Positions 1-64,000 of a DNA stretch of 64,000 nt are shown here, piece by piece (within the stretch, counting starts at the first letter, position 1; every line of letters starts with the position of its first letter). The DNA is taken from the NCBI RefSeq assembly GCF_001429285.1, contig NZ_LMJJ01000010.1, forward strand, positions 1-64,000. Direction: 5' to 3'. Below the pieces are notes generated by a model that had not been told where the DNA came from, made no database searches, and saw only the letters and a list, made by a program, of their open reading frames with translations. This DNA comes from Ensifer sp. Root278 (GTDB lineage Bacteria > Pseudomonadota > Alphaproteobacteria > Rhizobiales > Rhizobiaceae). A program made the translations under genes and the position numbers.

Positions 1-121
1 AGATGCCGGTGGCCTTGACCTCGATCAGCACTTCGCCGGCCTTTGGGCCTTCGAGTTGAACCGTCATGACCTCGAGCGGCTTGCCTGCCTGAACGGCAAT
101 GGCGGCACGTACATCCATCAT
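1..121 (-). CDS. adhC: Class III alcohol dehydrogenase / S-(hydroxymethyl)glutathione dehydrogenase, N-terminal part
   Basis: Only about 40 N-terminal residues are inside the window; the gene runs off the left edge. The translation begins MMDVRAAIAVQAGKPLEV and continues with the EGPKAGEVLIEVKATGI segment, which is the characteristic N-terminus of zinc-dependent class III alcohol dehydrogenases. These oxidise S-hydroxymethylglutathione, the spontaneous adduct of formaldehyde and glutathione, in the cytosol. Two adjacent ATG codons occur (starts at 121 or 118), preceded by a purine-rich AGAGGA ribosome site. It is the last visible gene of a minus-strand run that includes a Rieske oxygenase pair, so a role in removing formaldehyde from demethylation is inferred. 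The catalytic zinc ligands lie outside the window. Confidence 0.85.
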   Translation of the reverse strand, partial: MMDVRAAIAVQAGKPLEVMTVQLEGPKAGEVLIEVKATGI

Positions 122-167
122 ATTCCTCTTCCTGTTCAAGGTTTTCAGTTATTTCAGGCGGTCAGGC

Positions 168-854
168 CTATCGGGGCAGGTAGCGTGTAAGACGGGCTTC
201 CAGAAGCCGCACGAGCGTGATCAGCAACAGGTTGATCAGGAGATAAAGCACGCCAGCGATGGCGAATATTTCGAGGATTGCGTAGGTCTGGCTCATCAAC
301 CGCTTTGCATGGCCGGTGATCTCCAGAACGGTAATGGTGGAGGCGAGGCTCGTTCCCTTGACGACGAGGACAAGCTCGTTGCCATAGGCTGGCAAGGCTT
401 GCCGGATGGCCAGGGGAAACGTGATCCGGCGAAAGCGGAGGAGCTGCGACATGCCGCAGGCCTGCGCAGCTTCGACGAGCCCTGCCGGAATGGACATGAG
501 GCCGCCCCGCAAGATCTCGGATGTATAGGCAGCGGTGTTGAGCGCGAGTGCCATGACCGCGCAATGGGCGCCATCACCGACGACCCACCAGAGCACAGGA
601 TTGTCCCGAACGAACGAAAGCTGGCCGAGGCCGTAGTAGAAGAGGAAGAGCTGTACCAGCAGGGGCGTGCCGCGAAAAACGGTGCTGTAGCCTTTGGCAA
701 AACTGCTCATGGCCCTGTTTTTCGACAAGCGCATGACCGCAAGCGCCAGGCCGAGGTTAAAGCCAATGGCGACCGAGGTGATCGTCAGGATCGCGGTGAG
801 CCACAGTCCCTTGGCGAGGGTCGGAACTGCGAGGAAAACGAGTTCGAAATCCAT
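168..854 (-). CDS. Polar amino acid type ABC transporter permease (HisM-like)
   Basis: This 228-residue protein is an inner-membrane permease of the His/Glu/Gln/Arg family. It has about five hydrophobic segments, beginning near residue 15, and the EAA-type cytoplasmic loop around residues 125-150 (EAAQACGMSQLLRFRRITFP), which docks on the ATPase. Length is normal for the family. It starts only three bases after the stop of the next permease, so the two are co-translated and probably form a heterodimeric channel. The solute-binding protein and the ATPase lie just upstream in the same operon. Substrate cannot be read from the sequence; the context suggests a small amino-acid-like or betaine-like compound. 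Confidence 0.92.
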   Translation of the reverse strand: MDFELVFLAVPTLAKGLWLTAILTITSVAIGFNLGLALAVMRLSKNRAMSSFAKGYSTVFRGTPLLVQLFLFYYGLGQLSFVRDNPVLWWVVGDGAHCAVMALALNTAAYTSEILRGGLMSIPAGLVEAAQACGMSQLLRFRRITFPLAIRQALPAYGNELVLVVKGTSLASTITVLEITGHAKRLMSQTYAILEIFAIAGVLYLLINLLLITLVRLLEARLTRYLPR

Positions 855-857
855 GAC

Positions 858-1565
858 CTATTTCCTCGTACGGGGGCGCAGAATGCGTTCGATCCAGTCG
901 AAACCACCCTGGCTGACCAAGGTGATTGCGAGGTAGACGAGAGCGGCGATGAAATAGAAGATGAAGGGATGGCGGGTGGAGCCCGCGCCGACAAACGCGG
1001 CTCTCATCAATTCCTGCAGGCCGACCACGGAGACGAGCGCGGTGTCCTTGATCGTGGTCTGCCAGACATTGTTCATGCCGGGAACGGCGATCCGCAGCAT
1101 CTGCGGCGCGATAATGCGGCGAAAGATCCGCCTGCCGGGAATCCCGAGTGCGCGCGCCGCCTCGATATGCCCGCTCGGAATGGCTGCCAGCGCCCCTCGC
1201 ACGACTTCTGTCGAATAGGCCCCCGATATGGCGGCGATTGCGACGACCGCGATGGTGAAGGCGTAACCGTTGCCGGCCAGTCCCTCGTAGCCGAACGCCG
1301 CAGCCACTCGGGCCACGAACTCGACGGAGGAAAAAAAGAGGAGATAGATGATCAGAAGTTCCGGCACGCCGCGCACGACCGACGTGTAGAAATCCACTGC
1401 CAGTGTCAGCGGGAAAATCCGGGCCCATTTAATCAGGCCACAACCAACGCCGATGACGGCGCCAAAGGCCATGCTCGCCATGCCGAGGGCGATGGTGATT
1501 GCCGCGCCGCGCAGGATTGCCGATATCCAGCCGCCTTCCCATACCTGCCAAAGTCCAAGTTCCAT
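858..1565 (-). CDS. Polar amino acid type ABC transporter permease (HisQ-like)
   Basis: The 235-residue permease begins MELGLWQVWEGGW; a longer open frame exists upstream but its added sequence is not membrane-like and it would run into the binding-protein gene, so position 1565 is preferred. Several transmembrane segments and the EAA loop (HIEAARALGIPGRRIFRRI, about residues 140-160) identify the binding-protein-dependent transport family. It pairs with the following permease gene, from which it is separated by three bases. Together with the binding protein upstream and the fused ATPase it completes a four-part importer. Confidence 0.92.
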   Translation of the reverse strand: MELGLWQVWEGGWISAILRGAAITIALGMASMAFGAVIGVGCGLIKWARIFPLTLAVDFYTSVVRGVPELLIIYLLFFSSVEFVARVAAAFGYEGLAGNGYAFTIAVVAIAAISGAYSTEVVRGALAAIPSGHIEAARALGIPGRRIFRRIIAPQMLRIAVPGMNNVWQTTIKDTALVSVVGLQELMRAAFVGAGSTRHPFIFYFIAALVYLAITLVSQGGFDWIERILRPRTRK

Positions 1566-1663
1566 CGAGCCCGCCCAACCTATGCCTTGTCCTGTCGGAT
1601 GAAGCCTCCCGAGAAAGGATCGACCTTCCGGCCTTTCGTTCTCCCGGGAGGGTGCTGTTGCCG

Positions 1664-2461
1664 TTACTGGCAGGGACGGGAGATGTCCGTCTTGAACCAG
1701 GTCTGGCTTGCCTTGCCGATCGAGCCGTCGGCGACCAGTTCGCACAGCGCCTTGTCGATACGGGCCTTCAGGTCGGTGTTCTCCTGCGAGATACCGACGC
1801 CGATGCCCTCGCCGAGTGTCGGGTCGAAGGTGCTCAGCACCTTGACGTCGACGAACTGGAAGTCCTTGCCGTCGGGGCGGCCGAGGAAGTCCTGAAGGGC
1901 GGATGAATCGGCAAATGCGGCCTCGACGCGGCCACTGGCGAGATCGATCTGCATCTGGTCGAGCGTGTCATAGGTCTTCAGGACCGCGGACGAGGCCCGC
2001 TTTTCCATGAAGTGCGCATGGGTCGTGCCAGCCTGGACACCGACCGTACGGCCGTCGAGCGATGTCAGCAGCGTCTCGATGTCCTTGACGCCGGCAAGAT
2101 CGGAATCCTTCTTGACCACGAACATGTTGGCGAGTTCCGCATAACCGACCGAGAAGTTGATCTGCTTCTTGCGTTCGGCGGTGATCGACATGCCGGAAAT
2201 GATGATGTCGAAACGCTTGGCCTTCAGCGCCGGAATGAGGCCGTCGAAGGCCTGCACAACGAAGTGACACTTCATTTCCAGTTTTGCGCAGAGCAGGTTT
2301 CCTACGTCGGCATCGAAACCGGTGACGTTGCCGGCGGCGTCGGCCATGCTCCACGGCGGATACTCGCCTTCCGTGCCGATCGACAATTCTCCTTCGGCTG
2401 CGTGGGCCGCGGCGAGGCCGGTGGAGAAGATCGTGGCGAGCAATAGACTTTTCAGCTTCAT
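1664..2461 (-). CDS. Periplasmic solute-binding protein, family 3 (amino-acid type)
   Basis: The 265-residue product has an N-terminal signal peptide (MKLKSLLLATIFSTGLAAAHA, cleavage after AHA) followed by the typical SBP family 3 opening EGELSIGTEGEYPPWSM and the domain-crossover motif GFDADVGNLLCAKL. The start at 2461 is chosen because it gives a clean signal peptide and has a purine-rich site upstream; an upstream extension is not signal-like. The protein would capture substrate in the periplasm and deliver it to the two permeases encoded just downstream. Family 3 usually binds polar amino acids, opines or related compounds. The gap of about 79 bases to the upstream fused ATPase gene is compatible with one operon. 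Confidence 0.93.
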   Translation of the reverse strand: MKLKSLLLATIFSTGLAAAHAAEGELSIGTEGEYPPWSMADAAGNVTGFDADVGNLLCAKLEMKCHFVVQAFDGLIPALKAKRFDIIISGMSITAERKKQINFSVGYAELANMFVVKKDSDLAGVKDIETLLTSLDGRTVGVQAGTTHAHFMEKRASSAVLKTYDTLDQMQIDLASGRVEAAFADSSALQDFLGRPDGKDFQFVDVKVLSTFDPTLGEGIGVGISQENTDLKARIDKALCELVADGSIGKASQTWFKTDISRPCQ

Positions 2462-2540
2462 GTTTTGGTTCCCCTTGCTGAGCATTCTTGTTGGCCCCCG
2501 TTCCGGGGGAGGGCCCCGGACGGGTGATGACGGCGGGCTG

Positions 2541-4505
2541 TCAGAGCGTACGGGCCAGGAACTGGCGCATGCGTTCGGAGCGCGGGTTGGTGAAGACATC
2601 CGCCGGGGCACCCTCCTCCTCCACCTTTCCCTGGTGGAGGAAGAGGATCTTGTGCGAGACCTCGCGCGCGAACTGCATTTCGTGCGTGACGAGGATCATC
2701 GTATTTCCTTCTTCGGCCAGTTGCCGGATGACGCGCAGGACTTCGCCGACCAGCTCGGGATCAAGTGCTGAGGTCGGCTCGTCGAGGAGAATGAGCTTCG
2801 GGCGCATGGCGAGCGTGCGGGCGATGGCGGCACGCTGCTGCTGGCCACCGGATAGCTGCCCGGGGTATTGGGCATGTTTGTCGGAAAGGCCGACTTTCTT
2901 CAGCAGGGCGTGGGCGTGATCGACGGCCGCTTGTCGTCCCTCCTTCAGGACGTGCATCGGCGCCTCGACGATGTTTTCGAGGACCGTCATGTGCGGCCAG
3001 AGATTGAAGTTCTGGAATACCATGCCGACGCGCGAGCGGATGCGCTCGACCTGGCGGATGTCGGCTGGCGCAGCACCGCCGTCCGGCGTCTTCTTCATGC
3101 GGATTTCTTCGCCGTCGATGACGATGCGCCCGTCGTTCGGTTGCTCGAGCAGATTGATGCAGCGCAGGAAGGTGCTTTTCCCCGAGCCGGAAGAGCCGAT
3201 CATCGACACGACCTCACCCGGCTGTGCAGAGACGCTGACGCCGTTGAGCACGGAGAGGGGGCCGAAGCGTTTGTGGATGTCGTGCACCTCGATCGCCGGT
3301 CTTTCGCCAAGCCTTGGGCCGCCGGACTCCGGATGGGCGACGACGATGACTGCGGCTGCGGTGGGCACGGATTTTTCCGGTCGCGCACCGCCTAATGCCT
3401 TGAGATCGGCAAAGGCTCGGTCGAAGTGGCGCAAGGATGCCTCAAGACAGGCGCGCTGCCAGTCGGCGTCTTCGGGAATGAAGGCGGCGCACAGGTCCTT
3501 CTTGATCCGGTCGCCGAGCGGCGTGTCGATCTTGCCGAATAGGTGGAGCCAATTGTCCGCCTGGACCGCATCCGAGACTGTGGCGCCGTCGAGGGTGCCG
3601 CATTCGACGACCAGCGGCAGGACGCGCGCCTTCGGCAGCGCACCGCACACGGCGGCCGAGACGTAGCCTGTGGCTGTCGCGGCGATGCCGGTATCGGTCG
3701 TCGCATCCTCCCCGGTAACGACGACCGAGAGCGCGGGACCGAAGATGCGTCGGCCCCATTCCAGACCGGCGTGCTCGCTCTCGGCGACCGAGAGGAGGGC
3801 GGGGTAGCCGTAAGGCCCTGCGCCTGTGTGCAGGTCGAAGATGACAACCTCGGCCGCCTTCTGTGCGAATGTCGACAGGATCTCGATCAGGGTTCGGTTC
3901 GACCAGACCGGACCGTCGCCGCCATAGAACAGGCCGTCCGGAAAGTCGTATTGTCCCGCTTCCACAATCGGAGCGATGCCGGCGTAGCCACCGAGCCTCC
4001 GCTTGGCGTCTTCGTATGCTTCGATTGCTGCGTCACGCTCCGGGCCGTCCCAGGCGCGACAGACCAGGGCCCTGTGCAATGCGGCGTAGCGTTCGTTCTT
4101 CGGCGGCGCCTTTCGCCAGTCGATGAAGTTGCGATTGAGATCGACATTGTCTTCGTTGACACGGCGCGCCCATGCCGTGCCCCAGGGGTTGATGAGGTGG
4201 ATCGCCAGAACGGCGGTATCGTCAGGAAGTTTCCAGGGAGAGTTCTGCGAAAGCCACGCGCTCTGGCAGGCCGAGCCGAAGGGACCTTCAACGCCATGCG
4301 TCCCGGAGATCAGTACCATCAGCTTTTCAGCATCGTTGCGCCCGAGATAGGCAACGTCAGTCGCTAGGCGCTCTCCCTTCGGACCGTGCAACGGGTGTAA
4401 ATATTCGACCAGGCTAGCGCCAGCGGTGCGCGCGGCGGCGAGAAATCGAGCGCGCAAGGCGGAAAAGTCACCGGTGAAAAGGCCGGATGGCGCTGAAGGG
4501 GACAT
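2541..4505 (-). CDS. Fusion protein: DUF2817 (M14-like zinc hydrolase) plus polar amino acid ABC ATPase
   Basis: One uninterrupted frame of 654 residues joins two proteins that are normally separate. Residues 1 to about 375 form a DUF2817 domain, related to M14 zinc carboxypeptidases and deacylases: ISGTHGVEGPFGS carries likely zinc ligands His70 and Glu73, and FDLHTGAGPYG near residue 225 gives a third. After a short linker, residues from about 403 on are a complete HisP/GlnQ-like ATPase with Walker A GSSGSGKST, signature LSGGQQQR and Walker B LILLDEPTS. The ATPase would serve the binding protein and permeases downstream. A second in-frame ATG lies 48 bases upstream (4553). The fusion might couple substrate trimming to import at the cytoplasmic face; that is inference. 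A read-through created by loss of a stop is the alternative. Confidence 0.88.
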   Translation of the reverse strand: MSPSAPSGLFTGDFSALRARFLAAARTAGASLVEYLHPLHGPKGERLATDVAYLGRNDAEKLMVLISGTHGVEGPFGSACQSAWLSQNSPWKLPDDTAVLAIHLINPWGTAWARRVNEDNVDLNRNFIDWRKAPPKNERYAALHRALVCRAWDGPERDAAIEAYEDAKRRLGGYAGIAPIVEAGQYDFPDGLFYGGDGPVWSNRTLIEILSTFAQKAAEVVIFDLHTGAGPYGYPALLSVAESEHAGLEWGRRIFGPALSVVVTGEDATTDTGIAATATGYVSAAVCGALPKARVLPLVVECGTLDGATVSDAVQADNWLHLFGKIDTPLGDRIKKDLCAAFIPEDADWQRACLEASLRHFDRAFADLKALGGARPEKSVPTAAAVIVVAHPESGGPRLGERPAIEVHDIHKRFGPLSVLNGVSVSAQPGEVVSMIGSSGSGKSTFLRCINLLEQPNDGRIVIDGEEIRMKKTPDGGAAPADIRQVERIRSRVGMVFQNFNLWPHMTVLENIVEAPMHVLKEGRQAAVDHAHALLKKVGLSDKHAQYPGQLSGGQQQRAAIARTLAMRPKLILLDEPTSALDPELVGEVLRVIRQLAEEGNTMILVTHEMQFAREVSHKILFLHQGKVEEEGAPADVFTNPRSERMRQFLARTL

Positions 4506-4622
4506 GCGATGGGGCTCCCGGTTTGCTCTGGACAGGCTTGCGTTTCCGCTCATTTGTTCGTTCCCTTGAGGCCGTGCCAGACCCCCTTTTTGTGTTTTGG
4601 CTTGAAGCGCGCGCGGCAGCCG

Positions 4623-5732
4623 TCACGGCCTGGCGAGGCTGCGAAGCGCATCCAGAAAGCGGTCGTTTTCCAAGGGAGTGCCGATCGTCACACGGATGAA
4701 GGTGTCGTAACCTTCCTCCTTCCATGGCTTGACGATGATCCCCTTTGACAGGAAGTGATCGAACGCGATCGGGCTTTCCCGCCCGACATCGATGAACAGG
4801 AAGTTCGTCTGCGACCTGGCCGTCGAAAGCCCCATGGCGGCCACAGCGTCGGCGACGCGCTCCCTCTCGTGTTTCAACCTCGCGACCGAAGACCGCATCC
4901 ATGCTTCGTCGGCAAGCGCTGCGACGGCTGCGACCTGCGCGGCGGCATTGACGTTGAACGGCGTCTTGGCGGCGCTCACCGCCCGGGCGAGCCGGACATC
5001 GGATGTCACGGCATAACCGACCCGCAGGCCTGCAAGCCCATAGGCCTTGGAAAAAGTCCTGAGCACCACCCAGGAGAGGTTCGTCGCCGAGAGCGCGGCA
5101 AGGCCGTCGGGCGTGTCTTCGTCCGTGAACTCGAAATACGCCTCGTCGAGCACGAGAAGCGTTTCATGCCTGACTGCCGCGAGAATGCGCGTCAGCCCCT
5201 CGTGATCGAGCGCCGGACCGACCGGATTGGACGGGGACGAGAGGAAGAAAATCGCCGGCCCGCGCTCGAGCATGGCGATGATCGCCGGTATGTCGAAATC
5301 GAGATCCGGCCGTATACCGACCTTCTCGACGCTTGCGCCATTGGCAAGCGCCTCGATCTCGTGCAGCCCAAAGCCGGGACAGACCGTTGCCACGAATGCA
5401 CCGGGACGCAGCACGGCGCGACAGATTGCGGCGATCATCTCCTCCGAGCCGTTCCCGGCGACGATCCGGTCGGGGGAAACGCCGAGCTTTTGGCTGAGCA
5501 CCGCCCGCAGCGCCGTACAGGCGGGGTCGGAGTAGCGGGAGGGCTCAAGGTTTGCGAGCGCGGCTGTGACACGCGGTGAACAGCCGTCCGGGTTCTCGTT
5601 GCTGGCAAGTGCTGCGATGTCTTGCCGACCGCTCTGCCGCCGCGCCGCAGCGATGTTCATGCCCGCGTTGTAGGGCGGAAGGCCGGCCACATGCGGATTG
5701 AGCGGGAGCTCGGTATGAAGCGGTTTCGTCAC
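4623..5732 (-). CDS. Histidinol-phosphate/aromatic aminotransferase-like PLP enzyme (HisC family)
   Basis: With a GTG start at 5732, preceded by GGAAG, the product has 369 residues, the normal HisC length; a longer open frame upstream overlaps the reductase gene and is not used. Class I/II aminotransferase marks are visible: LASNENPDG near the N-terminus, GNGSEE for cofactor phosphate binding, LLVLDEAYFEFTD containing the PLP-contacting Asp and Tyr, and RTFSKAYGLAGLRVGY with the Schiff-base lysine. It sits in a catabolic operon, not among histidine genes, so it is more likely to transaminate an amino acid or amine made by the Rieske system than to act in histidine synthesis. The true substrate is unknown. 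Confidence 0.85.
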   Translation of the reverse strand: MTKPLHTELPLNPHVAGLPPYNAGMNIAAARRQSGRQDIAALASNENPDGCSPRVTAALANLEPSRYSDPACTALRAVLSQKLGVSPDRIVAGNGSEEMIAAICRAVLRPGAFVATVCPGFGLHEIEALANGASVEKVGIRPDLDFDIPAIIAMLERGPAIFFLSSPSNPVGPALDHEGLTRILAAVRHETLLVLDEAYFEFTDEDTPDGLAALSATNLSWVVLRTFSKAYGLAGLRVGYAVTSDVRLARAVSAAKTPFNVNAAAQVAAVAALADEAWMRSSVARLKHERERVADAVAAMGLSTARSQTNFLFIDVGRESPIAFDHFLSKGIIVKPWKEEGYDTFIRVTIGTPLENDRFLDALRSLARP

Positions 5733-5790
5733 GGATCTTCCTTCAAAGCTTGGACATCTGGATGGCGCCACGGCCATTCGGACAGTGCAG

Positions 5791-6891
5791 TCAGAGATCG
5801 AGCACGATCGAGGACTTTGGCCTGGTGCAGCAGAGCAGCACCCGGCCGTCCGGCACCTGATCGAGAGGCTCCTCGAAGTAGTCGACTTCACCTGAGACGA
5901 GGCCCTGCTCGCAGGTGCCGCAGACGCCCGCCCGGCAGGAGAATTTCGGCTCGATCCCCTGCGCTTCCAGGAACGCGAGGATGGAGTCGCTTGCGCTGTC
6001 CCAGGTAAGGCTGAGGCCCAATTTGTGAAGGACGACGCAGGGGGCTTCACCGTCGATCACTGGCTTGGGGGTGGAAGCCATTTTCGATCGCTGCGCGGTC
6101 TGAGCGGTCTCCGTCAACAGGCTCGCCGGCCCGAAGAACTCGTAGGCGATGCGCTCCTTAGGCACCCCGAGGCCGGTCAGAATGCTGTAGAGCGCCTGCA
6201 TGAAAGGTGGCGGCCCGCACATGTAGATGTCGTAGTCGTCGAGCGGCAAAAGGCTCTGAAGCGTGCCGCGCGTCAGGAAGCCCGTTGAATGGCAGCGGGC
6301 AACCGTGAGATCGGCGCCTTCGGCGAAACGGTAGCAGTAGTGCACGGTGATACCGGGCCTGAGAGCGGCGAGATGTTCGACCTCGTCCCGCAGTGCGTGG
6401 ACGGCTGCACTGTCGCAGGCATGGATGAACCAGACCGGGCGGTTGGTGTCCCTGGCCAGCACATCGAGCATCGAAACTGTCGGCGTCAGCCCGACGCCAC
6501 CAGAGAGAAGGACGACGGGCCGGGCGCTCGCGCTGTCGAGCTTGAAGGCGCCGCGCGGCGGGTCGATCTCGACGACCGCACCCGGCTCGATCTGGTCGTG
6601 CAGCCAGCAGGAGCTCAGACCATCAGGCAAATCCTGTGCCGGTGCGGCCTCACGCTTCACGGTGATCCGGTAGGTTCCCTCCTCGCGTGGGGAAGACGAG
6701 ACGGTGTAGTTGCGCAGGACATGCCCGCCCTTGCGATCGGGAACACGCATCGTCAGGAACTGTCCCGCCTCGAACGACCGCCAGTGCTGGTGTTCGAGTG
6801 GGGCAAGGCGGAAAGAGGTGATGGTGGCGCTTTCGCGTACCTTCGAGATGACTTCGAAGGGACGGAAGCGCGAGGCGGCTGCATCGAGCAT
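5791..6891 (-). CDS. Rieske oxygenase reductase (ferredoxin-NAD(P)H oxidoreductase with C-terminal 2Fe-2S)
   Basis: The 366-residue protein has a flavin-binding barrel at the N-terminus (RNYTVSSSP), an NAD(P)-binding domain (LLSGGVGLTPTVSMLD and MCGPPPFMQAL), and a plant-type 2Fe-2S domain at the C-terminus with cysteines at about 319, 324, 327 and 354. This order is that of GbcB/stachydrine-type demethylase reductases, which pass electrons from NAD(P)H to a Rieske oxygenase. The oxygenase gene ends 12 bases upstream, so the two are almost certainly co-expressed partners. Closely related families include phenylacetyl-CoA epoxidase and vanillate demethylase reductases, so the substrate is not fixed by this gene. 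Confidence 0.9.
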   Translation of the reverse strand: MLDAAASRFRPFEVISKVRESATITSFRLAPLEHQHWRSFEAGQFLTMRVPDRKGGHVLRNYTVSSSPREEGTYRITVKREAAPAQDLPDGLSSCWLHDQIEPGAVVEIDPPRGAFKLDSASARPVVLLSGGVGLTPTVSMLDVLARDTNRPVWFIHACDSAAVHALRDEVEHLAALRPGITVHYCYRFAEGADLTVARCHSTGFLTRGTLQSLLPLDDYDIYMCGPPPFMQALYSILTGLGVPKERIAYEFFGPASLLTETAQTAQRSKMASTPKPVIDGEAPCVVLHKLGLSLTWDSASDSILAFLEAQGIEPKFSCRAGVCGTCEQGLVSGEVDYFEEPLDQVPDGRVLLCCTRPKSSIVLDL

Positions 6892-6903
6892 CCGGACCGC
6901 TCC

Positions 6904-7950
6904 CTACTCGGCTGCGACGCTGGAGGGATCGGTTTTCGTCTCGGCGGCGATCAACTGAGCCAGCTTGCGCCGGAAGCGCATCGGGCCGACGTCGATTTTC
7001 AGGTCGAGATTCGGTGTCTGCTGGTTCGCCATTCCGTGATGAACCGCTTCCAGAACGACGCGGTCCTCTTCGAAAGCGCCGCGCACGGACTTAGCAAAAC
7101 TCTCGGAAACCTTGACGTCATCAGGCGCAAAGTTGCGCATCTGGAACCAGTAGTACTTGGTCCGGTTTTGATCGACCGGCGTCATGAAGTTGTAGCTGTC
7201 CATCAGGAATGTATTTTCCGGCAGCGCGCGGCCTTCGCCGCCGGTGTGGGCGGGGGCGAAGATAGCCTTGATGATCGCGTTGCTCGGATAGCGCACCTCA
7301 TAGTGCTGCTTGCGGTCAGTGTTGCCCTTGAACAGCAGGAAGGGCGCATAGAACGGGGCCGGTTCGGAATCGATCATCCAGCGCCAGACGGTGACGCCGT
7401 CATCTTTCACGGTCGTCTCAAGCGGCGTTTCCTCGCAGGCGGAGCTGGCGAAGGACGACTGGTGGACCCAGGCGACATGGGACGGATCGAGTAGGTTGTC
7501 CGTCATGTAGAGATAATTGCAGTTCAGCGTCATCGACTCGCCGCGATTGATGCCCCAGGCGGGGTCGCCGAAATGCTCGACCTCAAAGATATCCTTCGGA
7601 TCCGCCTTGTCGGCATCTCCCATCCAGACCCAAAGCAGGCCGTATCGCTCATGGATCGGGTAGGAACGCACCTTGGCGACATGCGGGATCCGCTCGGCCC
7701 CCGGCACGCGTGTGCAGATGCCCGAACAGTCGAAGGTGAGGCCATGGTAGCCGCATTCGACGTCGTCGCCCTTGATGCGCCCCATGGAGAGCGGCAGCTT
7801 GCGATGGGGACAGGCATCCTCGAGCGCGGCGGCCTTACCGTCCTGCTTTCGGTAGAGGACGATGTTTTCGCCGAGCATCGTGACGGGCTTCAACTCGCGG
7901 TCGACCTCGTGATCCCAGGCTGCGACATACCAGGCGTTCTTGAGAAACAT
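6904..7950 (-). CDS. Rieske non-heme iron oxygenase, VanA-like (probable demethylase subunit)
   Basis: The 348-residue protein starts MFLKNAWYVAAWDHEV, the N-terminal signature of the vanillate O-demethylase oxygenase group. The Rieske centre ligands are Cys47, His49, Cys66 and His69 in CPHR and CGYHG. The mononuclear iron site is DNLLDPSHVAWVH with His158 and His163; Asp155 bridges the two centres. Family members remove O- or N-linked methyl groups and release formaldehyde. It is the first gene of the minus-strand operon and is divergent from the LysR gene at 8075. The cytosolic pair with the reductase downstream, the importer and the formaldehyde dehydrogenase support a demethylation role; the methyl donor is not known. 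Confidence 0.9.
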   Translation of the reverse strand: MFLKNAWYVAAWDHEVDRELKPVTMLGENIVLYRKQDGKAAALEDACPHRKLPLSMGRIKGDDVECGYHGLTFDCSGICTRVPGAERIPHVAKVRSYPIHERYGLLWVWMGDADKADPKDIFEVEHFGDPAWGINRGESMTLNCNYLYMTDNLLDPSHVAWVHQSSFASSACEETPLETTVKDDGVTVWRWMIDSEPAPFYAPFLLFKGNTDRKQHYEVRYPSNAIIKAIFAPAHTGGEGRALPENTFLMDSYNFMTPVDQNRTKYYWFQMRNFAPDDVKVSESFAKSVRGAFEEDRVVLEAVHHGMANQQTPNLDLKIDVGPMRFRRKLAQLIAAETKTDPSSVAAE

Positions 7951-8074
7951 TTCGCTCTCCTTGCGTTTTGTTAAGCGAATGTTCGACGTTTTTTACGTGC
8001 CAACAAGTTGCCAGCGCCTGCGTTCTTTTTTAGATTTTCTAAATTGGAGCGAATGGCTGAAGGAGTGCTTTACG

Positions 8075-9013
8075 ATGCCGAACCCGTCCTTGCGCGGCTT
8101 GCAGGCCTTTGAGGCGATCGGACGATGTGGCACTGTCACAGCTGCGGCGGAGGACCTCGGCGTCTCGCCGGGCGCCGTGAGCCAGTTGGTGCGAAACCTG
8201 GAGCACTGTCTTGGCCTGACGCTATTGGAAAGGCGCGGACGCCGCGTTGAGCTTTCTTCCTGGGGCCGGTTGTACTATCGGGAAGTCGCCAAAGGCTTCC
8301 AGCAGCTCTCCCATGCTGCCAATGTTCTCACCCGCGCGCGCAACGAGACCGGGATCGTTCTGAGCGCGCTGACGTCGGTCGCCAACAAGTGGGTCAATCG
8401 CAAGATCTTCGACTGGCAAACGCTCTGTCCGGAATCGAGCGTCCGCATTCTCGGGCAGGAACAGGAGCCTCGCATCGGTGCCGATCAAGTGGATTTCCGT
8501 ATTACCTACGGCCGGCGCTCCTATGTGCATGAGCACGTAGCCACGTTGTTCACGGACTGGATGGTCCCTGCCTGCTCGCCGACGCTGCTCGCCGGACGCA
8601 GCCTTGAAACGCCGCGCGACATCCTGACGTTTCCGCTCCTCCATGTGGAATGGGAGGCGGACTACAAGGCTTCTCCGCAATGGAACGACTGGGCAACCCT
8701 GGTGCACGCCGATGGGGCTAAGAAGTTCTCCGGCCTCTCCTTCACCTTGTCGAGCAGTGCGATCGACGCGGCCGTGAACGGCAGGGGGTTCGTTCTTGCG
8801 CAAGTCTCCATGATCAAGGATGAGATCGCCTCTGGATCTCTGGTTGTGCCCTTCGACATTCGTATGAAACTGCCCGAAAGCTATTATCTCGCCTGGGATC
8901 GGGCCGCCCTCGAAAAGCCGTTTGGACAGAAGTTTCACAAATGGTTGCTTGGGGTTGCTAGACAGCAAGACCAAATGTCAGATCCAGGCCCTCGTTCGAA
9001 CCGGCTAACATGA
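8075..9013 (+). CDS. LysR-family transcriptional regulator (GcvA-like)
   Basis: The 312-residue product starts MPNPSLRGLQAFEAIGRCG, with AGGAG nine bases before the ATG; an upstream extension exists but lacks this support. Residues 6-65 form the winged helix-turn-helix (VTAAAEDLGVSPGAVSQLVR then LERRGRRVEL), and the remainder is a substrate-binding effector domain of the GcvA/AmpR type. The gene is divergent from the Rieske oxygenase operon, with about 124 bases between the start codons, the usual layout for a LysR regulator controlling its neighbour. The effector is likely the transported compound or an intermediate. Confidence 0.9.
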   Translation: MPNPSLRGLQAFEAIGRCGTVTAAAEDLGVSPGAVSQLVRNLEHCLGLTLLERRGRRVELSSWGRLYYREVAKGFQQLSHAANVLTRARNETGIVLSALTSVANKWVNRKIFDWQTLCPESSVRILGQEQEPRIGADQVDFRITYGRRSYVHEHVATLFTDWMVPACSPTLLAGRSLETPRDILTFPLLHVEWEADYKASPQWNDWATLVHADGAKKFSGLSFTLSSSAIDAAVNGRGFVLAQVSMIKDEIASGSLVVPFDIRMKLPESYYLAWDRAALEKPFGQKFHKWLLGVARQQDQMSDPGPRSNRLT

Positions 9014-9526
9014 GAATTTAGTCTCAATAAGAGTCTTGTCTGCCCTCGGCTGGGGCGTGGTGGGCGGTTCGATTGCGTTCAAGGAGAGGGATAGGAGACA
9101 TCCGTGCTGCCGGCTTCCGCTCGTCGAGTGATCTGAACGCCCGAGGAGCGTCAGGAGCTGATACTTGGTCAGTGCGACCCGAGCGTCTCAATTGGGCCGG
9201 AAGGAGACTGGCCGCATCTGGAGAGTTGGTCAGAAATGCCGACTTAGCGCAGTTGCAGTTCGGGTCTCCCCCGGAACGCAATTTCGCGAACAGAACTGGG
9301 CACTTCCGCCGAAAGCCCCCGCTCTCCGCCCGTCACCAGGCGTTCAAGAACCGTCCGCTTTCCGTGGATACTCATTTCCGTGTTGTCCACTTCGACGCCG
9401 TCGGTCACAAAGAAGGATGACGGCTCGATGGAGGTGGAGATCGCCTGGACATTACCTCTGACCATTTGTTGACTCACCCGCGGTCGAACAATAACTTACG
9501 AACTCGGTCGTTAGGCTTGTCCTCAC
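9014..9526. other. Intergenic stretch with no firmly supported gene
   Basis: No recognised domain was found. A 77-residue minus-strand frame with a GTG start (9244-9477) contains IEPSSFFVTDGVEVDNTE and might be a small unknown protein, but it has no clear ribosome site and no family could be named. It could also be a gene remnant. The promoter of the cyclase gene at 9527 should lie in the last 100 bases. Confidence 0.4.
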
Positions 9527-11233
9527 ATGACGGATCAGTCTCTTCAGCGTCGCCTTGCCGCCATCGTCGTTGCCGATGTGGTGGGATATTCACGCCTGAT
9601 GGAGGCTGATGAAGTCGCAACGCTGGCGAACCTCAGGGAACTCCGTTCTGGCGTTATCGAGCCGGCTGTGATGCGCCACAACGGTCGCATCTTCAAGCTC
9701 ATGGGCGACGGATTCTTAATCGAATTCGTTAGCGCGGTGGACGCGGTCACAGCAGCGTTGGAAATGCAACGGGCCACCACTGCTGTTGAGGCTTCCGGAG
9801 ACCGGCGCCTGCTTTTGCGTGTAGGCGTCAATCTGGGAGATGTCATTGACGACGGTTCAGACGTCCTCGGCGACGGCGTCAATGTCGCGGCGCGCCTGGA
9901 GACGCAGGCCGCACCGGGAGGTATCTGCATTTCAGCCAAAGTTCACGGCGAGATCGTCGGCAAGATCGGCGAGCGGTTCTTTGATGCAGGCGAACGCTAC
10001 CTAAAGAACCTGACTCGCCCGGTCCACGTGTGGCATTGGCCGGATGCGCTGCAGAGCATATTGCCGCTGCCCGAATGTCCCTCGATCGCTGTATTGCCGT
10101 TCACGAATATGAGTGGGGATGAAGCGGACGCGCCTTTCGTCGACGGCTTGACCGAAGACCTGATCACCGACCTTTCCCGTACGGCTGGCCTGTTCGTCAT
10201 CGCGCGCAATTCCGTGTACGGCTACAAGGGCAAGCCGGTCGACGTACGGCTGGTCGCCCAGGAGCTCGGCGTCCGCTACGTCCTCGAGGGGAGCGCCAGA
10301 CGCGCAATGGGCCGTGTCCGCATCAATGCCCAATTGATCGACGCGCTTGGCGGCCAGCACTTGTGGGCCGACCGGTTTGACAGGACGGTGGAAGATGTTT
10401 TCGAATTACAGGATGAAGTTAACGCGAAGATCGTTGAAGCCCTCGTCGGCCGGCTGAGCATCCCGACGCAGCGCAATCGGCCGAAGAACTTTGAGGCGTA
10501 CGATCTGTGCGTGCGCGCCCGCCTCCTGACGGAAGAGTCGCCGCAAACTGAGCGTGAGGCCTATATGCTGCTCCAACGCGCGGTTGAGCTCGAGCCATCA
10601 TATGCCGAGGCGCTCGGTCTGCTCGCCTATAACCGTTGGCTTGCCTGGACTCATTTCGGCGAGCCCGAAGATCCTAACCGTCGGATGGCGGCGATGTTCG
10701 CGCAGAAGGCGGTCGACCTAGATCCCAACGATGCCGGCTGCCGTTACGTTCTGGGGACCATTTTGGCTTATGAGCGGCGATGGGAGGAATCGGAGGCCGC
10801 CTTCGCCAAGGCCCTGGAGCTGGACCCCAACCACGCCGACACCTGGGCCGCCATGTCGGACATGTCCGTGCTGGACGGCAGGGTTGCCGACGGACTAGCG
10901 CAGATCGAAAAAGCTCTGCGGCTCAATCCCTATCCAACCTGCTGGTATCTTTGTCATCTTGGGCAGGCGCAATACGCCGCGCGTGACTATGAGGCGGCAA
11001 CCGCTACACTCCGCAGGAAAGACACGTATCGTACCAACTCACGCAAATTCCTGGCTGCTTCGCTTGCGCAGTTGGGCCACCGTGAGGAGGCGCGGCGAGA
11101 AGCAGAATTGTTCCTGATCACCCACCCTCATTTCACGATCAGCCATTGGCTCAGCTCCCAGCCGCTGCGCGATGCATCTGTACGAGACCACTTTGTCGAC
11201 GGCTTCCGAAAGGCTGGCCTGCCGGAGATGTGA
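9527..11233 (+). CDS. Class III adenylate/guanylate cyclase-domain protein with TolB-like and TPR regions
   Basis: The 568-residue protein opens with a class III nucleotide cyclase domain (RRLAAIVVADVVGYSRLMEAD, then GRIFKLMGDGFLIEF and VGVNLGDVIDDG, about residues 8-170). After a linker come a TolB-like segment (CPSIAVLPFTNMSGDEAD, about 185 to 300) and several TPR repeats to the end. This combination is strongly expanded in Sinorhizobium and related rhizobia. The metal-binding Asp in VADVVGYS and the second Asp in GVNLGDV are present, so activity is possible. It has no transmembrane segment and is probably cytosolic. It stands alone, with no evident operon partners. Confidence 0.9.
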   Translation: MTDQSLQRRLAAIVVADVVGYSRLMEADEVATLANLRELRSGVIEPAVMRHNGRIFKLMGDGFLIEFVSAVDAVTAALEMQRATTAVEASGDRRLLLRVGVNLGDVIDDGSDVLGDGVNVAARLETQAAPGGICISAKVHGEIVGKIGERFFDAGERYLKNLTRPVHVWHWPDALQSILPLPECPSIAVLPFTNMSGDEADAPFVDGLTEDLITDLSRTAGLFVIARNSVYGYKGKPVDVRLVAQELGVRYVLEGSARRAMGRVRINAQLIDALGGQHLWADRFDRTVEDVFELQDEVNAKIVEALVGRLSIPTQRNRPKNFEAYDLCVRARLLTEESPQTEREAYMLLQRAVELEPSYAEALGLLAYNRWLAWTHFGEPEDPNRRMAAMFAQKAVDLDPNDAGCRYVLGTILAYERRWEESEAAFAKALELDPNHADTWAAMSDMSVLDGRVADGLAQIEKALRLNPYPTCWYLCHLGQAQYAARDYEAATATLRRKDTYRTNSRKFLAASLAQLGHREEARREAELFLITHPHFTISHWLSSQPLRDASVRDHFVDGFRKAGLPEM

Positions 11234-11597
11234 TAGCGGTGGGGGCAATCCCGACGCGTTCGAGGACTTGATCAACGGATATGCGCTGCGCGAGAACGGC
11301 GGTCTGGATCGCAGTTTCGCAAAGCATCCTGTCTTCATTGCTACGGGGTCATCTCCACCATGATGCAAGGCGGGTGCCAGCTCACGAGCCAAAATCCCAA
11401 AATTGACTGCTCAATCTTGGCTATGCGATCTTGAACGACAGCAATGTAAGCATTCGCGGAGGGCCCAGCATCAAAGCATCAACGTTATCGCTGAGGTTCG
11501 CAGTTCTGACGTCGGTCAGATCGTAGTCCGCACTACCCCACTCCATCTTGATCAATCGGCGACAAGGTTTGTTCGAGTACATCGGTCCGCATATCGG
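11234..11597. other. Intergenic stretch, nothing recognised
   Basis: About 360 bases between the cyclase gene and the convergent PEBP gene. I saw no convincing ribosome site, hairpin terminator or protein family. Short open frames are present in several frames but look like chance frames. Confidence 0.4.
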
Positions 11598-12071
11598 TCA
11601 CTTCCCTGTTTTGCCATAGGTGCCGACTAGCTCGGTTCCGGCAATGACGTGATCGCGCATTTGCGCTTCGATTTGGTCCTTGCTAGCCGCCGCCGATAGG
11701 GTGAGCCGGTCATCGAGTGCATAGAGCTTGAAGAAGTAGCGGTGCACACCGATCGGAGGACAAGGGCCGCCATACGCATTGCTGTTCCACCCATTCCTCG
11801 CTGTCTGAGCGCCTGATGGCAGTTGCGAAATCCCTTCCACAAGCCCCTTCAGATCGGGGGGCAGATTGAAAACAATCCAGTGTATCCAGGTCATTTTCGG
11901 ATGGGCCGGATCCGGCGCGTCCGGGTCGTCGACGATCAATACAAGGCTTCTGGTTCCGGTCGGGATGTCTGTCCATTCGAGAGGCGGGGAAATACCTTGC
12001 CCTTCGCAGGTGTAAAGCCTGGGAATGGTTCCGCCATTGTTAAAGGCGGGCGATGCGATAGTGAACGCCAT
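11598..12071 (-). CDS. YbhB/YbcL family protein (PEBP / Raf-kinase-inhibitor-like)
   Basis: The 157-residue product starts MAFTIASPAFNNGGTIPRLYTCEG and carries the conserved PEBP ligand-site segments PPLEWTDIPTGTRSLVLIVDDPDAP and YGGPCPPIGVHRYFFKLYALD. Length matches the bacterial YbhB family. These proteins bind phospholipid-like or anionic ligands; the bacterial function is poorly known. No signal peptide is visible with this start, so it is probably cytosolic. An in-frame GTG further upstream (12134) would add 21 residues without family support. The gene is isolated and convergent with the cyclase. Confidence 0.9.
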   Translation of the reverse strand: MAFTIASPAFNNGGTIPRLYTCEGQGISPPLEWTDIPTGTRSLVLIVDDPDAPDPAHPKMTWIHWIVFNLPPDLKGLVEGISQLPSGAQTARNGWNSNAYGGPCPPIGVHRYFFKLYALDDRLTLSAAASKDQIEAQMRDHVIAGTELVGTYGKTGK

Positions 12072-12436
12072 ATGGAGCCTCGGCGAGTTCAAGAAACCGT
12101 TTCGTTGCCGCACGCACGATATACCCGTGCCCACGCAATCTGTGGGCGCCTCCAGACCAACGACAGCATCGGCCTATTGGCGCACGATGTCCAGGATGTC
12201 GACCCGCAACCAGTTTCAGCATAATTCTATAGCGACCCATATCTACACGCTGCCTGCGAGTGTCAGCAAAATTAGCGCGAACGTCTGTCGATGATAAAGG
12301 ACGTTATCATAGGATATCGGATGGACGATGATGCCAACGCCCCACATATGGTGGGAGCGCAAATAGCTCCTTGCAGTTGCGGGTTTACGGTTCGAATCCC
12401 TTCACATCAGGATTTTTGTCAATGGTTCATTCAGAT

Positions 12437-12767
12437 GACATCGAGGATCTACGCTCGGAAAAGATCATCGCCTTTTCCCGTCAGAACCTCTCCTACAGCG
12501 AACGCTATTTCTCCGAGATGTTCGAGACCCATGGTCTGACCGGCAACATCGCCTCTGCGACGACACCTTCTCGCTGGTGTCGCTCGTCTCGGCAGGCCTT
12601 GGCATCGGCTTTGCACCGGAATGGACGAAGGATCTTCCGAACCGCAACTTCGAGCTCGGGCCCGTGCGTGGCGTCGATCTGGAGATCGGGCTTGGGGTTG
12701 CCTGGAACAAGGAAGACCGGACGACATCATCGACATTGCCCGGTCGCTGACGCGCCCGGGCAGGTGA
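12437..12767 (+). pseudogene. LysR-family regulator, C-terminal fragment with frameshifts
   Basis: Translation in one frame gives a typical LysR effector-domain segment (KIIAFSRQNLSYSERYFSEM, then FETHGLTGNIA). At about 12554 the reading moves to another frame, giving DTFSLVSLVSAGLGIGFAPE and DLEIGLGVAWNKED. Near 12716 it moves again to give DDIIDIARSLTRPGR and a stop at 12767. The helix-turn-helix half is absent. This is a dead remnant with at least two indels and a 5' deletion. A T-arm-like string lies just before it (about 12380-12400). Confidence 0.85.
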
Positions 12768-12936
12768 GGGCGGCGCCTGATATTCGAGCGCTGGTGGAAG
12801 CCAGAACACTATCATCGTGCGGCTTAAAATGGTTGAGCCTCCGCAGGGGGTGGAGACTCAACCAAGGTGCGCGTTCGTAAATTGAGGGGCGCGCTCTACC
12901 CCACCGTCACAGCGGCGGCCTTGAGCGTTCATCAAG

Positions 12937-13167
12937 CTATCTGCTCTTTTTCGGCTTCGACGGGAGCAGGCCTTCGCGTTGCATTTGCTTGCGGGCATTC
13001 TTGCGCTGGCGGCTCACCGCCTCGGCTTTCTCGCGCGCTCTCTTAACCGAGGGCTTTTCAAAAGCCTCGCGCATCCGCATTTCACGAAAAATGCCCTCGC
13101 GCTGGAGTTTCTTCTTCAGAACGCGGAGCGCCTGATCGACATTGTTATCACGTACTAGAACCTGCAT
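12937..13167 (-). CDS. rpsU: 30S ribosomal protein bS21
   Basis: The 76-residue basic protein starts [25 protein letters not shown] and includes [20 protein letters not shown], the unmistakable bS21 sequence of alphaproteobacteria, at full length. It binds the 30S subunit near the anti-Shine-Dalgarno end of 16S rRNA. Many rhizobia carry more than one rpsU copy, and a copy beside decayed genes on what may be a secondary replicon suggests this is an additional paralogue. No cold-shock gene accompanies it here. Confidence 0.95.
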
Positions 13168-13336
13168 TGGCCGCTCGTAGGTTGGAAAAGGTCGCTCAAC
13201 TTACAAGTTTTCGAGCTGATTCCTAGTTCACAGTTCGCAGGAATTCGAGCTTTCTAAGATGTAAAGCGAGGCGACGCTGAAACCGGGTCAGGTGCGAAAT
13301 TATGGAGCAAGTGCCACAAGATTCCGATGAAGGCCG

Positions 13337-14196
13337 ATGCTATCTCCTGAGGGTGCCTCGAGAGTGTTGCGTATGGTCGAAGTCGTAGACGAATTGAAAG
13401 CGAAACTGGGTGAGATCGATGCCCGGATCGAGGAGCTGCTCAGCGCGCCAGTGGGTTCGAAGTCCCGAAAACCGACCCCCGCGCGGCGGACGCCATTCCT
13501 TGCATCGACTACGCCCTCAGACTGAGCCCCCGCGAGGCTTTTCTCGTCGGATCGGTCGCCTTCTCGACCTATGCGGGACATCTTGGCGTCCGTCTGCCTG
13601 CTGCGTCATTCCAGACCGGAGATGCCGACTTCGCCCAGGACTATGCGAACTCGGCCGAAGTAGAGGACAGCCTTCCACCTATTCTCGAAATCCTGAAGGG
13701 CCTCGATCCGACATTCCGGCCGATCATGCATCGCTCGGGGTCACTGCGTGTGACCAGCTTCATCAATCGCAGCGGCTACAAGGTCGAGTTCTTGACCGGA
13801 AACAGGGGATCGGATGACCACATGGACAAACCGGCCGATATGCCCGCCCTTGATGGAGCCTCGGCCGAACCGCTGAGATTCCTGGACTTCCTGATCTATG
13901 AGCCGATCAGAGCCGTCATGCTGCACAAGTCAGGCATCAGCGTGATCGTACCAGCTCCGGAGCGCTACGCGATCCACAAGCTGATCGTCGCCAGCCGCCG
14001 CGTCGTTGACACGCTTGGTTCCGCGAAACGAGACAAGGACTTGAGGCAGGCCGTTCTCCTGTTCGAAGCACTCGATGTCGCCAATCGGCTCAATGAGCTG
14101 TCGGACGCACTGCATGAGGCATGGGAGAGGGGAGAGGCCTGGCGCTACGCGATCAAGACCGGGATCGGCTACATGAGCCGCGCTGATCGGGCGTAG
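13337..14196 (+). pseudogene. GSU2403-family nucleotidyltransferase-fold protein, 5' frameshifted
   Basis: From about 13500 to the stop at 14196 one frame encodes a recognisable GSU2403-type protein: AFLVGSVAFSTYAGHLGV, then FQTGDADFAQDY with the acidic GDAD motif, then SGYKVEFLTGNRGSDDHMDK and PERYAIHKLIVASRR. No start codon with a ribosome site opens this frame. The plausible N-terminus (VVDELKAKLGEIDARIEELL) is in a different frame from 13337, so an indel lies between about 13450 and 13500. The domain may still be made from an internal start, but a full-length protein seems not to be. Neighbouring decayed genes favour the pseudogene reading. Confidence 0.6.
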
Positions 14197-15043
14197 GCGG
14201 AAGCGTTGTTCAAGGAGCTCGCCGTCGATCCATTCAAGGAAGATAGGTAGGGGCGGCTATTTCACAGATTTATCCGGGATGAGACTTCAAAGTCGGCGTT
14301 GATCTTCACGACGAGTACTTTGCCGAGTTGCCTGATACCTTCACGGAAACCTCGTCCTTGGATTTGAATGGCGTGATCGGTTTGATCTCAACGTGATCGT
14401 TGCCAAGCCTACCATCGGCACCCTCCGTAGGTGATGGCGCCGAAGAGTTCTCCTATGTCTCCGTACACATTGGGGTGGGATCGCGGGTTCGATTCCCATC
14501 AAGGCGAGGGACTCGCAGTCGGCTTGCCGCCGTGTCGCTTGGGCAAGCGCCTGTCGTGGAGAGCGGGCACTAGTTACCACGGTGCCTGACAGCGGCACTG
14601 CGACAAAAACCGGACAATGGACCGTCGCCGTTGCGGTTATGACTCATGCACTAACCGCATAGTAGCCATTCGTTGCGCTAGCCGTGCCGAATCCCGCTCT
14701 GGGAGGTCGGAAGTTGCTACCCGGAGTCAATAATCAATAACCAAGATGGTAGACGTCCGCCCGGCGGACTGGTCGCGCGCGACCAATTCCCACTAGCAAA
14801 GATCCCAGACGCGATGACGCTGCGCGAACGCTCGGATTTGATAACGTCAGTTGCGAGTGGGCTTGTGGCGACCGCCGAGAAGCCGCAGGAAATCCGAAAC
14901 GACAGATTTGCGGCGACCTTGATCGGTCTGGCTAGGATCATAAACGGCTGCGCTGGCGACGGTGTTGCCTGCCGCCAGGACTGGATCGTCGCAGTCGGAA
15001 CCGACTTCAGCGAATTCGCCACAGCACCTCGGGTCCCGCCTCC
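14197..15043. other. Low-information intergenic stretch with possible small ORF
   Basis: About 850 bases without a recognised gene. A 77-residue plus-strand frame at 14814-15047 (MTLRERSDLITSVASGLVAT) is the best candidate for a small protein, but it lacks a clear ribosome site and touches the end of the convergent oxidase gene. A tRNA T-arm-like string (GCGGGTTCGATTCCCAT, about 14473-14490) is present without the rest of a tRNA. Together with the two pseudogenes upstream this looks like a decaying insertion region. Confidence 0.4.
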
Positions 15044-16369
15044 CTAGAAATCGGCGACCTTACCCCAGGCAGATTTTCGGAAGCGGTCCGGATGGTACGC
15101 GCGTGGGTCGACGATTGGCTCGTCACCAGTGACGATGTCGGCGATCAGGTGACCGGCGCCGGGACCAATGCCGAAGCCGTGCCCGCTGAAGCCGGCGGCG
15201 AGGATGAACCCCGGTATGGCGGCGATTTCGCCGATGCCAGGCACACCGTCCGGCGTGCTGTCGATATAACCCGCCCATGCGGCGGTGATGCTGGTGTTCT
15301 TAAGGTCGGGCAGGAGGTCGAGCGCGCGCGAATGGGTGAGGCGAATAGTGTCTTTATCGACTGCAGGATCAAGAATACGCATGCGCTCCATTGGCGTCGG
15401 GGCATCGAGGCGCCAGCGAGTCAGGCTCTCGTGACCGGAACGGAAGCCTTCGGTGCCGCCGGGTGCAAGGCTGCGCCAGCGCCGGGCGAACATCGGCAGA
15501 AACTGCGGCGCGAAACGCAATTGCTGCGGCGTCGGATCGACACGGCCGCGGCCACTGATGGCGAGCGTGTAGCCGCCGTCCCCGCGGCGCGTCACCGAAA
15601 CGGCGGCCGTATGCAGCGCATCCGGAAGGCGGATGGCGCCTGGCGAGACGGCCAGGATTGATGATCGGATCGCGGCTTGGGGAAAGCGGATGCCGAGCTG
15701 ACGGCAGAAGGAGGAGGCCCAGGCGCCGCCGGCAAGGATCGCCGTCTTCGTGCGGATGGTGCCATGCTCGGTAACGACACCAGAAAGGCGACCGCCTTCT
15801 GTCTCTATGCCGCGGGCGGCGCAGGACTGATGCACGGTGCCGCCGAGCTTGAGGATCGCACGTGCGACCGCGGGTGCCGCACTTGCCGGATCGGCGGTGC
15901 CGTCGGTCGGCGAAAAGACGCCCCCCTTCCACGGCTTTCCGGTGGCGCGGCCGCGTTCGGTCGCCTCGGCTCTGTCGAGCATATACGTTGTGACGCCGAG
16001 CGCACGGGCAAAGTCGCGCCAGCGGGCCCAGCCGGCCAGTTCCTCTTCGCTGTTGCTGAGGTAGAACAACCCGCAGCGTCGGAAGCCGGTATCCTCGCCG
16101 CTCTCGGCGGCGAAACGCTCCCAAAGATCGAGGCTCTTCGTCGCCATCGGCAATTCGCGGGCGTCCCGGTTCTGCTGGCGGCACCAGCCCCAGTTGCGGC
16201 TCGACTGCTCCGCGCCGATCCGGCCCTTCTCCACGACGGCTACCTTTAATCCGCGGCGGGCAAGATAGTAGGCCGCAAACACACCGACAATGCCGCCGCC
16301 GATTACCACGGCATCGGCGTCTTCGGGCAACTGCGGCGTTGTGTCGATGAGTTTCAGCGGTGCGGGCAT
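15044..16369 (-). CDS. FAD-dependent D-amino-acid oxidase/dehydrogenase-like protein (DAO family)
   Basis: The 441-residue protein has an FAD-binding Rossmann motif near the N-terminus (DAVVIGGGIVGVFAAYYLARRG), the RNWGWCRQQNRD segment typical of rhizobial DadA-like oxidases, and a C-terminal DAO closing motif (FILAAGFSGHGFGIGPGAGH). Family members oxidise the C-N bond of amino acids or amines, producing a keto compound and ammonia or an amine. It is divergent from the Lrp/AsnC gene at 16603 (about 233 bases apart), so amino-acid-responsive control is likely. No membrane segment is visible. Confidence 0.9.
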   Translation of the reverse strand: MPAPLKLIDTTPQLPEDADAVVIGGGIVGVFAAYYLARRGLKVAVVEKGRIGAEQSSRNWGWCRQQNRDARELPMATKSLDLWERFAAESGEDTGFRRCGLFYLSNSEEELAGWARWRDFARALGVTTYMLDRAEATERGRATGKPWKGGVFSPTDGTADPASAAPAVARAILKLGGTVHQSCAARGIETEGGRLSGVVTEHGTIRTKTAILAGGAWASSFCRQLGIRFPQAAIRSSILAVSPGAIRLPDALHTAAVSVTRRGDGGYTLAISGRGRVDPTPQQLRFAPQFLPMFARRWRSLAPGGTEGFRSGHESLTRWRLDAPTPMERMRILDPAVDKDTIRLTHSRALDLLPDLKNTSITAAWAGYIDSTPDGVPGIGEIAAIPGFILAAGFSGHGFGIGPGAGHLIADIVTGDEPIVDPRAYHPDRFRKSAWGKVADF

Positions 16370-16602
16370 GGCGTGACCTCCGTTACGACCACAGTCTAGC
16401 GGCTTTGGCGCAACGGCGTTGCCGGACTACGACTGCGCGCAGCACAAGATTCCGTATTGCGGGAGCAATGCCGCCCTTTCTGCTTTGGCCTATAATGCCA
16501 AACGAAATCGACACGACTCTCCAGTGTGTTAAGGTCATAGCTGGGAACGTCGCAGCACAATCTGCTGTTCCGTTGGCCACTTAGCAAGGGGGAAGGCGCG
16601 CC

Positions 16603-17079
16603 ATGAAACTCGACCGGATCGACATCAAGATTCTGTACGAACTGCAGAAGAATGGCCGCATCACCAATGTGGAACTCGCCGAATTGGTCAACCTGTCGCC
16701 GAGCCCCTGTCTGATGCGAGTCAAGAAGCTGCAGTCGGAGGGTTACATTGAGGGCTATTCGGCGCAGATCAACGTCAGCAAGCTCGGGCAGACCCTGACA
16801 GTATTCACCGAAATCACGCTGAAGAACCACCGGCAGATCGACTTTGCCCGGTTCCTGGCGGCGATAGACAAGGTCGACAACGTTATGGAATGCCATCTAG
16901 TGTCAGGAGGCTACGACTACCTTCTAAAATTCGTCACGGCCGGGATCGGCGAATACCAGACGATCATGGAGCGCCTCACCGACATGGACGTCGGCATCGA
17001 CAAGTATTTCAGTTTCGTCGTCTTGAAGTCGCCGATAGTCAAGGTGCACATGCCACTGACCAGCCTGTTTCGGATGTAG
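16603..17079 (+). CDS. Lrp/AsnC-family transcriptional regulator
   Basis: The 158-residue protein has an N-terminal helix-turn-helix (MKLDRIDIKILYELQKNGRI, ELAELVNLSPSPCLMRVKKL) and a C-terminal RAM/AsnC ligand domain (VMECHLVSGGYDYLLKF), at normal family length. AAGGGGGAAGG lies upstream of the ATG. It is divergent from the oxidase gene at 15044-16369 and lies next to a transport and amino-acid catabolic region. Lrp-type proteins of this type usually activate neighbouring amino acid degradation genes when the amino acid binds, so control of one or both sides is inferred. Confidence 0.93.
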   Translation: MKLDRIDIKILYELQKNGRITNVELAELVNLSPSPCLMRVKKLQSEGYIEGYSAQINVSKLGQTLTVFTEITLKNHRQIDFARFLAAIDKVDNVMECHLVSGGYDYLLKFVTAGIGEYQTIMERLTDMDVGIDKYFSFVVLKSPIVKVHMPLTSLFRM

Positions 17080-17235
17080 GATCTTGGGATCGGTTTGCGC
17101 CGGCTTGCGCGGCCGACGCTTGCGATTTGGCCCGCTCCTCCGGTGCCTCACCCGACAAAGCATGATGTCGTCCGCGTCTCCTTCTGTCCGCCTTCGGGCT
17201 GAGGCGATGACAGCAGGTTGGGATGAGCCGGCGCC

Positions 17236-18894
17236 TCAGCGCCGGCAATAGGCTCGCACGAGCTCCGGATCCTGTTCGAGCCCATCGAGCCACGTGGGAT
17301 CGAGCCTCGGCACCGACGAGAAGAGCAGTTGCGAATAGGGGTGTTGCGGTGTCTTGACTTTCGCCGGCGTGATTTCCTCTAACTTTCTGCCACCATACAT
17401 CACGACGATCTCGTCGCAGATCGCCTCCACCACGGAGAGGTCATGGCTGATGAAGATGTAGGAAAGACCGAGCTCGCGCTGCAATTCCTTGAGGAGATCG
17501 ATGACGGCGGCCGCGACCACGGTGTCCAGTGCAGAGGTGATCTCGTCGCACAGGATCAGCTTCGGCTCGGCGGCGAGGGCGCGGGCGAAGTTGACACGCT
17601 GCTTCTGGCCGCCCGAGAGCTCCCCCGGGCGGCGATGACGCAGGTTGCGCGGCAGGCGCACCATGTCGAGCAGCTCGTCGATGCGTGCGCTGCGCGCCTT
17701 GGCATTCATGCCGTGATAGAAGGCAAGCGGCCGGGCTAAGATTTCCTCGACGGATTTCGCCGGATTAAGCGCCGTATCGGCATATTGGAAGACGATCTGC
17801 ATTTCGCGCAGTTCATCGCGCGAGCGCGCGTGGGCGCTGCGGCCGAGTTCCTTGCCGTCGAAGACGATCTTGCCGACAGCGGCCGGCAATATGCCGGCGA
17901 TGGTGCGCGCGAGCGTCGACTTGCCGCAGCCGGACTCGCCGATGATACCGAGGTTGCGCCCCTTCTCCACCTTGAGACTGACATGCTCGACGGCGCGCAC
18001 GAGGGGCAGGCCGTCGGCCTGGGCCTGGCCGTAGCCTGCGACAAGATTTTCGATTTCGAGCAGCGGGGCCGGACCACTTTCTGCCGCGCCCGCAGCGCCA
18101 CGGGGTTTCGGCTCGAAGGCGGCGAGCAGCTCCCGCGTGTAGGGGTGCTTCGCGCCGTCGAGGATCTCTTTGGTGGTGCCGATCTCCTTAGTCTCTCCGC
18201 CTTTCAAGACGACGATGCGGTCGGCGATCTGGGCGACCACGGCGAGGTCGTGCGAGACGTAAACGCCGGCGATGCCGCCTTTCTTCATGACCGACTTGAA
18301 GGCGCGCAGCACCTCGATCTGCGTCGTCACGTCGAGCGCCGTCGTCGGCTCGTCGAAGATGACGAGCTTCGGGTCGCCGATCAGCGCCATGGCCGCAGAA
18401 AGCCGCTGCAACTGGCCGCCGGAGACCTGGTGCGGATAGCGGGTGCCAATCGTTTCGGGCTCAGGCAGCGACAACGCCCTGAAAAGCTCGACGGCACGGA
18501 GGCGGGCCTCGTCGGCGGACATAAGCCCATGAATTCGGGTGACCTCGATTACCTGGTCCATGATCGTGGCGGCCGGGTTGAATGCGGCGGCGGCTGATTG
18601 CGGAACATAGGTGACCTCGGTGCCGCGCACCCTGGCGCGCTGCTTTTCGCTCAGCGTCACCATGTCCTTTCCGGCGACGGAGACGCTGCCGCCGGAGATG
18701 CGACAGCCGGGGCGGGCGTGGCCCATCAGCGTGAGCGCGATCGTCGTCTTGCCGGAGCCGCTTTCGCCGATCAGCGCCACGATCTCGCCCTCGGCAATGT
18801 CGAAGCTGACGCCGTTGATGATCTCGACGCGTCGGCCGGAATCGGTGGTGGCTTCGACCTTCAGGTCACGGATTTCTACGAGATTGACCATCAT
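17236..18894 (-). CDS. Peptide-type ABC transporter, duplicated ATP-binding protein (DppD-DppF fusion type)
   Basis: The 552-residue protein carries two ATPase domains. The first has Walker A GESGSGKTT, signature VSGGQLQR and Walker B LVIFDEPTTALD. The second has GESGCGKST, LSGGQKQR and LILCDEITSALD. Such fused ATPases are common in rhizobial peptide and opine transporters. The ATG at 18894 overlaps the stop of the upstream permease (ATGA), giving translational coupling. It energises import through the two permeases from the cytoplasmic side. It is the last gene of the transporter operon. Confidence 0.95.
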   Translation of the reverse strand: MMVNLVEIRDLKVEATTDSGRRVEIINGVSFDIAEGEIVALIGESGSGKTTIALTLMGHARPGCRISGGSVSVAGKDMVTLSEKQRARVRGTEVTYVPQSAAAAFNPAATIMDQVIEVTRIHGLMSADEARLRAVELFRALSLPEPETIGTRYPHQVSGGQLQRLSAAMALIGDPKLVIFDEPTTALDVTTQIEVLRAFKSVMKKGGIAGVYVSHDLAVVAQIADRIVVLKGGETKEIGTTKEILDGAKHPYTRELLAAFEPKPRGAAGAAESGPAPLLEIENLVAGYGQAQADGLPLVRAVEHVSLKVEKGRNLGIIGESGCGKSTLARTIAGILPAAVGKIVFDGKELGRSAHARSRDELREMQIVFQYADTALNPAKSVEEILARPLAFYHGMNAKARSARIDELLDMVRLPRNLRHRRPGELSGGQKQRVNFARALAAEPKLILCDEITSALDTVVAAAVIDLLKELQRELGLSYIFISHDLSVVEAICDEIVVMYGGRKLEEITPAKVKTPQHPYSQLLFSSVPRLDPTWLDGLEQDPELVRAYCRR

Positions 18895-19754
18895 TCGCTC
18901 CGATCGCGGATCTTCTTTGGCAGGTTGTCGATCAGCAGGTTGACGCTGATGGTGAGGCTGGCGATCGCAAAGGAGGGAGCCATCACCGCCGGTGCGCCAA
19001 AGGGCAGGCCGCCGATGTTTTCGCGCACAAGAGCCCCCCAGTCGGCATAGGGCGGCTGGACGCCAAGGCCGAGGAAGGAGAGGCCGGAGAGCAGGAGAAC
19101 GATGAAGACGAAGCGGATGCCGAGGTCGGCAAGTACCGGTCCGACGATGTTCGGCAGGATTTCCGAGCGGATCAGATAAAGGGTACTTTCGCCTCGGATG
19201 CGGGCGACGGTGATGAAATCCATCGCGTTGATGTTGACGGCAAGCGCGCGGGCGAAACGGTACGCGCCGGGGATATAGATCACCGACAGCGTCAGGATCA
19301 GCACGGGAATGGAGGAGCCGACGGCAGCGACGATCACAAGGCCGAACAGCTTGCTCGGGATCGAGCTGAGGGCGTCGAGGAAGCGGCTCAGGACCGTGTC
19401 GAGCCAGCCGCCGGCGACCGCTGCGATCATGCCGAGCATCACGCCGCTGAAGCAGGCGATCGTAACTGCCGCAAGCGAGATGCCGACCGTGTAGCGGGCG
19501 CCCATCAGGATTCGCGAGAGCATGTCGCGGCCGAGATAATCGGAGCCGAGCCAGAAGTCGCGGCTCATCGGGCCGAAGTAATCGAGGTCGACAATTTCGC
19601 CGACAGGGTAGGGGATGATCAGCGGCGCGAAGATCGCGATCAACACCCATAAAAGGATGACCGAGAGACCGACCATGCCGATGATGTTGAAGCGATAGCC
19701 GAGCCGGGTTCCGGAAATCCGGTCAGACTTGGTCTCAGAACTGGTCATTGTCAT
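18891..19754 (-). CDS. Peptide-type ABC transporter permease (DppC-like)
   Basis: The 287-residue permease starts MTMTSSETKSDRISG and has an N-terminal membrane anchor typical of DppC proteins (about residues 25-50), a periplasmic segment with FWLGSDYLGRDMLSRI, and later transmembrane segments. The DppC signature GSDYLGRD is clear. The start at 19754 overlaps the end of the DppB-like gene by four bases. It pairs with that protein to form the inner-membrane channel. Confidence 0.94.
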   Translation of the reverse strand: MTMTSSETKSDRISGTRLGYRFNIIGMVGLSVILLWVLIAIFAPLIIPYPVGEIVDLDYFGPMSRDFWLGSDYLGRDMLSRILMGARYTVGISLAAVTIACFSGVMLGMIAAVAGGWLDTVLSRFLDALSSIPSKLFGLVIVAAVGSSIPVLILTLSVIYIPGAYRFARALAVNINAMDFITVARIRGESTLYLIRSEILPNIVGPVLADLGIRFVFIVLLLSGLSFLGLGVQPPYADWGALVRENIGGLPFGAPAVMAPSFAIASLTISVNLLIDNLPKKIRDRSE

Positions 19755-20701
19755 CGGAGCCTCGGATTGGAAAGAATGGCTATGATATCGGCGGCCGTGA
19801 TCAGGAGCAGGTAGCCGAGACAGAAGATCATCGCGCAACTCTGGATCAGCGGCAGGTCGCGAGTGGCGACGGCGTCGACCATCAGCTTGGCAATACCTGG
19901 ATAGTTGAAGATGGTCTCGACAATGATGACGCCGCCGAGCAGGTATGAGAGCGAAAGCGCGACCGCGTTGACAATCGGGCCCAGAGCGTTCGGCAGCGCA
20001 TGCCGAAACACGATGCGCGGCCGCGAGGCGCCCTTGAGCAACGCCATCTCCACATAGGGCGTGTTGAGCGTCTCGATCACCGCTGCCCGGGTCATGCGGA
20101 TCATTTGCGCCGAGATGACGAAGGTAAGGGTGATCACCGGCATGGCATAGATGCGCAGGAGGTCTGTCAGCGAGGTGACTTCGTTCGCGAAGGAGAGCGC
20201 CGGTAGCCATTTCAGGTAGACGGCGAAGATTAACACCGCGGAGGTCGCTATCATGAATTCCGGCACTGAGATGACGCCGATCGTCAACACGGTGACGGCA
20301 CGGTCGTACAGCGAGCCACGTAGCATCGCCGCGGTGATGCCGAGCGTCAGCGCGATCGGCACCGAAAAGAGCGCGGTGACGCCCGCGAGCTGCAGCGTAT
20401 TGATGAAACGCCCCCCGATCAGATCCGCGACCGGCATCTCATTGGCATAGGAGGTGCCGAGGTCGCCCTGCAGCAAACCAACGATCCAGCGCAGGAAACG
20501 GAAGATCGCCGGGTCGTCGAGATGCATGGCCTTGCGCAGACCTTCGACTGCCTCCGGCGTGGCGGCCTGGCCAAGCAGGATCGTCGCTGTGTCTCCCGGC
20601 AGGAGCGTCGTGGCGAAGAACACGGCGAAGGAGACGATCACCAGCGTGATCAAGGCGATGAGCAATCTGCTCAGCACGAGTGATAGGACACGGTTGTTCA
20701 C
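19751..20701 (-). CDS. Peptide-type ABC transporter permease (DppB-like)
   Basis: The 316-residue membrane protein has about six hydrophobic segments, beginning with LIALITLVIVSFAVFFATTL, and the family EAA loop (EMALLKGASRPRIVFRHALP, near residues 220-245). Its length and arrangement are those of DppB/OppB. It overlaps the DppC-like gene by four bases. The gap of about 85 bases upstream leads to the binding-protein gene, so the whole set is likely one transcript. Confidence 0.94.
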   Translation of the reverse strand: MNNRVLSLVLSRLLIALITLVIVSFAVFFATTLLPGDTATILLGQAATPEAVEGLRKAMHLDDPAIFRFLRWIVGLLQGDLGTSYANEMPVADLIGGRFINTLQLAGVTALFSVPIALTLGITAAMLRGSLYDRAVTVLTIGVISVPEFMIATSAVLIFAVYLKWLPALSFANEVTSLTDLLRIYAMPVITLTFVISAQMIRMTRAAVIETLNTPYVEMALLKGASRPRIVFRHALPNALGPIVNAVALSLSYLLGGVIIVETIFNYPGIAKLMVDAVATRDLPLIQSCAMIFCLGYLLLITAADIIAILSNPRLR

Positions 20702-20786
20702 GCGCGTTCCCTTTCGGCATTCGAGATTTCAAACCAAAAGGGTCAGAGCTGCAACCGAGGGGCTGCAGCCCCGACCGTTCGCCTCA

Positions 20787-22397
20787 TCAGGCTTCGAGCC
20801 AGACATATTCCGCGAAAGCATAACCCATCTGGCCGCCAAGCGGGTTGGCTTCCAAGCCCTTGAGCTTGGCGGTGATCGCGTCGACGTTGGAGATATAGGC
20901 CGGAATGATGGTGCCGGCTTCGCTTGCGACCATCACCTGCATCTCGTTGTAGATCGCCTTGCGCTTCTCCTGGTCGAGCGAGCCGCGCGCCTCGATCAGC
21001 ATCTTATCGAATTTCTCCGACTTGTACTGGCTTTCGTTCCAAGGCGCTTCCGTAGTGTAAAGCAGCGAGAACAGGATGTCCGGTGTCGGGCGCGGGTTGA
21101 TGTTGCCGAAATGGATCGGCGCCTTGAGCCAATAGTTGTCCCAATAGCCGTCGGCCGGTACGCGCTGAACGTCGAGCTTCAGTCCGATCTCGGCAGCGGA
21201 AGCCTGGATGATCATGGCCATATCGATCGACGAGTTCGCCGCCTCGGATGCGATCACCGGGATCGACTGACCGAGAATGCCGGCCTTCTCGAAATGGAAT
21301 TTCGCCTTTTCCGGATCGAACGCCCGCGGCTTCAGGTCGGCATTGTGGTAGAAGTTTGCCGGGGAAACCGGCTGGTCGTTGCCGACTTCTCCGAGGCCGC
21401 GGAGCGCCGACTTGACGATCTGCTCGCGGTTGACGAGGTACTTCATTCCCTCGACGAAGTCCCGTTTGCTGCCGGGCTCCAAGTCCATGCGTATGTTGAG
21501 ATTGGTGTAGTTGCCGGAGGTGGTTTTCGAGAGTACGAAGCCGTCGCCTTGGGCCTCGACCAGGCGCATCGAGCGCGGATTGATCGTAGCGGCGAGATGG
21601 ATATCGCCCGAGAGCAGTGCGTTGACGCGCGAGCTATCGTCGCTGATCGCGAAGTACTCGAAGGAGTCGACGTTCGGGCCGGACTTCCAATAGTTCTTGT
21701 TCTTGATGCCGACCGAGCGCACGCCGGGCTCGAAGACTTCTCTCACGAATGCGCCGGTGCCGTTGCCCTTGGAAAAATCCGTCGTGCCATCGGCGACGAT
21801 CATGAAGTGGTGCATCGACAGGATGGTCGGCAGGTCGGCGTTCGGATTTGCGAGCGTGATCTCGACCGTCTGCTTGTCCACAGCCTTGAAGCCCGTCATC
21901 TGCGCGGCGATCTTCGCGACCTTCGAACCGACGGATGGATCGAGATGGCGTTTCAACGAGAAGACCACGTCCTCGGCGGTCAACGGCTTGCCGTCGTGGA
22001 AAGCGACGCCGCTCCTCAGTTTGACCGTCCAGGTCTTCGCATCCTTGGACTCGATCGCTTCGGCGAGCTCCATCTGCGGGGTGCCGCTCTTATCGAGGAA
22101 GGTGAGACGGTTGTAGAAGGAGCAGCACCGGACATAGTCGGTGGAGAGCGATGCCTTGGCCGGGTCGAGCGTGTCGGCGGTCGAGGACGACCAGCCGGCC
22201 GCTTTGAGCGCGCCGCCGGAGACCGGCGTTGCGGCAACCGCGTTGGAGGCGCGGCCGAGCACTAGACTGCCGGCGGAGAGGGCAACGCCACCGGCGAGCA
22301 TCATCTGCAGCAGTTCACGGCGCGTTGCTCCGCGGCGGATGGCGTTTTCGACCATGGCGTCGTCGGATCTGGTCCAATTAATGATTTTGTCGTTCAT
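20787..22397 (-). CDS. Peptide-type ABC transporter substrate-binding protein (SBP family 5)
   Basis: The 536-residue protein has a probable twin-arginine signal (TRRELLQMMLAGGVALSAGS) with cleavage in the following ASNAVAA region. The mature part has SBP_bac_5 marks such as ETLDPAKASLSTDY-like opening (DTLDPAKASL), AWTVKLRSGVAFHDGKPLTAEDV-like core (GVAFHDGKPLTAEDVVFSLK). It would bind a peptide, opine or amine in the periplasm. The start at 22397 is preceded by AAGGGGAA; a longer upstream frame would not carry a signal peptide at its end. Neighbouring amine and amino-acid genes suggest the cargo feeds them. Confidence 0.93.
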   Translation of the reverse strand: MNDKIINWTRSDDAMVENAIRRGATRRELLQMMLAGGVALSAGSLVLGRASNAVAATPVSGGALKAAGWSSSTADTLDPAKASLSTDYVRCCSFYNRLTFLDKSGTPQMELAEAIESKDAKTWTVKLRSGVAFHDGKPLTAEDVVFSLKRHLDPSVGSKVAKIAAQMTGFKAVDKQTVEITLANPNADLPTILSMHHFMIVADGTTDFSKGNGTGAFVREVFEPGVRSVGIKNKNYWKSGPNVDSFEYFAISDDSSRVNALLSGDIHLAATINPRSMRLVEAQGDGFVLSKTTSGNYTNLNIRMDLEPGSKRDFVEGMKYLVNREQIVKSALRGLGEVGNDQPVSPANFYHNADLKPRAFDPEKAKFHFEKAGILGQSIPVIASEAANSSIDMAMIIQASAAEIGLKLDVQRVPADGYWDNYWLKAPIHFGNINPRPTPDILFSLLYTTEAPWNESQYKSEKFDKMLIEARGSLDQEKRKAIYNEMQVMVASEAGTIIPAYISNVDAITAKLKGLEANPLGGQMGYAFAEYVWLEA

Positions 22398-22466
22398 GTC
22401 ATTCCCCTTTTCGTCTGTTGGTGGGCTGCCCGTCTTCCGTGGGCTTAGACCCATCCGGTGAACTGG

Positions 22467-23228
22467 TCAGCTACGTGCGACGGCCGCGGCATCGGCAAGG
22501 CCGGTCATGGAGGTGAAGTGGTAGTCGGGTTCGGTGAACTCGGCCGGCTCTATGGTGCCGCCGTAACCTTTCTGCCCGTGGCGCCGCTCGATCCAGCAGT
22601 TGGTCAGCCCAAGCTTCCGCGAAATGCCGATGTCGTGGTACTGGCTCTGGGCGACATGCAGGACGTCGTCCTTCGAATTGCCTTCCGAGCCGACGAAGTC
22701 GAAAACCTTCTGAAAGAAGGCGGGGTCAGGTTTTTCGGTACCGGTATCGTCGGCGGTGAAGGCGGCATAGAAGGGATCGCCCAGTTCCTTGGCGAAGAAA
22801 TCGAATGCCCAGCGGCGCGCATTGGTCATAGCAACAAGCCGGTAATTCTTCGCAAGGCGCTCCAGCGCTTCGGCGCTGTCTTCGAAGGCCCTCCAGTTCC
22901 CGGCGGAGTCCCTGAGACGCTCGCCATATTTCCGCTCAGTCGGAAGGCCGAGCTTCGGCGCGATTTCGAGATAGACGCGCACCAGATCGTCCGGGAAGAG
23001 GTCGGCGTCCTTGGAGTAGCGCGCCGCGCGGTAGAGGCTGAGCGCCTCCTCACCATCGATGGCGACACTGGCCTCGGCGGCGATGCCGGCGAGGCAATCC
23101 TTGAGGCCGCCCTCGAAGTCGATCAGCGTGCCGACGACGTCGAAGGTCATGTATTTGAATTCGGGCAGGCTCTTGTGCACATCGATTCCCCAGTTTTTTC
23201 GCGTCCCAGGTCGGAACGCCGACTTCAT
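22467..23228 (-). CDS. Haloacid dehalogenase type II-like hydrolase (HAD superfamily)
   Basis: The HAD nucleophile motif is FDVVGTLID, followed by MTNARRWAFDFF (motif II) and the C-terminal DDVLHVAQSQYHDI (motif IV region). The start is uncertain: ATG at 23228 gives 253 residues, while a GTG at 23177 leading to HKSLPEFKYMTFD gives about 236 and better resembles the family start. Enzymes of this group hydrolyse a carbon-halogen or phosphate bond, but many rhizobial members have unknown substrates. A second, related HAD protein lies at 25967, and both flank the aminotransferase/GNAT pair, so they probably serve the same pathway. Confidence 0.85.
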   Translation of the reverse strand: MKSAFRPGTRKNWGIDVHKSLPEFKYMTFDVVGTLIDFEGGLKDCLAGIAAEASVAIDGEEALSLYRAARYSKDADLFPDDLVRVYLEIAPKLGLPTERKYGERLRDSAGNWRAFEDSAEALERLAKNYRLVAMTNARRWAFDFFAKELGDPFYAAFTADDTGTEKPDPAFFQKVFDFVGSEGNSKDDVLHVAQSQYHDIGISRKLGLTNCWIERRHGQKGYGGTIEPAEFTEPDYHFTSMTGLADAAAVARS

Positions 23229-23422
23229 GAAGAAGAATATTCTGTTCCCGTCGGCGGGATGTTTTCCCCGCTCTTGCTGGAAAGGCCGCATATGCTGGGA
23301 TCCGGCCGCTTCCTTGATTTGAGTTTGGCAGTTGCGCCGCGCCGGAGTCTCCGAAAGGGCGCCGTGGCGCGGCACAAAATTTCGAATATGGCGGTTCCGC
23401 GATATATCGCGTCAGTCGTCCA

Positions 23423-24799
23423 TCAGGCCCTCAAAGCCTGGCGAACATCCGGGTCTTCCAAGGTCTCGTCCAATGTTTGGCGGGTGCGCTCGACAATCGC
23501 GTCGATCTCCGCGGCGGTGCAGCAGAGCGGCGGCGCATAGCCGAGCACGCCATTGGCGAAGGCGCGGATGACGAGGCCGTTTTCCCAGGCCCGGTCGAAG
23601 ATGCGGCGCGCCGGCTCCGCGGCCGCCGGCAAAGGGGTCTTCCTCGACTTGTCGACGACGAGCTCGACGGCGGCCAGCATGCCGCGGCCGCGCACATCGC
23701 CGACAAGGGGATGGTCCCTCAGGCTTTCGAGACCTTCCATCAGCCGTGCACCGGCCGTGACGCCGTTTTCCAAGAGGCCGTTCTCGTAGAGCCTCAGCAC
23801 CTCGAGGCCGACAGCGGCGCTGACCGGATGTGCCGAATAGGTGTAACCGTGGCCGACGGCGGAAGCGCCGGCGCCGTCGGCAATCGTCTGATAGACGTGG
23901 TCGGCCATGAACACGGCCCCCATCGGCACATAGCCGGACGTGAGACCTTTGGCCGTGGTGATGAAGTCCGGCACGATCTCGTCCTCGGTAGAGGCAAAGA
24001 GCGGTCCGGTGCGACCGAAGCCGGTAATCACCTCGTCTGCAACGAAAAGGATGCCGAGCTCGCGGCAGAGTTCGCGCATCGCCTTCATCCAGCCCTTGGG
24101 TGGCACCAGCACGCCGCCCGAGCCCTGGATCGGCTCTGCATAGAAGGCAGCGACACGCTCGGGGCCAATTTCCCCGACCTTGCGCCGGAGAGCGGCCAGC
24201 GACGCCTCGATGATCGCCTGCGGGCTCTCTCCCACCGGATTGCGGTAGGCATAGTGAGACGGAATTTTGTGTTGCCAGTCGAAGGGAATGCCGAAGCCGG
24301 CGTGGAAGGCCGGCAGCGCCGTCAGCCCGGCGCCGACCGTCGATGAGCCGTGATAGCCTTGCTCGACCGAAATGAACTGATCGCGTTGCGGCTGGCCGCG
24401 GGCAATCCAATAATAGCGGATGAAGCGGATCGTGCTGTCGACGGCGTCGGAGCCGCCGAGCGTGAAATAGACGTGGTTGAGATCGCCCGGCGCGCGCTCG
24501 GCGAGTTCCGAGGCGAGGCGGATCGCGGGCTCGGAGCCGAGCCCGAAATAGGCCGTCGCATAGGGAAGCTCGCGCATCTGCCGGGCGGCCGCTTCGACGA
24601 TCGCTTCGTGGCCATAGCCGGCATTGACGCACCAAAGGCCGGCAAAGCCGTCGATCAGTTGCTTGCCCGAAGCGTCGGTGACCGTCGCGCCTTTTGCCGA
24701 GGCGAGTACGCGCACGCCGAGTTTTTCATGGCCGCGATAGGAGGCGACCGGATGGATGAGGTGGGCGCGATCGAGTTCGATGAGGGAATTGCTGTACAT
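23423..24799 (-). CDS. Class III pyridoxal-phosphate aminotransferase (omega-aminotransferase type)
   Basis: The 458-residue protein has the class III features: GGSDAVDSTIRFIRYYW for phosphate binding, YHGSSTVGAG, the PLP pocket motif FVADEVITGFGRTG, and the Schiff-base lysine in TTAKGLTSGYVPMGAV. Members move the amino group of omega-amino acids, polyamines or gamma-aminobutyrate to pyruvate or 2-oxoglutarate. It lies 13 bases upstream-side of the GNAT gene (24813) in the same direction, and is near a PuuB-like oxidase and GabD, which supports amine catabolism. Confidence 0.94.
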   Translation of the reverse strand: MYSNSLIELDRAHLIHPVASYRGHEKLGVRVLASAKGATVTDASGKQLIDGFAGLWCVNAGYGHEAIVEAAARQMRELPYATAYFGLGSEPAIRLASELAERAPGDLNHVYFTLGGSDAVDSTIRFIRYYWIARGQPQRDQFISVEQGYHGSSTVGAGLTALPAFHAGFGIPFDWQHKIPSHYAYRNPVGESPQAIIEASLAALRRKVGEIGPERVAAFYAEPIQGSGGVLVPPKGWMKAMRELCRELGILFVADEVITGFGRTGPLFASTEDEIVPDFITTAKGLTSGYVPMGAVFMADHVYQTIADGAGASAVGHGYTYSAHPVSAAVGLEVLRLYENGLLENGVTAGARLMEGLESLRDHPLVGDVRGRGMLAAVELVVDKSRKTPLPAAAEPARRIFDRAWENGLVIRAFANGVLGYAPPLCCTAAEIDAIVERTRQTLDETLEDPDVRQALRA

Positions 24800-24812
24800 G
24801 ATGATCTCCGGA

Positions 24813-25649
24813 TCAGCCGAGCGCCTGATTGGCGAGGGCGAAGGTGGTAGCGGCCGGGTCGGCGGCGCGGTGGATCGGGGGCTTCATCATGGCGATACCC
24901 CCGCCGACATGGGCGAGTCCTTGCTCGGCAAGCCAGAGAGAAAGGCCGGTCTCGGCAGTGGTATCGAGCCTGATGAACCGGCCGGTTCGCGTGGACATGA
25001 AGTGGGCCACGAGCGCCTTGGCGTCTTCGAGACCTTTAGCGACGACGGGCCCAATGGCCTCGCCGCGGCCGAAGGGGCGGATGCCGCCGAACCCGCAAAC
25101 GCGCCCGTCCCGGCGGATCACCGCAAAGTTGCCGACCTTCCCGAGATAGGCAATCATCCCTTCACGGTCGGCGCCGAAGGCGAGGCGGTCGAGCGCGACG
25201 ATCGCTTCGATGTCGGCCGCGACCGCCTGTTCCGTTTGCCCAGGCTCGGCGATTGCTCTGACGATGCCCTGATGCTGCAACACGCGACCCGTCTCGCGGA
25301 AGCCGAGCCTTTCGTATAGCGGCAGGCCCTCAGTCGTTGCCACGAGTCTGAGCGGACGATCGGCCGCTAGCCGCAACGCGGCGTCCATTAGCTTGCGACC
25401 GAGGCCGCGGCCGCGCATGGCCTCGTCGACGATGACCATGTTGATCGTTGCACAGTCGGACTTGTAAGGGGTGACGAGTACAGTGCCGACGACCCGGTCG
25501 CCCTCAATCGCGACGACGCCTTGGCTCAGGGTCAGCGCCATCTGCCAATCTTCAAGGCGATGTGGCCAGCCGGCCTGCCGGGATAGCTTGACGGCGGCTT
25601 CCAGATGCTCAGGTCCGAAGGCGGCAATATCGATCTGACTTGTCTGCAT
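24813..25649 (-). CDS. GNAT acetyltransferase with second C-terminal domain (paralogue A)
   Basis: The 278-residue product starts MQTSQIDIAAFGPEHLEAA. The N-terminal half is a GNAT fold with an acetyl-CoA loop (DEAMRGRGLGRKLMDAAL). The C-terminal half contains CGFGGIRPFGRGEAIGPVVA and RLDTTAETGLSLWLAEQGL, shared with the protein at 35302. The natural acceptor is unknown. It is coupled to the aminotransferase gene directly downstream, and its promoter probably lies between 25649 and the divergent HAD gene at 25967. Confidence 0.9.
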   Translation of the reverse strand: MQTSQIDIAAFGPEHLEAAVKLSRQAGWPHRLEDWQMALTLSQGVVAIEGDRVVGTVLVTPYKSDCATINMVIVDEAMRGRGLGRKLMDAALRLAADRPLRLVATTEGLPLYERLGFRETGRVLQHQGIVRAIAEPGQTEQAVAADIEAIVALDRLAFGADREGMIAYLGKVGNFAVIRRDGRVCGFGGIRPFGRGEAIGPVVAKGLEDAKALVAHFMSTRTGRFIRLDTTAETGLSLWLAEQGLAHVGGGIAMMKPPIHRAADPAATTFALANQALG

Positions 25650-25966
25650 GGCATTTCCTTCAATTTCTGCCCGCAAGTCTGAAGGAGTGCCGGCCGGCAG
25701 ATCGTCTGAAGGCTTTGGCTTGCGCGGTATCTTATAGCTTTGCACCTGCCGGTCGCCGCATCTTATGCTGGCAGGGAAGAGCGCTGGGAGGGCGCCGGGG
25801 CGGAAGGGCGCCGTTGACCACCAGCAGCCACACAACCTTCTGCCAAAGCCGGCGCTCGATACGATAGATTCTGCTTCGAACGCCGCCAAATCAGGCGAGG
25901 CGATGGGAGTCGCAGCGCCTATGATCCTCACAGAATACCTGGTCACGTTCTTTCAAGGATACGCAC

Positions 25967-26635
25967 ATGACGACGTTCCGTCCGAAATACATCACCTTCG
26001 ACTGCTACGGCACGCTGACGAACTTCCAGATGGCGGAAGCGGCCCGCGACCTCTATCAGGAGCAGCTCGACGAGGCGCGCATGGCTGAATTCATCAAGAA
26101 TTTCGCGGCCTACCGCTTGGACGAGGTCCTGGGCGCCTGGAAGCCCTATGCCGAGGTGGTGCACAATTCGCTGGAACGGACCTGCAAGCGCAACGGCATT
26201 AAATTCCGCGATGAAGCTGCGAAGATGGTCTATGAGCGCGTGCCGACATGGGGGCCGCATGCGGACGTGCCGGCGGGGCTTGCCAAGGTCGCCAAGGAGA
26301 TCCCACTGGTGATCCTGTCGAATGCAATGAATTCACAGATCATGTCGAATGTCGAAAAGCTTGGCGCACCCTTCCATGCGGTCTACACCGCCGAGCAGGC
26401 GCAGTCCTACAAACCGCGCTTTAAGGGCTTCGAATACATGCTGGATATGCTCGGCTGTGATCCGCAGGACATTCTTCACTGCTCGTCCTCCTTCCGCTAC
26501 GACCTGATGTCGGCGCACGACCTCGGCATCAAGAACAAAGTCTGGGTCAATCGCGGTCATGAGCCGGCCAATCCCTACTACGGCTATGTCGAGATAGCCG
26601 ACATCTCCGGCCTGCCGGGCGTCGTCGGTCTTTAG
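25967..26635 (+). CDS. Haloacid dehalogenase type II-like hydrolase (second copy)
   Basis: The 222-residue protein begins MTTFRPKYITFDCYGTLTNF, with the nucleophile Asp in FDCYGTL. It continues with motif II VILSNAMNSQ, motif III lysine in SYKPRFKGFEYML, and motif IV DILHCSSSFRYDLMSAHDLG. This is the complete L-2-haloacid dehalogenase layout. It is followed 15 bases later by the PuuB-like oxidase and is divergent from the GNAT-aminotransferase pair. Dehalogenase activity is possible, but in this setting a phosphatase-like role in an amino-compound pathway is equally likely. Confidence 0.92.
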   Translation: MTTFRPKYITFDCYGTLTNFQMAEAARDLYQEQLDEARMAEFIKNFAAYRLDEVLGAWKPYAEVVHNSLERTCKRNGIKFRDEAAKMVYERVPTWGPHADVPAGLAKVAKEIPLVILSNAMNSQIMSNVEKLGAPFHAVYTAEQAQSYKPRFKGFEYMLDMLGCDPQDILHCSSSFRYDLMSAHDLGIKNKVWVNRGHEPANPYYGYVEIADISGLPGVVGL

Positions 26636-26650
26636 AAAAGGCAGTGCGCC

Positions 26651-27925
26651 ATGAAGTTCCTGTCCTACTGGCATGATACGGCCCCGGCCTTTGCCGGAGC
26701 TGCGCAAGGCCCGGTCGATGGCCATTACGACGTCGCCGTGATTGGCGGCGGCTTCACCGGCCTCAGTGCGGCCCGGCAGCTTGCCAGGGCCGGGGCGAAG
26801 GTCGTCGTGCTGGAGGCCGAGAAGATCGGCTGGGGCGCCTCCGGCCGCAATGGCGGACACTTGAATAACGGGCTCGCCCATAGCTATCTTGCGGCCAAGG
26901 CGGAACTCGGCGGGGAGCGGGCGATTGCGCTCTACAAGGCGTTCGACGATTCAGTCGACACGATCGAGGCACTGATCACCGAAGAAGGTATCAACTGCAA
27001 CTTCCGCCGCGCCGGCAAAGTGAAGCTTGCCTCGAAGCCCCAGCATTTCGAGGCGATCGCCCGCAACTTCGAGGCGGTCAACGCGGAGGTCGATCCCGAT
27101 ACGGCGCTTCTCAGCGCCGAGGATCTGAAGCAGGAGGTCGGCTCGCCCTTCTTCGGGGCAATGCTCTCGAAGAAGAGCGCGATGATGCATATGGGGCGGT
27201 ATGTCGTCGGCCTCGCCGAAGCGGCTACGCGCCATGGCGCCATGGCTTTCGAGAGCGCGGCCGTCACCGAGCATCGCCAGGCGGGCGGCCGGCACACATT
27301 GAAGACCCCCCGCGGCAGCGTCACCGCGGATGCGGTTCTTGTCGCCACCGGCGCCTACACGCCTTCGATCTTCGGTTATTTCCGCCGCCGCATCATCGCC
27401 GTCGGCAGCTTCATCATCGCCACCCGACCGCTGACAGCGGCGGAGATCGGGGCGACAATGCCGGGTAGCCGCACCTGTGTCACGTCGATGAACATCGGTA
27501 ACTATTTCAGGCTCTCGCCCGACAACCGTCTGATCTTCGGCGGCCGCGCGCGCTTCTCGGCGACATCCGACCAGCGTTCGGACGAAAAAAGCGGCGCGAT
27601 CCTCAAGGCGAGCCTTACCGCGATCTTTCCGCAACTCGCCAATGTCGAGATCGACTACTGCTGGGGCGGCCTCGTCGATATGACCAAGGACCGATTCCCC
27701 CGCGCCGGTTATCAAGACGGCGTTTGGTACGCCATGGGCTATTCCGGCCACGGGGCGCAGCTTTCGACGCATCTCGGCATGATTATGGCGGATGCGATCC
27801 TCGACCGGCCGGACCGCAACCCGCTGAAGGGTCTCGAATGGCCGGCCGTGCCCGGGCATTTCGGCAAGCCTTGGTTCCTGCCGCTCGTCGGCATGTATTA
27901 CAAGATGCTGGACAGGATCCAGTAG
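26651..27925 (+). CDS. FAD-dependent oxidoreductase, gamma-glutamylputrescine oxidase (PuuB)-like
   Basis: The 424-residue protein has an FAD Rossmann motif (VAVIGGGFTGLSAARQLARAG), WGASGRNGGHLNNG, and the C-terminal DAO closing motif YAMGYSGHGAQLSTHLG. The ASGRNGG string is typical of PuuB and related amine oxidases. Such enzymes oxidise an amine to an aldehyde and ammonia with release of peroxide. Two aldehyde dehydrogenases on the other strand could take the product onward. The strong hairpin at 27942 terminates the HAD-PuuB transcript. Confidence 0.92.
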   Translation: MKFLSYWHDTAPAFAGAAQGPVDGHYDVAVIGGGFTGLSAARQLARAGAKVVVLEAEKIGWGASGRNGGHLNNGLAHSYLAAKAELGGERAIALYKAFDDSVDTIEALITEEGINCNFRRAGKVKLASKPQHFEAIARNFEAVNAEVDPDTALLSAEDLKQEVGSPFFGAMLSKKSAMMHMGRYVVGLAEAATRHGAMAFESAAVTEHRQAGGRHTLKTPRGSVTADAVLVATGAYTPSIFGYFRRRIIAVGSFIIATRPLTAAEIGATMPGSRTCVTSMNIGNYFRLSPDNRLIFGGRARFSATSDQRSDEKSGAILKASLTAIFPQLANVEIDYCWGGLVDMTKDRFPRAGYQDGVWYAMGYSGHGAQLSTHLGMIMADAILDRPDRNPLKGLEWPAVPGHFGKPWFLPLVGMYYKMLDRIQ

Positions 27926-27941
27926 ACAACGCGGGGGTAGG

Positions 27942-27983
27942 AAGAAGGGCGCGGACCGGACAGGTCCGCGCCCTTCTTTGTTT
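27942..27983 (+). terminator. Strong rho-independent terminator after the PuuB-like gene
   Basis: A 16-base perfect stem (left AAGAAGGGCGCGGACC at 27942-27957, right its complement at 27963-27978) encloses the loop GGACA and is followed by TTGTTT. The hairpin also works for the opposite strand, since its left arm is preceded by A-rich sequence only weakly; the main direction is that of the plus-strand genes. Confidence 0.85.
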
Positions 27984-28060
27984 GGATGATCTAGCCTGGC
28001 GTGCCGCGTCAAGTGTGCAGCGGTCTTGCAATAGAGCTGAAGCGCCTCGCGCGCGCTTGA

Positions 28061-28259
28061 GAGCGGGATGAAGAAACACGGGCGGCTTTTCGCGCGCATC
28101 CCGCTCTACTCCCAGAGCCGATCACGTTTTAGGCTTCGATTCGACCCAAGATCGTCGTGACCTACGGCGCGTCGCGTTCAATCGAATCACGCGACGCGCC
28201 GTAGATCCCTTGTTTGTGCCTGCCGTTGTCCCAAAAGCCGCGGCACACTTTTGGGCAAC
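28061..28259. repeat. Cluster of three intergenic palindromes (RIME-like)
   Basis: Between two convergent genes there are three hairpins in 200 bases. The first has arms GAGCGGGATG (28061-28070) and CATCCCGCTC (28097-28106). The second has perfect 15-base arms CTACGGCGCGTCGCG (28162-28176) and its complement (28190-28204) around a 13-base loop. The third is imperfect, GTTGTCCCAAAA (about 28225) against TTTTGGGCAAC (about 28249). Palindromic mosaic elements of this sort are common between genes in rhizobia (RIME-type elements); membership of a named family was not tested. Confidence 0.7.
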
Positions 28260-28264
28260 ATGCA

Positions 28265-29719
28265 TTAATCCAGTCCGCCGATGTGGAAGCTCTTCATCTC
28301 GAGATATTCCTCGATGCCGACCTGGGCACCCTCGCGGCCCAGGCCGGATTGCTTGACGCCGCCGAAGGGGGCGACTTCGGTGGAGATGGCGCCGGTGTTG
28401 AGGCCGACCATGCCGAATTCGAGTGCTTCCGCCACACGCCACGAGCGTTTCAGGCTCTCAGTGTAGAAATAGGCAGCCAAGCCGAAGGGCGTGCCGTTGG
28501 CGATGGCGATTGCCTCCTCCTCTGTCTCGAAGCGGAAGAGCGGTGCGACTGGACCGAAGGTCTCTTCGCTGGCAAGCAGCATCTCGGTGGTGGCGCCCGT
28601 GAGCACGATCGGGGCCTTATATTGTCTCCCCTCCGGCACCGACCTGCCGCGCGCCGCAAGCTTCGCGCCCTTGGCAAGCGCGTCCTCGACGTGGCGGTCG
28701 ATCTTGTCGATCGCCGCGTCATTGATCATCGGTCCGATCGCGATGCCGGGTTCCGTACCGGGGCCGACCTTCATTGCGTTAACGCGTGCGCCGAGCTTCT
28801 CTGCAAAGGCGTCATAGACGCCGGCCTGCACCAGGATGCGGTTTGCACAGACGCAGGTCTGGCCGCCATTGCGGAACTTGGACGCGATCGCGCCTTCGAC
28901 TGCCAGATCAAGGTCGGCGTCGTCGAAGACGATGAAGGGGGCATTCCCGCCGAGTTCGAGCGAGAGGCGCTTGACGCTGTCGGCCGCGCCTCTCATCAAG
29001 AGAGAGCCGACGCGCGTCGAGCCCGTAAAGGAGATCTTGCGTACTGTTTCGTTCGCCATGAACTCGTTGCCGATTGCGGTCGGCATGCCGGTGACGATGT
29101 TGATCACGCCTGCGGGAATGCCGGCGCGCTCTGCCAGAACTCCGAGGGCGAGCGCTGAAAAGGGCGTGAACTCCGAGGGCTTGATCACCACCGTGCAGCC
29201 GGCCGCCAAGGCAGGTGCCACTTTGCGGGTAATCATTGCGTTCGGGAAATTCCACGGCGTCACGATCGCGCAGACGCCGACCGCCTCTTTCAGAACGACG
29301 ATGCGCCGATCGGCCGTCGGAGAGGGAATGGTGTGGCCGCCGATGCGACGAGCCTCCTCGGCGAACCATTTGACGAACGAAGCGCCGTAACGGATCTCGA
29401 CGCGCGCCTCGTCGAGCGGCTTGCCCTGTTCCATCGTCAAGAGCAGAGCCAAATCCTCGAGGTTTTCGATCATCAGCGCATACCAGCGCTCAAGTAATGC
29501 GGCCCGTTCGGCATGCGTCTTCTTCTTCCACGGTCCGAAGGCGGCATTGGCGGCTTCGATGGCGGAGCGCGTTTCCTCTTCGCTCATGTCCGGAATGGTG
29601 CCGAGGCGCGTCCGGCTAGCGGGGTCGAAAACGTCGACGATCTTACCCGAGGCTGCGGCCAGCCAGGCTCCGTCGATGAGGCCCTCTTGCCGGAAAAGTT
29701 CCCTGTCGTTCAACTTCAT
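28265..29719 (-). CDS. gabD: NAD(P)-dependent succinate-semialdehyde dehydrogenase
   Basis: The 484-residue protein follows the GabD plan: start MKLNDRELFRQEGLIDGAW, cofactor site ITPWNFPNAMITRK, catalytic glutamate in LELGGNAPFIVFDDADLD, and catalytic cysteine in FRNGGQTCVCANR. It oxidises succinate semialdehyde to succinate, the last step of GABA or putrescine breakdown. The isopropylmalate-type dehydrogenase gene lies 19 bases upstream. With the aminotransferase and the PuuB-like oxidase nearby it supports amine catabolism. Confidence 0.93.
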   Translation of the reverse strand: MKLNDRELFRQEGLIDGAWLAAASGKIVDVFDPASRTRLGTIPDMSEEETRSAIEAANAAFGPWKKKTHAERAALLERWYALMIENLEDLALLLTMEQGKPLDEARVEIRYGASFVKWFAEEARRIGGHTIPSPTADRRIVVLKEAVGVCAIVTPWNFPNAMITRKVAPALAAGCTVVIKPSEFTPFSALALGVLAERAGIPAGVINIVTGMPTAIGNEFMANETVRKISFTGSTRVGSLLMRGAADSVKRLSLELGGNAPFIVFDDADLDLAVEGAIASKFRNGGQTCVCANRILVQAGVYDAFAEKLGARVNAMKVGPGTEPGIAIGPMINDAAIDKIDRHVEDALAKGAKLAARGRSVPEGRQYKAPIVLTGATTEMLLASEETFGPVAPLFRFETEEEAIAIANGTPFGLAAYFYTESLKRSWRVAEALEFGMVGLNTGAISTEVAPFGGVKQSGLGREGAQVGIEEYLEMKSFHIGGLD

Positions 29720-29738
29720 GATTTCTCTCCTCTAAAGA

Positions 29739-30782
29739 TCAGTTGAGCGCGGCAAGCACCGCCGCCTTAATCGTTTCGGTTTTGTCTTTGCCCGGCACGG
29801 TGCCGATCCCGCCGGCGGTCGTTCTTTCGAGCGCGGTCATGACAATGCGCGCGGCTTCACTTTCTCCGAGGTGGTCCAGCATCATCGCGCCGGACCATAT
29901 GGCGGCGATGGGGTTGGCGATCCCGAGATGGGCGATGTCGGGTGCGGAGCCGTGTACCGGCTCGAACATCGACGGGGCGCTTCGATCGGGGTTGATGTTG
30001 GCGGAAGCCGCAAAGCCGAGCCCGCCCTGGATGGCGGCACCGAGATCAGTCAGGATGTCGCCGAAGAGGTTCGAGGCGACCACGACATCGAGGCTCTCGG
30101 GCGCCATGACCATGCGGGCGGCCATCGCATCGATGTGGTAGCTCGTCACCTCGACATCCGCGTATTCGGCGGCGAGCTCTCGCGTAATCTCGTCCCAGAA
30201 CACCATGGAGTATTTCTGGGCGTTGGATTTGGTCACCGAAGCGAGCTTGCCCCGGCGTTGTCGCGCCTGCTCGAAGCCGAAGCGCAGGATCCGTTCGACG
30301 CCCGTGCGCGTGAAAATCGAGGTCTCGACCGCGACCTCATCGCCCGTTCCCTGATGCACGCGGCCGCCGGCGCCGGAATATTCGCCTTCGGTATTCTCGC
30401 GGATGCAGAGGATGTCGAAATTGTCCGCCTTCAACGGACCTTGGACGCCCGGCAGCAGCCGGTGCGGGCGGATATTGGCATATTGCACGAAGGCCTTGCG
30501 GATCGGCAGGAGCAAGCCGTGCAGTGAGACGGAATCTGGCACTTCCGCGGGCCAACCGACGGCGCCGAGCAGGATCGCATCGAAGCGGCGCAAGATCTCT
30601 ATGCCGTCCGTCGGCATCATCGCGCCGGTTTCCTTGTAAAAGGCGCAGGACCACGGAAAGGGCGTGCCGGTGAGCGAGAAGCCGGAGTGCCTGGCAACGG
30701 TCGAAAGGACCTGCCAGGCCGCATCCGTTACGTCCTGGCCAATGCCGTCGCCGGGGATGAGTGCGATCGAATAGGATTTCAT
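29739..30782 (-). CDS. Tartrate/isopropylmalate-type beta-decarboxylating dehydrogenase
   Basis: The 347-residue protein begins MKSYSIALIPGDGIGQDVTD, has the substrate-binding RENTEGEYSGAGGRVHQG and the signature SNLFGDILTDLGAAIQGGLG. These are the marks of the TtuC/LeuB family. The RENTEGEYSGAGG string is closer to tartrate dehydrogenase/D-malate dehydrogenase than to leucine biosynthesis. It would oxidise and decarboxylate a 2-hydroxy acid with NAD. The setting with an ALDH, cupin and a hydroxyacid reductase agrees with a small organic acid route. Confidence 0.88.
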   Translation of the reverse strand: MKSYSIALIPGDGIGQDVTDAAWQVLSTVARHSGFSLTGTPFPWSCAFYKETGAMMPTDGIEILRRFDAILLGAVGWPAEVPDSVSLHGLLLPIRKAFVQYANIRPHRLLPGVQGPLKADNFDILCIRENTEGEYSGAGGRVHQGTGDEVAVETSIFTRTGVERILRFGFEQARQRRGKLASVTKSNAQKYSMVFWDEITRELAAEYADVEVTSYHIDAMAARMVMAPESLDVVVASNLFGDILTDLGAAIQGGLGFAASANINPDRSAPSMFEPVHGSAPDIAHLGIANPIAAIWSGAMMLDHLGESEAARIVMTALERTTAGGIGTVPGKDKTETIKAAVLAALN

Positions 30783-30792
30783 GGAGGCCTCC

Positions 30793-32256
30793 CTATAGGC
30801 TGATGAGCACGCTCTTGCTCTTGCGGTTGGCGTGATAGGCCTCGCGTCCGAGATCTTTGCCGATGCCGGAGCGCTTATAGCCGCCGGTCGGCAGGATGTG
30901 GTCGCGTGAACGATTGTAACGGTTGATCCAGACGGTGCCTGCCTGGAGTCGCCGCGTCAGCCGCAGCGCGCGCGACAGGTCGCGGGTGAAGAGGCCAGCG
31001 GCCAGGCCGTAGGTCGGGTGATCGGCGAGTGCCAGTGCCTCCTCTTCGTCGGCGAAGGTCTGCATGGTCAGGACAGGACCGAAGATTTCTTCGGTAATCG
31101 CTGGCGAGGAGCTGTCGCGAACGGCCATCAACGTCGGTTGATAGAAATAGCCCGGCGCATCCATTGGGGCGCCCCCGAACAGGCATTCGCCGCCCGCCGC
31201 AACGGCAGCCTCGACGATGCCGTGGATGCGGTTCAACTGGCGCTTCGAGATGATCGGCGAGTACCCGCTCGCCTCATCCCAGGTCGGACCCGGCTTCGCC
31301 GCCTTCATGTGCGTGACGATCGCCTCGGCGAGCGGCGCAGCAACGCTTTCCTCCACGATCAGACGGGAGCCGGCAACACAGGCCTGGCCGGCATTCGAAA
31401 GCATGCTCTGGGCGATCGCGGCGGCAGCCTTGTCGAGGTCCGCGTCGGCGAATACGAGTTGAGGACTCTTCCCGCCGAGTTCAAGCGTCATGGGCTTGAC
31501 CCCGGTGCGGGCGATATTGGCCATGATGGCCGAGCCGGCGCCGGTCGAGCCGGTGAAGCTGACCTTGGCGATGTCCGGATGGCCGGTGAGGGCAGTGCCG
31601 GTCACCGGACCGTCGCCCAGCACGATATTAACGAGACCGGCCGGCAGGCCGGAGCGGATTGCAAGCTCGGCAAGATAGACGGTCGAAAATGGCGTCATTT
31701 CGGAGGGCTTCAAGACGACGGCATTGCCGGCGGCAAGCGCGGGGCCGAGCTTCCAGGCGGCCATCGAAACGGGGAAATTCCACGGAGTGATGGCGCCTAC
31801 GACACCATAGGGCTCGGTCATCACCATGCCGAGATTGTTGTCATCAGTCGGCACGAGGTCGCTGCCTTCCTTGTCGGCGAATTCTGCGAAAAAGCGGATC
31901 TGCTCGGCGCTGACGGCGATATCGCCGGCGATCAGGTGTCCGACCGGTCGGGTCGAGGAAAGCGCCTCGAGCTTGGCGAGGGTTTGCGCCTCGCTTTCGA
32001 TCAGGTCGGCCCAGCGCTGCAGCACGACTGTGCGTTCGCGCGGACGCACGCCGCCCCAGTTGCTCGTCTTCAGCGCATTCTTGGCGGTTTCGACGGCGCG
32101 GTCGACGAGTGCCTTACCCGCGAGCGGGCAGCCCGCATAGGCCCTGCCGTCGGACGGACGATGCATGTCGATAACGCCCTCGGCAGGGATCAGCCGGTCG
32201 CCGATGAAGTGCCCTACGGGCAGGGGAAGAGTGTCGGGGTCAAAGCTGAGAGTCAT
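30793..32256 (-). CDS. Aldehyde dehydrogenase family protein
   Basis: The 487-residue enzyme starts MTLSFDPDTLPLPVGHFIGD; a longer open frame reaches 32607 but its extra part is low-complexity and unlike any ALDH. Motifs are ITPWNFPVSMAAWK (cofactor), FTGSTGAGSAIM, LELGGKSPQLVFADADLDKA (catalytic Glu) and NAGQACVAGSRL (catalytic Cys). Length is normal. It may oxidise aminoaldehydes or another aldehyde of the pathway. It ends ten bases before the tartrate-type dehydrogenase start. Confidence 0.93.
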   Translation of the reverse strand: MTLSFDPDTLPLPVGHFIGDRLIPAEGVIDMHRPSDGRAYAGCPLAGKALVDRAVETAKNALKTSNWGGVRPRERTVVLQRWADLIESEAQTLAKLEALSSTRPVGHLIAGDIAVSAEQIRFFAEFADKEGSDLVPTDDNNLGMVMTEPYGVVGAITPWNFPVSMAAWKLGPALAAGNAVVLKPSEMTPFSTVYLAELAIRSGLPAGLVNIVLGDGPVTGTALTGHPDIAKVSFTGSTGAGSAIMANIARTGVKPMTLELGGKSPQLVFADADLDKAAAAIAQSMLSNAGQACVAGSRLIVEESVAAPLAEAIVTHMKAAKPGPTWDEASGYSPIISKRQLNRIHGIVEAAVAAGGECLFGGAPMDAPGYFYQPTLMAVRDSSSPAITEEIFGPVLTMQTFADEEEALALADHPTYGLAAGLFTRDLSRALRLTRRLQAGTVWINRYNRSRDHILPTGGYKRSGIGKDLGREAYHANRKSKSVLISL

Positions 32257-32606
32257 AGCGGGTCCTCGGATAATCTCATGCGAGGCTACCGGAAGAACGC
32301 GAGCAGCATGCATCGAGTGGCGATGCGGCGACGGCGGAAAATTACGTTTTCGGTGACGAGACAGCGAAATCTTCGGAGGATGAGATGGCCGGTCGGTGAC
32401 GTATCGGCGATGCGCTGGAGCAATCCGAGGGGCACGAGAAAGCGATTGCCGGGCTTGAGCAGCGACGACACGCCAGAAAGCCGCGAGCGTGCCGTGGTGG
32501 GCGAGGATGCCGGTTGCCGGCAAGTTTCCGCCGAAACCAGTTTGAGCGCGATCCGAGGGAGATAGGCCTGTATCAAGGGGCCCTCGATCGGATCGCGCTG
32601 CGGGCA
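32257..32606. other. 350-base gap without a gene
   Basis: No protein family or ribosome site is apparent. The ALDH frame stays open through the stretch, but the sequence reads as non-protein. A promoter for the ALDH-tartrate dehydrogenase-GabD group might be here. Confidence 0.4.
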
Positions 32607-32960
32607 CTACATGACCGTTACGTAGATCTTACGTACGGTCTCGATCGTCTTCCAGACACCGACAAACCCCGGCTTCATGACGAAGCTGTCACCGGCTTTG
32701 TAGACGACCGGCCTGCCGCCTTCCGGCGTGAGTTCGACGACACCGGAGAGGATATGGCAGAATTCGAATGTCTCGCCCTTAATCGAGCGCGTCTCTCCGG
32801 GGGTCGCCTCCCAGACGCCTGTATGGATCATCTCTCCCCGTGCCACGTCTTGAGCCCAGGTCTTGAAGGAGGGACTGCCGGAGATCAGGCGTTCCGGAAG
32901 CGGACCGGACTCGCGCGGCGGGAAAGAGGGATTGGTGTCGATGTTCTTCAAGAGGGACAT
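32607..32960 (-). CDS. Small cupin-domain protein
   Basis: The 117-residue protein is a single cupin barrel (MSLLKNIDTNPSFPPRESGP, then TFEFCHILSGVVELTPEGG and YKAGDSFVMKPGFVGVWKTI). This matches the DUF861/EutQ-like small cupins often found next to amino acid or ureide catabolic genes. One metal-binding His is in FCHILSG; the usual second histidine of cupin motif 1 is not obvious, so metal binding may be partial. It is followed upstream by the GhrA-like gene with 26 bases between them. Confidence 0.88.
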   Translation of the reverse strand: MSLLKNIDTNPSFPPRESGPLPERLISGSPSFKTWAQDVARGEMIHTGVWEATPGETRSIKGETFEFCHILSGVVELTPEGGRPVVYKAGDSFVMKPGFVGVWKTIETVRKIYVTVM

Positions 32961-32986
32961 GGGTTTCCTTTCCTAGGATTGAGAGC

Positions 32987-33913
32987 TTAATAGCCGCGGC
33001 GGCGATCGATGAGCCCGATGGGATCAAGTCCGGCCCGATGACGCTTGATGTTCTCGATCACGGCCTCGGCGGCTGTTTCTGGTTGGGTGACGCTTGCTAT
33101 GTGCGGCGTCAGCAGGATTTTTGGGTGGCTCCAGAGGGGATGACCCGTTGGCAGCGGTTCGGGATCGGTGACGTCGATGACGGCGGCGGAGAGATGGCCG
33201 GTGTCGATTGCCTCGAGAAGTGCCTGGTGATCGAGCTGCGGACCGCGGCCGACATGAACGAGCGCCGCACCGGTCGGGAGCTTGGCGAAGAGGGCGGCAT
33301 TGAGAAAGCCGCGCGTCTCGTCGGTTAAAGGCAGTAGACAGATGAGGATGTCGGTATAGCCCAACAGATGGTTGAGACCGTCAGTACCGTGCAGGCATCT
33401 GACACCCTCGAGTTGGCGCGCGCTGCGGCTCCAGCCGGATAGCGGAAAGCCGAAGGGCTGCAATCGTTCGAGCACCGCGGTGCCGAGCATGCCGAGGCCG
33501 AGTACGCCGATGCGGCGTTCCGACGCTTGAACCGGTGAAATGGCCCGCCAATGTTCGCTGCGCTGCTGGTCCAGATAGGCCGGCAGGTTGCGATGAAGCG
33601 CGAGCACGGCAAGTGTCACATATTCCTGCATCATCCGGACGATGCCGTCCTCGATCATGCGCACGACCTTCACATGCGGCGGCACGGCCTCGATGCGGAA
33701 CTGGTCGACGCCGGCGCCAATCGAGAAGAGGATTTCAAGGTTGCGATAGCGCGAGAGATCTTCGGGAACCGTCCAGGTGATCAGGTAGCGCACCGCATCC
33801 GGATCGACCGCCGCCGCATCCTTGGCGAAAGGAACGTCCGCAAGCTCACGCGAAAAGGCTTCGGCGAAAATCGCACCGCGTTTTGCGTCGGAATTGAAGA
33901 GGAAGGTCATCAC
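32987..33913 (-). CDS. ghrA: Glyoxylate/hydroxypyruvate reductase A-like dehydrogenase
   Basis: The 308-residue protein has the D-2-hydroxyacid dehydrogenase NAD-binding motif [40 protein letters not shown] and the C-terminal [17 protein letters not shown], with the catalytic histidine in TPHIASVT. GhrA-type proteins reduce glyoxylate or hydroxypyruvate. It lies 19 bases from the ArgE-like gene in the same direction, so the two form an operon with the cupin. Confidence 0.92.
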
Positions 33914-33932
33914 GCGTCTCCTTCTTCATGCC

Positions 33933-35069
33933 TCAGGCGCGGCAACATTCGCCGAGCCGCTCGATCATCGCCTGGCAGGCCAGGAGCTCATCGACGAGGA
34001 TGAATTCGTCGGGCTTGTGGGCGCGGCCGATCTCGCCGGGGCCGCAGATGATCGCGTCGATGCCAGCCCGTTGGAAAAGTCCCGCCTCGGTGCCGTAGCT
34101 GACGGCCGGGAGAGACTCGAGACCGGTCAATTCTTCCAGCAGCCGCGCAAGCGGCGCATCGGGGCCGAGCGAAAGTGCCGGATAGGAGCTCAGTTCCTGC
34201 CATTCCACTTCGAAGCCGCGTTCCGACAGCGCCTCGGCCGCGTCTCGCATCGGCGCGAGCAGTTCCGCCGGATCGACGCCGGAAATCGCCCGTGCCTCGA
34301 ACTCGGCCTCGCAGGTGTCCGGGATGATGTTGACCGCCTGGCCGCCCTTCACCGTGCCGATCTGCAGAGAGGAGTAGGGCGGCTCGAAAACATACTCGAA
34401 AGGACCCCGGGCCAGTCGGTCGGCTTCGGCGACCGCCCGTGCTAAGACGCTCGCAATGGCATGGATAGCATTCAGTCCCATGTCGGGCCTCGACGAATGG
34501 CCGGAACGACCCTTGACCGTAAGTCTGGCGGCGGCCTTGCCCTTGTGGGCGCGGATCGCGTGTAAGCTGCTCGGCTCGCCGATGATTGCGCCTAGCGGCG
34601 CCGCGCAGAGTTCCGGCAGGCGCGCGATCATGTGTGGCACGCCGCGGCAGCCCGCCTCCTCGTCATAGGAGAAGGCGAGGTGCAGCGGCCGGCGCAGGTG
34701 CATCTCGGCGAGCTTTGGCGCGACGGCGAGGGCGGCGGCCAAGAAACCCTTCATGTCGGTGGCGCCCCGCCCATAGAGTCGGCCCGCCTCTTGACGCAGA
34801 CGGAAGGGATCGCCCGTCCAGCCGCTTTCGGCCGCCGGAACGACGTCCATGTGACCGGAAAGTATATAGCCCGGCACCTCTTTCGGACCGATCGTGGCGA
34901 ACAGGTTAGACCGATCGCCCTCAGGGCCGGGAAGCAGGGTGACGGCGATGCCGTGGTTTTGCAGATAGCCGCGGATCCAGGCAACGATGTCACTATTGGG
35001 GGTGCTGACGACGGAGGGGAAGCCGACGAGCTTTTCGAGGATTTCCACTGCCTGCATTCTTGTCCTCAC
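33933..35069 (-). CDS. argE: Acetylornithine deacetylase-like M20 family deacylase (ArgE)
   Basis: The 378-residue protein (374 from the second in-frame ATG at 35057) has the M20 metallopeptidase marks: ILSGHMDVVPAAE with the first zinc His and Asp, GRGATDMKGFLAAAL, DEEAGCRGVPHM with the catalytic Glu pair, and ICGPGEIGRAHKPDEF near the end. The ArgE group hydrolyses N-acyl amino acids. In this region it more likely releases an amino acid or amine from an N-acetyl or N-acyl compound than serves arginine synthesis. The GNAT gene at 35302 is divergent. Confidence 0.9.
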   Translation of the reverse strand: MRTRMQAVEILEKLVGFPSVVSTPNSDIVAWIRGYLQNHGIAVTLLPGPEGDRSNLFATIGPKEVPGYILSGHMDVVPAAESGWTGDPFRLRQEAGRLYGRGATDMKGFLAAALAVAPKLAEMHLRRPLHLAFSYDEEAGCRGVPHMIARLPELCAAPLGAIIGEPSSLHAIRAHKGKAAARLTVKGRSGHSSRPDMGLNAIHAIASVLARAVAEADRLARGPFEYVFEPPYSSLQIGTVKGGQAVNIIPDTCEAEFEARAISGVDPAELLAPMRDAAEALSERGFEVEWQELSSYPALSLGPDAPLARLLEELTGLESLPAVSYGTEAGLFQRAGIDAIICGPGEIGRAHKPDEFILVDELLACQAMIERLGECCRA

Positions 35070-35301
35070 AGCATCCCGGTTCGCTGGGGTCGGCGCCGTC
35101 GATCATGCCCAGTACTTTAGAAGCCTATCCAGGCTTTACATGCCGAAAGCGCGTCGGATTTGGAGGATTGTGTTGCGTCAGACGGCCTCTCAAGTGAATT
35201 GTATCGAGCGCACCGTCCTAGTCTAACGGGTAAAGGTTTTGGCCGCGGGCCGGTTGGAAAGCGGGACGAGACAAGACGCCGGCAGGGACGGGAGGCAAGG
35301 A

Positions 35302-36195
35302 GTGGACACACCGACATCCGAATCCAAAGTCATTGACAGTTTCGAAATGCGCATAGCCGGGATCGAAAGCGCCGATCTCGAGCAACTGCACGCCCTGTCG
35401 GTTTCCGTCGGATGGCCGCTTCGCGCCGAGGACTTGCAACTCCTGCGCGAGGTCGGCCGCGGCTATGTGGCGCTTGATGAAATCGGCAGGCTGACAGGTT
35501 CGGCCATGTGGTTTCCGCACGGTGATGATTTCGCGACCATAGGCATGGTGATTACTTCGCCGCGGCTGCAGACAAACGGCGCTGGGCGTTGGCTCATGGG
35601 CCACGTGCTTTCGGATTGCCAGGGACGCGATCTGAGGCTCAATGCGACGAGGGCCTCCCGCCGCCTCTACCATTCGCTCGGTTTTGAGCCTATACGGACC
35701 ATATACCAATGCCAGGGCATTGCCCGCCGGCCGACCGACTCTGTTACGCCAACGGAGCAGCCGGTGGTCCGGCGACTGGAAGGGGAGGACCTCGCCGCGG
35801 TCGTCGAGCTGGATGCAGGGGCATTCGGTGTTTCGAGGGCGACGCTGATCGGCAAGCTCTTTGCACAATCCATAGGCTACGGCTTGGTTCGCGGCGGTCG
35901 GCTGTGCGCTTTCGCACTTTGCCGTCCTTTCGGCAGGGGGCATGTCATTGGCCCGGTCGTGGCAGAAACTGATGCGGACGCCGTCGCAGTGATCCGGCAA
36001 CATGTCTCCACCCACGAAGGTCATTTTTTGCGGCTCGACACACCAGTCGAGACCGGCACTTTCGCCACATCCCTCTCGCAATCCGGCCTGACCGTCTTCG
36101 ACACAGTGCTCGCAATGTCCCGGCGGGGCAAATGCGCAGCGGTCGTAGTACCTGGACCGAACCTCTACGGGCTGGCAAGCCACGCGCTGGGCTGA
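35302..36195 (+). CDS. GNAT acetyltransferase with second C-terminal domain (paralogue B)
   Basis: A GTG start at 35302 with GGAGG six bases upstream gives 297 residues; an earlier in-frame start lacks a ribosome site. The order of domains is the same as in paralogue A (24813): N-terminal GNAT (EQLHALSVSVGWPLRAED, RLYHSLGFEPI) and a C-terminal part with LCRPFGRGHVIGPVVA and FLRLDTPVETGTFATSL. The acetyl-CoA loop is weaker (TSPRLQTNGAGRWLMGHVL). It is divergent from the ArgE-like gene. Acceptor unknown. Confidence 0.9.
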   Translation: MDTPTSESKVIDSFEMRIAGIESADLEQLHALSVSVGWPLRAEDLQLLREVGRGYVALDEIGRLTGSAMWFPHGDDFATIGMVITSPRLQTNGAGRWLMGHVLSDCQGRDLRLNATRASRRLYHSLGFEPIRTIYQCQGIARRPTDSVTPTEQPVVRRLEGEDLAAVVELDAGAFGVSRATLIGKLFAQSIGYGLVRGGRLCAFALCRPFGRGHVIGPVVAETDADAVAVIRQHVSTHEGHFLRLDTPVETGTFATSLSQSGLTVFDTVLAMSRRGKCAAVVVPGPNLYGLASHALG

Positions 36196-36427
36196 CTTGC
36201 GGCGATGGTGGGGGCGGAATCTGGCGATTGCTGCAAGCCTGTCTTGCATTAGAAGGGCGGCGCGCGAATACCGGGCTTGGGTGTTCGACCTGGTTGTCCG
36301 CCCAAACGAGCTCAGAGATGAAAGCGGTGGTGAGGGACATGACGGGCAGCGTACATCGCTGCGGCGGGGCGTCAATATTCGCTAGGCAGCCCCTAGTGCC
36401 CGTGCCTTCAGAGGCGATCTCTACGTA

Positions 36428-36661
36428 TCAGCCGATCGACCATAGGTAATTTACAATCTCCCGCCGGATTGAGTCTCGGTCGCCGTACTTCTCGCAGATG
36501 CGGTTGAGCTCTTCGATGACGGCCTCCTGTTCCTCGTCGTCGCAAATCACGTACATGTTGTGCCCCACAGAGTTGATGTGGCACCCAGCCTCGATCACGT
36601 TTGCCACGAATGCAGGAATTTCTTCTTCGTTCATCAGGTGCAACAGGGCCGCATTGCTCAT
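36428..36661 (-). CDS. Small conserved-looking protein of unknown function
   Basis: The 77-residue acidic protein (MSNAALLHLMNEEEIPAFVA, VICDDEEQEAVIEELNRICE) has no family I can name. Its ATG overlaps the stop of the upstream small gene (ATGA), which supports real translation coupling. Two predicted helices flank a central beta-like segment (HNMYVICDD). Function cannot be assigned. Confidence 0.7.
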   Translation of the reverse strand: MSNAALLHLMNEEEIPAFVANVIEAGCHINSVGHNMYVICDDEEQEAVIEELNRICEKYGDRDSIRREIVNYLWSIG

Positions 36662-36933
36662 GCTGAGGTTCCTTCTGCTTTCGGACCCCTAGTAAGGTTT
36701 GGGGCAAGGACAACGCCGGAGAAGTCAGCCAAAATGGCAAGAGAGCAAAGATGCTCATCAGCGATCTCGATCAATGCGACGGCGACCTCATCGTCGGACC
36801 AGCCCGCCGCCGTACAATAAGCGGCGAAGGCGCCGAACGCCTCTTTGAGAGCTTCTTGGCATTCATCACTGCTCTGCTCGTATCTAGTCTGGCGAGTGGG
36901 AGGGACAATTTTCGGTAAGTCTACCTGCATCAT
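36658..36933 (-). CDS. Small protein of unknown function, coupled to the next gene
   Basis: From the ATG at 36933 (GGGGAAA upstream) the product has 91 residues, with QSSDECQEALKEAFGAFAAY and WSDDEVAVALIEIADEHLCS. A longer start at 36981 is possible but lacks a ribosome site. It looks helical and soluble. It overlaps the following 77-residue gene by four bases; the pair forms a tiny operon of unknown function. Confidence 0.65.
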   Translation of the reverse strand: MMQVDLPKIVPPTRQTRYEQSSDECQEALKEAFGAFAAYCTAAGWSDDEVAVALIEIADEHLCSLAILADFSGVVLAPNLTRGPKAEGTSA

Positions 36934-37926
36934 AGTTTCCCCGAGCGGCCTCATTGTTCTTTTGAGCTCCAGCCGAGCCATGTATGTGACCGTGGCGCTG
37001 AGGCGGTAACGCCTTGGTTGAAAACAGAATATGCGGCGATTGGTTTCTACCGCAATTGACCTCAGACCATTGGCGGGCCACCTAAGACTTGAGCCCTACA
37101 GCGAACGGGTACTCCCCCAGCAGCTTCCTACCTCAACTTAGCTATTTGTAATTTCAAAAAGGGATTACCTACCGCGCCGGGCCGATCACGAGGTCGTAAA
37201 TGAAGAGGTTCTCGCGGTTCCGAGCCTGATCCAGCCGCAGGCTGACCCCAGAGCGCTACGTCGCTTGGGGCTGGGGCGCGCTCTGTGAGATTCATCGTTC
37301 GAAGTTGTCGGTGGGCTAAGGTTCGACTCACATCATGGCGAGGGAAAAGAGTCGACATCCCCGTCTGGGCGGCATGTTGCCGGCTTCCGATCGTCTCGGG
37401 TGGTTTTCGGCCTTCCGATCGGAACGTGCAGGCAGCGCCATCGTCTGACATTGCGAGTGTGGCGATCCGACCCCGTTGACGACCTTGGTCGTTGCAGACT
37501 TAACGTCATAAAGAAGTCGAAAACTGACTTTCAGCTTAAGAGCATTCGGGCGTGCGCTCGTCTGGGGTTATTCACCACATTTCGTGTCCAGTCACATCGG
37601 GGCCGCCCAAGTTTCAAGACGTTGAACACCGCTAGGACGTGCGTATGTGGAAGATCCAAATCGGTCTCGCCGCTGTATCGTCCGGTGGCACGGATGAGAC
37701 GACCCACAGTTTACCGCGGCGCGCGAGACGGCTAGCGGGCAACCCGCGGATGCTCTTTTCGTGTTATGATGGGCTTGCAGTGCGTAATCACGACCTTCGA
37801 CAAGATGGCGGAGGCCGAACGCTATTTTTGCTCTGGCGCAGGAAGTTTTGCGTCCCCAGCATAGGCCCAACGCCGAAGCTGGATGTGCTGCCTTTTCCTG
37901 ACTGATCCGGGGCGAGGAGGTAGTCC
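36934..37926. other. Nearly 1 kb without a supported gene
   Basis: Several frames are open but none resembles a known family. On the minus strand around 37170-37250 a short phrase (RENLFIYDLVIGPAR then stop) looks like the end of a lost protein. Near 37320 there is a T-arm-like string (GGTTCGACTCACATCATGGC, followed by GAGGGA) resembling the one at about 14479. A short plus frame at about 37765 (GLQCVITTFDKMAEAERYF) may be another remnant. Confidence 0.4.
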
Positions 37927-38568
37927 ATGTCCACGAGTAGTGTCGACCGCCCGCTGCAGCCGGGCGACCAGGCCCCGAATATAGTGCTCGATGCGATATC
38001 GCGCGACGGCAAGATCGCGCTCGATGATTTTCGAGGCCGTAACCCGTTGTTGCTCGGTATGTTTCGCGGCCTACATTGTCCGTTCTGCCGGCGCCATGTC
38101 GCGGCGATGGCGCAACTTAAGCCGGCTCTGCGTGAGAAAGGCGTCGAATGCCTAGCAGTCGTCATTACGCCAGTCGAGCGGGCGCGGCTCTATTTCCGTT
38201 ACCACCCGGCGCCCGATCTTCTCACCGCATCCGACCCGGAGCGGGCCTCGCACCGTGCTTTCGGCTTGCGCGAGGTCGGGATGGGCACGGTCATGGCGAT
38301 ACGGGTCCATCTCCCGGGCGAGTTGCCCGAGCCTATGGATGTCATGGCAATGGACGAGTTTCTCAACAAGAAGGAAGGATATGAGATTACGGAAGCCGAT
38401 CAGCAGGCGATGGCTTCCAGCCAGGGGCAGCTTGTCGGTCAGTTCCTGATCGACCGAGGGGGCATCGTACGCTGGAGCTTCACTGAAGTTCTGGAGGCTG
38501 GCCTCAATACGTTCAGGGCACCGATTCCTGAGGAATTGATGTCGGCAGCTTCCCAAGTTACACATTAA
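37927..38568 (+). CDS. Peroxiredoxin-like (AhpC/TSA thioredoxin-fold) protein
   Basis: The 213-residue protein starts MSTSSVDRPLQPGDQAPNIV and has the redox motif FRGLHCPFCRRHVAAMA with a CxxC pair, and RFHLPGELPEPMDV-like later part (VHLPGELPEPMDVMAMDE). It belongs to the peroxiredoxin-like group in which the peroxidatic cysteine is followed by a second cysteine three residues later. It likely reduces peroxides in the cytosol using thioredoxin or glutathione. GGCGAGGAGG lies just before the ATG. No signal peptide is visible. Confidence 0.88.
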   Translation: MSTSSVDRPLQPGDQAPNIVLDAISRDGKIALDDFRGRNPLLLGMFRGLHCPFCRRHVAAMAQLKPALREKGVECLAVVITPVERARLYFRYHPAPDLLTASDPERASHRAFGLREVGMGTVMAIRVHLPGELPEPMDVMAMDEFLNKKEGYEITEADQQAMASSQGQLVGQFLIDRGGIVRWSFTEVLEAGLNTFRAPIPEELMSAASQVTH

Positions 38569-39003
38569 TAGGCTGCTGAAAACTCGTTCGACGACCACCG
38601 TCCTGTGGTGATTCTGTAAATTTGGATGATGCTCAGGCGCGGAGGGTTAAAGTCTGCCCGTGGGCTTCATAGCGATTTCCATTCAACGGCCGCGGAGCGA
38701 CCAGACGCTAGAGCGAGCAGGCCTCGCGCATGGGCGGGGCGACGTCCCCTCCTTGCCGCAATCACGCCGGTCCGACGGGCGCGCCATATGGCAAGTTTCC
38801 ACACCCCTGATTTTCCTTGGCGAAGTGGAGGTCAGGATTGGGTCGATTCTTCACCTTCCTCATCGCGCGTAGCGCGTCTAGGACGAGCCGGCTCTAGGCG
38901 GCGAGAACCAGCCGGATGTTCATAATTTATCGAGCGGAACTCTGCGCTCTGGCGGCTCAACCACAGACGAGCATGAGCAACGGCTATCGTTTGGATTCAG
39001 CAT
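38569..39003. other. Intergenic stretch, possible insertion-sequence end
   Basis: The string TAGGCTGCTGAAAACTCG right after the peroxiredoxin stop resembles the terminal repeat of some insertion sequences (GGCTGTTGAAAAACTC type), but no transposase part or second end was found. Nothing else was recognised. Confidence 0.35.
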
Positions 39004-39387
39004 TTAGTTCCGCGAATTGGCAGGGGTATGCAGTAAAGCCCCCGCCTTTTCTGCCGCTGCCCGCAGACGCTTGTCTCTGGTCCACAAGGCCGCTCGCGGA
39101 TCAAGGAGAATTGAGGCCAGCAAGTGGGCATCCGTGTAGCCAATGCCCATACTGAAAATGGCGTGGCGATCAATCATCATCATGACTTCGTCGTGCGTTG
39201 CGACGAACGCTTCACGTTGAGCCGCCAGGAAAGCTATCACGCTACCCCGGTCCCGAAGGCTGCCAAGTGCCAATTCACCAATCACGGCCGGATGGCAGAG
39301 GAGATGATCGTCCTCAATAATCCTACGCAACTCCGCATCGCCATGTCGAAAATGATCAATCCAGATGGAGGTATCAGCAAGTATCAC
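39004..39387 (-). CDS. vapC: VapC-family PIN-domain toxin
   Basis: The 127-residue protein starts MILADTSIWIDHFRHGDAEL and has the PIN acidic residues: Asp in LADTSIWIDH, Glu in AVIGELALGSL, Asp in GYTDAHLLAS and Asp in LWTRDKRL. These form the magnesium-dependent RNase site. The gene overlaps the VapB-like antitoxin gene by four bases, the standard type II layout. The toxin is likely to cleave RNA when the antitoxin is lost. Confidence 0.93.
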   Translation of the reverse strand: MILADTSIWIDHFRHGDAELRRIIEDDHLLCHPAVIGELALGSLRDRGSVIAFLAAQREAFVATHDEVMMMIDRHAIFSMGIGYTDAHLLASILLDPRAALWTRDKRLRAAAEKAGALLHTPANSRN

Positions 39388-39584
39388 TTGGCCGCTGCGC
39401 TCCGGCGGCGTGGGGCTGCCCCCGCATCCGGCATAGTTCCCCCGAGCGCGATGAGGCGTTTTCCCGACTCAACACGAACAAGCGTCTCCAACGCTTGGCG
39501 GACCAAAGCGGCGGTTTCTTTCGTGCCGGTTAGGAACCTAGCCCTTTCCATGAGCGTGTCGTCGAGGTTGATAGTCGATCGCAT
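39384..39584 (-). CDS. vapB: VapB-family antitoxin
   Basis: The 66-residue protein begins MRSTINLDDTLMERARFLTG, a ribbon-helix-helix DNA-binding start, and ends in a basic unstructured tail suitable for covering the toxin. It precedes the PIN toxin gene with a four-base overlap. It should repress its own promoter, which lies upstream of 39584. Confidence 0.9.
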   Translation of the reverse strand: MRSTINLDDTLMERARFLTGTKETAALVRQALETLVRVESGKRLIALGGTMPDAGAAPRRRSAAAK

Positions 39585-40093
39585 TTTGGTTTCCTGATTG
39601 TGGTACTTAAAAATAGCACCAATTGGTGATGAAATCTACGCCTACCCCCACTCTGATAGGCCCGCCGTAGGATGTACAAAGCCGGCAACGCGGGACGTGT
39701 TTGTCGCGCGATGAGCGCCATCGTGCGTAAAGCGATTGCGCATCCTAGCCCTCAAAAACTGCAAGGGCCGCGGGTTCGCCCATCAAGGCGCGGCCCGTCA
39801 CCCCATCTCTCTGCGCACATTGATGATGTGCCGAAGATTGGTAAGCATCCGGCAAAGGCCGCAGTCTAATGGACTTTCGTGAGCGCCACGAACTCCTCGC
39901 TTTTATCGGCGTGATTTAAGTCTGAGATTCGGCTCGTTGATTTGGAAGGGCGGATTTGAATGTAAGCCCGTAGGGACCCCACCTTTCATTTGGCCCGCTG
40001 ATCGGGGCATTTTCTGCATGAAACATGCGGAGTATCGTATCCATCCGAGCAGGGCCGCGGGATTTTGAGCGCCGCGCGTGGTAATGTCGGTTC
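39585..40093. other. Intergenic stretch, nothing recognised
   Basis: About 500 bases upstream of the VapB gene and the DUF6429 gene. A promoter and operator for vapBC should be here, but I see no clear repeats. No protein family was found. Confidence 0.4.
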
Positions 40094-40327
40094 ATGGAGA
40101 TCGATGAGGACAGGATCGACGATGCCGTTTTGGCGCTGTTGTGGCTGACGCTGCATAACGTGCGTTGTGCCTGGAAGGGCTTCGACTGGGCAGCGACGGA
40201 TCGGCTTCACAAGAAGGGCATGATCGGGGACCCGGTCAACAAGTCGAAGTCATTGGTCCTGACCGATGAAGGCTTGGAGCGTTCGCAAGCGTTGTTCCGG
40301 GAGCTGTTTACGCGGTCGCCGCAATAG
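40094..40327 (+). CDS. DUF6429 family small protein
   Basis: The 77-residue protein starts MEIDEDRIDDAVLALLWLTL and contains FDWAATDRLHKKGMIGDPVN and LTDEGLERSQALFRELF. This is the DUF6429 type, often found beside IS66-family insertion sequences. It overlaps the decayed IS66 transposase end by about 20 bases on the opposite strand, which fits that association. Function is unknown; it may be an IS passenger. Confidence 0.8.
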   Translation: MEIDEDRIDDAVLALLWLTLHNVRCAWKGFDWAATDRLHKKGMIGDPVNKSKSLVLTDEGLERSQALFRELFTRSPQ

Positions 40328-40449
40328 TCGTCCCTTTGTTCGACTTCCATTGCCAAGGCAGCAGTTCGTGCAGGCGGGAGACGGGAAGATCGGCGATGCG
40401 GGCGAACACATCGACAAGCCACGCCTTCGGGTCGACGTCGTTGATTGAC
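40308..40449 (-). mobile_element. IS66-family transposase, C-terminal remnant
   Basis: The minus-strand translation gives INDVDPKAWLVDVFARIADL, then PVSRLHELLPWQWK and SNKGTTIAATA before a stop at 40308. This is the conserved end of IS66 TnpC. The rest of the transposase and both terminal repeats are missing, so this is a scar between the DUF6429 gene and the toxin-antitoxin pair. Confidence 0.88.
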
Positions 40450-40501
40450 GCGCCCGAAAAACAGGCAGTCAGAAGAGCGTAAGCGCAGTGTCAACACGGG
40501 C

Positions 40502-40834
40502 TCAGTTTGTGGCTCGGAACAGACGGCTTTCGAGGAATGACTGCATGTCTCGCCGCCCATCGGCGACGCAATAGACGATCACGTCCGAGCCCACGACTCG
40601 GTAGATCATCCGCCAAGGTTTATGGTGTAGCTCGCGATATTCTGTGATCCCAACCGGCGCGAGTTCTTTGGGCACATTTCCGCGAGCAGGTATGTCCTCA
40701 AGGCTCGAAGCTGCAGCTTCGAGTTCACCAAGTATTCGCTCGGCAGTTTCCACCCCCTCGCGGCCGGCGATGAAGCGATAGAGATCCTCGATGTCCTGTT
40801 CCGCGTCTTCGGAGAATAGAACTCTGTAAGACAT
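40502..40834 (-). CDS. RelE/ParE-family toxin
   Basis: The 110-residue protein starts MSYRVLFSEDAEQDIEDLYR and has the RelE/ParE fold signature IPARGNVPKELAPVGITEYRE, followed by HHKPWRMIYRVVGSDVIVYC. The order and size are standard for a ParE/RelE toxin. Its ATG overlaps the antitoxin stop by one base. It either cleaves mRNA at ribosomes (RelE type) or poisons gyrase (ParE type); the sequence does not decide. Confidence 0.93.
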   Translation of the reverse strand: MSYRVLFSEDAEQDIEDLYRFIAGREGVETAERILGELEAAASSLEDIPARGNVPKELAPVGITEYRELHHKPWRMIYRVVGSDVIVYCVADGRRDMQSFLESRLFRATN

Positions 40835-41109
40835 CAGGTCCCGGACACGCGTTGCCGGATTCGTTTGAACGCTTCAGATGTAGGACGGAGCTTGCCCGCT
40901 TCGACCTGCTTGTTTGTCAGCGCCAACACCTTCAGGAGGGCGATTGTCTCTTGGGTTTCCTCGTACACCGTGACGTCTTGGAGCACCGCTTTCGCTTCGC
41001 CATGGACGGTGAGCACGACGGGCTCCCGATTTTCGGCGAGCGATCGAACGATCTCGGGTGCATGCGCCTTGAGATAGCTGATCGGTTTGACTTGTTGCGA
41101 GAGCTTCAT
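40834..41109 (-). CDS. Phd/YefM-family antitoxin
   Basis: From ATG 41109 the product has 91 residues (MKLSQQVKPISYLKAHAPEI, then NREPVVLTVHGEAKAVLQDV). The Phd/YefM opening and the VVLTVHGEAKAVL core are clear. A longer start at 41133 is less likely because the ATG at 41109 opens the family sequence directly. It precedes and overlaps the RelE/ParE toxin by one base and should neutralise it and repress the operon. Confidence 0.92.
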   Translation of the reverse strand: MKLSQQVKPISYLKAHAPEIVRSLAENREPVVLTVHGEAKAVLQDVTVYEETQETIALLKVLALTNKQVEAGKLRPTSEAFKRIRQRVSGT

Positions 41110-41792
41110 AGGTCGGGTCCCCGTTTGGACCAAAATATAGGCCTTTAAATGGTCGAATGCAACTTAGCGGTCCGGCATTAAAGCCCTCTAGAGATTCATC
41201 CGCCAAGAACCTGAGCTTTGCCACTCAGTAGCTGTCAGGGCGATTGTCCCAGTTGCGATCTGCTTTGAAAGCTCCGCCCAGATGGGATCTCTGGTGAAAC
41301 TTCCAAGATCACCGCTCGGCTGCTCCAAGTGCATCTCCGCGTATTTTGAAACAGAATCTGCGGGTCCTCCAAACAGGTAGATCTCCAGGAATCGATAGCC
41401 GCCGGCAGGCTTCAAGGCACGATGACCCCAAAGCCCGGGTCGATGGTCTCCCTGGAGCTCGCGACATCGCCACGGGTGAGGGCCATGATCGCGTCAGTAT
41501 CCAGCCCTTTGCCAGCGGCTGGGCTGCTGTTTTTTGGCGGCATGGACGAGCTCGATGCTTCCATCCGGCGCGCGACGGAAATCAGCCTTGCTCCCAGGCA
41601 CTATACCCAAGAGGTCGCGCACCACCGTGCCGATCATGGCAGCAATGATGATGGTGGTCAGCAGTAGGGATCTTATGAAGGTGTTCACGGCGTTGCGAGC
41701 GATGCTGGCCGTCGGATGGGGAGCCACTGCAGTGATCGCGTTCGCAGCCGTTGCGATGATTGCATTATAACACAGAGCTGAACGCTATCTCT
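41110..41792. other. Intergenic stretch with weak candidate frames
   Basis: A minus-strand frame at 41188-41415 (FLEIYLFGGPADSVSKYAEM) looks protein-like but has only a TTG start and may be a truncated gene end. Another minus frame at 41494-41727 with a GTG start has one clear membrane segment (FIRSLLLTTIIIAAMIGTVV). It may be a small membrane protein. Neither has a ribosome site or a known family. Confidence 0.35.
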
Positions 41793-41817
41793 GGAACAGG
41801 ATGAGCAGTGCGCAGTT
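41793..41817 (+). promoter_or_regulatory. General-stress sigma (EcfG-type) promoter of the DUF6766 gene
   Basis: GGAAC at 41793-41797 is followed after exactly 18 bases by TT at 41816-41817. The -10 part lies 36 bases before the ATG at 41854. The form GGAAC-N18-TT is the known RpoE2/EcfG consensus. Confidence 0.7.
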
Positions 41818-41853
41818 ACATGCAAGTCGCGTCACGCCTAAAGGGGAGAAAAA

Positions 41854-42510
41854 ATGCGCTTTCTCAGGGATAACGGGCTCTCCATTGTCTTAGTCGCTCT
41901 GTGGCTCGCCACAGTTGCGGGAATGCTATTCAGCGGATGGAGCGTTTATGTACGCGAGCTCGCCGATCACCGTTCGGCTCAGATCGGGCTGGCCGCTTAC
42001 GCAAAATCTGGACACTTCTTCTCATCGCTTTTTGAAAACTGGGAATCGGAGTTCCTGCAAATGTCGGCCTATGTGATGCTCACAGCTTTCCTGTATCAGC
42101 GCGGCTCAGCCGAATCGAAGGACCCCGACGAACTGGCGGAACAGGACGAAGGCCCTGAACTGAAGCCGGATGACACGGAAGCTCCGTGGCCGGTTCGCGT
42201 CGGCGGTTTCGCGAAGTGGTTATATTCCTACTCATTGGGCCTTGCTCTCGGTCTTCTTTTCCTCCTGACCTTCGTCCTCCATCTCCTCTACAGCAGCGAG
42301 GCTGCAAATGCCGAAGCCTTGATGCACGGACAGCCAGCGGCCTCGGTTGCCGAGCATCTCGTCAGCGCGCAGTTCTGGTTCGAGTCTTTCCAGAACTGGC
42401 AAAGTGAGTTCCTTTCGACAGCCGTTATCGTCGTGTTCTCGATCTTCCTGAGATTCCGGGGCTCACCCGAATCGAAAGCGGTCGCTGCGCCCCACGGGAA
42501 AACGGGGTGA
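41854..42510 (+). CDS. DUF6766 family membrane protein
   Basis: The 218-residue protein starts MRFLRDNGLSIVLVALWLAT. Hydrophobic segments lie at about residues 8-28, 68-82, 125-147 and 190-205. The repeated phrases FENWESEFLQMSAYVMLTAF and FQNWQSEFLSTAVIVVFSIF suggest an internal duplication. This is the DUF6766 pattern. AAAGGGGAG precedes the ATG. It is probably an inner-membrane protein of the general stress regulon; function is unknown. Confidence 0.85.
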   Translation: MRFLRDNGLSIVLVALWLATVAGMLFSGWSVYVRELADHRSAQIGLAAYAKSGHFFSSLFENWESEFLQMSAYVMLTAFLYQRGSAESKDPDELAEQDEGPELKPDDTEAPWPVRVGGFAKWLYSYSLGLALGLLFLLTFVLHLLYSSEAANAEALMHGQPAASVAEHLVSAQFWFESFQNWQSEFLSTAVIVVFSIFLRFRGSPESKAVAAPHGKTG

Positions 42511-42647
42511 GCGACCTTGCAAGATATCAAAGGCGGGCCTCGCAGTTATCAAACACATGCCCCCGGTGGTTGAGAACGCCTCATTTCATCACTTGCTTAT
42601 ATTAAACCGGTGGGCGATCCTGCTGCCGGTGGATCATGGAGGGGAAA

Positions 42648-42935
42648 ATGATTGGCTTTACCGACAAGGAGATAGCGGCTGAGCTAAAGCGCCGTGCTGA
42701 TGCGATGCAAACGCCAGACCAACGCCAGAGAGCAGCGGCGCGCAGTGCCGAGCTACAACGGATGGATCTCATGTCTCCACTGTCGCAACCCAATGCCCTC
42801 ATGGGAAGCAACCGACCCAGAGAACCCGATCTGCGATACCTGCATGGGCTGGTGACACATCGTCGTTGGAGGCGGATATGGAAAACCACTGGGCGTCACT
42901 TGAGGCTGAATATCAGGGCAACGACATTGAAGTGA
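42648..42935 (+). CDS. Small unknown protein with strong ribosome site
   Basis: An ATG at 42648 is preceded by GGAGGGG, giving a 95-residue product (MIGFTDKEIAAELKRRADAM, then QRQRAAARSAELQRMDLMSP). The first 60 residues look like a real helical protein. The end overlaps the next small gene by 58 bases and is basic, which may reflect a frameshift. No family recognised. Confidence 0.5.
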   Translation: MIGFTDKEIAAELKRRADAMQTPDQRQRAAARSAELQRMDLMSPLSQPNALMGSNRPREPDLRYLHGLVTHRRWRRIWKTTGRHLRLNIRATTLK

Positions 42936-43102
42936 TCTCTACTGATCCGCTGCTTGGTCGCCTTCAACTCATGGCCGAGCAAGATGAAGTCGTTGAGGTC
43001 ATGCTGGACCGCGCGACCGCGGAACAACTCCTATCTGCCCTGGTGCAGTTCCTCGCCCACGGAGAGGGCGACGACGCCACCAGCTTCTCCGCGGCGCAGT
43101 AG
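42878..43102 (+). CDS. Small unknown acidic protein
   Basis: From the ATG at 42878 (GGAGG just upstream) the 74-residue product reads MENHWASLEAEYQGNDIEVI, then VVEVMLDRATAEQLLSALVQ. It is acidic and likely helical. It overlaps the end of the preceding small gene. A real gene is plausible; function unknown. Confidence 0.6.
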   Translation: MENHWASLEAEYQGNDIEVISTDPLLGRLQLMAEQDEVVEVMLDRATAEQLLSALVQFLAHGEGDDATSFSAAQ

Positions 43103-43108
43103 TAACAT

Positions 43109-43182
43109 TGGTTCAGGCTCCACGGTTCGAACGTGGGACGTTGGTGCCAAAGGCGGATGCCTTACCGCTTGGCTAAGCCTGG
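43109..43182 (-). tRNA. tRNA-Gln(TTG)-like gene with weak anticodon stem (possible tRNA pseudogene)
   Basis: Reading the minus strand from 43182, the D arm GCCAAGCGGTAAGGC, a perfect five-pair T stem CCACG/CGTGG around TTCGAAC, six of seven acceptor pairs, discriminator A and encoded CCA are present. The anticodon loop would be CTTTGGC with anticodon TTG (glutamine). However, its stem (TCCGC against ACCAA) pairs poorly. So either the anticodon arm has decayed or I have misplaced it. The overall form is clearly tRNA-derived. It sits just before a broken PIG-L gene, and tRNA genes are common integration sites. Confidence 0.65.
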
Positions 43183-43243
43183 TGAGATGGCAACTTGATA
43201 ATTGCTGGTGCCTCCACCCTGGAGCCGTGGAAGCAGACCGTCG

Positions 43244-43820
43244 ATGAACACGCGCGATGAAGCAAGCAAGGCTCCGGCACAGCCTATTCCGCTCTCGTTC
43301 GGTCGAACCCTGGTGATCGCACCTCACCCCGACGACGAGGTGCTAGGTGCAGGCGGAACGATTGCGCGTCTGGCCGCGGAAGGCGAGCGAGTTTTCGTGG
43401 CGATCGTGACTGAGGGGCGCCCGCCCGCCTTTTCGGCAGAAAGCGTCGCAAAAGTCCGGTCGGAAGCTAATCAGGCTCATGCGCTGCTTGGGGTGGAGGA
43501 AACCTTCTGGCTAGGCTTTGAGGCGGTCGGTCTCGATCTTGCCGGGCATTCGGCCGTCAACAGTTCGCTTTCGGGTTTGGCTCGCTCCCTGTCACCCGAA
43601 ACTAGCCTTCTCCCGTTTCCAGGCGATATCCATAGAGACCACCAGCTGACTTTCTTGTCGGCGCTTGTGGCGAGCCGACCGCACCAGGAAAGCTTTCCCC
43701 TTCGTATCCTGGCCTATGAAACGCTGTCCGAGACCAACTGGAACGCGCCCTACCTGAACGCCCGCCTTCACACCGAACATCTTCGTCGACATTTCGCATC
43801 ATCTCGACAACCATAATTAA
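43244..43820 (+). pseudogene. PIG-L/LmbE family N-acetylglucosamine deacetylase-like, frameshifted and truncated
   Basis: The start MNTRDEASKAPAQPI leads to the zinc motif IAPHPDDEVLGAGGTIARLA and later PFPGDIHRDHQLTFLSALVA, both typical of the LmbE/PIG-L fold. The frame continues to ETLSETNWNAPYLNA. There a four-base duplication (near 43761) shifts it: the family ending AFTPNIFVDISHHLD is read in another frame and stops at 43820. The usual further 40 or so residues are missing. The gene is thus doubly damaged, though the zinc site itself is intact. Confidence 0.85.
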
Positions 43821-44414
43821 CCGGTTCGAAGCCTCTGCGCGTCATTCCAGCGTAACATGGCTGCCCGTGAGCTGAATGTACCCCCAGCGCTGCGTGCCGG
43901 CAGGCAAAAGCCGTCAAAAAAGTTAGGCGAGCAACTGCTCAGGCCGGTCCTTTTGCCGGAGTGGATCGCTATATCGGATACTGAAAATCTTACGCATCGA
44001 GCCATGGGGGATTGGACGCCGACAACGCGGTACAGGGCGAGGTCCGCAACGCCTCTCGAACCTTGTCGGCAGCGGACTGACGCAACCACGAGAGAAGGTA
44101 GTCGATGTTTACGCGACCGTTCAGATCTCTGGCCTGAGGTTTTGCAACTCCTAAAGGCATTTGCGCGAGAGGATCCAAACTGCGTCCGAGGAAAAAACGG
44201 GAAACCCAGCGACCGGACAACCGAAGTAAGACTGAGACCTTTGCGGCGAGCAATGGGACTGAAGTCCCATAGCGGAACCATTAGCGCCACCATACCTCTC
44301 TTAGAAGCTCCGCACGCCGGAGCGACAATCGATGAATTTCTAGCCTCGCATGCTTTCAAATGCAGACAACCGGGGCCAGAATCGACCCTGACCATGGCCC
44401 CTTGACTACCTCAC
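43821..44414. other. Intergenic stretch with conflicting open frames and no recognised gene
   Basis: Long open frames exist on both strands over 43.85-44.4 kb, but none resembles a family and codon patterns do not favour one strand. A good plus-strand terminator closes the stretch at 44415, suggesting that something upstream, protein or small RNA, is transcribed rightward. Confidence 0.4.
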
Positions 44415-44439
44415 CGGCTCCTCAGGGAGCCGTTTTTTT
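44415..44439 (+). terminator. Rho-independent terminator
   Basis: CGGCTCC (44415-44421), loop TCAG, GGAGCCG (44426-44432), then seven T. A textbook terminator on the plus strand with no clear gene before it. Confidence 0.85.
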
Positions 44440-44539
44440 GGCTGGTGCGAGTTTGACTGTGGGTCTCAGTCAGGGGCAAAGGCAGTTCGTTGCCCACCGC
44501 GCTAAGTGCGTTTTGCGTACGAAAAGCCGTGGAGACACT

Positions 44540-44944
44540 ATGATCACGCGTCGGATGATCCTGACAGCATTCTGGCCGGCAGTCTGCATCCTCGCCATCT
44601 CTTTGCCCTACAGCCTCGAAATGTCCAGCGCCGGGCTTGCGGTCGTCAAGACGGGCGCCTTCGCTGGCAATGGTAATGGAGGCGGGGGCGGAAATGGCGG
44701 GAGTGGTGGCGGCAGCGGAGGTGGGAATGCTGGCGGCAACAGCGGTGGGAATTCGAAGTCCAACAGCTCCGGTCGTGGGAACGCAAAGGCAAACGGGCAG
44801 GATGTCGGCGTTCGCCACCAAGGCGGCATTACCGAAGAGATTGTGAATGGCCGCTACATCATGAAGGATGGCCGCGGACGCACCATCATCAACCGCCGCG
44901 CGACGGCAAACGATAGAAAACGGATAGATTCATTCTTGCATTAG
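44540..44944 (+). CDS. Secreted glycine-rich unknown protein
   Basis: The 134-residue product starts MITRRMILTAFWPAVCILAI. The N-terminus is hydrophobic and may be a signal peptide. Next comes a low-complexity Gly/Asn/Ser block of about 40 residues (GNGNGGGGGNGGSGGGSGGG and following). The end is short and charged (ITEEIVNGRYIMKDGRGRTI). The family is not known; it may be a periplasmic or surface protein. The upstream 100 bases show no GGAAC-type promoter. Confidence 0.75.
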   Translation: MITRRMILTAFWPAVCILAISLPYSLEMSSAGLAVVKTGAFAGNGNGGGGGNGGSGGGSGGGNAGGNSGGNSKSNSSGRGNAKANGQDVGVRHQGGITEEIVNGRYIMKDGRGRTIINRRATANDRKRIDSFLH

Positions 44945-45035
44945 GTGAGAATAGGCGCACGGGGCCGGTTGCGCTTGCTTCGGCTACGGCTGTGCGATTG
45001 TCCTTTGAGTACGATCTTTTGCACTGTCTGGGGGA

Positions 45036-45425
45036 TCACGTGTCTGTGTCGGGAGATCCCGCCCGTCCGGTGGTGATAGAACTTCCAGTGGCGGAAAGTG
45101 GATCGCTGGCGGGAAAGGAGTTCTTCAATCCTTCGTCGAGCTGCTCTTCCAACGTACCGGTGTCCTTGGCGCTACGAGCACTTCGCAATGATTCAACGGC
45201 AGGCGAGCCGATAACGTCAGGTTCATCGGCCCTGTCGCTCTCGACGTCACCGAATGTGGCCACTTGCACCATCAGGGCCTTCGCCTTTGCCACGGCGGCA
45301 TCGACGCCTAGATCGTCCGGCGAGCTTTCCAGACGGACAGAAATCACGTCGCCGCCTTCTGCGACCCATTCGACTGTCATTATGCCGCCTGGATCAGATA
45401 AAACCTGTTGCCCGACAATGTTCAT
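45036..45425 (-). CDS. Unknown protein of the stress region with a short conserved C-terminal motif
   Basis: From ATG 45425 the product has 129 residues (MNIVGQQVLSDPGGIMTVEW). The middle is acidic and the end contains LEEQLDEGLKNSFPASDPLS, a motif of the type DTFPASDP that recurs in short proteins of many alphaproteobacteria. No signal peptide. A GGAAC-N18-TT promoter lies 31 bases before the ATG, placing it in the general stress group. Function unknown. Confidence 0.75.
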   Translation of the reverse strand: MNIVGQQVLSDPGGIMTVEWVAEGGDVISVRLESSPDDLGVDAAVAKAKALMVQVATFGDVESDRADEPDVIGSPAVESLRSARSAKDTGTLEEQLDEGLKNSFPASDPLSATGSSITTGRAGSPDTDT

Positions 45426-45456
45426 TGTGGCTGCCTCCATTTAGGACCAAGACTAG

Positions 45457-45481
45457 AACCCGTTTGAGCGTCAGTTGTTCC
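45457..45481 (-). promoter_or_regulatory. EcfG-type promoter of the gene at 45036
   Basis: On the minus strand GGAAC (45481-45477), 18 bases, TT (45458-45457). It lies 31 bases from the ATG at 45425. Confidence 0.72.
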
Positions 45482-45675
45482 GAGCTTCCGATGGATCGGC
45501 GGTTTCAACGGGGTCCTGCAGCACGAGGATCTTTTTGGCCCAACGCAATGGCAGTCAAGCTCCCTAGCCATCCGGCCTGCAACCGTCTCCGCAGACCGAG
45601 AGCTGTAAACGGTGCGGGAGGGCCGCCTGCAAGCGCCACCGTCGTCATCGTAGGCCTTGATCGTCCTGCCTTGTC

Positions 45676-45700
45676 GGAACCCCAAATCAATAGACGAGTT
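45676..45700 (+). promoter_or_regulatory. EcfG-type promoter of the SDR-ligD operon
   Basis: GGAAC at 45676-45680, 18 bases, TT at 45699-45700, then 31 bases to the ATG at 45732. No other promoter of this form lies before ligD, so ligD and the genes after it may depend on this one. Confidence 0.72.
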
Positions 45701-45731
45701 TATTGCGTATACATCACGTGAGGATTGCCCA

Positions 45732-46625
45732 ATGACCGATCGTCTGACTATGCAGGACCCCCGAATGCAATACCCCTCGCCACCCTTCGAACCGCAACCG
45801 CAACCCGCGCCAGGTCTCGTTGGCGAAATGCATCCCAAACCTGATCATGGCGAAGAAACGTACCAAGGGGCAAATCGGCTGAAGGGGCGGAAGGCCCTCA
45901 TCACCGGCGGTGATTCAGGTATCGGACGCGCCGTAGCGATTGCGTTTGCGCGTGAGGGGGCAGACGTCGCCATTTCCTATCTGCCGGAGGAGGAGCCGGA
46001 CGCACGAGAAGTCATAGATTTGATCGAAGCGGAGGGGAGGAAGGCCCTGGGTTTGCCCGGCGACGTGAAGAATGAAGATTGGTGTCGGGAGCTGGTTTCG
46101 CAAACGCTGCGGGAGCTTGATGGGATTGACATCCTGGTGATCAATGCGGCTCGCCAACAGTTTCGCAAAGACGTGTCGCTTGTAACGTCAGAGGATTTCG
46201 ACGCTACGCTGAAGACCAATCTCTACGCATTGCACTGGATTGCTCAGGCCGCCGAGCCTTACCTACCCCCCGGCGCCTCGGTGATCACCACAGCATCCAT
46301 TCAAGCCTATCAACCCTCTCCAATTCTGCTCGACTACGCCACAACCAAAGCGGGGATCGTCGCGTATACCAAGGCGCTTGCAAAGCAATTGATCGGAAAA
46401 GGTGTTCGGGCCAACGTCGTGGCTCCAGGACCGTTCTGGACAGTTTTGCAGCCGAGTGGCGGACAGCCTGACGAGAAGGTGAAGAATTTCGGAAAGGATA
46501 GCGATTTCGGCCGGCCCGGCCAGCCGGTGGAACTGGCCCCCATCTACGTGTTTCTCGCCTCGCAGGAAGCAAGCTTCGTTAACGGCGAGGTTTACGGTGC
46601 GACCGGTGGCAAAGGCGTAGACTGA
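45732..46625 (+). CDS. Short-chain dehydrogenase/reductase (YghA/GsiB-like stress SDR)
   Basis: The 297-residue protein has a proline-rich N-terminal extension (MTDRLTMQDPRMQYPSPPFE) and then the SDR domain: cofactor motif ALITGGDSGIGRAVAIAFAR, NNAG-equivalent LVINAARQQFRKD, and the YxxxK catalytic pair in LLDYATTKAGIVAY. The extension is typical of YghA-type stress SDRs. The cofactor is probably NADP(H). The ligD gene follows 88 bases later, so an operon under the 45676 promoter is likely. Confidence 0.92.
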   Translation: MTDRLTMQDPRMQYPSPPFEPQPQPAPGLVGEMHPKPDHGEETYQGANRLKGRKALITGGDSGIGRAVAIAFAREGADVAISYLPEEEPDAREVIDLIEAEGRKALGLPGDVKNEDWCRELVSQTLRELDGIDILVINAARQQFRKDVSLVTSEDFDATLKTNLYALHWIAQAAEPYLPPGASVITTASIQAYQPSPILLDYATTKAGIVAYTKALAKQLIGKGVRANVVAPGPFWTVLQPSGGQPDEKVKNFGKDSDFGRPGQPVELAPIYVFLASQEASFVNGEVYGATGGKGVD

Positions 46626-46713
46626 TGCCTCGACGGCCTTCGCTGCTTCGGACCGGCTTTGGAGCGGGCCTTGCGGACATGACCAGCGCAGGGCGGAAAA
46701 CAATCTGTGAGCG

Positions 46714-49344
46714 ATGTCGATGACTGAAGACAGACTATCGACCTACAGGAACAAGCGCGATTTCCGGCAAACGCAGGAGCCGAGCGGCAAGGCACATGTC
46801 GCATCTTCGAACCGCCGGCGCTTCGTCATCCAGAAGCACGATGCCACGCGACTGCACTACGACCTGAGGCTGGAGCTGGACGGTGTCTTCAAATCCTGGG
46901 CTGTTACCAAAGGGCCTTCCCTCGACCCACATGACAAGCGGCTCGCCGTCGAGGTCGAGGACCACCCACTCGATTATGGCGACTTCGAAGGGACGATCCC
47001 GAAGGGCCAATATGGCGGGGGGACGGTCATGTTGTGGGACCGAGGCTATTGGGAATTCGAGGGGGAAAAGTCTCCAGAGGCGGCGCTGAAGAGAGGCGAC
47101 TTCAAGTTCTCGCTGGACGGAAACCGGCTTCACGGCAGTTTCGTGCTGGTCCGCATGCGCGCTGGCGGGAAACGATCAAACTGGCTGCTGATCAAGCACC
47201 ACGACGATTTTTCCGTCGCGAAAGACGGCGCCAAAGTGCTGGAGCAGCATACGACTTCCGTGGCTTCCGGCCGAAAGATGGACGACATAGCGAATGGCAA
47301 AGGCCGCAAGCCGAGCGCCTTCATGCAGACAAAGGGCGCGGTCGAGGCGGATGCGGTCTGGGATAGCAAGCAAGGTTTAGCGTGGGTAGAACCGAAGAAG
47401 TCGCGAAAGCGGCTGGCAAAGTTACAGGACGGAACTCTGCCGGATTTCATCGCGCCGCAGCTTTGCGAAACGGTCCAACGTCCACCGGCCGCTGACAACT
47501 GGTTGCACGAGATCAAGTTCGACGGCTATCGAATCCAATTGCGCGTCGTTGACGGCATGGCAACGCTAAAAACCCGAAAAGGGCTTGATTGGACTGGCAA
47601 ATACAGGGAGATCGCTGAAGCCGCATCCGCATTGCCGGATTGTATCATCGACGGCGAAGTCTGCGCGCTCGATGAAAACGGCGCTCCGGATTTTGCCGCA
47701 CTCCAGGCGGCACTATCTGAAGGAAGGACCGGCAATCTCGTCTATTTTGCCTTTGACCTCCTGTTCCGTCACGGCGAAGATTTGCGAGCCGATCCGCTTG
47801 CCGAACGCAAGGACCGCCTGCAGGTGGTACTCGGCGAAGCCGGAAACAATCCTCGACTTCGTTTTGTCGAGCATTTTGAGACAAGTGGAGATGCGGTGCT
47901 TCGATCCGCGTGCAAGCTGTCCCTGGAGGGCATCGTCTCCAAACGCGCCAACGCTCCCTATCAGTCGGGCCGGACCGACACCTGGGTCAAATCCAAGTGT
48001 CGCGCTGGCCACGAAGTGGTGATCGGTGGCTATGCGAAGACCGATGGTCGGTTCAGGTCCCTCTTGGTTGGCGTCTACCGAAGCACCCATCTCGTTTACG
48101 TCGGTCGTGTCGGCACGGGGTTTGGTGCGAAGAAAGTTGCAAGCTTGCTTCCCAAGCTGAAAAAGGCGGAAGTCGAAAAATCACCCTTCACGGGCATTGG
48201 CGCACCGAAGAAGGGAAGCGAGATTGTCTGGGTAAAGCCGGAACTTGTTGCCGAGATTGAGTTCGCAGGATGGACGGCGGATGGGCTTGTTCGGCAGGCT
48301 GCCTTTAAGGGGCTTCGCGATGACAAGCCGGCCATCGAAGTGAAGGCCGACAAGCCAGCGTCGCCCGCAAAAACGCCGACACCGGAAGCGACGCGAACGT
48401 TCAAGTCAACCTTGTCCCGCAAAGGGCAAAAAGCAGAGATCATGGGTGTCCTGATATCCAGCCCCGACAAACCCCTCTGGCCGGACGCCGGCGACGGTGA
48501 ACCCGTCACCAAGGAAGATCTTGCTCGTTACTACGAGGCCGTCGGGACCTGGCTCATCGATCACATCCGGGGGAGGCCCTGCTCCATCATCCGTGCGCCT
48601 GACGGAATTGCCGGTCAGCAGTTCTTCCAGCGCCACGCGCTGCCCGGTACTTCGAACCTTCTCGAACTTGTGACAGTCTTTGGAGACAAGAAGCCATACT
48701 TGCAAGTTGATCGTGTAGAGGGCCTCGCCGCGATCGCGCAAATCGGCGGCATCGAACTCCATCCCTGGAATTGCAAGCCCGGTCGTCTCGAAATTCCCGG
48801 ACGCTTGGTGTTTGATCTCGACCCCGGACCCAATGTGCCATTCTCCGCGGTTGTTACTGCGGCACGGGAAATGCGCGACCGGCTCGATGATCTCGTCCTT
48901 GTCAGCTTCTGCAAGACGACAGGTGGCAAGGGGCTTCATGTTGTCACGCCGCTTGCTGTTGGAAATCGCAAGCGGCTCTCATGGACAGAGGCCAAGGGGT
49001 TTGCCCACGACGTGTGCCGTGAAATGGCTGAGGACAATCCGGATCTATATCTGATCAAGATGACGAAGAGCCTGCGGGAGGGGCGTATTTTCCTCGACTA
49101 TCTGCGCAATGATCGAATGGCTACGGCAGTCGCCCCACTGTCACCGCGAGCCCGGCCCGGTGCGACGGTATCGATGCCTCTCACGTGGACACAGGTGAAG
49201 TCCGATCTCGACCCGAAGCGTTTCACCGTGCGCACGGTGCCGGCGCTGCTTGCGAAAACCATCGCGTGGAAAGATTACTGCGACAGCGAGCGGCCCCTCG
49301 AGCAGGCAATAAAGCGTCTTGCAAAGGCCAAGCAGGCAGCGTGA
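46714..49344 (+). CDS. ligD: ATP-dependent DNA ligase D (phosphoesterase-ligase-polymerase)
   Basis: The 876-residue protein carries all three LigD modules. The N-terminal 3'-phosphoesterase domain (about 15-190) has [18 protein letters not shown] with His42, His48 and Asp50. The central ligase domain has the AMP-binding lysine Lys268 in EIKFDGYR. The C-terminal polymerase/primase domain has FDLDPGPNV with Asp701 and Asp703 as metal ligands. LigD processes and joins broken ends in bacterial non-homologous end joining with Ku, whose two genes lie 1.5-3 kb downstream on the opposite strand. The next gene follows six bases after the stop. Confidence 0.97.
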
Positions 49345-49350
49345 TCTGTC

Positions 49351-50247
49351 ATGAACAAGAAAGACGATGCCAAGCCGTCAGAAGGCGCCCGCATTGGCGC
49401 AACCACCGACCTGCCGCACGATCGCGTAACCGTCGAACGGTTTCGCGAAGCGTTTCCGCGGGCGCGGTGGAGCGACCGACTGAATGCCTGGTTCGTGCCA
49501 GGCCGCACGGCTGAGCGACGGATCGGACGCTGGCGGGCGGAGTTGGAGGCGCAAGAAGACATTTTTGCCGACGAGAAGGGCAGGGACGCGTTCGTATTCG
49601 AGCCGATCGAAAGCCGATATCTTAACGCAGGCGCCACGGCATTGGAGATCCGCACACCCTACTCACGGTCTATCGTCAACGAGATCCGCGAGATACCTTA
49701 TGCGCGATGGGATGCGGATCGCCGCCTTTGGACCGTACCCTATCGTTCGCTCTTTGAACTTCGTCAACGCTGGGCGGACATTGAAGCCGAGGCCGAGCGC
49801 AGCGAACCTGAAGCAAGGAAAGCGCGTAGAGACGCGTTGAAAGGTACGGAAGAGGAAGAGGACTCGAAGGCAAGGGCGAGGGAAAGGCGTCGCAAGCGCT
49901 ACCCGATATCCTTGGGTCACAGCCCGCCCTTTGAGCGCGCGATCGCCACGCATGTTGGAGTGGTCTTCTTCACCGGGACCAACGGGGAGCTTGCGGATGC
50001 CGGAACCGTCAGCGATTTCTATTTTCCGGCTCCGGATGACGACTTGTTTGTCTGGGCTACGTGGCGGCGGGGCTCACTGGAGGAGCTTGTAAGAACCTGG
50101 CCCGAAAGAACGCCACCCACATCGGCCGACCTTAAACGCGGGTGGTGGTTTCCGATGCTTGATGAGTTGCGACAGGCGCGCCGCGAAGCCCGGTCAAAAA
50201 CGAAAGCCGGAAGGCGCAATAGTGAGAAGAGCCAATCCGGTGGATGA
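49351..50247 (+). CDS. Unknown LigD-adjacent protein with two HARP-like segments
   Basis: The 298-residue protein starts MNKKDDAKPSEGARIGATTD. Two segments resemble each other: VERFREAFPRARWSDRLNAW (with FVPGRTAERRIGRW, about residues 28-62) and SIVNEIREIPYARWDADRRL (with WTVPYRSLFELRQRW, about 105-140). Each has the pattern of a short helix, a W-x-x-x-x-x-x-W/F-x-(V/P)-P turn and a second helix. This pattern recalls the HARP domain of SMARCAL1-type annealing helicases and of DNA-binding partners of bacterial helicases. That is resemblance by eye only. The middle is charged and the end basic. It lies six bases after ligD and overlaps the GXWXG gene, so a role in end joining is a reasonable guess. 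Confidence 0.75.
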   Translation: MNKKDDAKPSEGARIGATTDLPHDRVTVERFREAFPRARWSDRLNAWFVPGRTAERRIGRWRAELEAQEDIFADEKGRDAFVFEPIESRYLNAGATALEIRTPYSRSIVNEIREIPYARWDADRRLWTVPYRSLFELRQRWADIEAEAERSEPEARKARRDALKGTEEEEDSKARARERRRKRYPISLGHSPPFERAIATHVGVVFFTGTNGELADAGTVSDFYFPAPDDDLFVWATWRRGSLEELVRTWPERTPPTSADLKRGWWFPMLDELRQARREARSKTKAGRRNSEKSQSGG

Positions 50248-50743
50248 CCAGCAACGGGCAGTGGAGCGATTTCGCCGGCTGTCACCTCTCGAACCATGTG
50301 AACTCGAGGGCCTCTGGATGGGCCGGGGAATTCCGACTGGTCATCCCTTCGACGGCGTGCTGGAGAACCTTGGCTGGTTCGGCAAACGGTTTAATTCAGA
50401 CCTGCGGGCAGACGCATTGCTCTTTCGCGCTGGAGGTCGAAGGCTTCGGGCCATCGATCCGAAATGGGTACCGCTGAACCTTGCGCTTCGCTTTCATAAG
50501 TTCGGAAGAACGCGGCTTGCCCGCACGCTTTTTTCCTGGGTCCAGCGCGGTTTTCAAGCCAAAGGCCCTGTCGCCTCGCTTAAGACGATGACGTTTGAGG
50601 GCGCGGCAAGTGCGGCCCTCATCTATGACGATCAGCCGATCATCGACCATTTTCGCAGGATCGATCAAAACGTAATCATGGGACTAATGGCCATACGAAA
50701 TGACGATCGCTTGTTTGCCTTTGAGCTGGAGCGAATGACCTAA
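50222..50743 (+). CDS. GXWXG / DUF4334 domain protein
   Basis: From the GTG at 50222 (GGAAGG upstream) the product is about 173 residues; it overlaps the previous gene by 26 bases. An N-terminal GXWXG-type motif (LEGLWMGRGIPTGHPFDGVL, then ENLGWFGKRF) leads to a DUF4334-like second half (TMTFEGAASAALIYDDQPII, then DHFRRIDQNVIMGLMAIRND). This two-part arrangement is known in proteins of unknown function, many from actinobacteria and proteobacteria. It is the last gene of the SDR-ligD operon. Confidence 0.85.
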   Translation: MRRANPVDDQQRAVERFRRLSPLEPCELEGLWMGRGIPTGHPFDGVLENLGWFGKRFNSDLRADALLFRAGGRRLRAIDPKWVPLNLALRFHKFGRTRLARTLFSWVQRGFQAKGPVASLKTMTFEGAASAALIYDDQPIIDHFRRIDQNVIMGLMAIRNDDRLFAFELERMT

Positions 50744-50787
50744 AAGGTGCCTCGGTTCGCCGGCTGTGGCGGAGCGTTGCGCGGTGG

Positions 50788-51600
50788 TTATTTTCGCCCG
50801 CGACTTTCCGATGCGACCGACTTTTTGAGGGCATCCATTATGTTGATGACGTTGTTCGGCGTTGCTTGCGAACTCGATGATCCGGGCTTTGCCTTGGCGG
50901 GTCTCTTCATGGCCTTCTTTTTGGCAGCAATAATATCGACCAGACGTTCCTGCACCGGGTCGGCCACCATTTTGGGGTTCCAGTCCTTTGTCAGCTTCTT
51001 TATCAGTCGCTGCACGAGCGGCATCATCTCGGAGTCCGCCTTCACCTCGCTGGCTGCGGTAAAATAGGCGGCTTCACCACGAACCTCGTCGCCGTAGCGC
51101 AGCGTCCACAGAACAATGCCCTTGCCACGAGGCTCAAGCATGACGGCACGTTCGCGGCGCGAGATGACCAGCCGTGAAATGCCGACCATTTTCTGGGCCT
51201 CCATCGCGTCGCGAATGACGCAGAAAGCCTCCTCGCCGACCGGTTCATTCGGAGACAGGTAGTACGGGGTATCGAGCCAGATCCATTCGATACTGTCTCG
51301 CGGGGTGAACGTCGAAATATCGATGGTCCTGGTGCTGTCCAATGCGACGGTCTCGAGCTCCTCATCCTCGAGGATGACGTATTCGTCTTCCCCGCGCTGG
51401 TATCCTTTGACCTCGTCTTCTTCCTTGACCTCTTTTCCGGTTACCGCGTCGACGAAGCGGCTCTCAACGCGATTTTGGGTTTCGCGATTAAGCGTATGAA
51501 AGCGAACCTTCTCGCTTTCTGATATCGCCGGCATCATCTGGACCGGGCAGGTTACCAGTGAGAGCTTCAGATAGCCTTTCCAGTAGGGGCGAACAGCCAT
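50788..51600 (-). CDS. ku: Ku DNA end-binding protein (second copy)
   Basis: The 270-residue protein starts MAVRPYWKGYLKLSLVTCPV, the invariant opening of bacterial Ku. It has FHTLNRETQNRVESRFVDAV, the VKGYQRGEDEYVILEDEELE segment and a basic C-terminal tail (KKKAMKRPAKAKPGSSSSQA). It is co-directional with the other Ku gene and only 14 bases after it. Two Ku proteins encoded side by side could form a heterodimer. Ku rings bind DNA ends and recruit LigD. Confidence 0.96.
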   Translation of the reverse strand: MAVRPYWKGYLKLSLVTCPVQMMPAISESEKVRFHTLNRETQNRVESRFVDAVTGKEVKEEDEVKGYQRGEDEYVILEDEELETVALDSTRTIDISTFTPRDSIEWIWLDTPYYLSPNEPVGEEAFCVIRDAMEAQKMVGISRLVISRRERAVMLEPRGKGIVLWTLRYGDEVRGEAAYFTAASEVKADSEMMPLVQRLIKKLTKDWNPKMVADPVQERLVDIIAAKKKAMKRPAKAKPGSSSSQATPNNVINIMDALKKSVASESRGRK

Positions 51601-51614
51601 GTCTCAATCTCCTG

Positions 51615-52508
51615 TCAGCTGGCCTGGCGCGACGGCGCCGCCGGCTTCGACTTGGCAGAGGGTTTTTCCGCCTTTTGTCGGGAGGCGCCTGCGTTGGCAT
51701 TGGCGGCTTTTCGTTTGGACTTGGACTTGCTTGCACTGAGGCCGGCACTCTCGCGAAGCGCCTTGAGCAGATCGCCCGGCTTGGATGCGATGGGCGCCTT
51801 CTTCTTCGGCAGAGAACGCCCCTCGATTTTCGCTTTCACCAGTTCAGCGACGGCCGCCTCGTAACGGTCGTCGAAAGCACCGGCGTCGAAACTGCCCTTC
51901 TTGGTGCGAATGATGTGCTCTGCAAGTTCGAGCATCTCGCCCTCGATCTTCAGGTCGGGAAGGCCGGCGAAGGCTTCCTTCGACGATCGCACTTCGTAGT
52001 CGAAATTCAGGGTCGCAGCGATCAGCCCCTTACCATGTGCCCGTATCAGGACTGTTCGCATCCGACGGAAAAGCACGGTTTTGGCGATCGCCGCGACCTT
52101 CGCCTTGGACATCCCAGCGCGAAGGAGCGCGAAAGCTTCGCCCCCCGTCTTGTCGGGTGCAAGGTAATAGGGCTTGTCGAAGTAAGTGGTGTCGACTTGT
52201 GAGCAAGGAATAAACGCCTCGATCTTCAGGGTCTTGTCGCTGTCGGGGACCGCAGCGGCAATCTCCTCGGGTTCGAGCACTACATATCGCCCGTCATCCA
52301 CCTCATAACCCTTCACCTGGTCGTCGGCGTTGACCGGACGTCCGGTCTCGCTGTCGATAAACTCGCGCTTGACTCGATTTCCGGTTTTTCGGTTGATCGT
52401 GTTGAAGCTGATGCGTTCCGACGATGAAACCGCCGTATAAAGCGCGACCGGGCAGGTCACTTCCCCGAACTTGATATAGCCTTTCCAGTTCGCTGTTGGG
52501 GCAACCAT
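51615..52508 (-). CDS. ku: Ku DNA end-binding protein (first copy)
   Basis: From ATG 52508 the product has 297 residues. It opens MVAPTANWKGYIKFGEVTCP and has FNTINRKTGNRVKREFIDSE, VKGYEVDDGRYVVLEPEEIA, and a long basic lysine/alanine tail (SKSKSKRKAANANAGASRQK), which in Ku proteins helps DNA threading and LigD contact. The GGAAC-N18-TT promoter at 52540-52564 lies 31 bases from the ATG and probably drives both Ku genes. A GTG-based extension to 52541 is not used. Confidence 0.96.
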   Translation of the reverse strand: MVAPTANWKGYIKFGEVTCPVALYTAVSSSERISFNTINRKTGNRVKREFIDSETGRPVNADDQVKGYEVDDGRYVVLEPEEIAAAVPDSDKTLKIEAFIPCSQVDTTYFDKPYYLAPDKTGGEAFALLRAGMSKAKVAAIAKTVLFRRMRTVLIRAHGKGLIAATLNFDYEVRSSKEAFAGLPDLKIEGEMLELAEHIIRTKKGSFDAGAFDDRYEAAVAELVKAKIEGRSLPKKKAPIASKPGDLLKALRESAGLSASKSKSKRKAANANAGASRQKAEKPSAKSKPAAPSRQAS

Positions 52509-52539
52509 GACACCAATCCTCCAGATCCGAATAAGGCTC

Positions 52540-52564
52540 AACCCTGTCAGCGGACAAACGTTCC
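52540..52564 (-). promoter_or_regulatory. EcfG-type promoter of the Ku operon
   Basis: On the minus strand GGAAC (52564-52560), 18 bases, TT (52541-52540), 31 bases before the ATG at 52508. It links both Ku genes to the general stress response. Confidence 0.75.
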
Positions 52565-52737
52565 ACGCCTCTTCACGTCGACCTGGTCTGCGTCTTACTG
52601 GATGCGGTTAAGGGCTGGATTGGAACTATAGGAGCTGCTCTGTAACCGAGCGGGGTCTTTGTGGTTCCGTGAGGAACAGGAGCGGCGAGGGCATTTCCGA
52701 ACTCGCCCGATGCTCACCATAGAAGCAAGCGCAGCGC

Positions 52738-52762
52738 GGAACCGCTCGGAGTTCCGGTCGTT
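52738..52762 (+). promoter_or_regulatory. EcfG-type promoter abutting a small gene
   Basis: GGAAC at 52738-52742, 16 bases, CGTT at 52759-52762 (equally GGAAC-N18-TT). The ATG at 52771 starts only eight bases after the -10, so the transcript would be leaderless or almost so. Confidence 0.72.
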
Positions 52763-52770
52763 ATAGCTTC

Positions 52771-52971
52771 ATGGCCGGCACACTCGAAACCCATGAACGG
52801 AAACTGGTCGCAATTCTGCGCGCTTCCGCCAGATTGCATTTTGTTGACGACGACAAGGCAGACGCCGAAGTCGAGCGGGTGCTGCGCTTAGCAATCAGAG
52901 AAGCCGAAGCCGGCCGCTCCCGACTCGATAAGAAACGGTGGCTTCTACGCATGATGCACGTGCCATCGTGA
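52771..52971 (+). CDS. Small unknown protein, probably from a leaderless stress transcript
   Basis: The 66-residue charged protein (MAGTLETHERKLVAILRASA, then VERVLRLAIREAEAGRSRLD) has no family I can name. There is no ribosome site because the stress promoter ends right before the ATG. Small alphaproteobacterial proteins of this size are often stress induced. Real translation is plausible but not proven. Confidence 0.6.
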   Translation: MAGTLETHERKLVAILRASARLHFVDDDKADAEVERVLRLAIREAEAGRSRLDKKRWLLRMMHVPS

Positions 52972-53129
52972 GCTGAATTCGCGATCAATGTCGCTGCCTG
53001 GGTTCGGCATCTTCCTGGTCAGTCGAATAGCAAATTCGTGGTGATAGGAAGGCATTTCATTCGTGCATGCTTTCCCTAACGCGCCTGCACGACAACCCCG
53101 AAGAAAGGCAAATGTTCCGGCTGCCACAG

Positions 53130-53579
53130 CTCGCGCGAGCGATCATGCCGAGTGAACGCGCGGGAGGAAGCCTACAACCAACGCAACGACTTCGTCGAGA
53201 TGGGTTCCGAGCAGCTGGATGTCCACCATACGTTCGGGTCGTCGAATGGCCAATCGTGCTCCGATTGGGGGATCGAAATCGTGTAGGTAGAGGACAAACC
53301 GGTCGACTTTCATCGCGTCAATGAAGACCTCGAGCCAGGTGGCCTAGCCGTCAGCGCTGTAGTCGACATCTTCCGGAGTTGCGCTGTAGCCGGCGCCTGG
53401 AAATTCCGGCGCGAGCAGCCTCCAGCGGTCTGCAAGACGCGGCATGAGGTTGCGAAATTCGTAGGAGGAGCAGGATATCCGTGCGGAAGCAAAACCATAG
53501 GGGCGTCCGCCCGTCCCGCTTCACGAAAAGTGTCGATGCCGGCGACCGAGACGCGATGATGTCGAACACGGTTGTCCAT
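53130..53579 (-). pseudogene. Alpha/beta-hydrolase (haloalkane-dehalogenase/epoxide-hydrolase type), frameshifted
   Basis: The start MDNRVRHHRVSVAGIDTFRE and APMVLLPHGYP match the opening of this hydrolase group. A frameshift near 53470 then moves the family sequence to a second frame (EFRNLMPRLADRWRLLAPEF), followed by DVDYSADG and an in-frame stop near 53343. The sequence goes on as WLEVFIDAMKVDRFVLYLHD and IGARLAIRRPERM before losing similarity near 53230. No nucleophile elbow survives. The promoter of the stress type ahead of it is intact. Confidence 0.85.
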
Positions 53580-53622
53580 CGAAAATCCTCAAGAATCGTG
53601 CCTCCAGAGGGGTAGGAAACGA

Positions 53623-53648
53623 AACAATGCAACGCAGTTGTCGGTTCC
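53623..53648 (-). promoter_or_regulatory. EcfG-type promoter in front of a pseudogene
   Basis: On the minus strand GGAAC (53648-53644), 19 bases, TT (53624-53623), 43 bases from the ATG at 53579. Spacing of 19 is allowed in the RpoE2 consensus. Confidence 0.6.
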
Positions 53649-53740
53649 CCAAAGCTCGCACCGCCTGGCTACCTGTTCGGATCGAGCAGCGCCTTCCGGG
53701 CACTAACGCAGTGGGCTCCAGGGTTGGGAAATTGTCGACG

Positions 53741-53765
53741 GGAACAAATGGATGCTCAGCCTGTT
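53741..53765 (+). promoter_or_regulatory. EcfG-type promoter of the gene at 53803
   Basis: GGAAC at 53741-53745, 18 bases, TT at 53764-53765, 37 bases before the ATG at 53803. Confidence 0.72.
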
Positions 53766-53802
53766 CGGCGTGTAAAGCGACGATTGCGAGAGGAGAACGC
53801 TG

Positions 53803-54066
53803 ATGACCAAGGCTGAAACGACTCGAGATCATGACGAGATTCGACATTGGGCAGAGGCACGCAACGGGCGGCCAACCCGAGTGAAGGGCGCCGATGATGG
53901 TGGGATTTTACGGATTGATTTCGGCGAACGGGATGATCACCTGGAGCCGATTTCATGGGAGGAGTTTTTTCGGATATTCGACCACAACCGATTGTTTTTC
54001 CTGCACCAGGACAAAATCGCCGATGGCAGCCTGAGCCGGTTCAACAAGTTTGTTGATCGCGCCTAG
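53803..54066 (+). CDS. Small acidic protein of unknown function (often mislabelled branching enzyme)
   Basis: The 87-residue protein starts MTKAETTRDHDEIRHWAEAR and contains GILRIDFGERDDHLEPISWE then EFFRIFDHNRLFFLHQ. Similar small proteins occur widely in proteobacteria, where they are sometimes called 1,4-alpha-glucan branching enzyme although they are far too short for this. Function unknown; a stress promoter lies 37 bases upstream. Confidence 0.8.
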   Translation: MTKAETTRDHDEIRHWAEARNGRPTRVKGADDGGILRIDFGERDDHLEPISWEEFFRIFDHNRLFFLHQDKIADGSLSRFNKFVDRA

Positions 54067-54249
54067 GACAAAATATGAGGCGGGCTTTTGAAGGGCCTGG
54101 CCGCGCAGGCGTCTGCCCAACCGCTAAGAGGGTCCGAGATTCTGCCGGACTGAGAGGGCTACTTGGGGATTGAAAGGGATCTCGCTGGCCGATGAGGTCG
54201 CACGAGGACGAGACTGACGTGCGATTGTGATCGCGCAGTTGTTAGCAAT

Positions 54250-54275
54250 AAAAAATCGGCCCCGAGCGGGGCCGA
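54250..54275 (-). terminator. Rho-independent terminator of the stress-17M gene
   Basis: On the minus strand TCGGCCCC, loop GCTC, GGGGCCGA, then six T. It lies 54 bases after the stop of the gene at 54330. Confidence 0.85.
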
Positions 54276-54329
54276 AATCGAGTTCTAAGGGCTGGCTAAT
54301 AAACGCTTTTGAAGCCCTCCCGGTTCCCG

Positions 54330-54923
54330 TCAAGGCCTGTAGCGGAGACGCTCTTTCTCGATCTCTTCGGGAGTGTAGGGATCGAGCTTTTCGTCGAAGC
54401 GTGTCCAGCCTTGCTCGAGGTAAGCCGCGCGGCGTTGTTCGGGATCTACCCAGCTGCCCCGGCGTAGGATGGCCTGGGCGTCCGCGTAGAGGCTCTCGTC
54501 AACCCGGGCGGTGACAACGGCTCCGCCGCGGCGCACGCCCTCCGCATAGACATGGGCATGCTCTTCGGGGACGCCGGATTCGGTCATCGCGCCGATCAGT
54601 CCCCCCGCAGCGCCACCGGCGACTGCGCCGGCTGCTGCACCGGCTGCCGTCGCGGCAAGCCAGCCCGCCGCCACCACAGGTCCGACACCGGGAATGGCCA
54701 TGACGCCAAGCCCGGTCAAGAGACCCCCGATGCCACCAACTGCAGCACCTAGGCCTGCGCCTGTACCTGCGCCCTCGGCAGCATTGCTGTCGTTGGAGTA
54801 CCGGTCACCGACATTGTTGGAAACGATACTGATATCGTCAGACGGCACGCCGCGATCTTCCAGCGCGCTCACCGCCGCGTGTGCATCGGAGTAATCGTCA
54901 AAAAGTCCACTAACGGTTTTCAT
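54330..54923 (-). CDS. General stress protein 17M-like (YflT-type) protein
   Basis: The 197-residue protein opens MKTVSGLFDDYSDAHAAVSA, the sequence of the general-stress-17M/YflT domain (residues 1-60). It then has a long glycine/alanine-rich membrane-like hairpin (GLGAAVGGIGGLLTGLGVMA and AATAAGAAAGAVAGGAAGGL, about 55-112), followed by a second domain half and a charged end. Found as stress-induced proteins in many bacteria. It starts 21 bases after the upstream small secreted protein gene and is likely co-transcribed. Confidence 0.9.
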   Translation of the reverse strand: MKTVSGLFDDYSDAHAAVSALEDRGVPSDDISIVSNNVGDRYSNDSNAAEGAGTGAGLGAAVGGIGGLLTGLGVMAIPGVGPVVAAGWLAATAAGAAAGAVAGGAAGGLIGAMTESGVPEEHAHVYAEGVRRGGAVVTARVDESLYADAQAILRRGSWVDPEQRRAAYLEQGWTRFDEKLDPYTPEEIEKERLRYRP

Positions 54924-54944
54924 GGGGGTTCCTCGCTGCTGGGA

Positions 54945-55265
54945 TTAGTTGGCGACCACGTTGCCCTGGTAGTCGAGTGCGATCTGGACAGACTTTCCGT
55001 CCTTCATGGCGCTGCCTCGCCAGACGCCCTCGCTATCGAGTTTGAGACCAGCAACGTCGGTGTAACCGGCTTCAACGATGCGTTTCTTGGCCTGTTCTTC
55101 GGTGAAGCTATTTGCCCCGGCGACCGGGGCGGTGGGATTGGTGGAGTCCGGCGTCGCGACGGCCGGTGTGTCACCGTTGGTAGTGGCCGGAGGCGTCGAA
55201 GTCTGCGCGAGCGCGCCAAAGGTCGTTGCGCCGAGGAATACCGCGGCGAGCAGCAGTTTTTTCAT
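54945..55265 (-). CDS. Small secreted protein (PepSY-like end)
   Basis: The 106-residue protein has a signal peptide (MKKLLLAAVFLGATTFGALA), a Thr/Pro/Ala-rich spacer and a C-terminal part (FTEEQAKKRIVEAGYTDVAG, then GVWRGSAMKDGKSVQIALDY) that resembles PepSY-type folds. It is predicted periplasmic. It heads an operon with the 17M-like gene, and the stress promoter lies 46 bases upstream. Confidence 0.82.
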   Translation of the reverse strand: MKKLLLAAVFLGATTFGALAQTSTPPATTNGDTPAVATPDSTNPTAPVAGANSFTEEQAKKRIVEAGYTDVAGLKLDSEGVWRGSAMKDGKSVQIALDYQGNVVAN

Positions 55266-55311
55266 GATGTCTACATCCTTGTTTTCAGCCCGTGGAAGGC
55301 ACTCCTGGTCA

Positions 55312-55336
55312 AACTTTGCTCGAGTTTTTTGGTTCC
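55312..55336 (-). promoter_or_regulatory. EcfG-type promoter of the 55265/54923 operon
   Basis: On the minus strand GGAAC (55336-55332), 18 bases, TT (55313-55312), 46 bases from the ATG at 55265. Confidence 0.72.
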
Positions 55337-55458
55337 CAAGTTCACGCAGTGATTTCGACTTCTCGAAAAATACGTGTCACCTCCTCGAATTCGGGGTAGG
55401 GAGGTTCCGAAATTGGCGTTGCAACGGGTGGCAACAGACGCCTCGAAGCCGCGCCGGC

Positions 55459-55713
55459 CTACATGGCATCCATGCCCTTAATCGCATTCTCGAGATGCGA
55501 CTTGCATTTTTCCACGTCATTTGCAGTCATGGCTTCTTTCGCCATGGCCAGTTCCTTGGTGGATTCGATTTTCTTTGCGCCGTCGGAGATTTGCCCGATC
55601 TGCTGTTCGGCCTTGGCAACCGAGGCTTCGTCACAGATGACATTCGTCTGTGCAAGGGCGGGTGCAGTGAACGCCGCGATGGCGACGAGGGTAGCGACAG
55701 ATTTCAAGATCAT
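55459..55713 (-). CDS. Small secreted cysteine-containing protein of unknown function
   Basis: From ATG 55713 the 84-residue protein has a signal peptide (MILKSVATLVAIAAFTAPAL, ending AQ) and a short helical mature part with two cysteines (VICDEASVAKAEQQIGQISD, VEKCKSHLENAIKGM) that may form a disulphide. No family known. A textbook stress promoter lies 47 bases upstream. Confidence 0.82.
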   Translation of the reverse strand: MILKSVATLVAIAAFTAPALAQTNVICDEASVAKAEQQIGQISDGAKKIESTKELAMAKEAMTANDVEKCKSHLENAIKGMDAM

Positions 55714-55760
55714 GGTTGTTTCTCCTATGGCCGGCAAAACACCGGCTTCCACGCTGACTG

Positions 55761-55785
55761 AACGGGACAACAACGGATCTGTTCC
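55761..55785 (-). promoter_or_regulatory. EcfG-type promoter of the gene at 55459
   Basis: On the minus strand GGAAC (55785-55781), 16 bases then CGTT (55764-55761), which is also GGAAC-N18-TT. 47 bases from the ATG. Confidence 0.76.
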
Positions 55786-56024
55786 CTCAAACCGGCGCCC
55801 GAAATCGAAGTTTTTTCAAGGAACTTTCAGGTATTTGGCGCGTTTGAGGCGCGCGTATTCTGCGCTCTTATAATCGCTGGCCCGGTGGACGCGCCGCCAG
55901 CGCACTGACGAAACCAACCCGTCGTCTGCCTGGCGACGGGTAGGCCGTTTCTTTTTTGACGGTAGAAGCCATGTTCATGTTGCCGCCGCATGGCCACATT
56001 CCATGATGCAGCTCTGCGCTCGGG

Positions 56025-56324
56025 TCATGAGTCCAGGTGCTCTGGCATTTCTTTCAGCTGATCCTTCGTCCAGGTGGTGATGGCGTGAACGTCGCCGTCA
56101 TCGTCACGCATGAAGTCGAGATCCGCCAATGGCACCGCGACCGGTTTCGCGCCAATCCCGAGGAAGCCGCCAACATCAATAATCGCAGTGCTGTTGGCGC
56201 CGACGCCGTGAAGGTGATCCACCGTTCCGACCTTGTCATCGTCTGCGCCGTAAACGGTCGCGCCTTCGAGGTTTGCTGGTATCAGTTCCGAAGGATCAAG
56301 GCGCACGTGATTGGTATGGTCCAT
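56025..56324 (-). CDS. PRC-barrel domain protein
   Basis: The 99-residue protein (MDHTNHVRLDPSELIPANLE, then GATVYGADDDKVGTVDHLHG and FLGIGAKPVAVPLADLDFMR) is a single PRC-barrel, the domain found in RimM and photosynthetic reaction centre H subunit and in many stress-induced small proteins. Full length. The stress promoter lies 32 bases before the ATG. It is probably a cytosolic protein-interaction module. Confidence 0.93.
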   Translation of the reverse strand: MDHTNHVRLDPSELIPANLEGATVYGADDDKVGTVDHLHGVGANSTAIIDVGGFLGIGAKPVAVPLADLDFMRDDDGDVHAITTWTKDQLKEMPEHLDS

Positions 56325-56356
56325 CTCTTTAGTCTCCGGTTATGTCGGACTGAAAG

Positions 56357-56381
56357 AACCGGCTCAGCGGTAAACGGTTCC
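56357..56381 (-). promoter_or_regulatory. EcfG-type promoter of the PRC-barrel gene
   Basis: On the minus strand GGAAC (56381-56377), 18 bases, TT (56358-56357), 32 bases from the ATG at 56324. Confidence 0.74.
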
Positions 56382-56492
56382 ATTGATGAAGCAGCTTTCT
56401 GTTGGCCTTGGCCTGAGAGAAGCCTCCTCTGCTGCGATAAGTCACAAGACGATTGCGAAGGTGACCCGCGTCCAAGGCGAGGTCGCGCAACC

Positions 56493-57815
56493 TCAGCGAA
56501 ACGCAAAAAGTTCGCTGTCCGGATCCTGGTGCCCCAATATTGCTGACGACACGATCTCCGCGGCGATTTGGCTGTAGGTGATGCCGTTTCCGCCATATCC
56601 CATCACAGCATAAACGTTGTTGAGTCCTGGAACCGGACCGATTATCGGCAGCCCGTCGGCGGTCACGCCGAAGGCCGCTGCCCATTGATAGGCGGGCTCG
56701 GCGATCGGTATTTTCAGGAGCGCCGACAGCTTCGCCCGCAAGGTCTTGGATTTGGACTTGAGTTTGACGGGGTCCTGAAATGCTGTGGGGCTTTCTTCGT
56801 CCTCACCTCCGACCATGAGGCGGCCATCAGCAGTCGAGCGAAAATAGAGGTAGGGATCCGATCCCTCCCATAGCACATAATCCTTGAGCCAACGGGGCCT
56901 CGGATGATGCGGCCTGGTTGCAAGCGCCCAGGTGGAGAAGATCCGATGCTCTTGGTTGGCCGCGACATCGAGGAACTCGTAGCCCGTGCAAAAGACGACA
57001 TGCCTGGCCTGTATGATTTCTCCTTTTGATGTCGCGGCGGCGTTCCAGTCATCGAGGCTGCGAACGTCGGTGATCTCAGTATCTCCTACGATCGCCACAC
57101 CGTCTGCCTGCACCTTGCGCCACACGCCGGCGGTTAATTGTGCGGGGTTTGCCGACGCGGAGATGGTGGACTCGATCGCAGCGGTCCGCTTCAGTCCAAA
57201 CTTTTCGCGCAGTTGCGCGGCATTGAAAAACACTGCTGAAATGCCAGCCTTTTCGCGTGCTTCCGCCTCTGTGGCGAGCGCTCTTGCACCATAGGCATTT
57301 CCAGCGAGGTAGAGCGAATTCTTCCGCTCGAGATGGCAGTCGATCCCAAGATTATCGACAAGCGAAGTTAGCGTTTCCACGGCCTTGGCGGAGCGCTGCC
57401 AAGCGCGTCGAGCTTTTGCTTGCCCAAGCCTCGCCGTGAGCCTATGCAACGGCATGTCGATCTCATGCTGGATCATCGCGGTGCTGGCCAGAGTGCTACC
57501 TTGCACCGGTTGCCGTCGATCAACGACGAGGATTGTCATGTTTCGTTTGGCAAGGGACAGGGCCATCAGCGCCCCTCCAATGCCGGCGCCGACAATCAGC
57601 ACGTCGACGACGTTGGCGGGGATGCGCTGTTGAGCCGCGACCTGGATCTTCCGAGTGGTTGCCCATAATGGCTGGAAGGACCGCAGTTTGCGCTTGCGCG
57701 TAATTGTCTCCAATTCGTACTCCCATACGCGTCGTACTATGGGCAACAAGCGGCCAAGATCGGCAATGAACTCTCCCCCGTGCCGCGTCAGATAGGGGAG
57801 ACATGAGAAGGACAT
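56493..57815 (-). CDS. FAD-dependent oxidoreductase (DAO family)
   Basis: The 440-residue protein has an N-terminal extension of about 65 residues before the FAD motif (VDVLIVGAGIGGALMALSLA), then STLASTAMIQHEIDMPLHRL and a C-terminal DAO signature (NNVYAVMGYGGNGITYSQIA). The extension is unusual for a DAO protein. The start is MSFSCLPYLTRHGGEFIADL at 57815. A close family in rhizobia is annotated only as FAD-dependent oxidoreductase; its substrate is unknown. I saw no GGAAC-type promoter ahead of it. Confidence 0.88.
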   Translation of the reverse strand: MSFSCLPYLTRHGGEFIADLGRLLPIVRRVWEYELETITRKRKLRSFQPLWATTRKIQVAAQQRIPANVVDVLIVGAGIGGALMALSLAKRNMTILVVDRRQPVQGSTLASTAMIQHEIDMPLHRLTARLGQAKARRAWQRSAKAVETLTSLVDNLGIDCHLERKNSLYLAGNAYGARALATEAEAREKAGISAVFFNAAQLREKFGLKRTAAIESTISASANPAQLTAGVWRKVQADGVAIVGDTEITDVRSLDDWNAAATSKGEIIQARHVVFCTGYEFLDVAANQEHRIFSTWALATRPHHPRPRWLKDYVLWEGSDPYLYFRSTADGRLMVGGEDEESPTAFQDPVKLKSKSKTLRAKLSALLKIPIAEPAYQWAAAFGVTADGLPIIGPVPGLNNVYAVMGYGGNGITYSQIAAEIVSSAILGHQDPDSELFAFR

Positions 57816-58011
57816 GGGTGGGGTGGTCGACTAGTCAAGGTGCTCGGTCAAACGCTCGCCGGTCGAACCCGGCAGAGCTCCGACTTAAGGCTCCCCACCC
57901 TGAGCCTTTGCAAATCGGGCGAGGCGCGCGGGAAAAATCTCATGAGTTGCCTCGCCGGATCTCGTTTCTCGCGCGTTAAGCGATGCGGCGACATTGCAAG
58001 AGGTGTTTGGC

Positions 58012-59094
58012 ATGCGGCTCTACCAATGCGATATCAGCGGGTTTCCGCTCTATTTCGACAATCATTTCAGCGTCGGGGCCAACAATGCGCCGGTCGGGTT
58101 TGTTGCAGACACATTGACGCTGCACACTCTCTTGGAAGCAGGCGAGGGTTTGTGGAGCATTCCCTCACGGCCTGGCGAAACCTGGCGGTTCTGTGCCAAC
58201 GCAGCCATAGACGGGAGCAACTGGTTGGTTGCGGCCGACGATCCAATTCTTCTGGCAATTCCTGCACGTTACAATCGGCTCATCCCCAACACCAATACCC
58301 CGGAGGGCCTCGCAAGGTTTCATAGAATAGGCGCGGCCCAGCGCCATCTGTTCTATTCCATTCTGCGCTTTGGCCTTCCGTGTCCCGGAAGAGACGTCGA
58401 CCCGGAGGGCGGTCTGGTCTTCGACTTTCTGGAAGATGCGATCAATGAAGGCGGCGGTGTCAGCCCTGCAATGACCGGGCACCGGAGCGGTCTGATCAGT
58501 CTTCGAGCGGCCGAGGCCGATGACATCGTTCGCGAGACCGTTCGTGTTTCGATGGGAGAGCCCTACCGAACCCTGCTTGGACACTTTCGCCACGAGATCG
58601 GTCACTTTTATTTTCAGCAATTGGTGCGAAAGGGCGCTTTGCTTGAAGAGGCACGTGCTCTCTTTGGTGACGAGCGCGAAGACTACGCAGCAGCGCTCCA
58701 AAAAAGCTACGACAACGGGCCAGTTGCGGACTGGCAGGATACCTTCATTTCCGCTTACGCAAGCAGCCACCCGTCTGAAGATTTTGCCGAATGCTGGGCC
58801 CACCTGTTTCACATTGTCGATACGCTGGAGACGACCAGATCATTCGGGCTATCCATAGAGCCGTTAAGTCACCACGCCCTTGAGGTCGAGGTCGATTTCG
58901 ACCCTTATCGGGCGGAGAATGCTCAGCAACTGGTGGACGCCTGGGTTCCGATCAGCCTGGCCCTTAACACCTTCCAGCGATCCATGGGCGAACGGGACAT
59001 TTATCCGTTCGTTCTTTCGCCACCGGTCATAAACAAACTCGATTTTATCAATCGGCTGATTGCGGAAGCGCGCCTTCAAACAGGTCGCCTTTAA
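58012..59094 (+). CDS. Zinc-binding metallopeptidase-like protein (DUF2248 type)
   Basis: From ATG 58012 the product is 360 residues. The zinc-peptidase core is LGHFRHEIGHFYFQQLVRKG (HExxH, about residues 200-205), with FAECWAHLFHIVDTLETT further on supplying a third ligand. Family members usually begin with a zinc ribbon having two CxxC pairs. Here the N-terminus is MRLYQCDISGFPLYFDNHFS, with only one of those cysteines, so the ribbon is degenerate. The protease part looks intact. Cytosolic; partners unknown. Confidence 0.88.
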   Translation: MRLYQCDISGFPLYFDNHFSVGANNAPVGFVADTLTLHTLLEAGEGLWSIPSRPGETWRFCANAAIDGSNWLVAADDPILLAIPARYNRLIPNTNTPEGLARFHRIGAAQRHLFYSILRFGLPCPGRDVDPEGGLVFDFLEDAINEGGGVSPAMTGHRSGLISLRAAEADDIVRETVRVSMGEPYRTLLGHFRHEIGHFYFQQLVRKGALLEEARALFGDEREDYAAALQKSYDNGPVADWQDTFISAYASSHPSEDFAECWAHLFHIVDTLETTRSFGLSIEPLSHHALEVEVDFDPYRAENAQQLVDAWVPISLALNTFQRSMGERDIYPFVLSPPVINKLDFINRLIAEARLQTGRL

Positions 59095-59105
59095 CCCGGC
59101 TGCAA

Positions 59106-59384
59106 GGGCCGGGCGGCACGATGCGACGAAACGATATTGAGAGCCATGTTCCTGCGGGATCGGGATTTTTCTTGTCTCCGTCACCATCCCGATACCTGAT
59201 CTGCTGCGCGCGGACTTTGATCAGCATGAGGCCAGGGTGTGTCCACCCCTTGCGGGAACCAGCGTTCGAGATCGCTCATCCAGTGCTTCTTGAACATCTC
59301 TTGGTCCTTGACGAGAGAGGCGTTCCCTTCAATTTCAATGAATGTGCCGGGCTTGCCGAGCAGGCTTGGACGGGGTGAGACCAA
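59106..59384 (-). pseudogene. Pyridoxamine 5'-phosphate oxidase-like (general stress protein 26 type), C-terminal remnant
   Basis: The minus-strand frame gives GKPGTFIEIEGNASLVKDQE, then MFKKHWMSDLERWFPQGVDT, which is typical of the stress-26 flavin/PNPOx family. One base too many near 59230 then throws the frame; the expected sequence GLMLIKVRAQQIRYRDGDG continues in another frame. The N-terminal half is gone. Only the end of the gene survives. Confidence 0.85.
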
Positions 59385-59413
59385 CCTGGGTTCCCGAACA
59401 ATGTCGCCATAGG

Positions 59414-59821
59414 CTACGGTTCGCTAAAGCCGGTGGCAAAAATCCGGGATCGCCCCGCAGGCTCGTTGCGAAAGATCAATCCAGCACGCGTCCTTGAATG
59501 CATCGGGACATAGTCGAGTGTAATCTCGACCGTTTCGACAACAGTGTTTCCGGCCGTGATCTCGCCACGCACGACGACGTCGGCGGCAGTCCGGTCGGCC
59601 GCGTTTTCGACGTCGAACATGACAAGATATCCGCCGTCCCGGCTTGCGCTGCTGATCGTCTTGACTGACAGGTCCGGCGCTCCATCGCTCTGCGTCGCAG
59701 CTTCAAAGCCGACCCACCCGATCAGGGCGATCACAGCGATGGCTGAGACCGACCCGGTAAGCCATTCGATCCAGTGACCTTCGCCACTTTCGATCGAGCG
59801 GGATTTCGACGGTTTTGCCAT
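59414..59821 (-). CDS. TIGR02588 family protein
   Basis: The 135-residue protein has one N-terminal membrane segment (WLTGSVSAIAVIALIGWVGF) and a periplasmic-side beta-like domain (DGGYLVMFDVENAADRTAAD, VVVRGEITAGNTVVETVEIT). This is the TIGR02588 protein, which in alphaproteobacteria nearly always pairs with TIGR02587, found here seven bases upstream. Both are of unknown function; they probably act together in the membrane. Confidence 0.9.
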   Translation of the reverse strand: MAKPSKSRSIESGEGHWIEWLTGSVSAIAVIALIGWVGFEAATQSDGAPDLSVKTISSASRDGGYLVMFDVENAADRTAADVVVRGEITAGNTVVETVEITLDYVPMHSRTRAGLIFRNEPAGRSRIFATGFSEP

Positions 59822-59828
59822 AGATCAC

Positions 59829-60686
59829 CTAGAGAATGAGCCGCGCTGCCGCGGCGCCGATTGCGCTTGGAAATGCAAGCACCACCGTGCTCATGATCGC
59901 CTGGGTCAGTTCGATGCCGTCCAGCCGATGAAACGTCCAGAGACAGTAGAAGCTGATCGCAAAGGCGACGGCGTAGCCGGGGAGCGTGAAGCGGATAAGG
60001 GCATGCCAAACGGGTGTGCCTTCTTCCAGTTCGTGTCCGCCCGAAAACGACAGCGCGTAGACAAAACCATGCATCAGCACGATGGACGAAACGATGAGTG
60101 CGATTGCGTGCCAGGGTGACATCTTGAAGGAAATCAGGATCATTTCCTCGGTCGGGGCGACATTCAATCCGAGAAACAAGGCGCCGACGGCCATCATGAA
60201 GAGCTCGCCGCCGTAGCCACTTTGCGCATCATCGTCGAGGGGGTCCTGTGCGTCCTCGTCATCATCGTCGCGCCCGCCCAATTCGCTGCGACCAAGCAAC
60301 GCACCGATGCTGGCCGGAACCGTCTGAATGGCGATCATGCCTGCCGCCTCGGGTAGAGCGTGCCCGACGCTCAGAACGCCTAGGGCAGACAGCACGAAGG
60401 CGCTGGCCAACAGACCCAGGAAATAGGCAATGCTGGCATCGCGCACTGCCTCATGCCAGGTCGAAATATTTTCAAACCCGATCCGGCGCGCCAGGAGGAT
60501 GAGCAAGGGGATGTTGACGAGGAGCAACAGAAGGAGCCTTGATCGGTCGATATAGAGCCCGAGTTCCCACATCTCCATCGTCAGGAACATGGGCAGCGCA
60601 AAGAGCAGTGCGCCAGCCAATCCGCGCGCCAGGCCCTTGGAAAATCGACTGTGGTCGAAATTGACATGCGTTTGCTCGATCGCCAT
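59829..60686 (-). CDS. TIGR02587 family integral membrane protein
   Basis: From ATG 60686 the product is 285 residues (MAIEQTHVNFDHSRFSKGLA) with about seven to eight membrane segments and a conspicuous acidic loop (GGRDDDDEDAQDPLDDDAQS) in the middle. It matches the TIGR02587 pattern, including LNVAPTEEMILISFKMSPWH. A stress promoter with a perfect GGAAC-N16-CGTT lies 29 bases upstream. The stress link for this pair is inferred from that promoter. Confidence 0.9.
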   Translation of the reverse strand: MAIEQTHVNFDHSRFSKGLARGLAGALLFALPMFLTMEMWELGLYIDRSRLLLLLLVNIPLLILLARRIGFENISTWHEAVRDASIAYFLGLLASAFVLSALGVLSVGHALPEAAGMIAIQTVPASIGALLGRSELGGRDDDDEDAQDPLDDDAQSGYGGELFMMAVGALFLGLNVAPTEEMILISFKMSPWHAIALIVSSIVLMHGFVYALSFSGGHELEEGTPVWHALIRFTLPGYAVAFAISFYCLWTFHRLDGIELTQAIMSTVVLAFPSAIGAAAARLIL

Positions 60687-60715
60687 TCCGGTCCCCTTTT
60701 CGGCTGCCATCTCAA

Positions 60716-60740
60716 AACGTCGACAAGCTCCGCAAGTTCC
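60716..60740 (-). promoter_or_regulatory. EcfG-type promoter of the TIGR02587/TIGR02588 operon
   Basis: On the minus strand GGAAC (60740-60736), 16 bases then CGTT (60719-60716). 29 bases from the ATG at 60686. Confidence 0.78.
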
Positions 60741-61155
60741 TCGTTTTCCTGATCTGGACCTTGTTCTCCAGCGAATCCAGGATGTCTTCGCAGAAGTCGA
60801 CATCACAAAGTTTCACGAATGGTCTGAAGCCCGCCGGGTGTAAACTGATCTCCAGCAAAACGAGCACAGCACCTCTCGCTAGTGCCATTGAGGCTCAGCT
60901 TGCCGCAATCGTGAAGTCATCGTTTGACGCAATCGTCAGCAGGGATTTTGGGCGGAACCGTGCGGACTTGGTACGGTTCTAAGGTAAGCCCCTTTCCAAT
61001 CAGCCGACCCCGCAAAGCAAAACCGAATAGGCGCTCGGCTGCGTTGGTTCTCACTCATTTTTCCTCGGGCGCGATCGACGCTCCGCCTGAACCTGTGCCG
61101 AGCGAAGGTCGTGCGCCTACGAGCCAAGTCTCCAAACCGCATTTTGTTCCCGTTC
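60741..61155. other. Divergent promoter region between TIGR02587 and the DUF892 gene
   Basis: About 400 bases without a gene. It contains a second stress-type promoter at 60954. The plus frame is open upstream of 61215 but its added residues are not like the family. Confidence 0.5.
60954..60978 (+). promoter_or_regulatory. EcfG-type promoter, distal, upstream of DUF892 gene
   Basis: GGAAC at 60954-60958, 18 bases, TT at 60977-60978. It is 236 bases before the ATG at 61215. It may give a long 5' leader or a small RNA. Confidence 0.5.
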
Positions 61156-61180
61156 GGAACCATTGCAGCTGGGCGATGTT
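61156..61180 (+). promoter_or_regulatory. EcfG-type promoter, proximal, of the DUF892 gene
   Basis: GGAAC at 61156-61160, 18 bases, TT at 61179-61180, 34 bases before the ATG at 61215, where AAGGAGG forms the ribosome site. Confidence 0.75.
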
Positions 61181-61214
61181 GGAGCGACTCCACCACACCG
61201 TAAAGGAGGTTGCC

Positions 61215-61706
61215 ATGCCAGAGAAGACGCTTGAAACGCTGTTTCATGATGGCCTGATGGACATCTACTACGCTGAACGGCAGATCCTGAAAGCGCTGCC
61301 GAAGATGGCACGCGCGGCGCAACTGCCGGACAGCAAGGCAGCGTTCGAAAAGCACCGGGACGAAACCGAAGTCCATGTGGAACGCTTGCAACAGGTCTTT
61401 GAAATTTTCGGCAAGCGCGCCCAGGGAAAGACCTGCGAGGCCATTCAGGGAATTATTGCAGAGAGCGAGGAGATCATGGAGGAATTCAAGGGGAGCCCCG
61501 CACTTGACGCTGGCCTCATCTCGTCGGCACAGGCGGTCGAGCACTATGAAATTTCTCGCTATGGCACTCTGAAGACCTGGGCCAAGCAGCTCGGGCTGCA
61601 AGAGGCGGTGTCGCTTCTCGATCAGACCCTGCAGGAAGAAGGCGCCACCGACAAGGCCCTTAGCAAGCTTGCGGTGACGGCGGCGAACATCAAGGCCGCT
61701 GCCTGA
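61215..61706 (+). CDS. DUF892 ferritin-like protein (YciE/YciF family)
   Basis: The 163-residue protein (MPEKTLETLFHDGLMDIYYA, then ERQILKALPKMARAA) is a ferritin-like four-helix bundle with the YciF pattern of Glu and His residues that can bind metals (HRDETEVHVERLQQVFEIFG, AVEHYEISRYGTLKTWAKQL). YciF-type proteins are widespread stress proteins; some rhizobial members are under the general stress sigma factor. AAGGAGG lies just ahead of the ATG and two stress promoters lie upstream. Confidence 0.94.
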   Translation: MPEKTLETLFHDGLMDIYYAERQILKALPKMARAAQLPDSKAAFEKHRDETEVHVERLQQVFEIFGKRAQGKTCEAIQGIIAESEEIMEEFKGSPALDAGLISSAQAVEHYEISRYGTLKTWAKQLGLQEAVSLLDQTLQEEGATDKALSKLAVTAANIKAAA

Positions 61707-62318
61707 TGGCGTTTGGACGCTTGAGGGCGCCGTCGCCTCCAAGCGTCCTTGCCGCTTCATCGAATATCAGTTTCAACTCTGTAGACCGCCTAAGGCGTAG
61801 TGATGAAGCGAGTGGTCCCAGGAGGTCCAGGTCTCGTCATCGAAAGTGACGAACGAGCGCGACCTCGCAACGAAATGTAGGACGAAGATGGCTTCCGGCA
61901 AGAATACGAGCGACCACCCCGCGAATAGGTTGGCGACGGACCCTCCGGGCGATCACGTTGGCGCCGGGTACGCGGAAATCGACGATATACCGGATCGTCT
62001 GCTGATACTCGCAAACAGGCTGCAAAAAGCCCTCGATTCGCGTCGAGTTGTGGCCAATGCCCAACGCCCAAGCTTCAAGGAGAATCGAGGCGACCAGTGA
62101 AGTGAAGCGGATCGAGGATGAGAAATGATACGGGACTTGCAGCAACTGCGGGTACTGGTTGCCGAGCATGAATTCATCGTCGCAAACGATATTGCGCCCC
62201 CGGGGCGACCCCACCGATTCCAGCCACCCACAAATCGGGGCGAAACGGTCATGCTGGATTCTGGTATCCTGATCCGAGGTGTTTGTCCGTTCTGTTTAAG
62301 GAAGCGGTGGAGGCAATT
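61707..62318. other. Short stretch with fragments of regulator-like genes
   Basis: No complete gene outside the small frames listed separately. The stretch lies between the DUF892 gene and the convergent sigma factor gene and holds what look like truncated signalling genes. Confidence 0.45.
61888..62100 (+). CDS. Small unknown protein, faintly NepR-like
   Basis: From ATG 61888 a 70-residue product reads MASGKNTSDHPANRLATDPP, then AEIDDIPDRLLILANRLQKA. The IPDRLLILANRLQKAL helix faintly recalls the core of NepR anti-sigma proteins (VPDRFLDLL type). The resemblance is weak and made by eye only. It is near an EcfG-type sigma gene and upstream of a receiver-like fragment. Confidence 0.4.
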   Translation: MASGKNTSDHPANRLATDPPGDHVGAGYAEIDDIPDRLLILANRLQKALDSRRVVANAQRPSFKENRGDQ

Positions 62319-62349
62319 TCAGGGAAGCGGAACGCCGCTCATCCGGTAG
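62125..62349 (+). pseudogene. Response-regulator N-terminal fragment (possible)
   Basis: The frame starts MIRDLQQLRVLVAEHEFIVA, which is the first strand and helix of a receiver domain (LRVLVAEDEFLVA type; the usual second Asp is His here). After about 24 residues the family resemblance ends (PPGRPHRFQPPTNRG). The rest overlaps the convergent sigma factor gene. Probably a truncated receiver. Confidence 0.45.
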
Positions 62350-62837
62350 GCAAGCTCCTCGCGCGCTCGGCTGAGCCTGCTCTTGATCGTGCCGACAGCA
62401 CAGTCGCAGATGTCGGCGGCTTCCTTGTAGCTCAGCCCATATCCAGCAACGAGGATCAGCACCTCGCGATGGTCGGGTGCCATAGTGTCGAGAGCGCTGC
62501 ACAGTTCCACGGTTAAGACGCACCAGTCCTGCGGTGCCGGCATCGGGATCGGTAGCTCGGCGCAGTTAACGAGGCCCGGGGACTCGCGCCGGCGCAGCTT
62601 GTACTGAGTCCGGAAAGCGTTGTGCATGATGGTGAAAAGCCAGGACTTAAGATTGGTTCCCGGTTGGAAACCGTCAATGCCGCGCAGTGCTCGAAAAAGC
62701 GTTTCCTGCAGCAGATCATCCGCTTCGAAGCTCGACGACACAAAGGTGCGCGCAAAGGCCCTAAGCGCCGGAATGAGGTCAACAACCTGGCTCTCCAGCG
62801 GCCGAGACCGCTGGACGGTTTCGTGGACAGAAGGCAT
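62319..62837 (-). CDS. ECF sigma factor, EcfG/ECF15 type (general stress sigma factor)
   Basis: From ATG 62837 the product has 172 residues. Region 2 is ALRAFARTFVSSSFEADDLL with QETLFRALRGIDGFQPGTNL and KSWLFTIMHNAFRTQYKLRR, the classic EcfG opening. Region 4 is LILVAGYGLSYKEAADICDC with AVGTIKSRLSRAREELAYRM. This is the general stress sigma type of alphaproteobacteria, which recognises GGAAC-N16-CGTT. A GGAAC-N18-TT promoter lies 41 bases upstream of its own ATG, so it appears to be autoregulated. Genomes of this group usually carry one main copy plus paralogues; this may be a paralogue. Confidence 0.93.
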   Translation of the reverse strand: MPSVHETVQRSRPLESQVVDLIPALRAFARTFVSSSFEADDLLQETLFRALRGIDGFQPGTNLKSWLFTIMHNAFRTQYKLRRRESPGLVNCAELPIPMPAPQDWCVLTVELCSALDTMAPDHREVLILVAGYGLSYKEAADICDCAVGTIKSRLSRAREELAYRMSGVPLP

Positions 62838-63142
62838 TGTAACTGCCTTTCGCAATAGCTGAATTTGCTCTTTCTAACAATGCGCGGTCGGCACTTAAGT
62901 TCCCGCTACAATGCAGAGGGCAGAAGCGACAGGCGCCCTTGCCTCCCGCATTCAGCGGGACAGATCAAAGCCCGGCAAGACCGCGGGTGCTAGAACAAGG
63001 CAGCCTTGATCTTCACGCGGGCGACATTGATACACAGAGGTTTGAATAAGCTAGAATGGCATCTATGCAACGGTGGTGCCTGCGCGTGCGCACGCTTTCT
63101 CGTCGCGTTCGACCGCTCTGTGCATCATGAACAGGCGTACCC
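62838..63142. other. Divergent regulatory region of sigma factor and CheB/CheR genes
   Basis: About 305 bases without a gene. It contains the sigma factor promoter at 62879. No second GGAAC-type site faces the CheB/CheR gene. Confidence 0.6.
62879..62903 (-). promoter_or_regulatory. EcfG-type autoregulatory promoter of the sigma factor gene
   Basis: On the minus strand GGAAC (62903-62899), 18 bases, TT (62880-62879), 41 bases from the ATG at 62837. With a 16-base spacer the -10 reads CATT rather than CGTT. Confidence 0.68.
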
Positions 63143-64000
63143 ATGGCAAGCAATTCAATTGTAACTGGTCACACAGCGACAGCTGGACGAAGGCGCATCG
63201 ACGATACGAGCGAGGCAGGTCCCGCCGCTATCGCGGGCATTCCCGTCGTCGGAATCGGCGCGTCTGCCGGCGGCATCGAGGCGTTGGGCAACTTCTTCGA
63301 CGCCATGCCGGCCGACAGCGGTTGTGCCTTCGTCGTGGTGCTGCATCTCGATCCGAAGCGCGAAAGCGAAATGGCCCGCATTCTGAGCAGCCACACCAGG
63401 ATGCCGGTGGTACAGGTCGAGGACGGAATGACGCTCGTGCCTGACCACGTTTACGTCATCGCCCCCGACACCGATCTCAATTTGGCGGAAGGGGCATTGA
63501 AAGTATCAAGGCCGGCGGAGCCTCGCGGGCAGCGGCATCCCGTCGACGTGCTGTTTGCCTCGATCGCCGCGGAGCAGCGCGAGCGTTCGGTCGCGATCGT
63601 GCTTTCCGGGACAGGGAGCGACGGCACCGAAGGCCTGAAGGACATCCGAGCCGAAGGCGGCATGAGCCTGATACAAGCGCCGGAGACGGCCAAATTCGAT
63701 GGCATGCCGAGGAGCGCGATCGCTGCCGGTCTTGCCGACCACGTTCTTGCGCCGGACAGAATGCCCGCGACCCTGATCGCCTACGTCAACCATGGCTACG
63801 TTTCCGATCCCGCCGAGGTAGAGACCGACCGCGCGAACGGGGAAGCGACGATCGAACAGATTCTGAAGGTCGTGCACGCTCGAAACGGGCACGATTTCGG
63901 CAACTACAAGCGCAACACACTGAGGCGGCGTATCCATCGTCGCATGGGGTTGAGGAACATCGACACGACCGCGGACTATCTCAACGATCTGCGGGCCAAT
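63143..64000 (+). CDS. CheB/CheR fusion protein (chemotaxis-type methylesterase-methyltransferase), 5' part
   Basis: The frame runs off the right edge after 286 residues. It starts MASNSIVTGHTATAGRRRID and goes into a CheB methylesterase domain with catalytic Ser in GIGASAGGIEALGNFF, His in VVVLHLDPKRESEM and Asp in VLSGTGSDGTEGLKDI. A CheR N-terminal domain follows (EQILKVVHARNGHDFGNYKR, TLRRRIHRRMGLRN). Such fusions usually continue with a PAS domain and an HWE-type kinase. That part is outside the window. It is divergent from the EcfG-type sigma gene; a signalling link is only a possibility. Confidence 0.94.
   Translation, partial: MASNSIVTGHTATAGRRRIDDTSEAGPAAIAGIPVVGIGASAGGIEALGNFFDAMPADSGCAFVVVLHLDPKRESEMARILSSHTRMPVVQVEDGMTLVPDHVYVIAPDTDLNLAEGALKVSRPAEPRGQRHPVDVLFASIAAEQRERSVAIVLSGTGSDGTEGLKDIRAEGGMSLIQAPETAKFDGMPRSAIAAGLADHVLAPDRMPATLIAYVNHGYVSDPAEVETDRANGEATIEQILKVVHARNGHDFGNYKRNTLRRRIHRRMGLRNIDTTADYLNDLRAN

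Follow-up and report, generated by a model that had tools for sequence, protein, structure and literature searches.

A dense island of general-stress-type promoter sites around an RpoE5-type sigma gene in Ensifer sp. Root278

General stress (GSR) regulons are usually viewed as scattered core functions. The published EcfG promoter has the form GGAAC-N16-CGTT (PMC7083833; PMC4167512), with motifs about 16-50 nt ahead of the ATG (PMC4167512). The RpoE2 regulon of S. meliloti resembles the system described here in its promoter form, in having rpoE5 as a target and in its two PhyR and two NepR genes (PMC3616915, PMC6180224). R. etli EcfG2 can be likened to the sigma factor discussed below by its description: it is EcfG-like but non-canonical, is borne on a plasmid, an accessory replicon, and depends in part on the canonical sigma; the portion of the report used here mentions no clustering of targets around its gene (PMC3892343). 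End-joining genes are also known under stress control: Ku-LigD belongs to the GSR regulon of Sphingopyxis granuli, although the part of that paper used here does not describe it within a promoter-dense island (PMC7083833), and in Mesorhizobium loti one ligD and all but one of the four ku genes respond to heat by induction (PMC3989490).

We analyzed a window of 64,000 nucleotides at the start of contig C10 (NZ_LMJJ01000010.1) of Ensifer sp. Root278, in which an earlier note had claimed a 21 kb island with fourteen GGAAC-N18(19)-TT sites. All 14 were found in place. They occupy both strands, with an N18 spacing in 13 and N19 in one (53623), and 12 of them are followed by an ORF of 50 or more codons that is led by an RBS-like sequence and whose start codon lies about 23-46 nt past the -10 box; the exceptions are 52738 and 60954. 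The note had in fact undercounted, as 19 GGAAC-N18-TT matches lie in 41.7-63.0 kb, against 2.5 expected per 21.3 kb from 839 matches in the 7,095,460 bases of the genome (P 3e-11). The stricter GGAAC-N17-GTT occurs 15 times in the island against 0.88 expected from the genome rate, a 17-fold excess (P 5e-14, or 9e-11 once sliding windows are roughly allowed for; near-palindromic sites are scored once per strand in all counts). When the spacing of GGAAC-N-GTT was scanned from 8 to 28, N17 gave 15 matches and every other spacing 0-3. Judged by this spacing and by the distance to the start codon, the island sites fit the EcfG/RpoE2-type promoter form, as had been proposed, and the GTT -10 box agrees with it; of the N17-GTT sites, just 4 of 15 have a full CGTT box.

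Since GC content drops at about 36 kb (from ~63 to 58 percent), chance matches in lower-GC DNA could be invoked. The earlier note had suggested a count against shuffled sequence, and 200 dinucleotide shuffles of the island gave a mean of 2.7 and a maximum of 8 N18-TT matches against 19, and a mean of 0.67 and a maximum of 4 N17-GTT matches against 15. With the shuffles, the genome rate, the spacing peak and the conservation described below, we regard chance or composition as excluded as a general explanation and extremely improbable as a reading of the island, although chance may account for individual matches, for instance 60954. The remark that no gene before 41 kb is preceded by such a site held for N18 (0 of 5 matches there are upstream-placed) but missed one N19 match (16544), which lies inside a palindrome 33 nt ahead of an ATG-led ORF called as a 158-aa gene.

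The size of 21 kb proved too small. The site cluster passes the end of the window and reaches about 94.5 kb of C10, so that the extended island is ~53 kb long, with 29 N17-GTT sites in 52.8 kb against 2.2 expected. These are 29 of the genome's 294 matches (85 + 74 + 59 + 76); many of the 294 are chance matches, because a reversed-pattern control gives 240. Smaller groups occur at C34:137-140.5 kb (7 sites), C27 (6), C43:30-37 kb (6), C12:359.5-361 kb (5) and C2:51-73 kb (8), and the C10 island is the densest among these several clusters. The idea of a physically clustered regulon thus stands as regards density, which is far above that of its own replicon and genome, but 265 of the 294 matches, many of them chance, lie elsewhere. 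C10 is probably an accessory replicon, since related replicons are plasmids. On S. meliloti ABS7 pSymB, by contrast, 105 N17-GTT matches are spread over 1.64 Mb (reversed pattern, 52) in smaller groups.

Both boxes are retained in at least one relative at 11 of the 13 alignable sites of the earlier note. The first site (41793..41817, +), where no relative aligns, lies 36 nt ahead of a DUF6766 membrane protein ORF (41854..42510, +; families here and below are from Pfam); a site precedes 1 of 6 homologues. A 129-aa protein of no found family (45036..45425, -) has its site at 45457..45481 (-), kept in the one aligned relative; a site is present before 19 of 19 homologues of this ORF, against 0 of 19 in the reverse-strand control. 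This control was sometimes poor in such footprint counts: for the short-chain dehydrogenase (45732..46625, +), whose start was picked from the position of its site (45676..45700, +; kept 2/2), 2 of 4 homologues carry a site, whereas the reverse strand gives 3 of 4. LigD, with polymerase, phosphoesterase and ligase domains, follows (46714..49344, +), with no site directly upstream. Two Ku genes (Ku protein 1, 51615..52508, -; Ku protein 2, 50788..51600, -) share the site at 52540..52564 (-), kept in 2 of 3 relatives. An overlooked N17-GTT match upstream of Ku (52644..52668, -) looked orthologous by eye, as a second conserved Ku promoter, and was discarded when alignment showed retention in 0 of 1.

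Further small genes carry sites of the same kind. A 66-aa ORF (52771-52971) begins only 8 nt downstream of the site at 52738..52762 (+; kept 1/1), with the same spacing in NZ_CP118612.1, where the 66-aa gene is annotated. The N19 match at 53623..53648 (-), ahead of an 89-aa ORF, is lost in the sole aligned relative; the site ahead of an 87-aa ORF (53741..53765, +) is kept in 1 of 2. Genes for a PepSY protein (54945..55265, -) and a YflT-type general stress protein (54330..54923, -) lie behind the site at 55312..55336 (-; kept 2/2), and an 84-aa ORF behind that at 55761..55785 (-; kept 2/2). Divergent from the latter is an overlooked N17-GTT site (55820..55844, +; kept 2/2). We rejected a conserved small RNA after it, as the fold barely beats shuffles (z -1.6; 12 of 200 as good) and the downstream sequence is not conserved. 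A PRC-barrel protein (56025..56324, -) follows the site at 56357..56381 (-; kept 1/1) and a DUF2391 membrane protein (59829..60686, -) that at 60716..60740 (-; kept 3/3). The N17-GTT match at 60954..60978 (+) has no nearby start codon and is lost in the one aligned relative, while the site at 61156..61180 (+), ahead of a DUF892 ferritin-like protein (61215..61706, +), is kept in 5 of 5.

Several S. meliloti ECF groups share GGAA-type -35 boxes (Table 1 of PMC6180224), so a different ECF sigma that recognizes a -35 box of this kind might use these sites. We consider this highly unlikely, as the GTT -10 box and fixed spacing point to EcfG, and the S. meliloti ECF26 and ECF29 promoters listed there differ, with GGAAT in the former and GGGAAC plus a GCATCC-type -10 in the latter (PMC6180224).

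The island encodes its own sigma factor (62319..62837, -), assigned to the RpoE5 type of EcfG-like sigma from Pfam, NCBIfam, a tree and its promoter. Pfam detects Sigma70_r2, Sigma70_r4_2 and PhyR_sigma2 (42.5 bits, cut-off 27). The protein stays below the NCBIfam EcfG-type subfamily cut-off (best PRK12540, 147 bits, cut-off 307) and is therefore EcfG-like but non-canonical, whereas the sigma encoded on C5 passes PRK12516 (378 bits, cut-off 321); the EcfG-type nature of both models is taken from the C5 match. At 72% to an S. meliloti-type gene (L046), it is by sequence comparison the orthologue of S. meliloti rpoE5, whose product is classed as ECF15 (PMC6180224), in line with the earlier assignment. 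The tree, built by a quick method with long branches and two starred forks, and leaving out four sigma-like proteins of this genome (two PhyR, a receiver-sigma2 protein and a C34 protein), served only to group RpoE5-type rows. The promoter of the sigma gene (62879..62903, -; GGAAC-N18-TT, its -10 box reading ATT) is kept in 5 of 5 relatives. It is the counterpart of the S. meliloti rpoE5 promoter, which is reported to be RpoE2-dependent (PMC6180224) and whose copies at L046, L143 and L144 are identical to the string in Table 1 of that paper; among the sites of the island, it is the only one for which a sigma-dependent counterpart is reported. Because 62879 matches this promoter, a canonical sigma encoded elsewhere is likely the main driver.

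Our preferred explanation, at a probability of about 0.82, is a ~53-kb GSR island driven mainly by a canonical RpoE2-type sigma, with RpoE5 subordinate and the window holding the left part. Numerous individual sigma-EcfG promoters of the form GGAAC-N16/17-(c)GTT would drive its genes. Upon stress, HWE kinases would phosphorylate PhyR, which would pull NepR off the canonical sigma (all three are encoded near C5:111 kb), and the freed sigma would transcribe the island unit by unit, rpoE5 included. RpoE5, as a second EcfG-like sigma, may then supplement transcription from some of these promoters or make it last longer. The predicted output is a survival kit of break joining (Ku, Ku, LigD), an error-prone polymerase, a catalase and small envelope or stress proteins. 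The sites, clustering, conservation, gene families and orthology were computed here; published work on relatives supplies the partner switch, the stress control of Ku and LigD and the dependence of rpoE5 on RpoE2, and we infer the firing of the sites in this strain, the sigma used by each and what the NepR-like ORF does. Points against this explanation are that LigD has no site directly upstream, that complete CGTT boxes are scarce and that 53623 and 60954 are lost where a relative aligns.

Similar clusters surround the RpoE5-type sigma gene at 23 of 23 Ensifer/Sinorhizobium loci. At twenty sigma loci from other genera of the family, the mean density is 0.27 sites/kb (two loci without any N17-GTT site and two more with one), versus 0.04 in 17 control stretches taken from first contigs and so unmatched for replicon type; NZ_CP118612.1 and C10 serve as same-replicon checks. 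This association, the NepR-like ORF adjoining the gene and the parallel action of two R. etli EcfG sigmas, each favoring its own promoters (PMC3892343), could suggest an autonomous regulon in which RpoE5, freed from a NepR-like protein, is the main sigma of the island promoters. We judge this unlikely, because in S. meliloti rpoE5 depends on RpoE2 and overexpressing RpoE5 yielded a single putative target, with the authors' proviso that RpoE5 may have been inactive (PMC6180224). Moreover, the rpoE5 site ends in ATT and the other island sites in GTT, so nothing points to a private motif common to them. On NZ_CP118612.1 (624 kb), 39 of 52 N17-GTT matches fall at 181-214 and 250-277 kb, yet the sigma gene lies outside the 181-214 kb patch, in the other one. 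Overall, N17-GTT does not outnumber the reversed pattern on two plasmids that carry LigD-Ku or genes of the island (NZ_CP070354.1, 34 vs 41; NZ_CP024309.1, 13 vs 29), and the stretch around LigD-Ku in NZ_CP024309.1 (L147) has zero such sites; end-joining genes are thus not always in such an island.

Under canonical-sigma control of the island, RpoE5 might still have local partners. A 70-aa ORF (61888..62100, +), convergent to the sigma gene, carries the helix motif P-x-R-L-L-x-L-A. It matched no Pfam family at E up to 1, the NepR profile included, and a genome search for NepR matched at C5 and C12 only. Run against a small six-frame set, a profile of the Sinorhizobium ORFs recovers the window ORF with 8e-6, and the canonical NepR proteins of C5 and C12 with 0.003 and 0.03; the local NepR-like protein perhaps holds RpoE5 in check. 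Next to it lies a 24-residue remnant of a receiver-sigma2 gene (62125..62196, +), and the first part of a CheB-CheR-PAS-HWE kinase gene occupies 63143..64000 (+), the gene extending to contig position 67522.

In relatives, the sigma gene of this locus is accompanied by a NepR-like ORF and by a protein that joins a receiver to a sigma2-like part, which recalls the PhyR-NepR-EcfG partner switch (PMC12148442, PMC8103513). Unlike PhyR, with its sigma-like domain followed by a receiver, the intact homologues have the receiver first and the sigma2-like part last, with no sigma4-like part found. The Pfam sigma2 score is 27.7 bits for the C27 copy (cut-off 27) and 20.1, under the cut-off, for that of NZ_CP118612.1, and tblastn gives weak matches between the gene and those of ECF sigmas (E around 1e-4). 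The predicted structure has a mean pLDDT of 75.5; clean Foldseek matches (rmsd under 4) cover receiver-length stretches, and a profile search of solved structures matched the receiver and nothing else, which leaves Pfam and tblastn as the grounds for the sigma2 likeness.

More tentatively, GSR islands may be portable modules in which an RpoE5-type sigma on accessory replicons of Rhizobiaceae and relatives goes with tens of separately promoted stress genes and its own partner switch, made of the NepR-like and reversed-order receiver-sigma2 proteins. If so, a plasmid would deliver a stress kit plus a private input to it, and the receiver-sigma2 protein would offer another way to build the PhyR switch. 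A large block of GSR-type promoters lies beside a second sigma in many species, and the genes in it vary. Provided that the sites are active, stress survival would become a transferable package that takes in mutagenic break repair, and many unexplained EcfG paralogues would gain a testable role. As for an insertion mark, ARAGORN finds no tRNA in the window, and Rfam gives a possible tRNA at 43112-43182 a score of 37.7 bits.

All fourteen GGAAC-N18(19)-TT strings claimed in the earlier note are present at their positions, thirteen with an 18-base spacer and one with 19, and the cluster that they form proved larger than reported, with a density far above that of the rest of the genome. The tally of N18 sites was too low, as the promoter-dense island at 41.7-63.0 kb holds 19 instead of 13. 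For 12 of the 14 strings, the upstream placement was borne out by a start codon, an RBS-like sequence and an ORF of at least 50 codons about 23-46 nt downstream. GGAAC-N18-TT occurs 839 times across the 7,095,460-base genome, which gives 2.5 expected matches in the island. The GGAAC-N17-GTT form has 294 matches genome-wide, many of which are chance because the reversed pattern gives 240. The island carries 15 of them versus 0.88 expected, and positions 41.7-94.5 kb of its contig C10 (119,416 bases, the window being the first 64,000) carry 29 versus 2.2 expected; matches in this longer stretch are mostly not chance.

The strongest test is a scan of spacings, in which N17 gave 15 matches in the island and every other spacing from 8 to 28 gave 0-3. 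The same scan gave 21 for N17 and 3-18 for the remaining spacings in a 540 kb background, made up of 27 stretches of this genome that were chosen without regard to sites or sigma genes. Counted as GGAAC-N17/18-GTT, the island has 17 sites in 21.3 kb and the background 0.056 per kb. The claim that no gene before 41 kb has such a site held for N18, with five matches in the first 41.7 kb and none placed upstream, but not for N19, with one upstream-placed match at 16544. This match (16544-16571) is near-palindromic, reads GGAAC-N19-TT on both strands 33 nt 5' of an ATG-led ORF, and is perhaps an operator instead of a sigma site.

We aligned each site with 120 bases per side to relatives. Thirteen of the 14 were alignable, and both boxes were kept in at least one relative for 11 (45457, 45676, 52540, 52738, 53741, 55312, 55761, 56357, 60716, 61156 and 62879) and not for 53623 and 60954; 41793 had no alignable sequence among the relatives. 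Among sites overlooked earlier, 55820 was kept in two of two relatives, 52644 and 54302 in none of one each, and 53094 did not align to relatives. The stretch 55820-55844 is a conserved divergent promoter of the general stress response (GSR) type, whose downstream sequence differs between relatives. A separate count, of sites upstream of homologue starts with a reverse-strand control, agreed with the alignment for the 45457 gene (19/19, control 0), DUF892 (4/4, control 0) and DUF2391 (4/4, control 1), and was weak for DUF6766 (1/6, control 1) and the SDR gene (2/4, control 3). A related plasmid of 624 kb, NZ_CP118612.1 of Ensifer adhaerens, has 52 N17-GTT matches, of which 39 are concentrated in two patches, at 181-214 and 250-277 kb; these contain counterparts of the island's two halves.

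The island encodes an RpoE5-type sigma factor (62319-62837, minus strand), matched at E 1e-40 or better in 22 of 121 genomes of the family, its own included. All 23 Ensifer/Sinorhizobium loci found through this sigma carry 0.24-1.03 GGAAC-N17/18-GTT sites per kb, and 57 more distant ECF loci from the same search average 0.10. In other genera, as grouped by the tool, 20 sigma places in 18 genomes (one of which, G045 at 71%, may belong with Sinorhizobium) average 0.265 N17-GTT per kb; the average is 0.041 for 17 control stretches, drawn from 15 of the genomes with replicon type unmatched (Mann-Whitney P 4.6e-5). Two of the 20 places have no N17-GTT site around the sigma, six have a NepR-like motif and two a receiver-sigma2 homologue. 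In Root278 itself, a second RpoE5 paralogue (82%) lies within a small cluster of sites on contig C27.

A 70-aa ORF convergent to the island sigma gene has a NepR-like helix. A similar ORF lies directly 3' of rpoE5 in all 17 S. meliloti-type loci, 16 of them detected with a regular expression and the last with a profile; PMC6180224 already notes this ORF for S. meliloti. In seven adhaerens-type loci (L040-L043, L057, L140 and C27) it directly precedes a gene whose product has a receiver domain first and a sigma2-like domain second, the reverse of the PhyR order as described in PMC12148442. The C27 copy (9248-9862) is intact and directly follows its NepR-like ORF; a remnant of about 24 residues persists at 62125-62196 of the window. 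Plasmids of Shinella, Martelella and Mesorhizobium carry homologues (37-39% identity over 90-97%). The stretches around them contain NepR-like ORFs and have an N17-GTT density of 0.30-0.67 per kb, and a sigma gene is annotated in two of the three. A search of titles and abstracts, with subscription papers mostly outside its scope, returned nothing on a reversed receiver-sigma2 protein or plasmid-borne switches, nor on clustered or plasmid GSR genes. A short protein at C34:134600-134752, near another promoter cluster (C34:137-140.5 kb), matches PhyR-sigma2 weakly, scoring 25.6 bits where the cut-off is 27.

The regulon reading stood for promoter type and clustering; the island's own sigma as main driver is unproven and probably wrong. 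This sigma is 72% identical to an S. meliloti copy (L046), and its promoter is the counterpart of the rpoE5 promoter, whose string in Table 1 of PMC6180224 is that of the S. meliloti loci compared here. According to that paper, rpoE5 is an RpoE2-activated ECF15 member whose overexpression gave one putative target, and its authors caution that RpoE5 may have been inactive. The canonical PhyR, NepR and EcfG-type sigma genes are grouped on contig C5, with a second PhyR-NepR pair on C12. Against NCBIfam subfamily models, the C5 sigma clears the cut-off of two, and the island sigma clears that of none of its closest models. We counted two N17/18-GTT sites in the 20 kb surrounding the C5 trio, which places the canonical locus outside any dense cluster. 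On this evidence, the best reading is that the canonical sigma would be the main driver of the island and RpoE5 a second sigma subordinate to it.

By Pfam, window genes encode DUF6766, PIG-L, SDR, LigD, two Ku, YflT-type stress, PepSY, PRC barrel, FAD oxidoreductase, zinc peptidase, DUF2391, DUF892 and ECF sigma proteins. Past the window, C10 encodes a CheB-CheR-PAS-HWE kinase, a BrkB-type membrane protein, a DinB-type polymerase, an SRAP protein and a long catalase whose gene is preceded, at 48 nt, by an ATT-type site; two more genes there, judged by first residues and length only, we take to resemble ImuB and DnaE2. GC drops from about 63 to 58 percent near 36 kb of the window, and past this point a gene finder that had been trained on the remainder of the genome becomes less sensitive, as if the island were of other origin. 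An Rfam tRNA match at 43112-43182 (minus strand; 37.7 bits), with no ARAGORN call, is perhaps a decayed tRNA.
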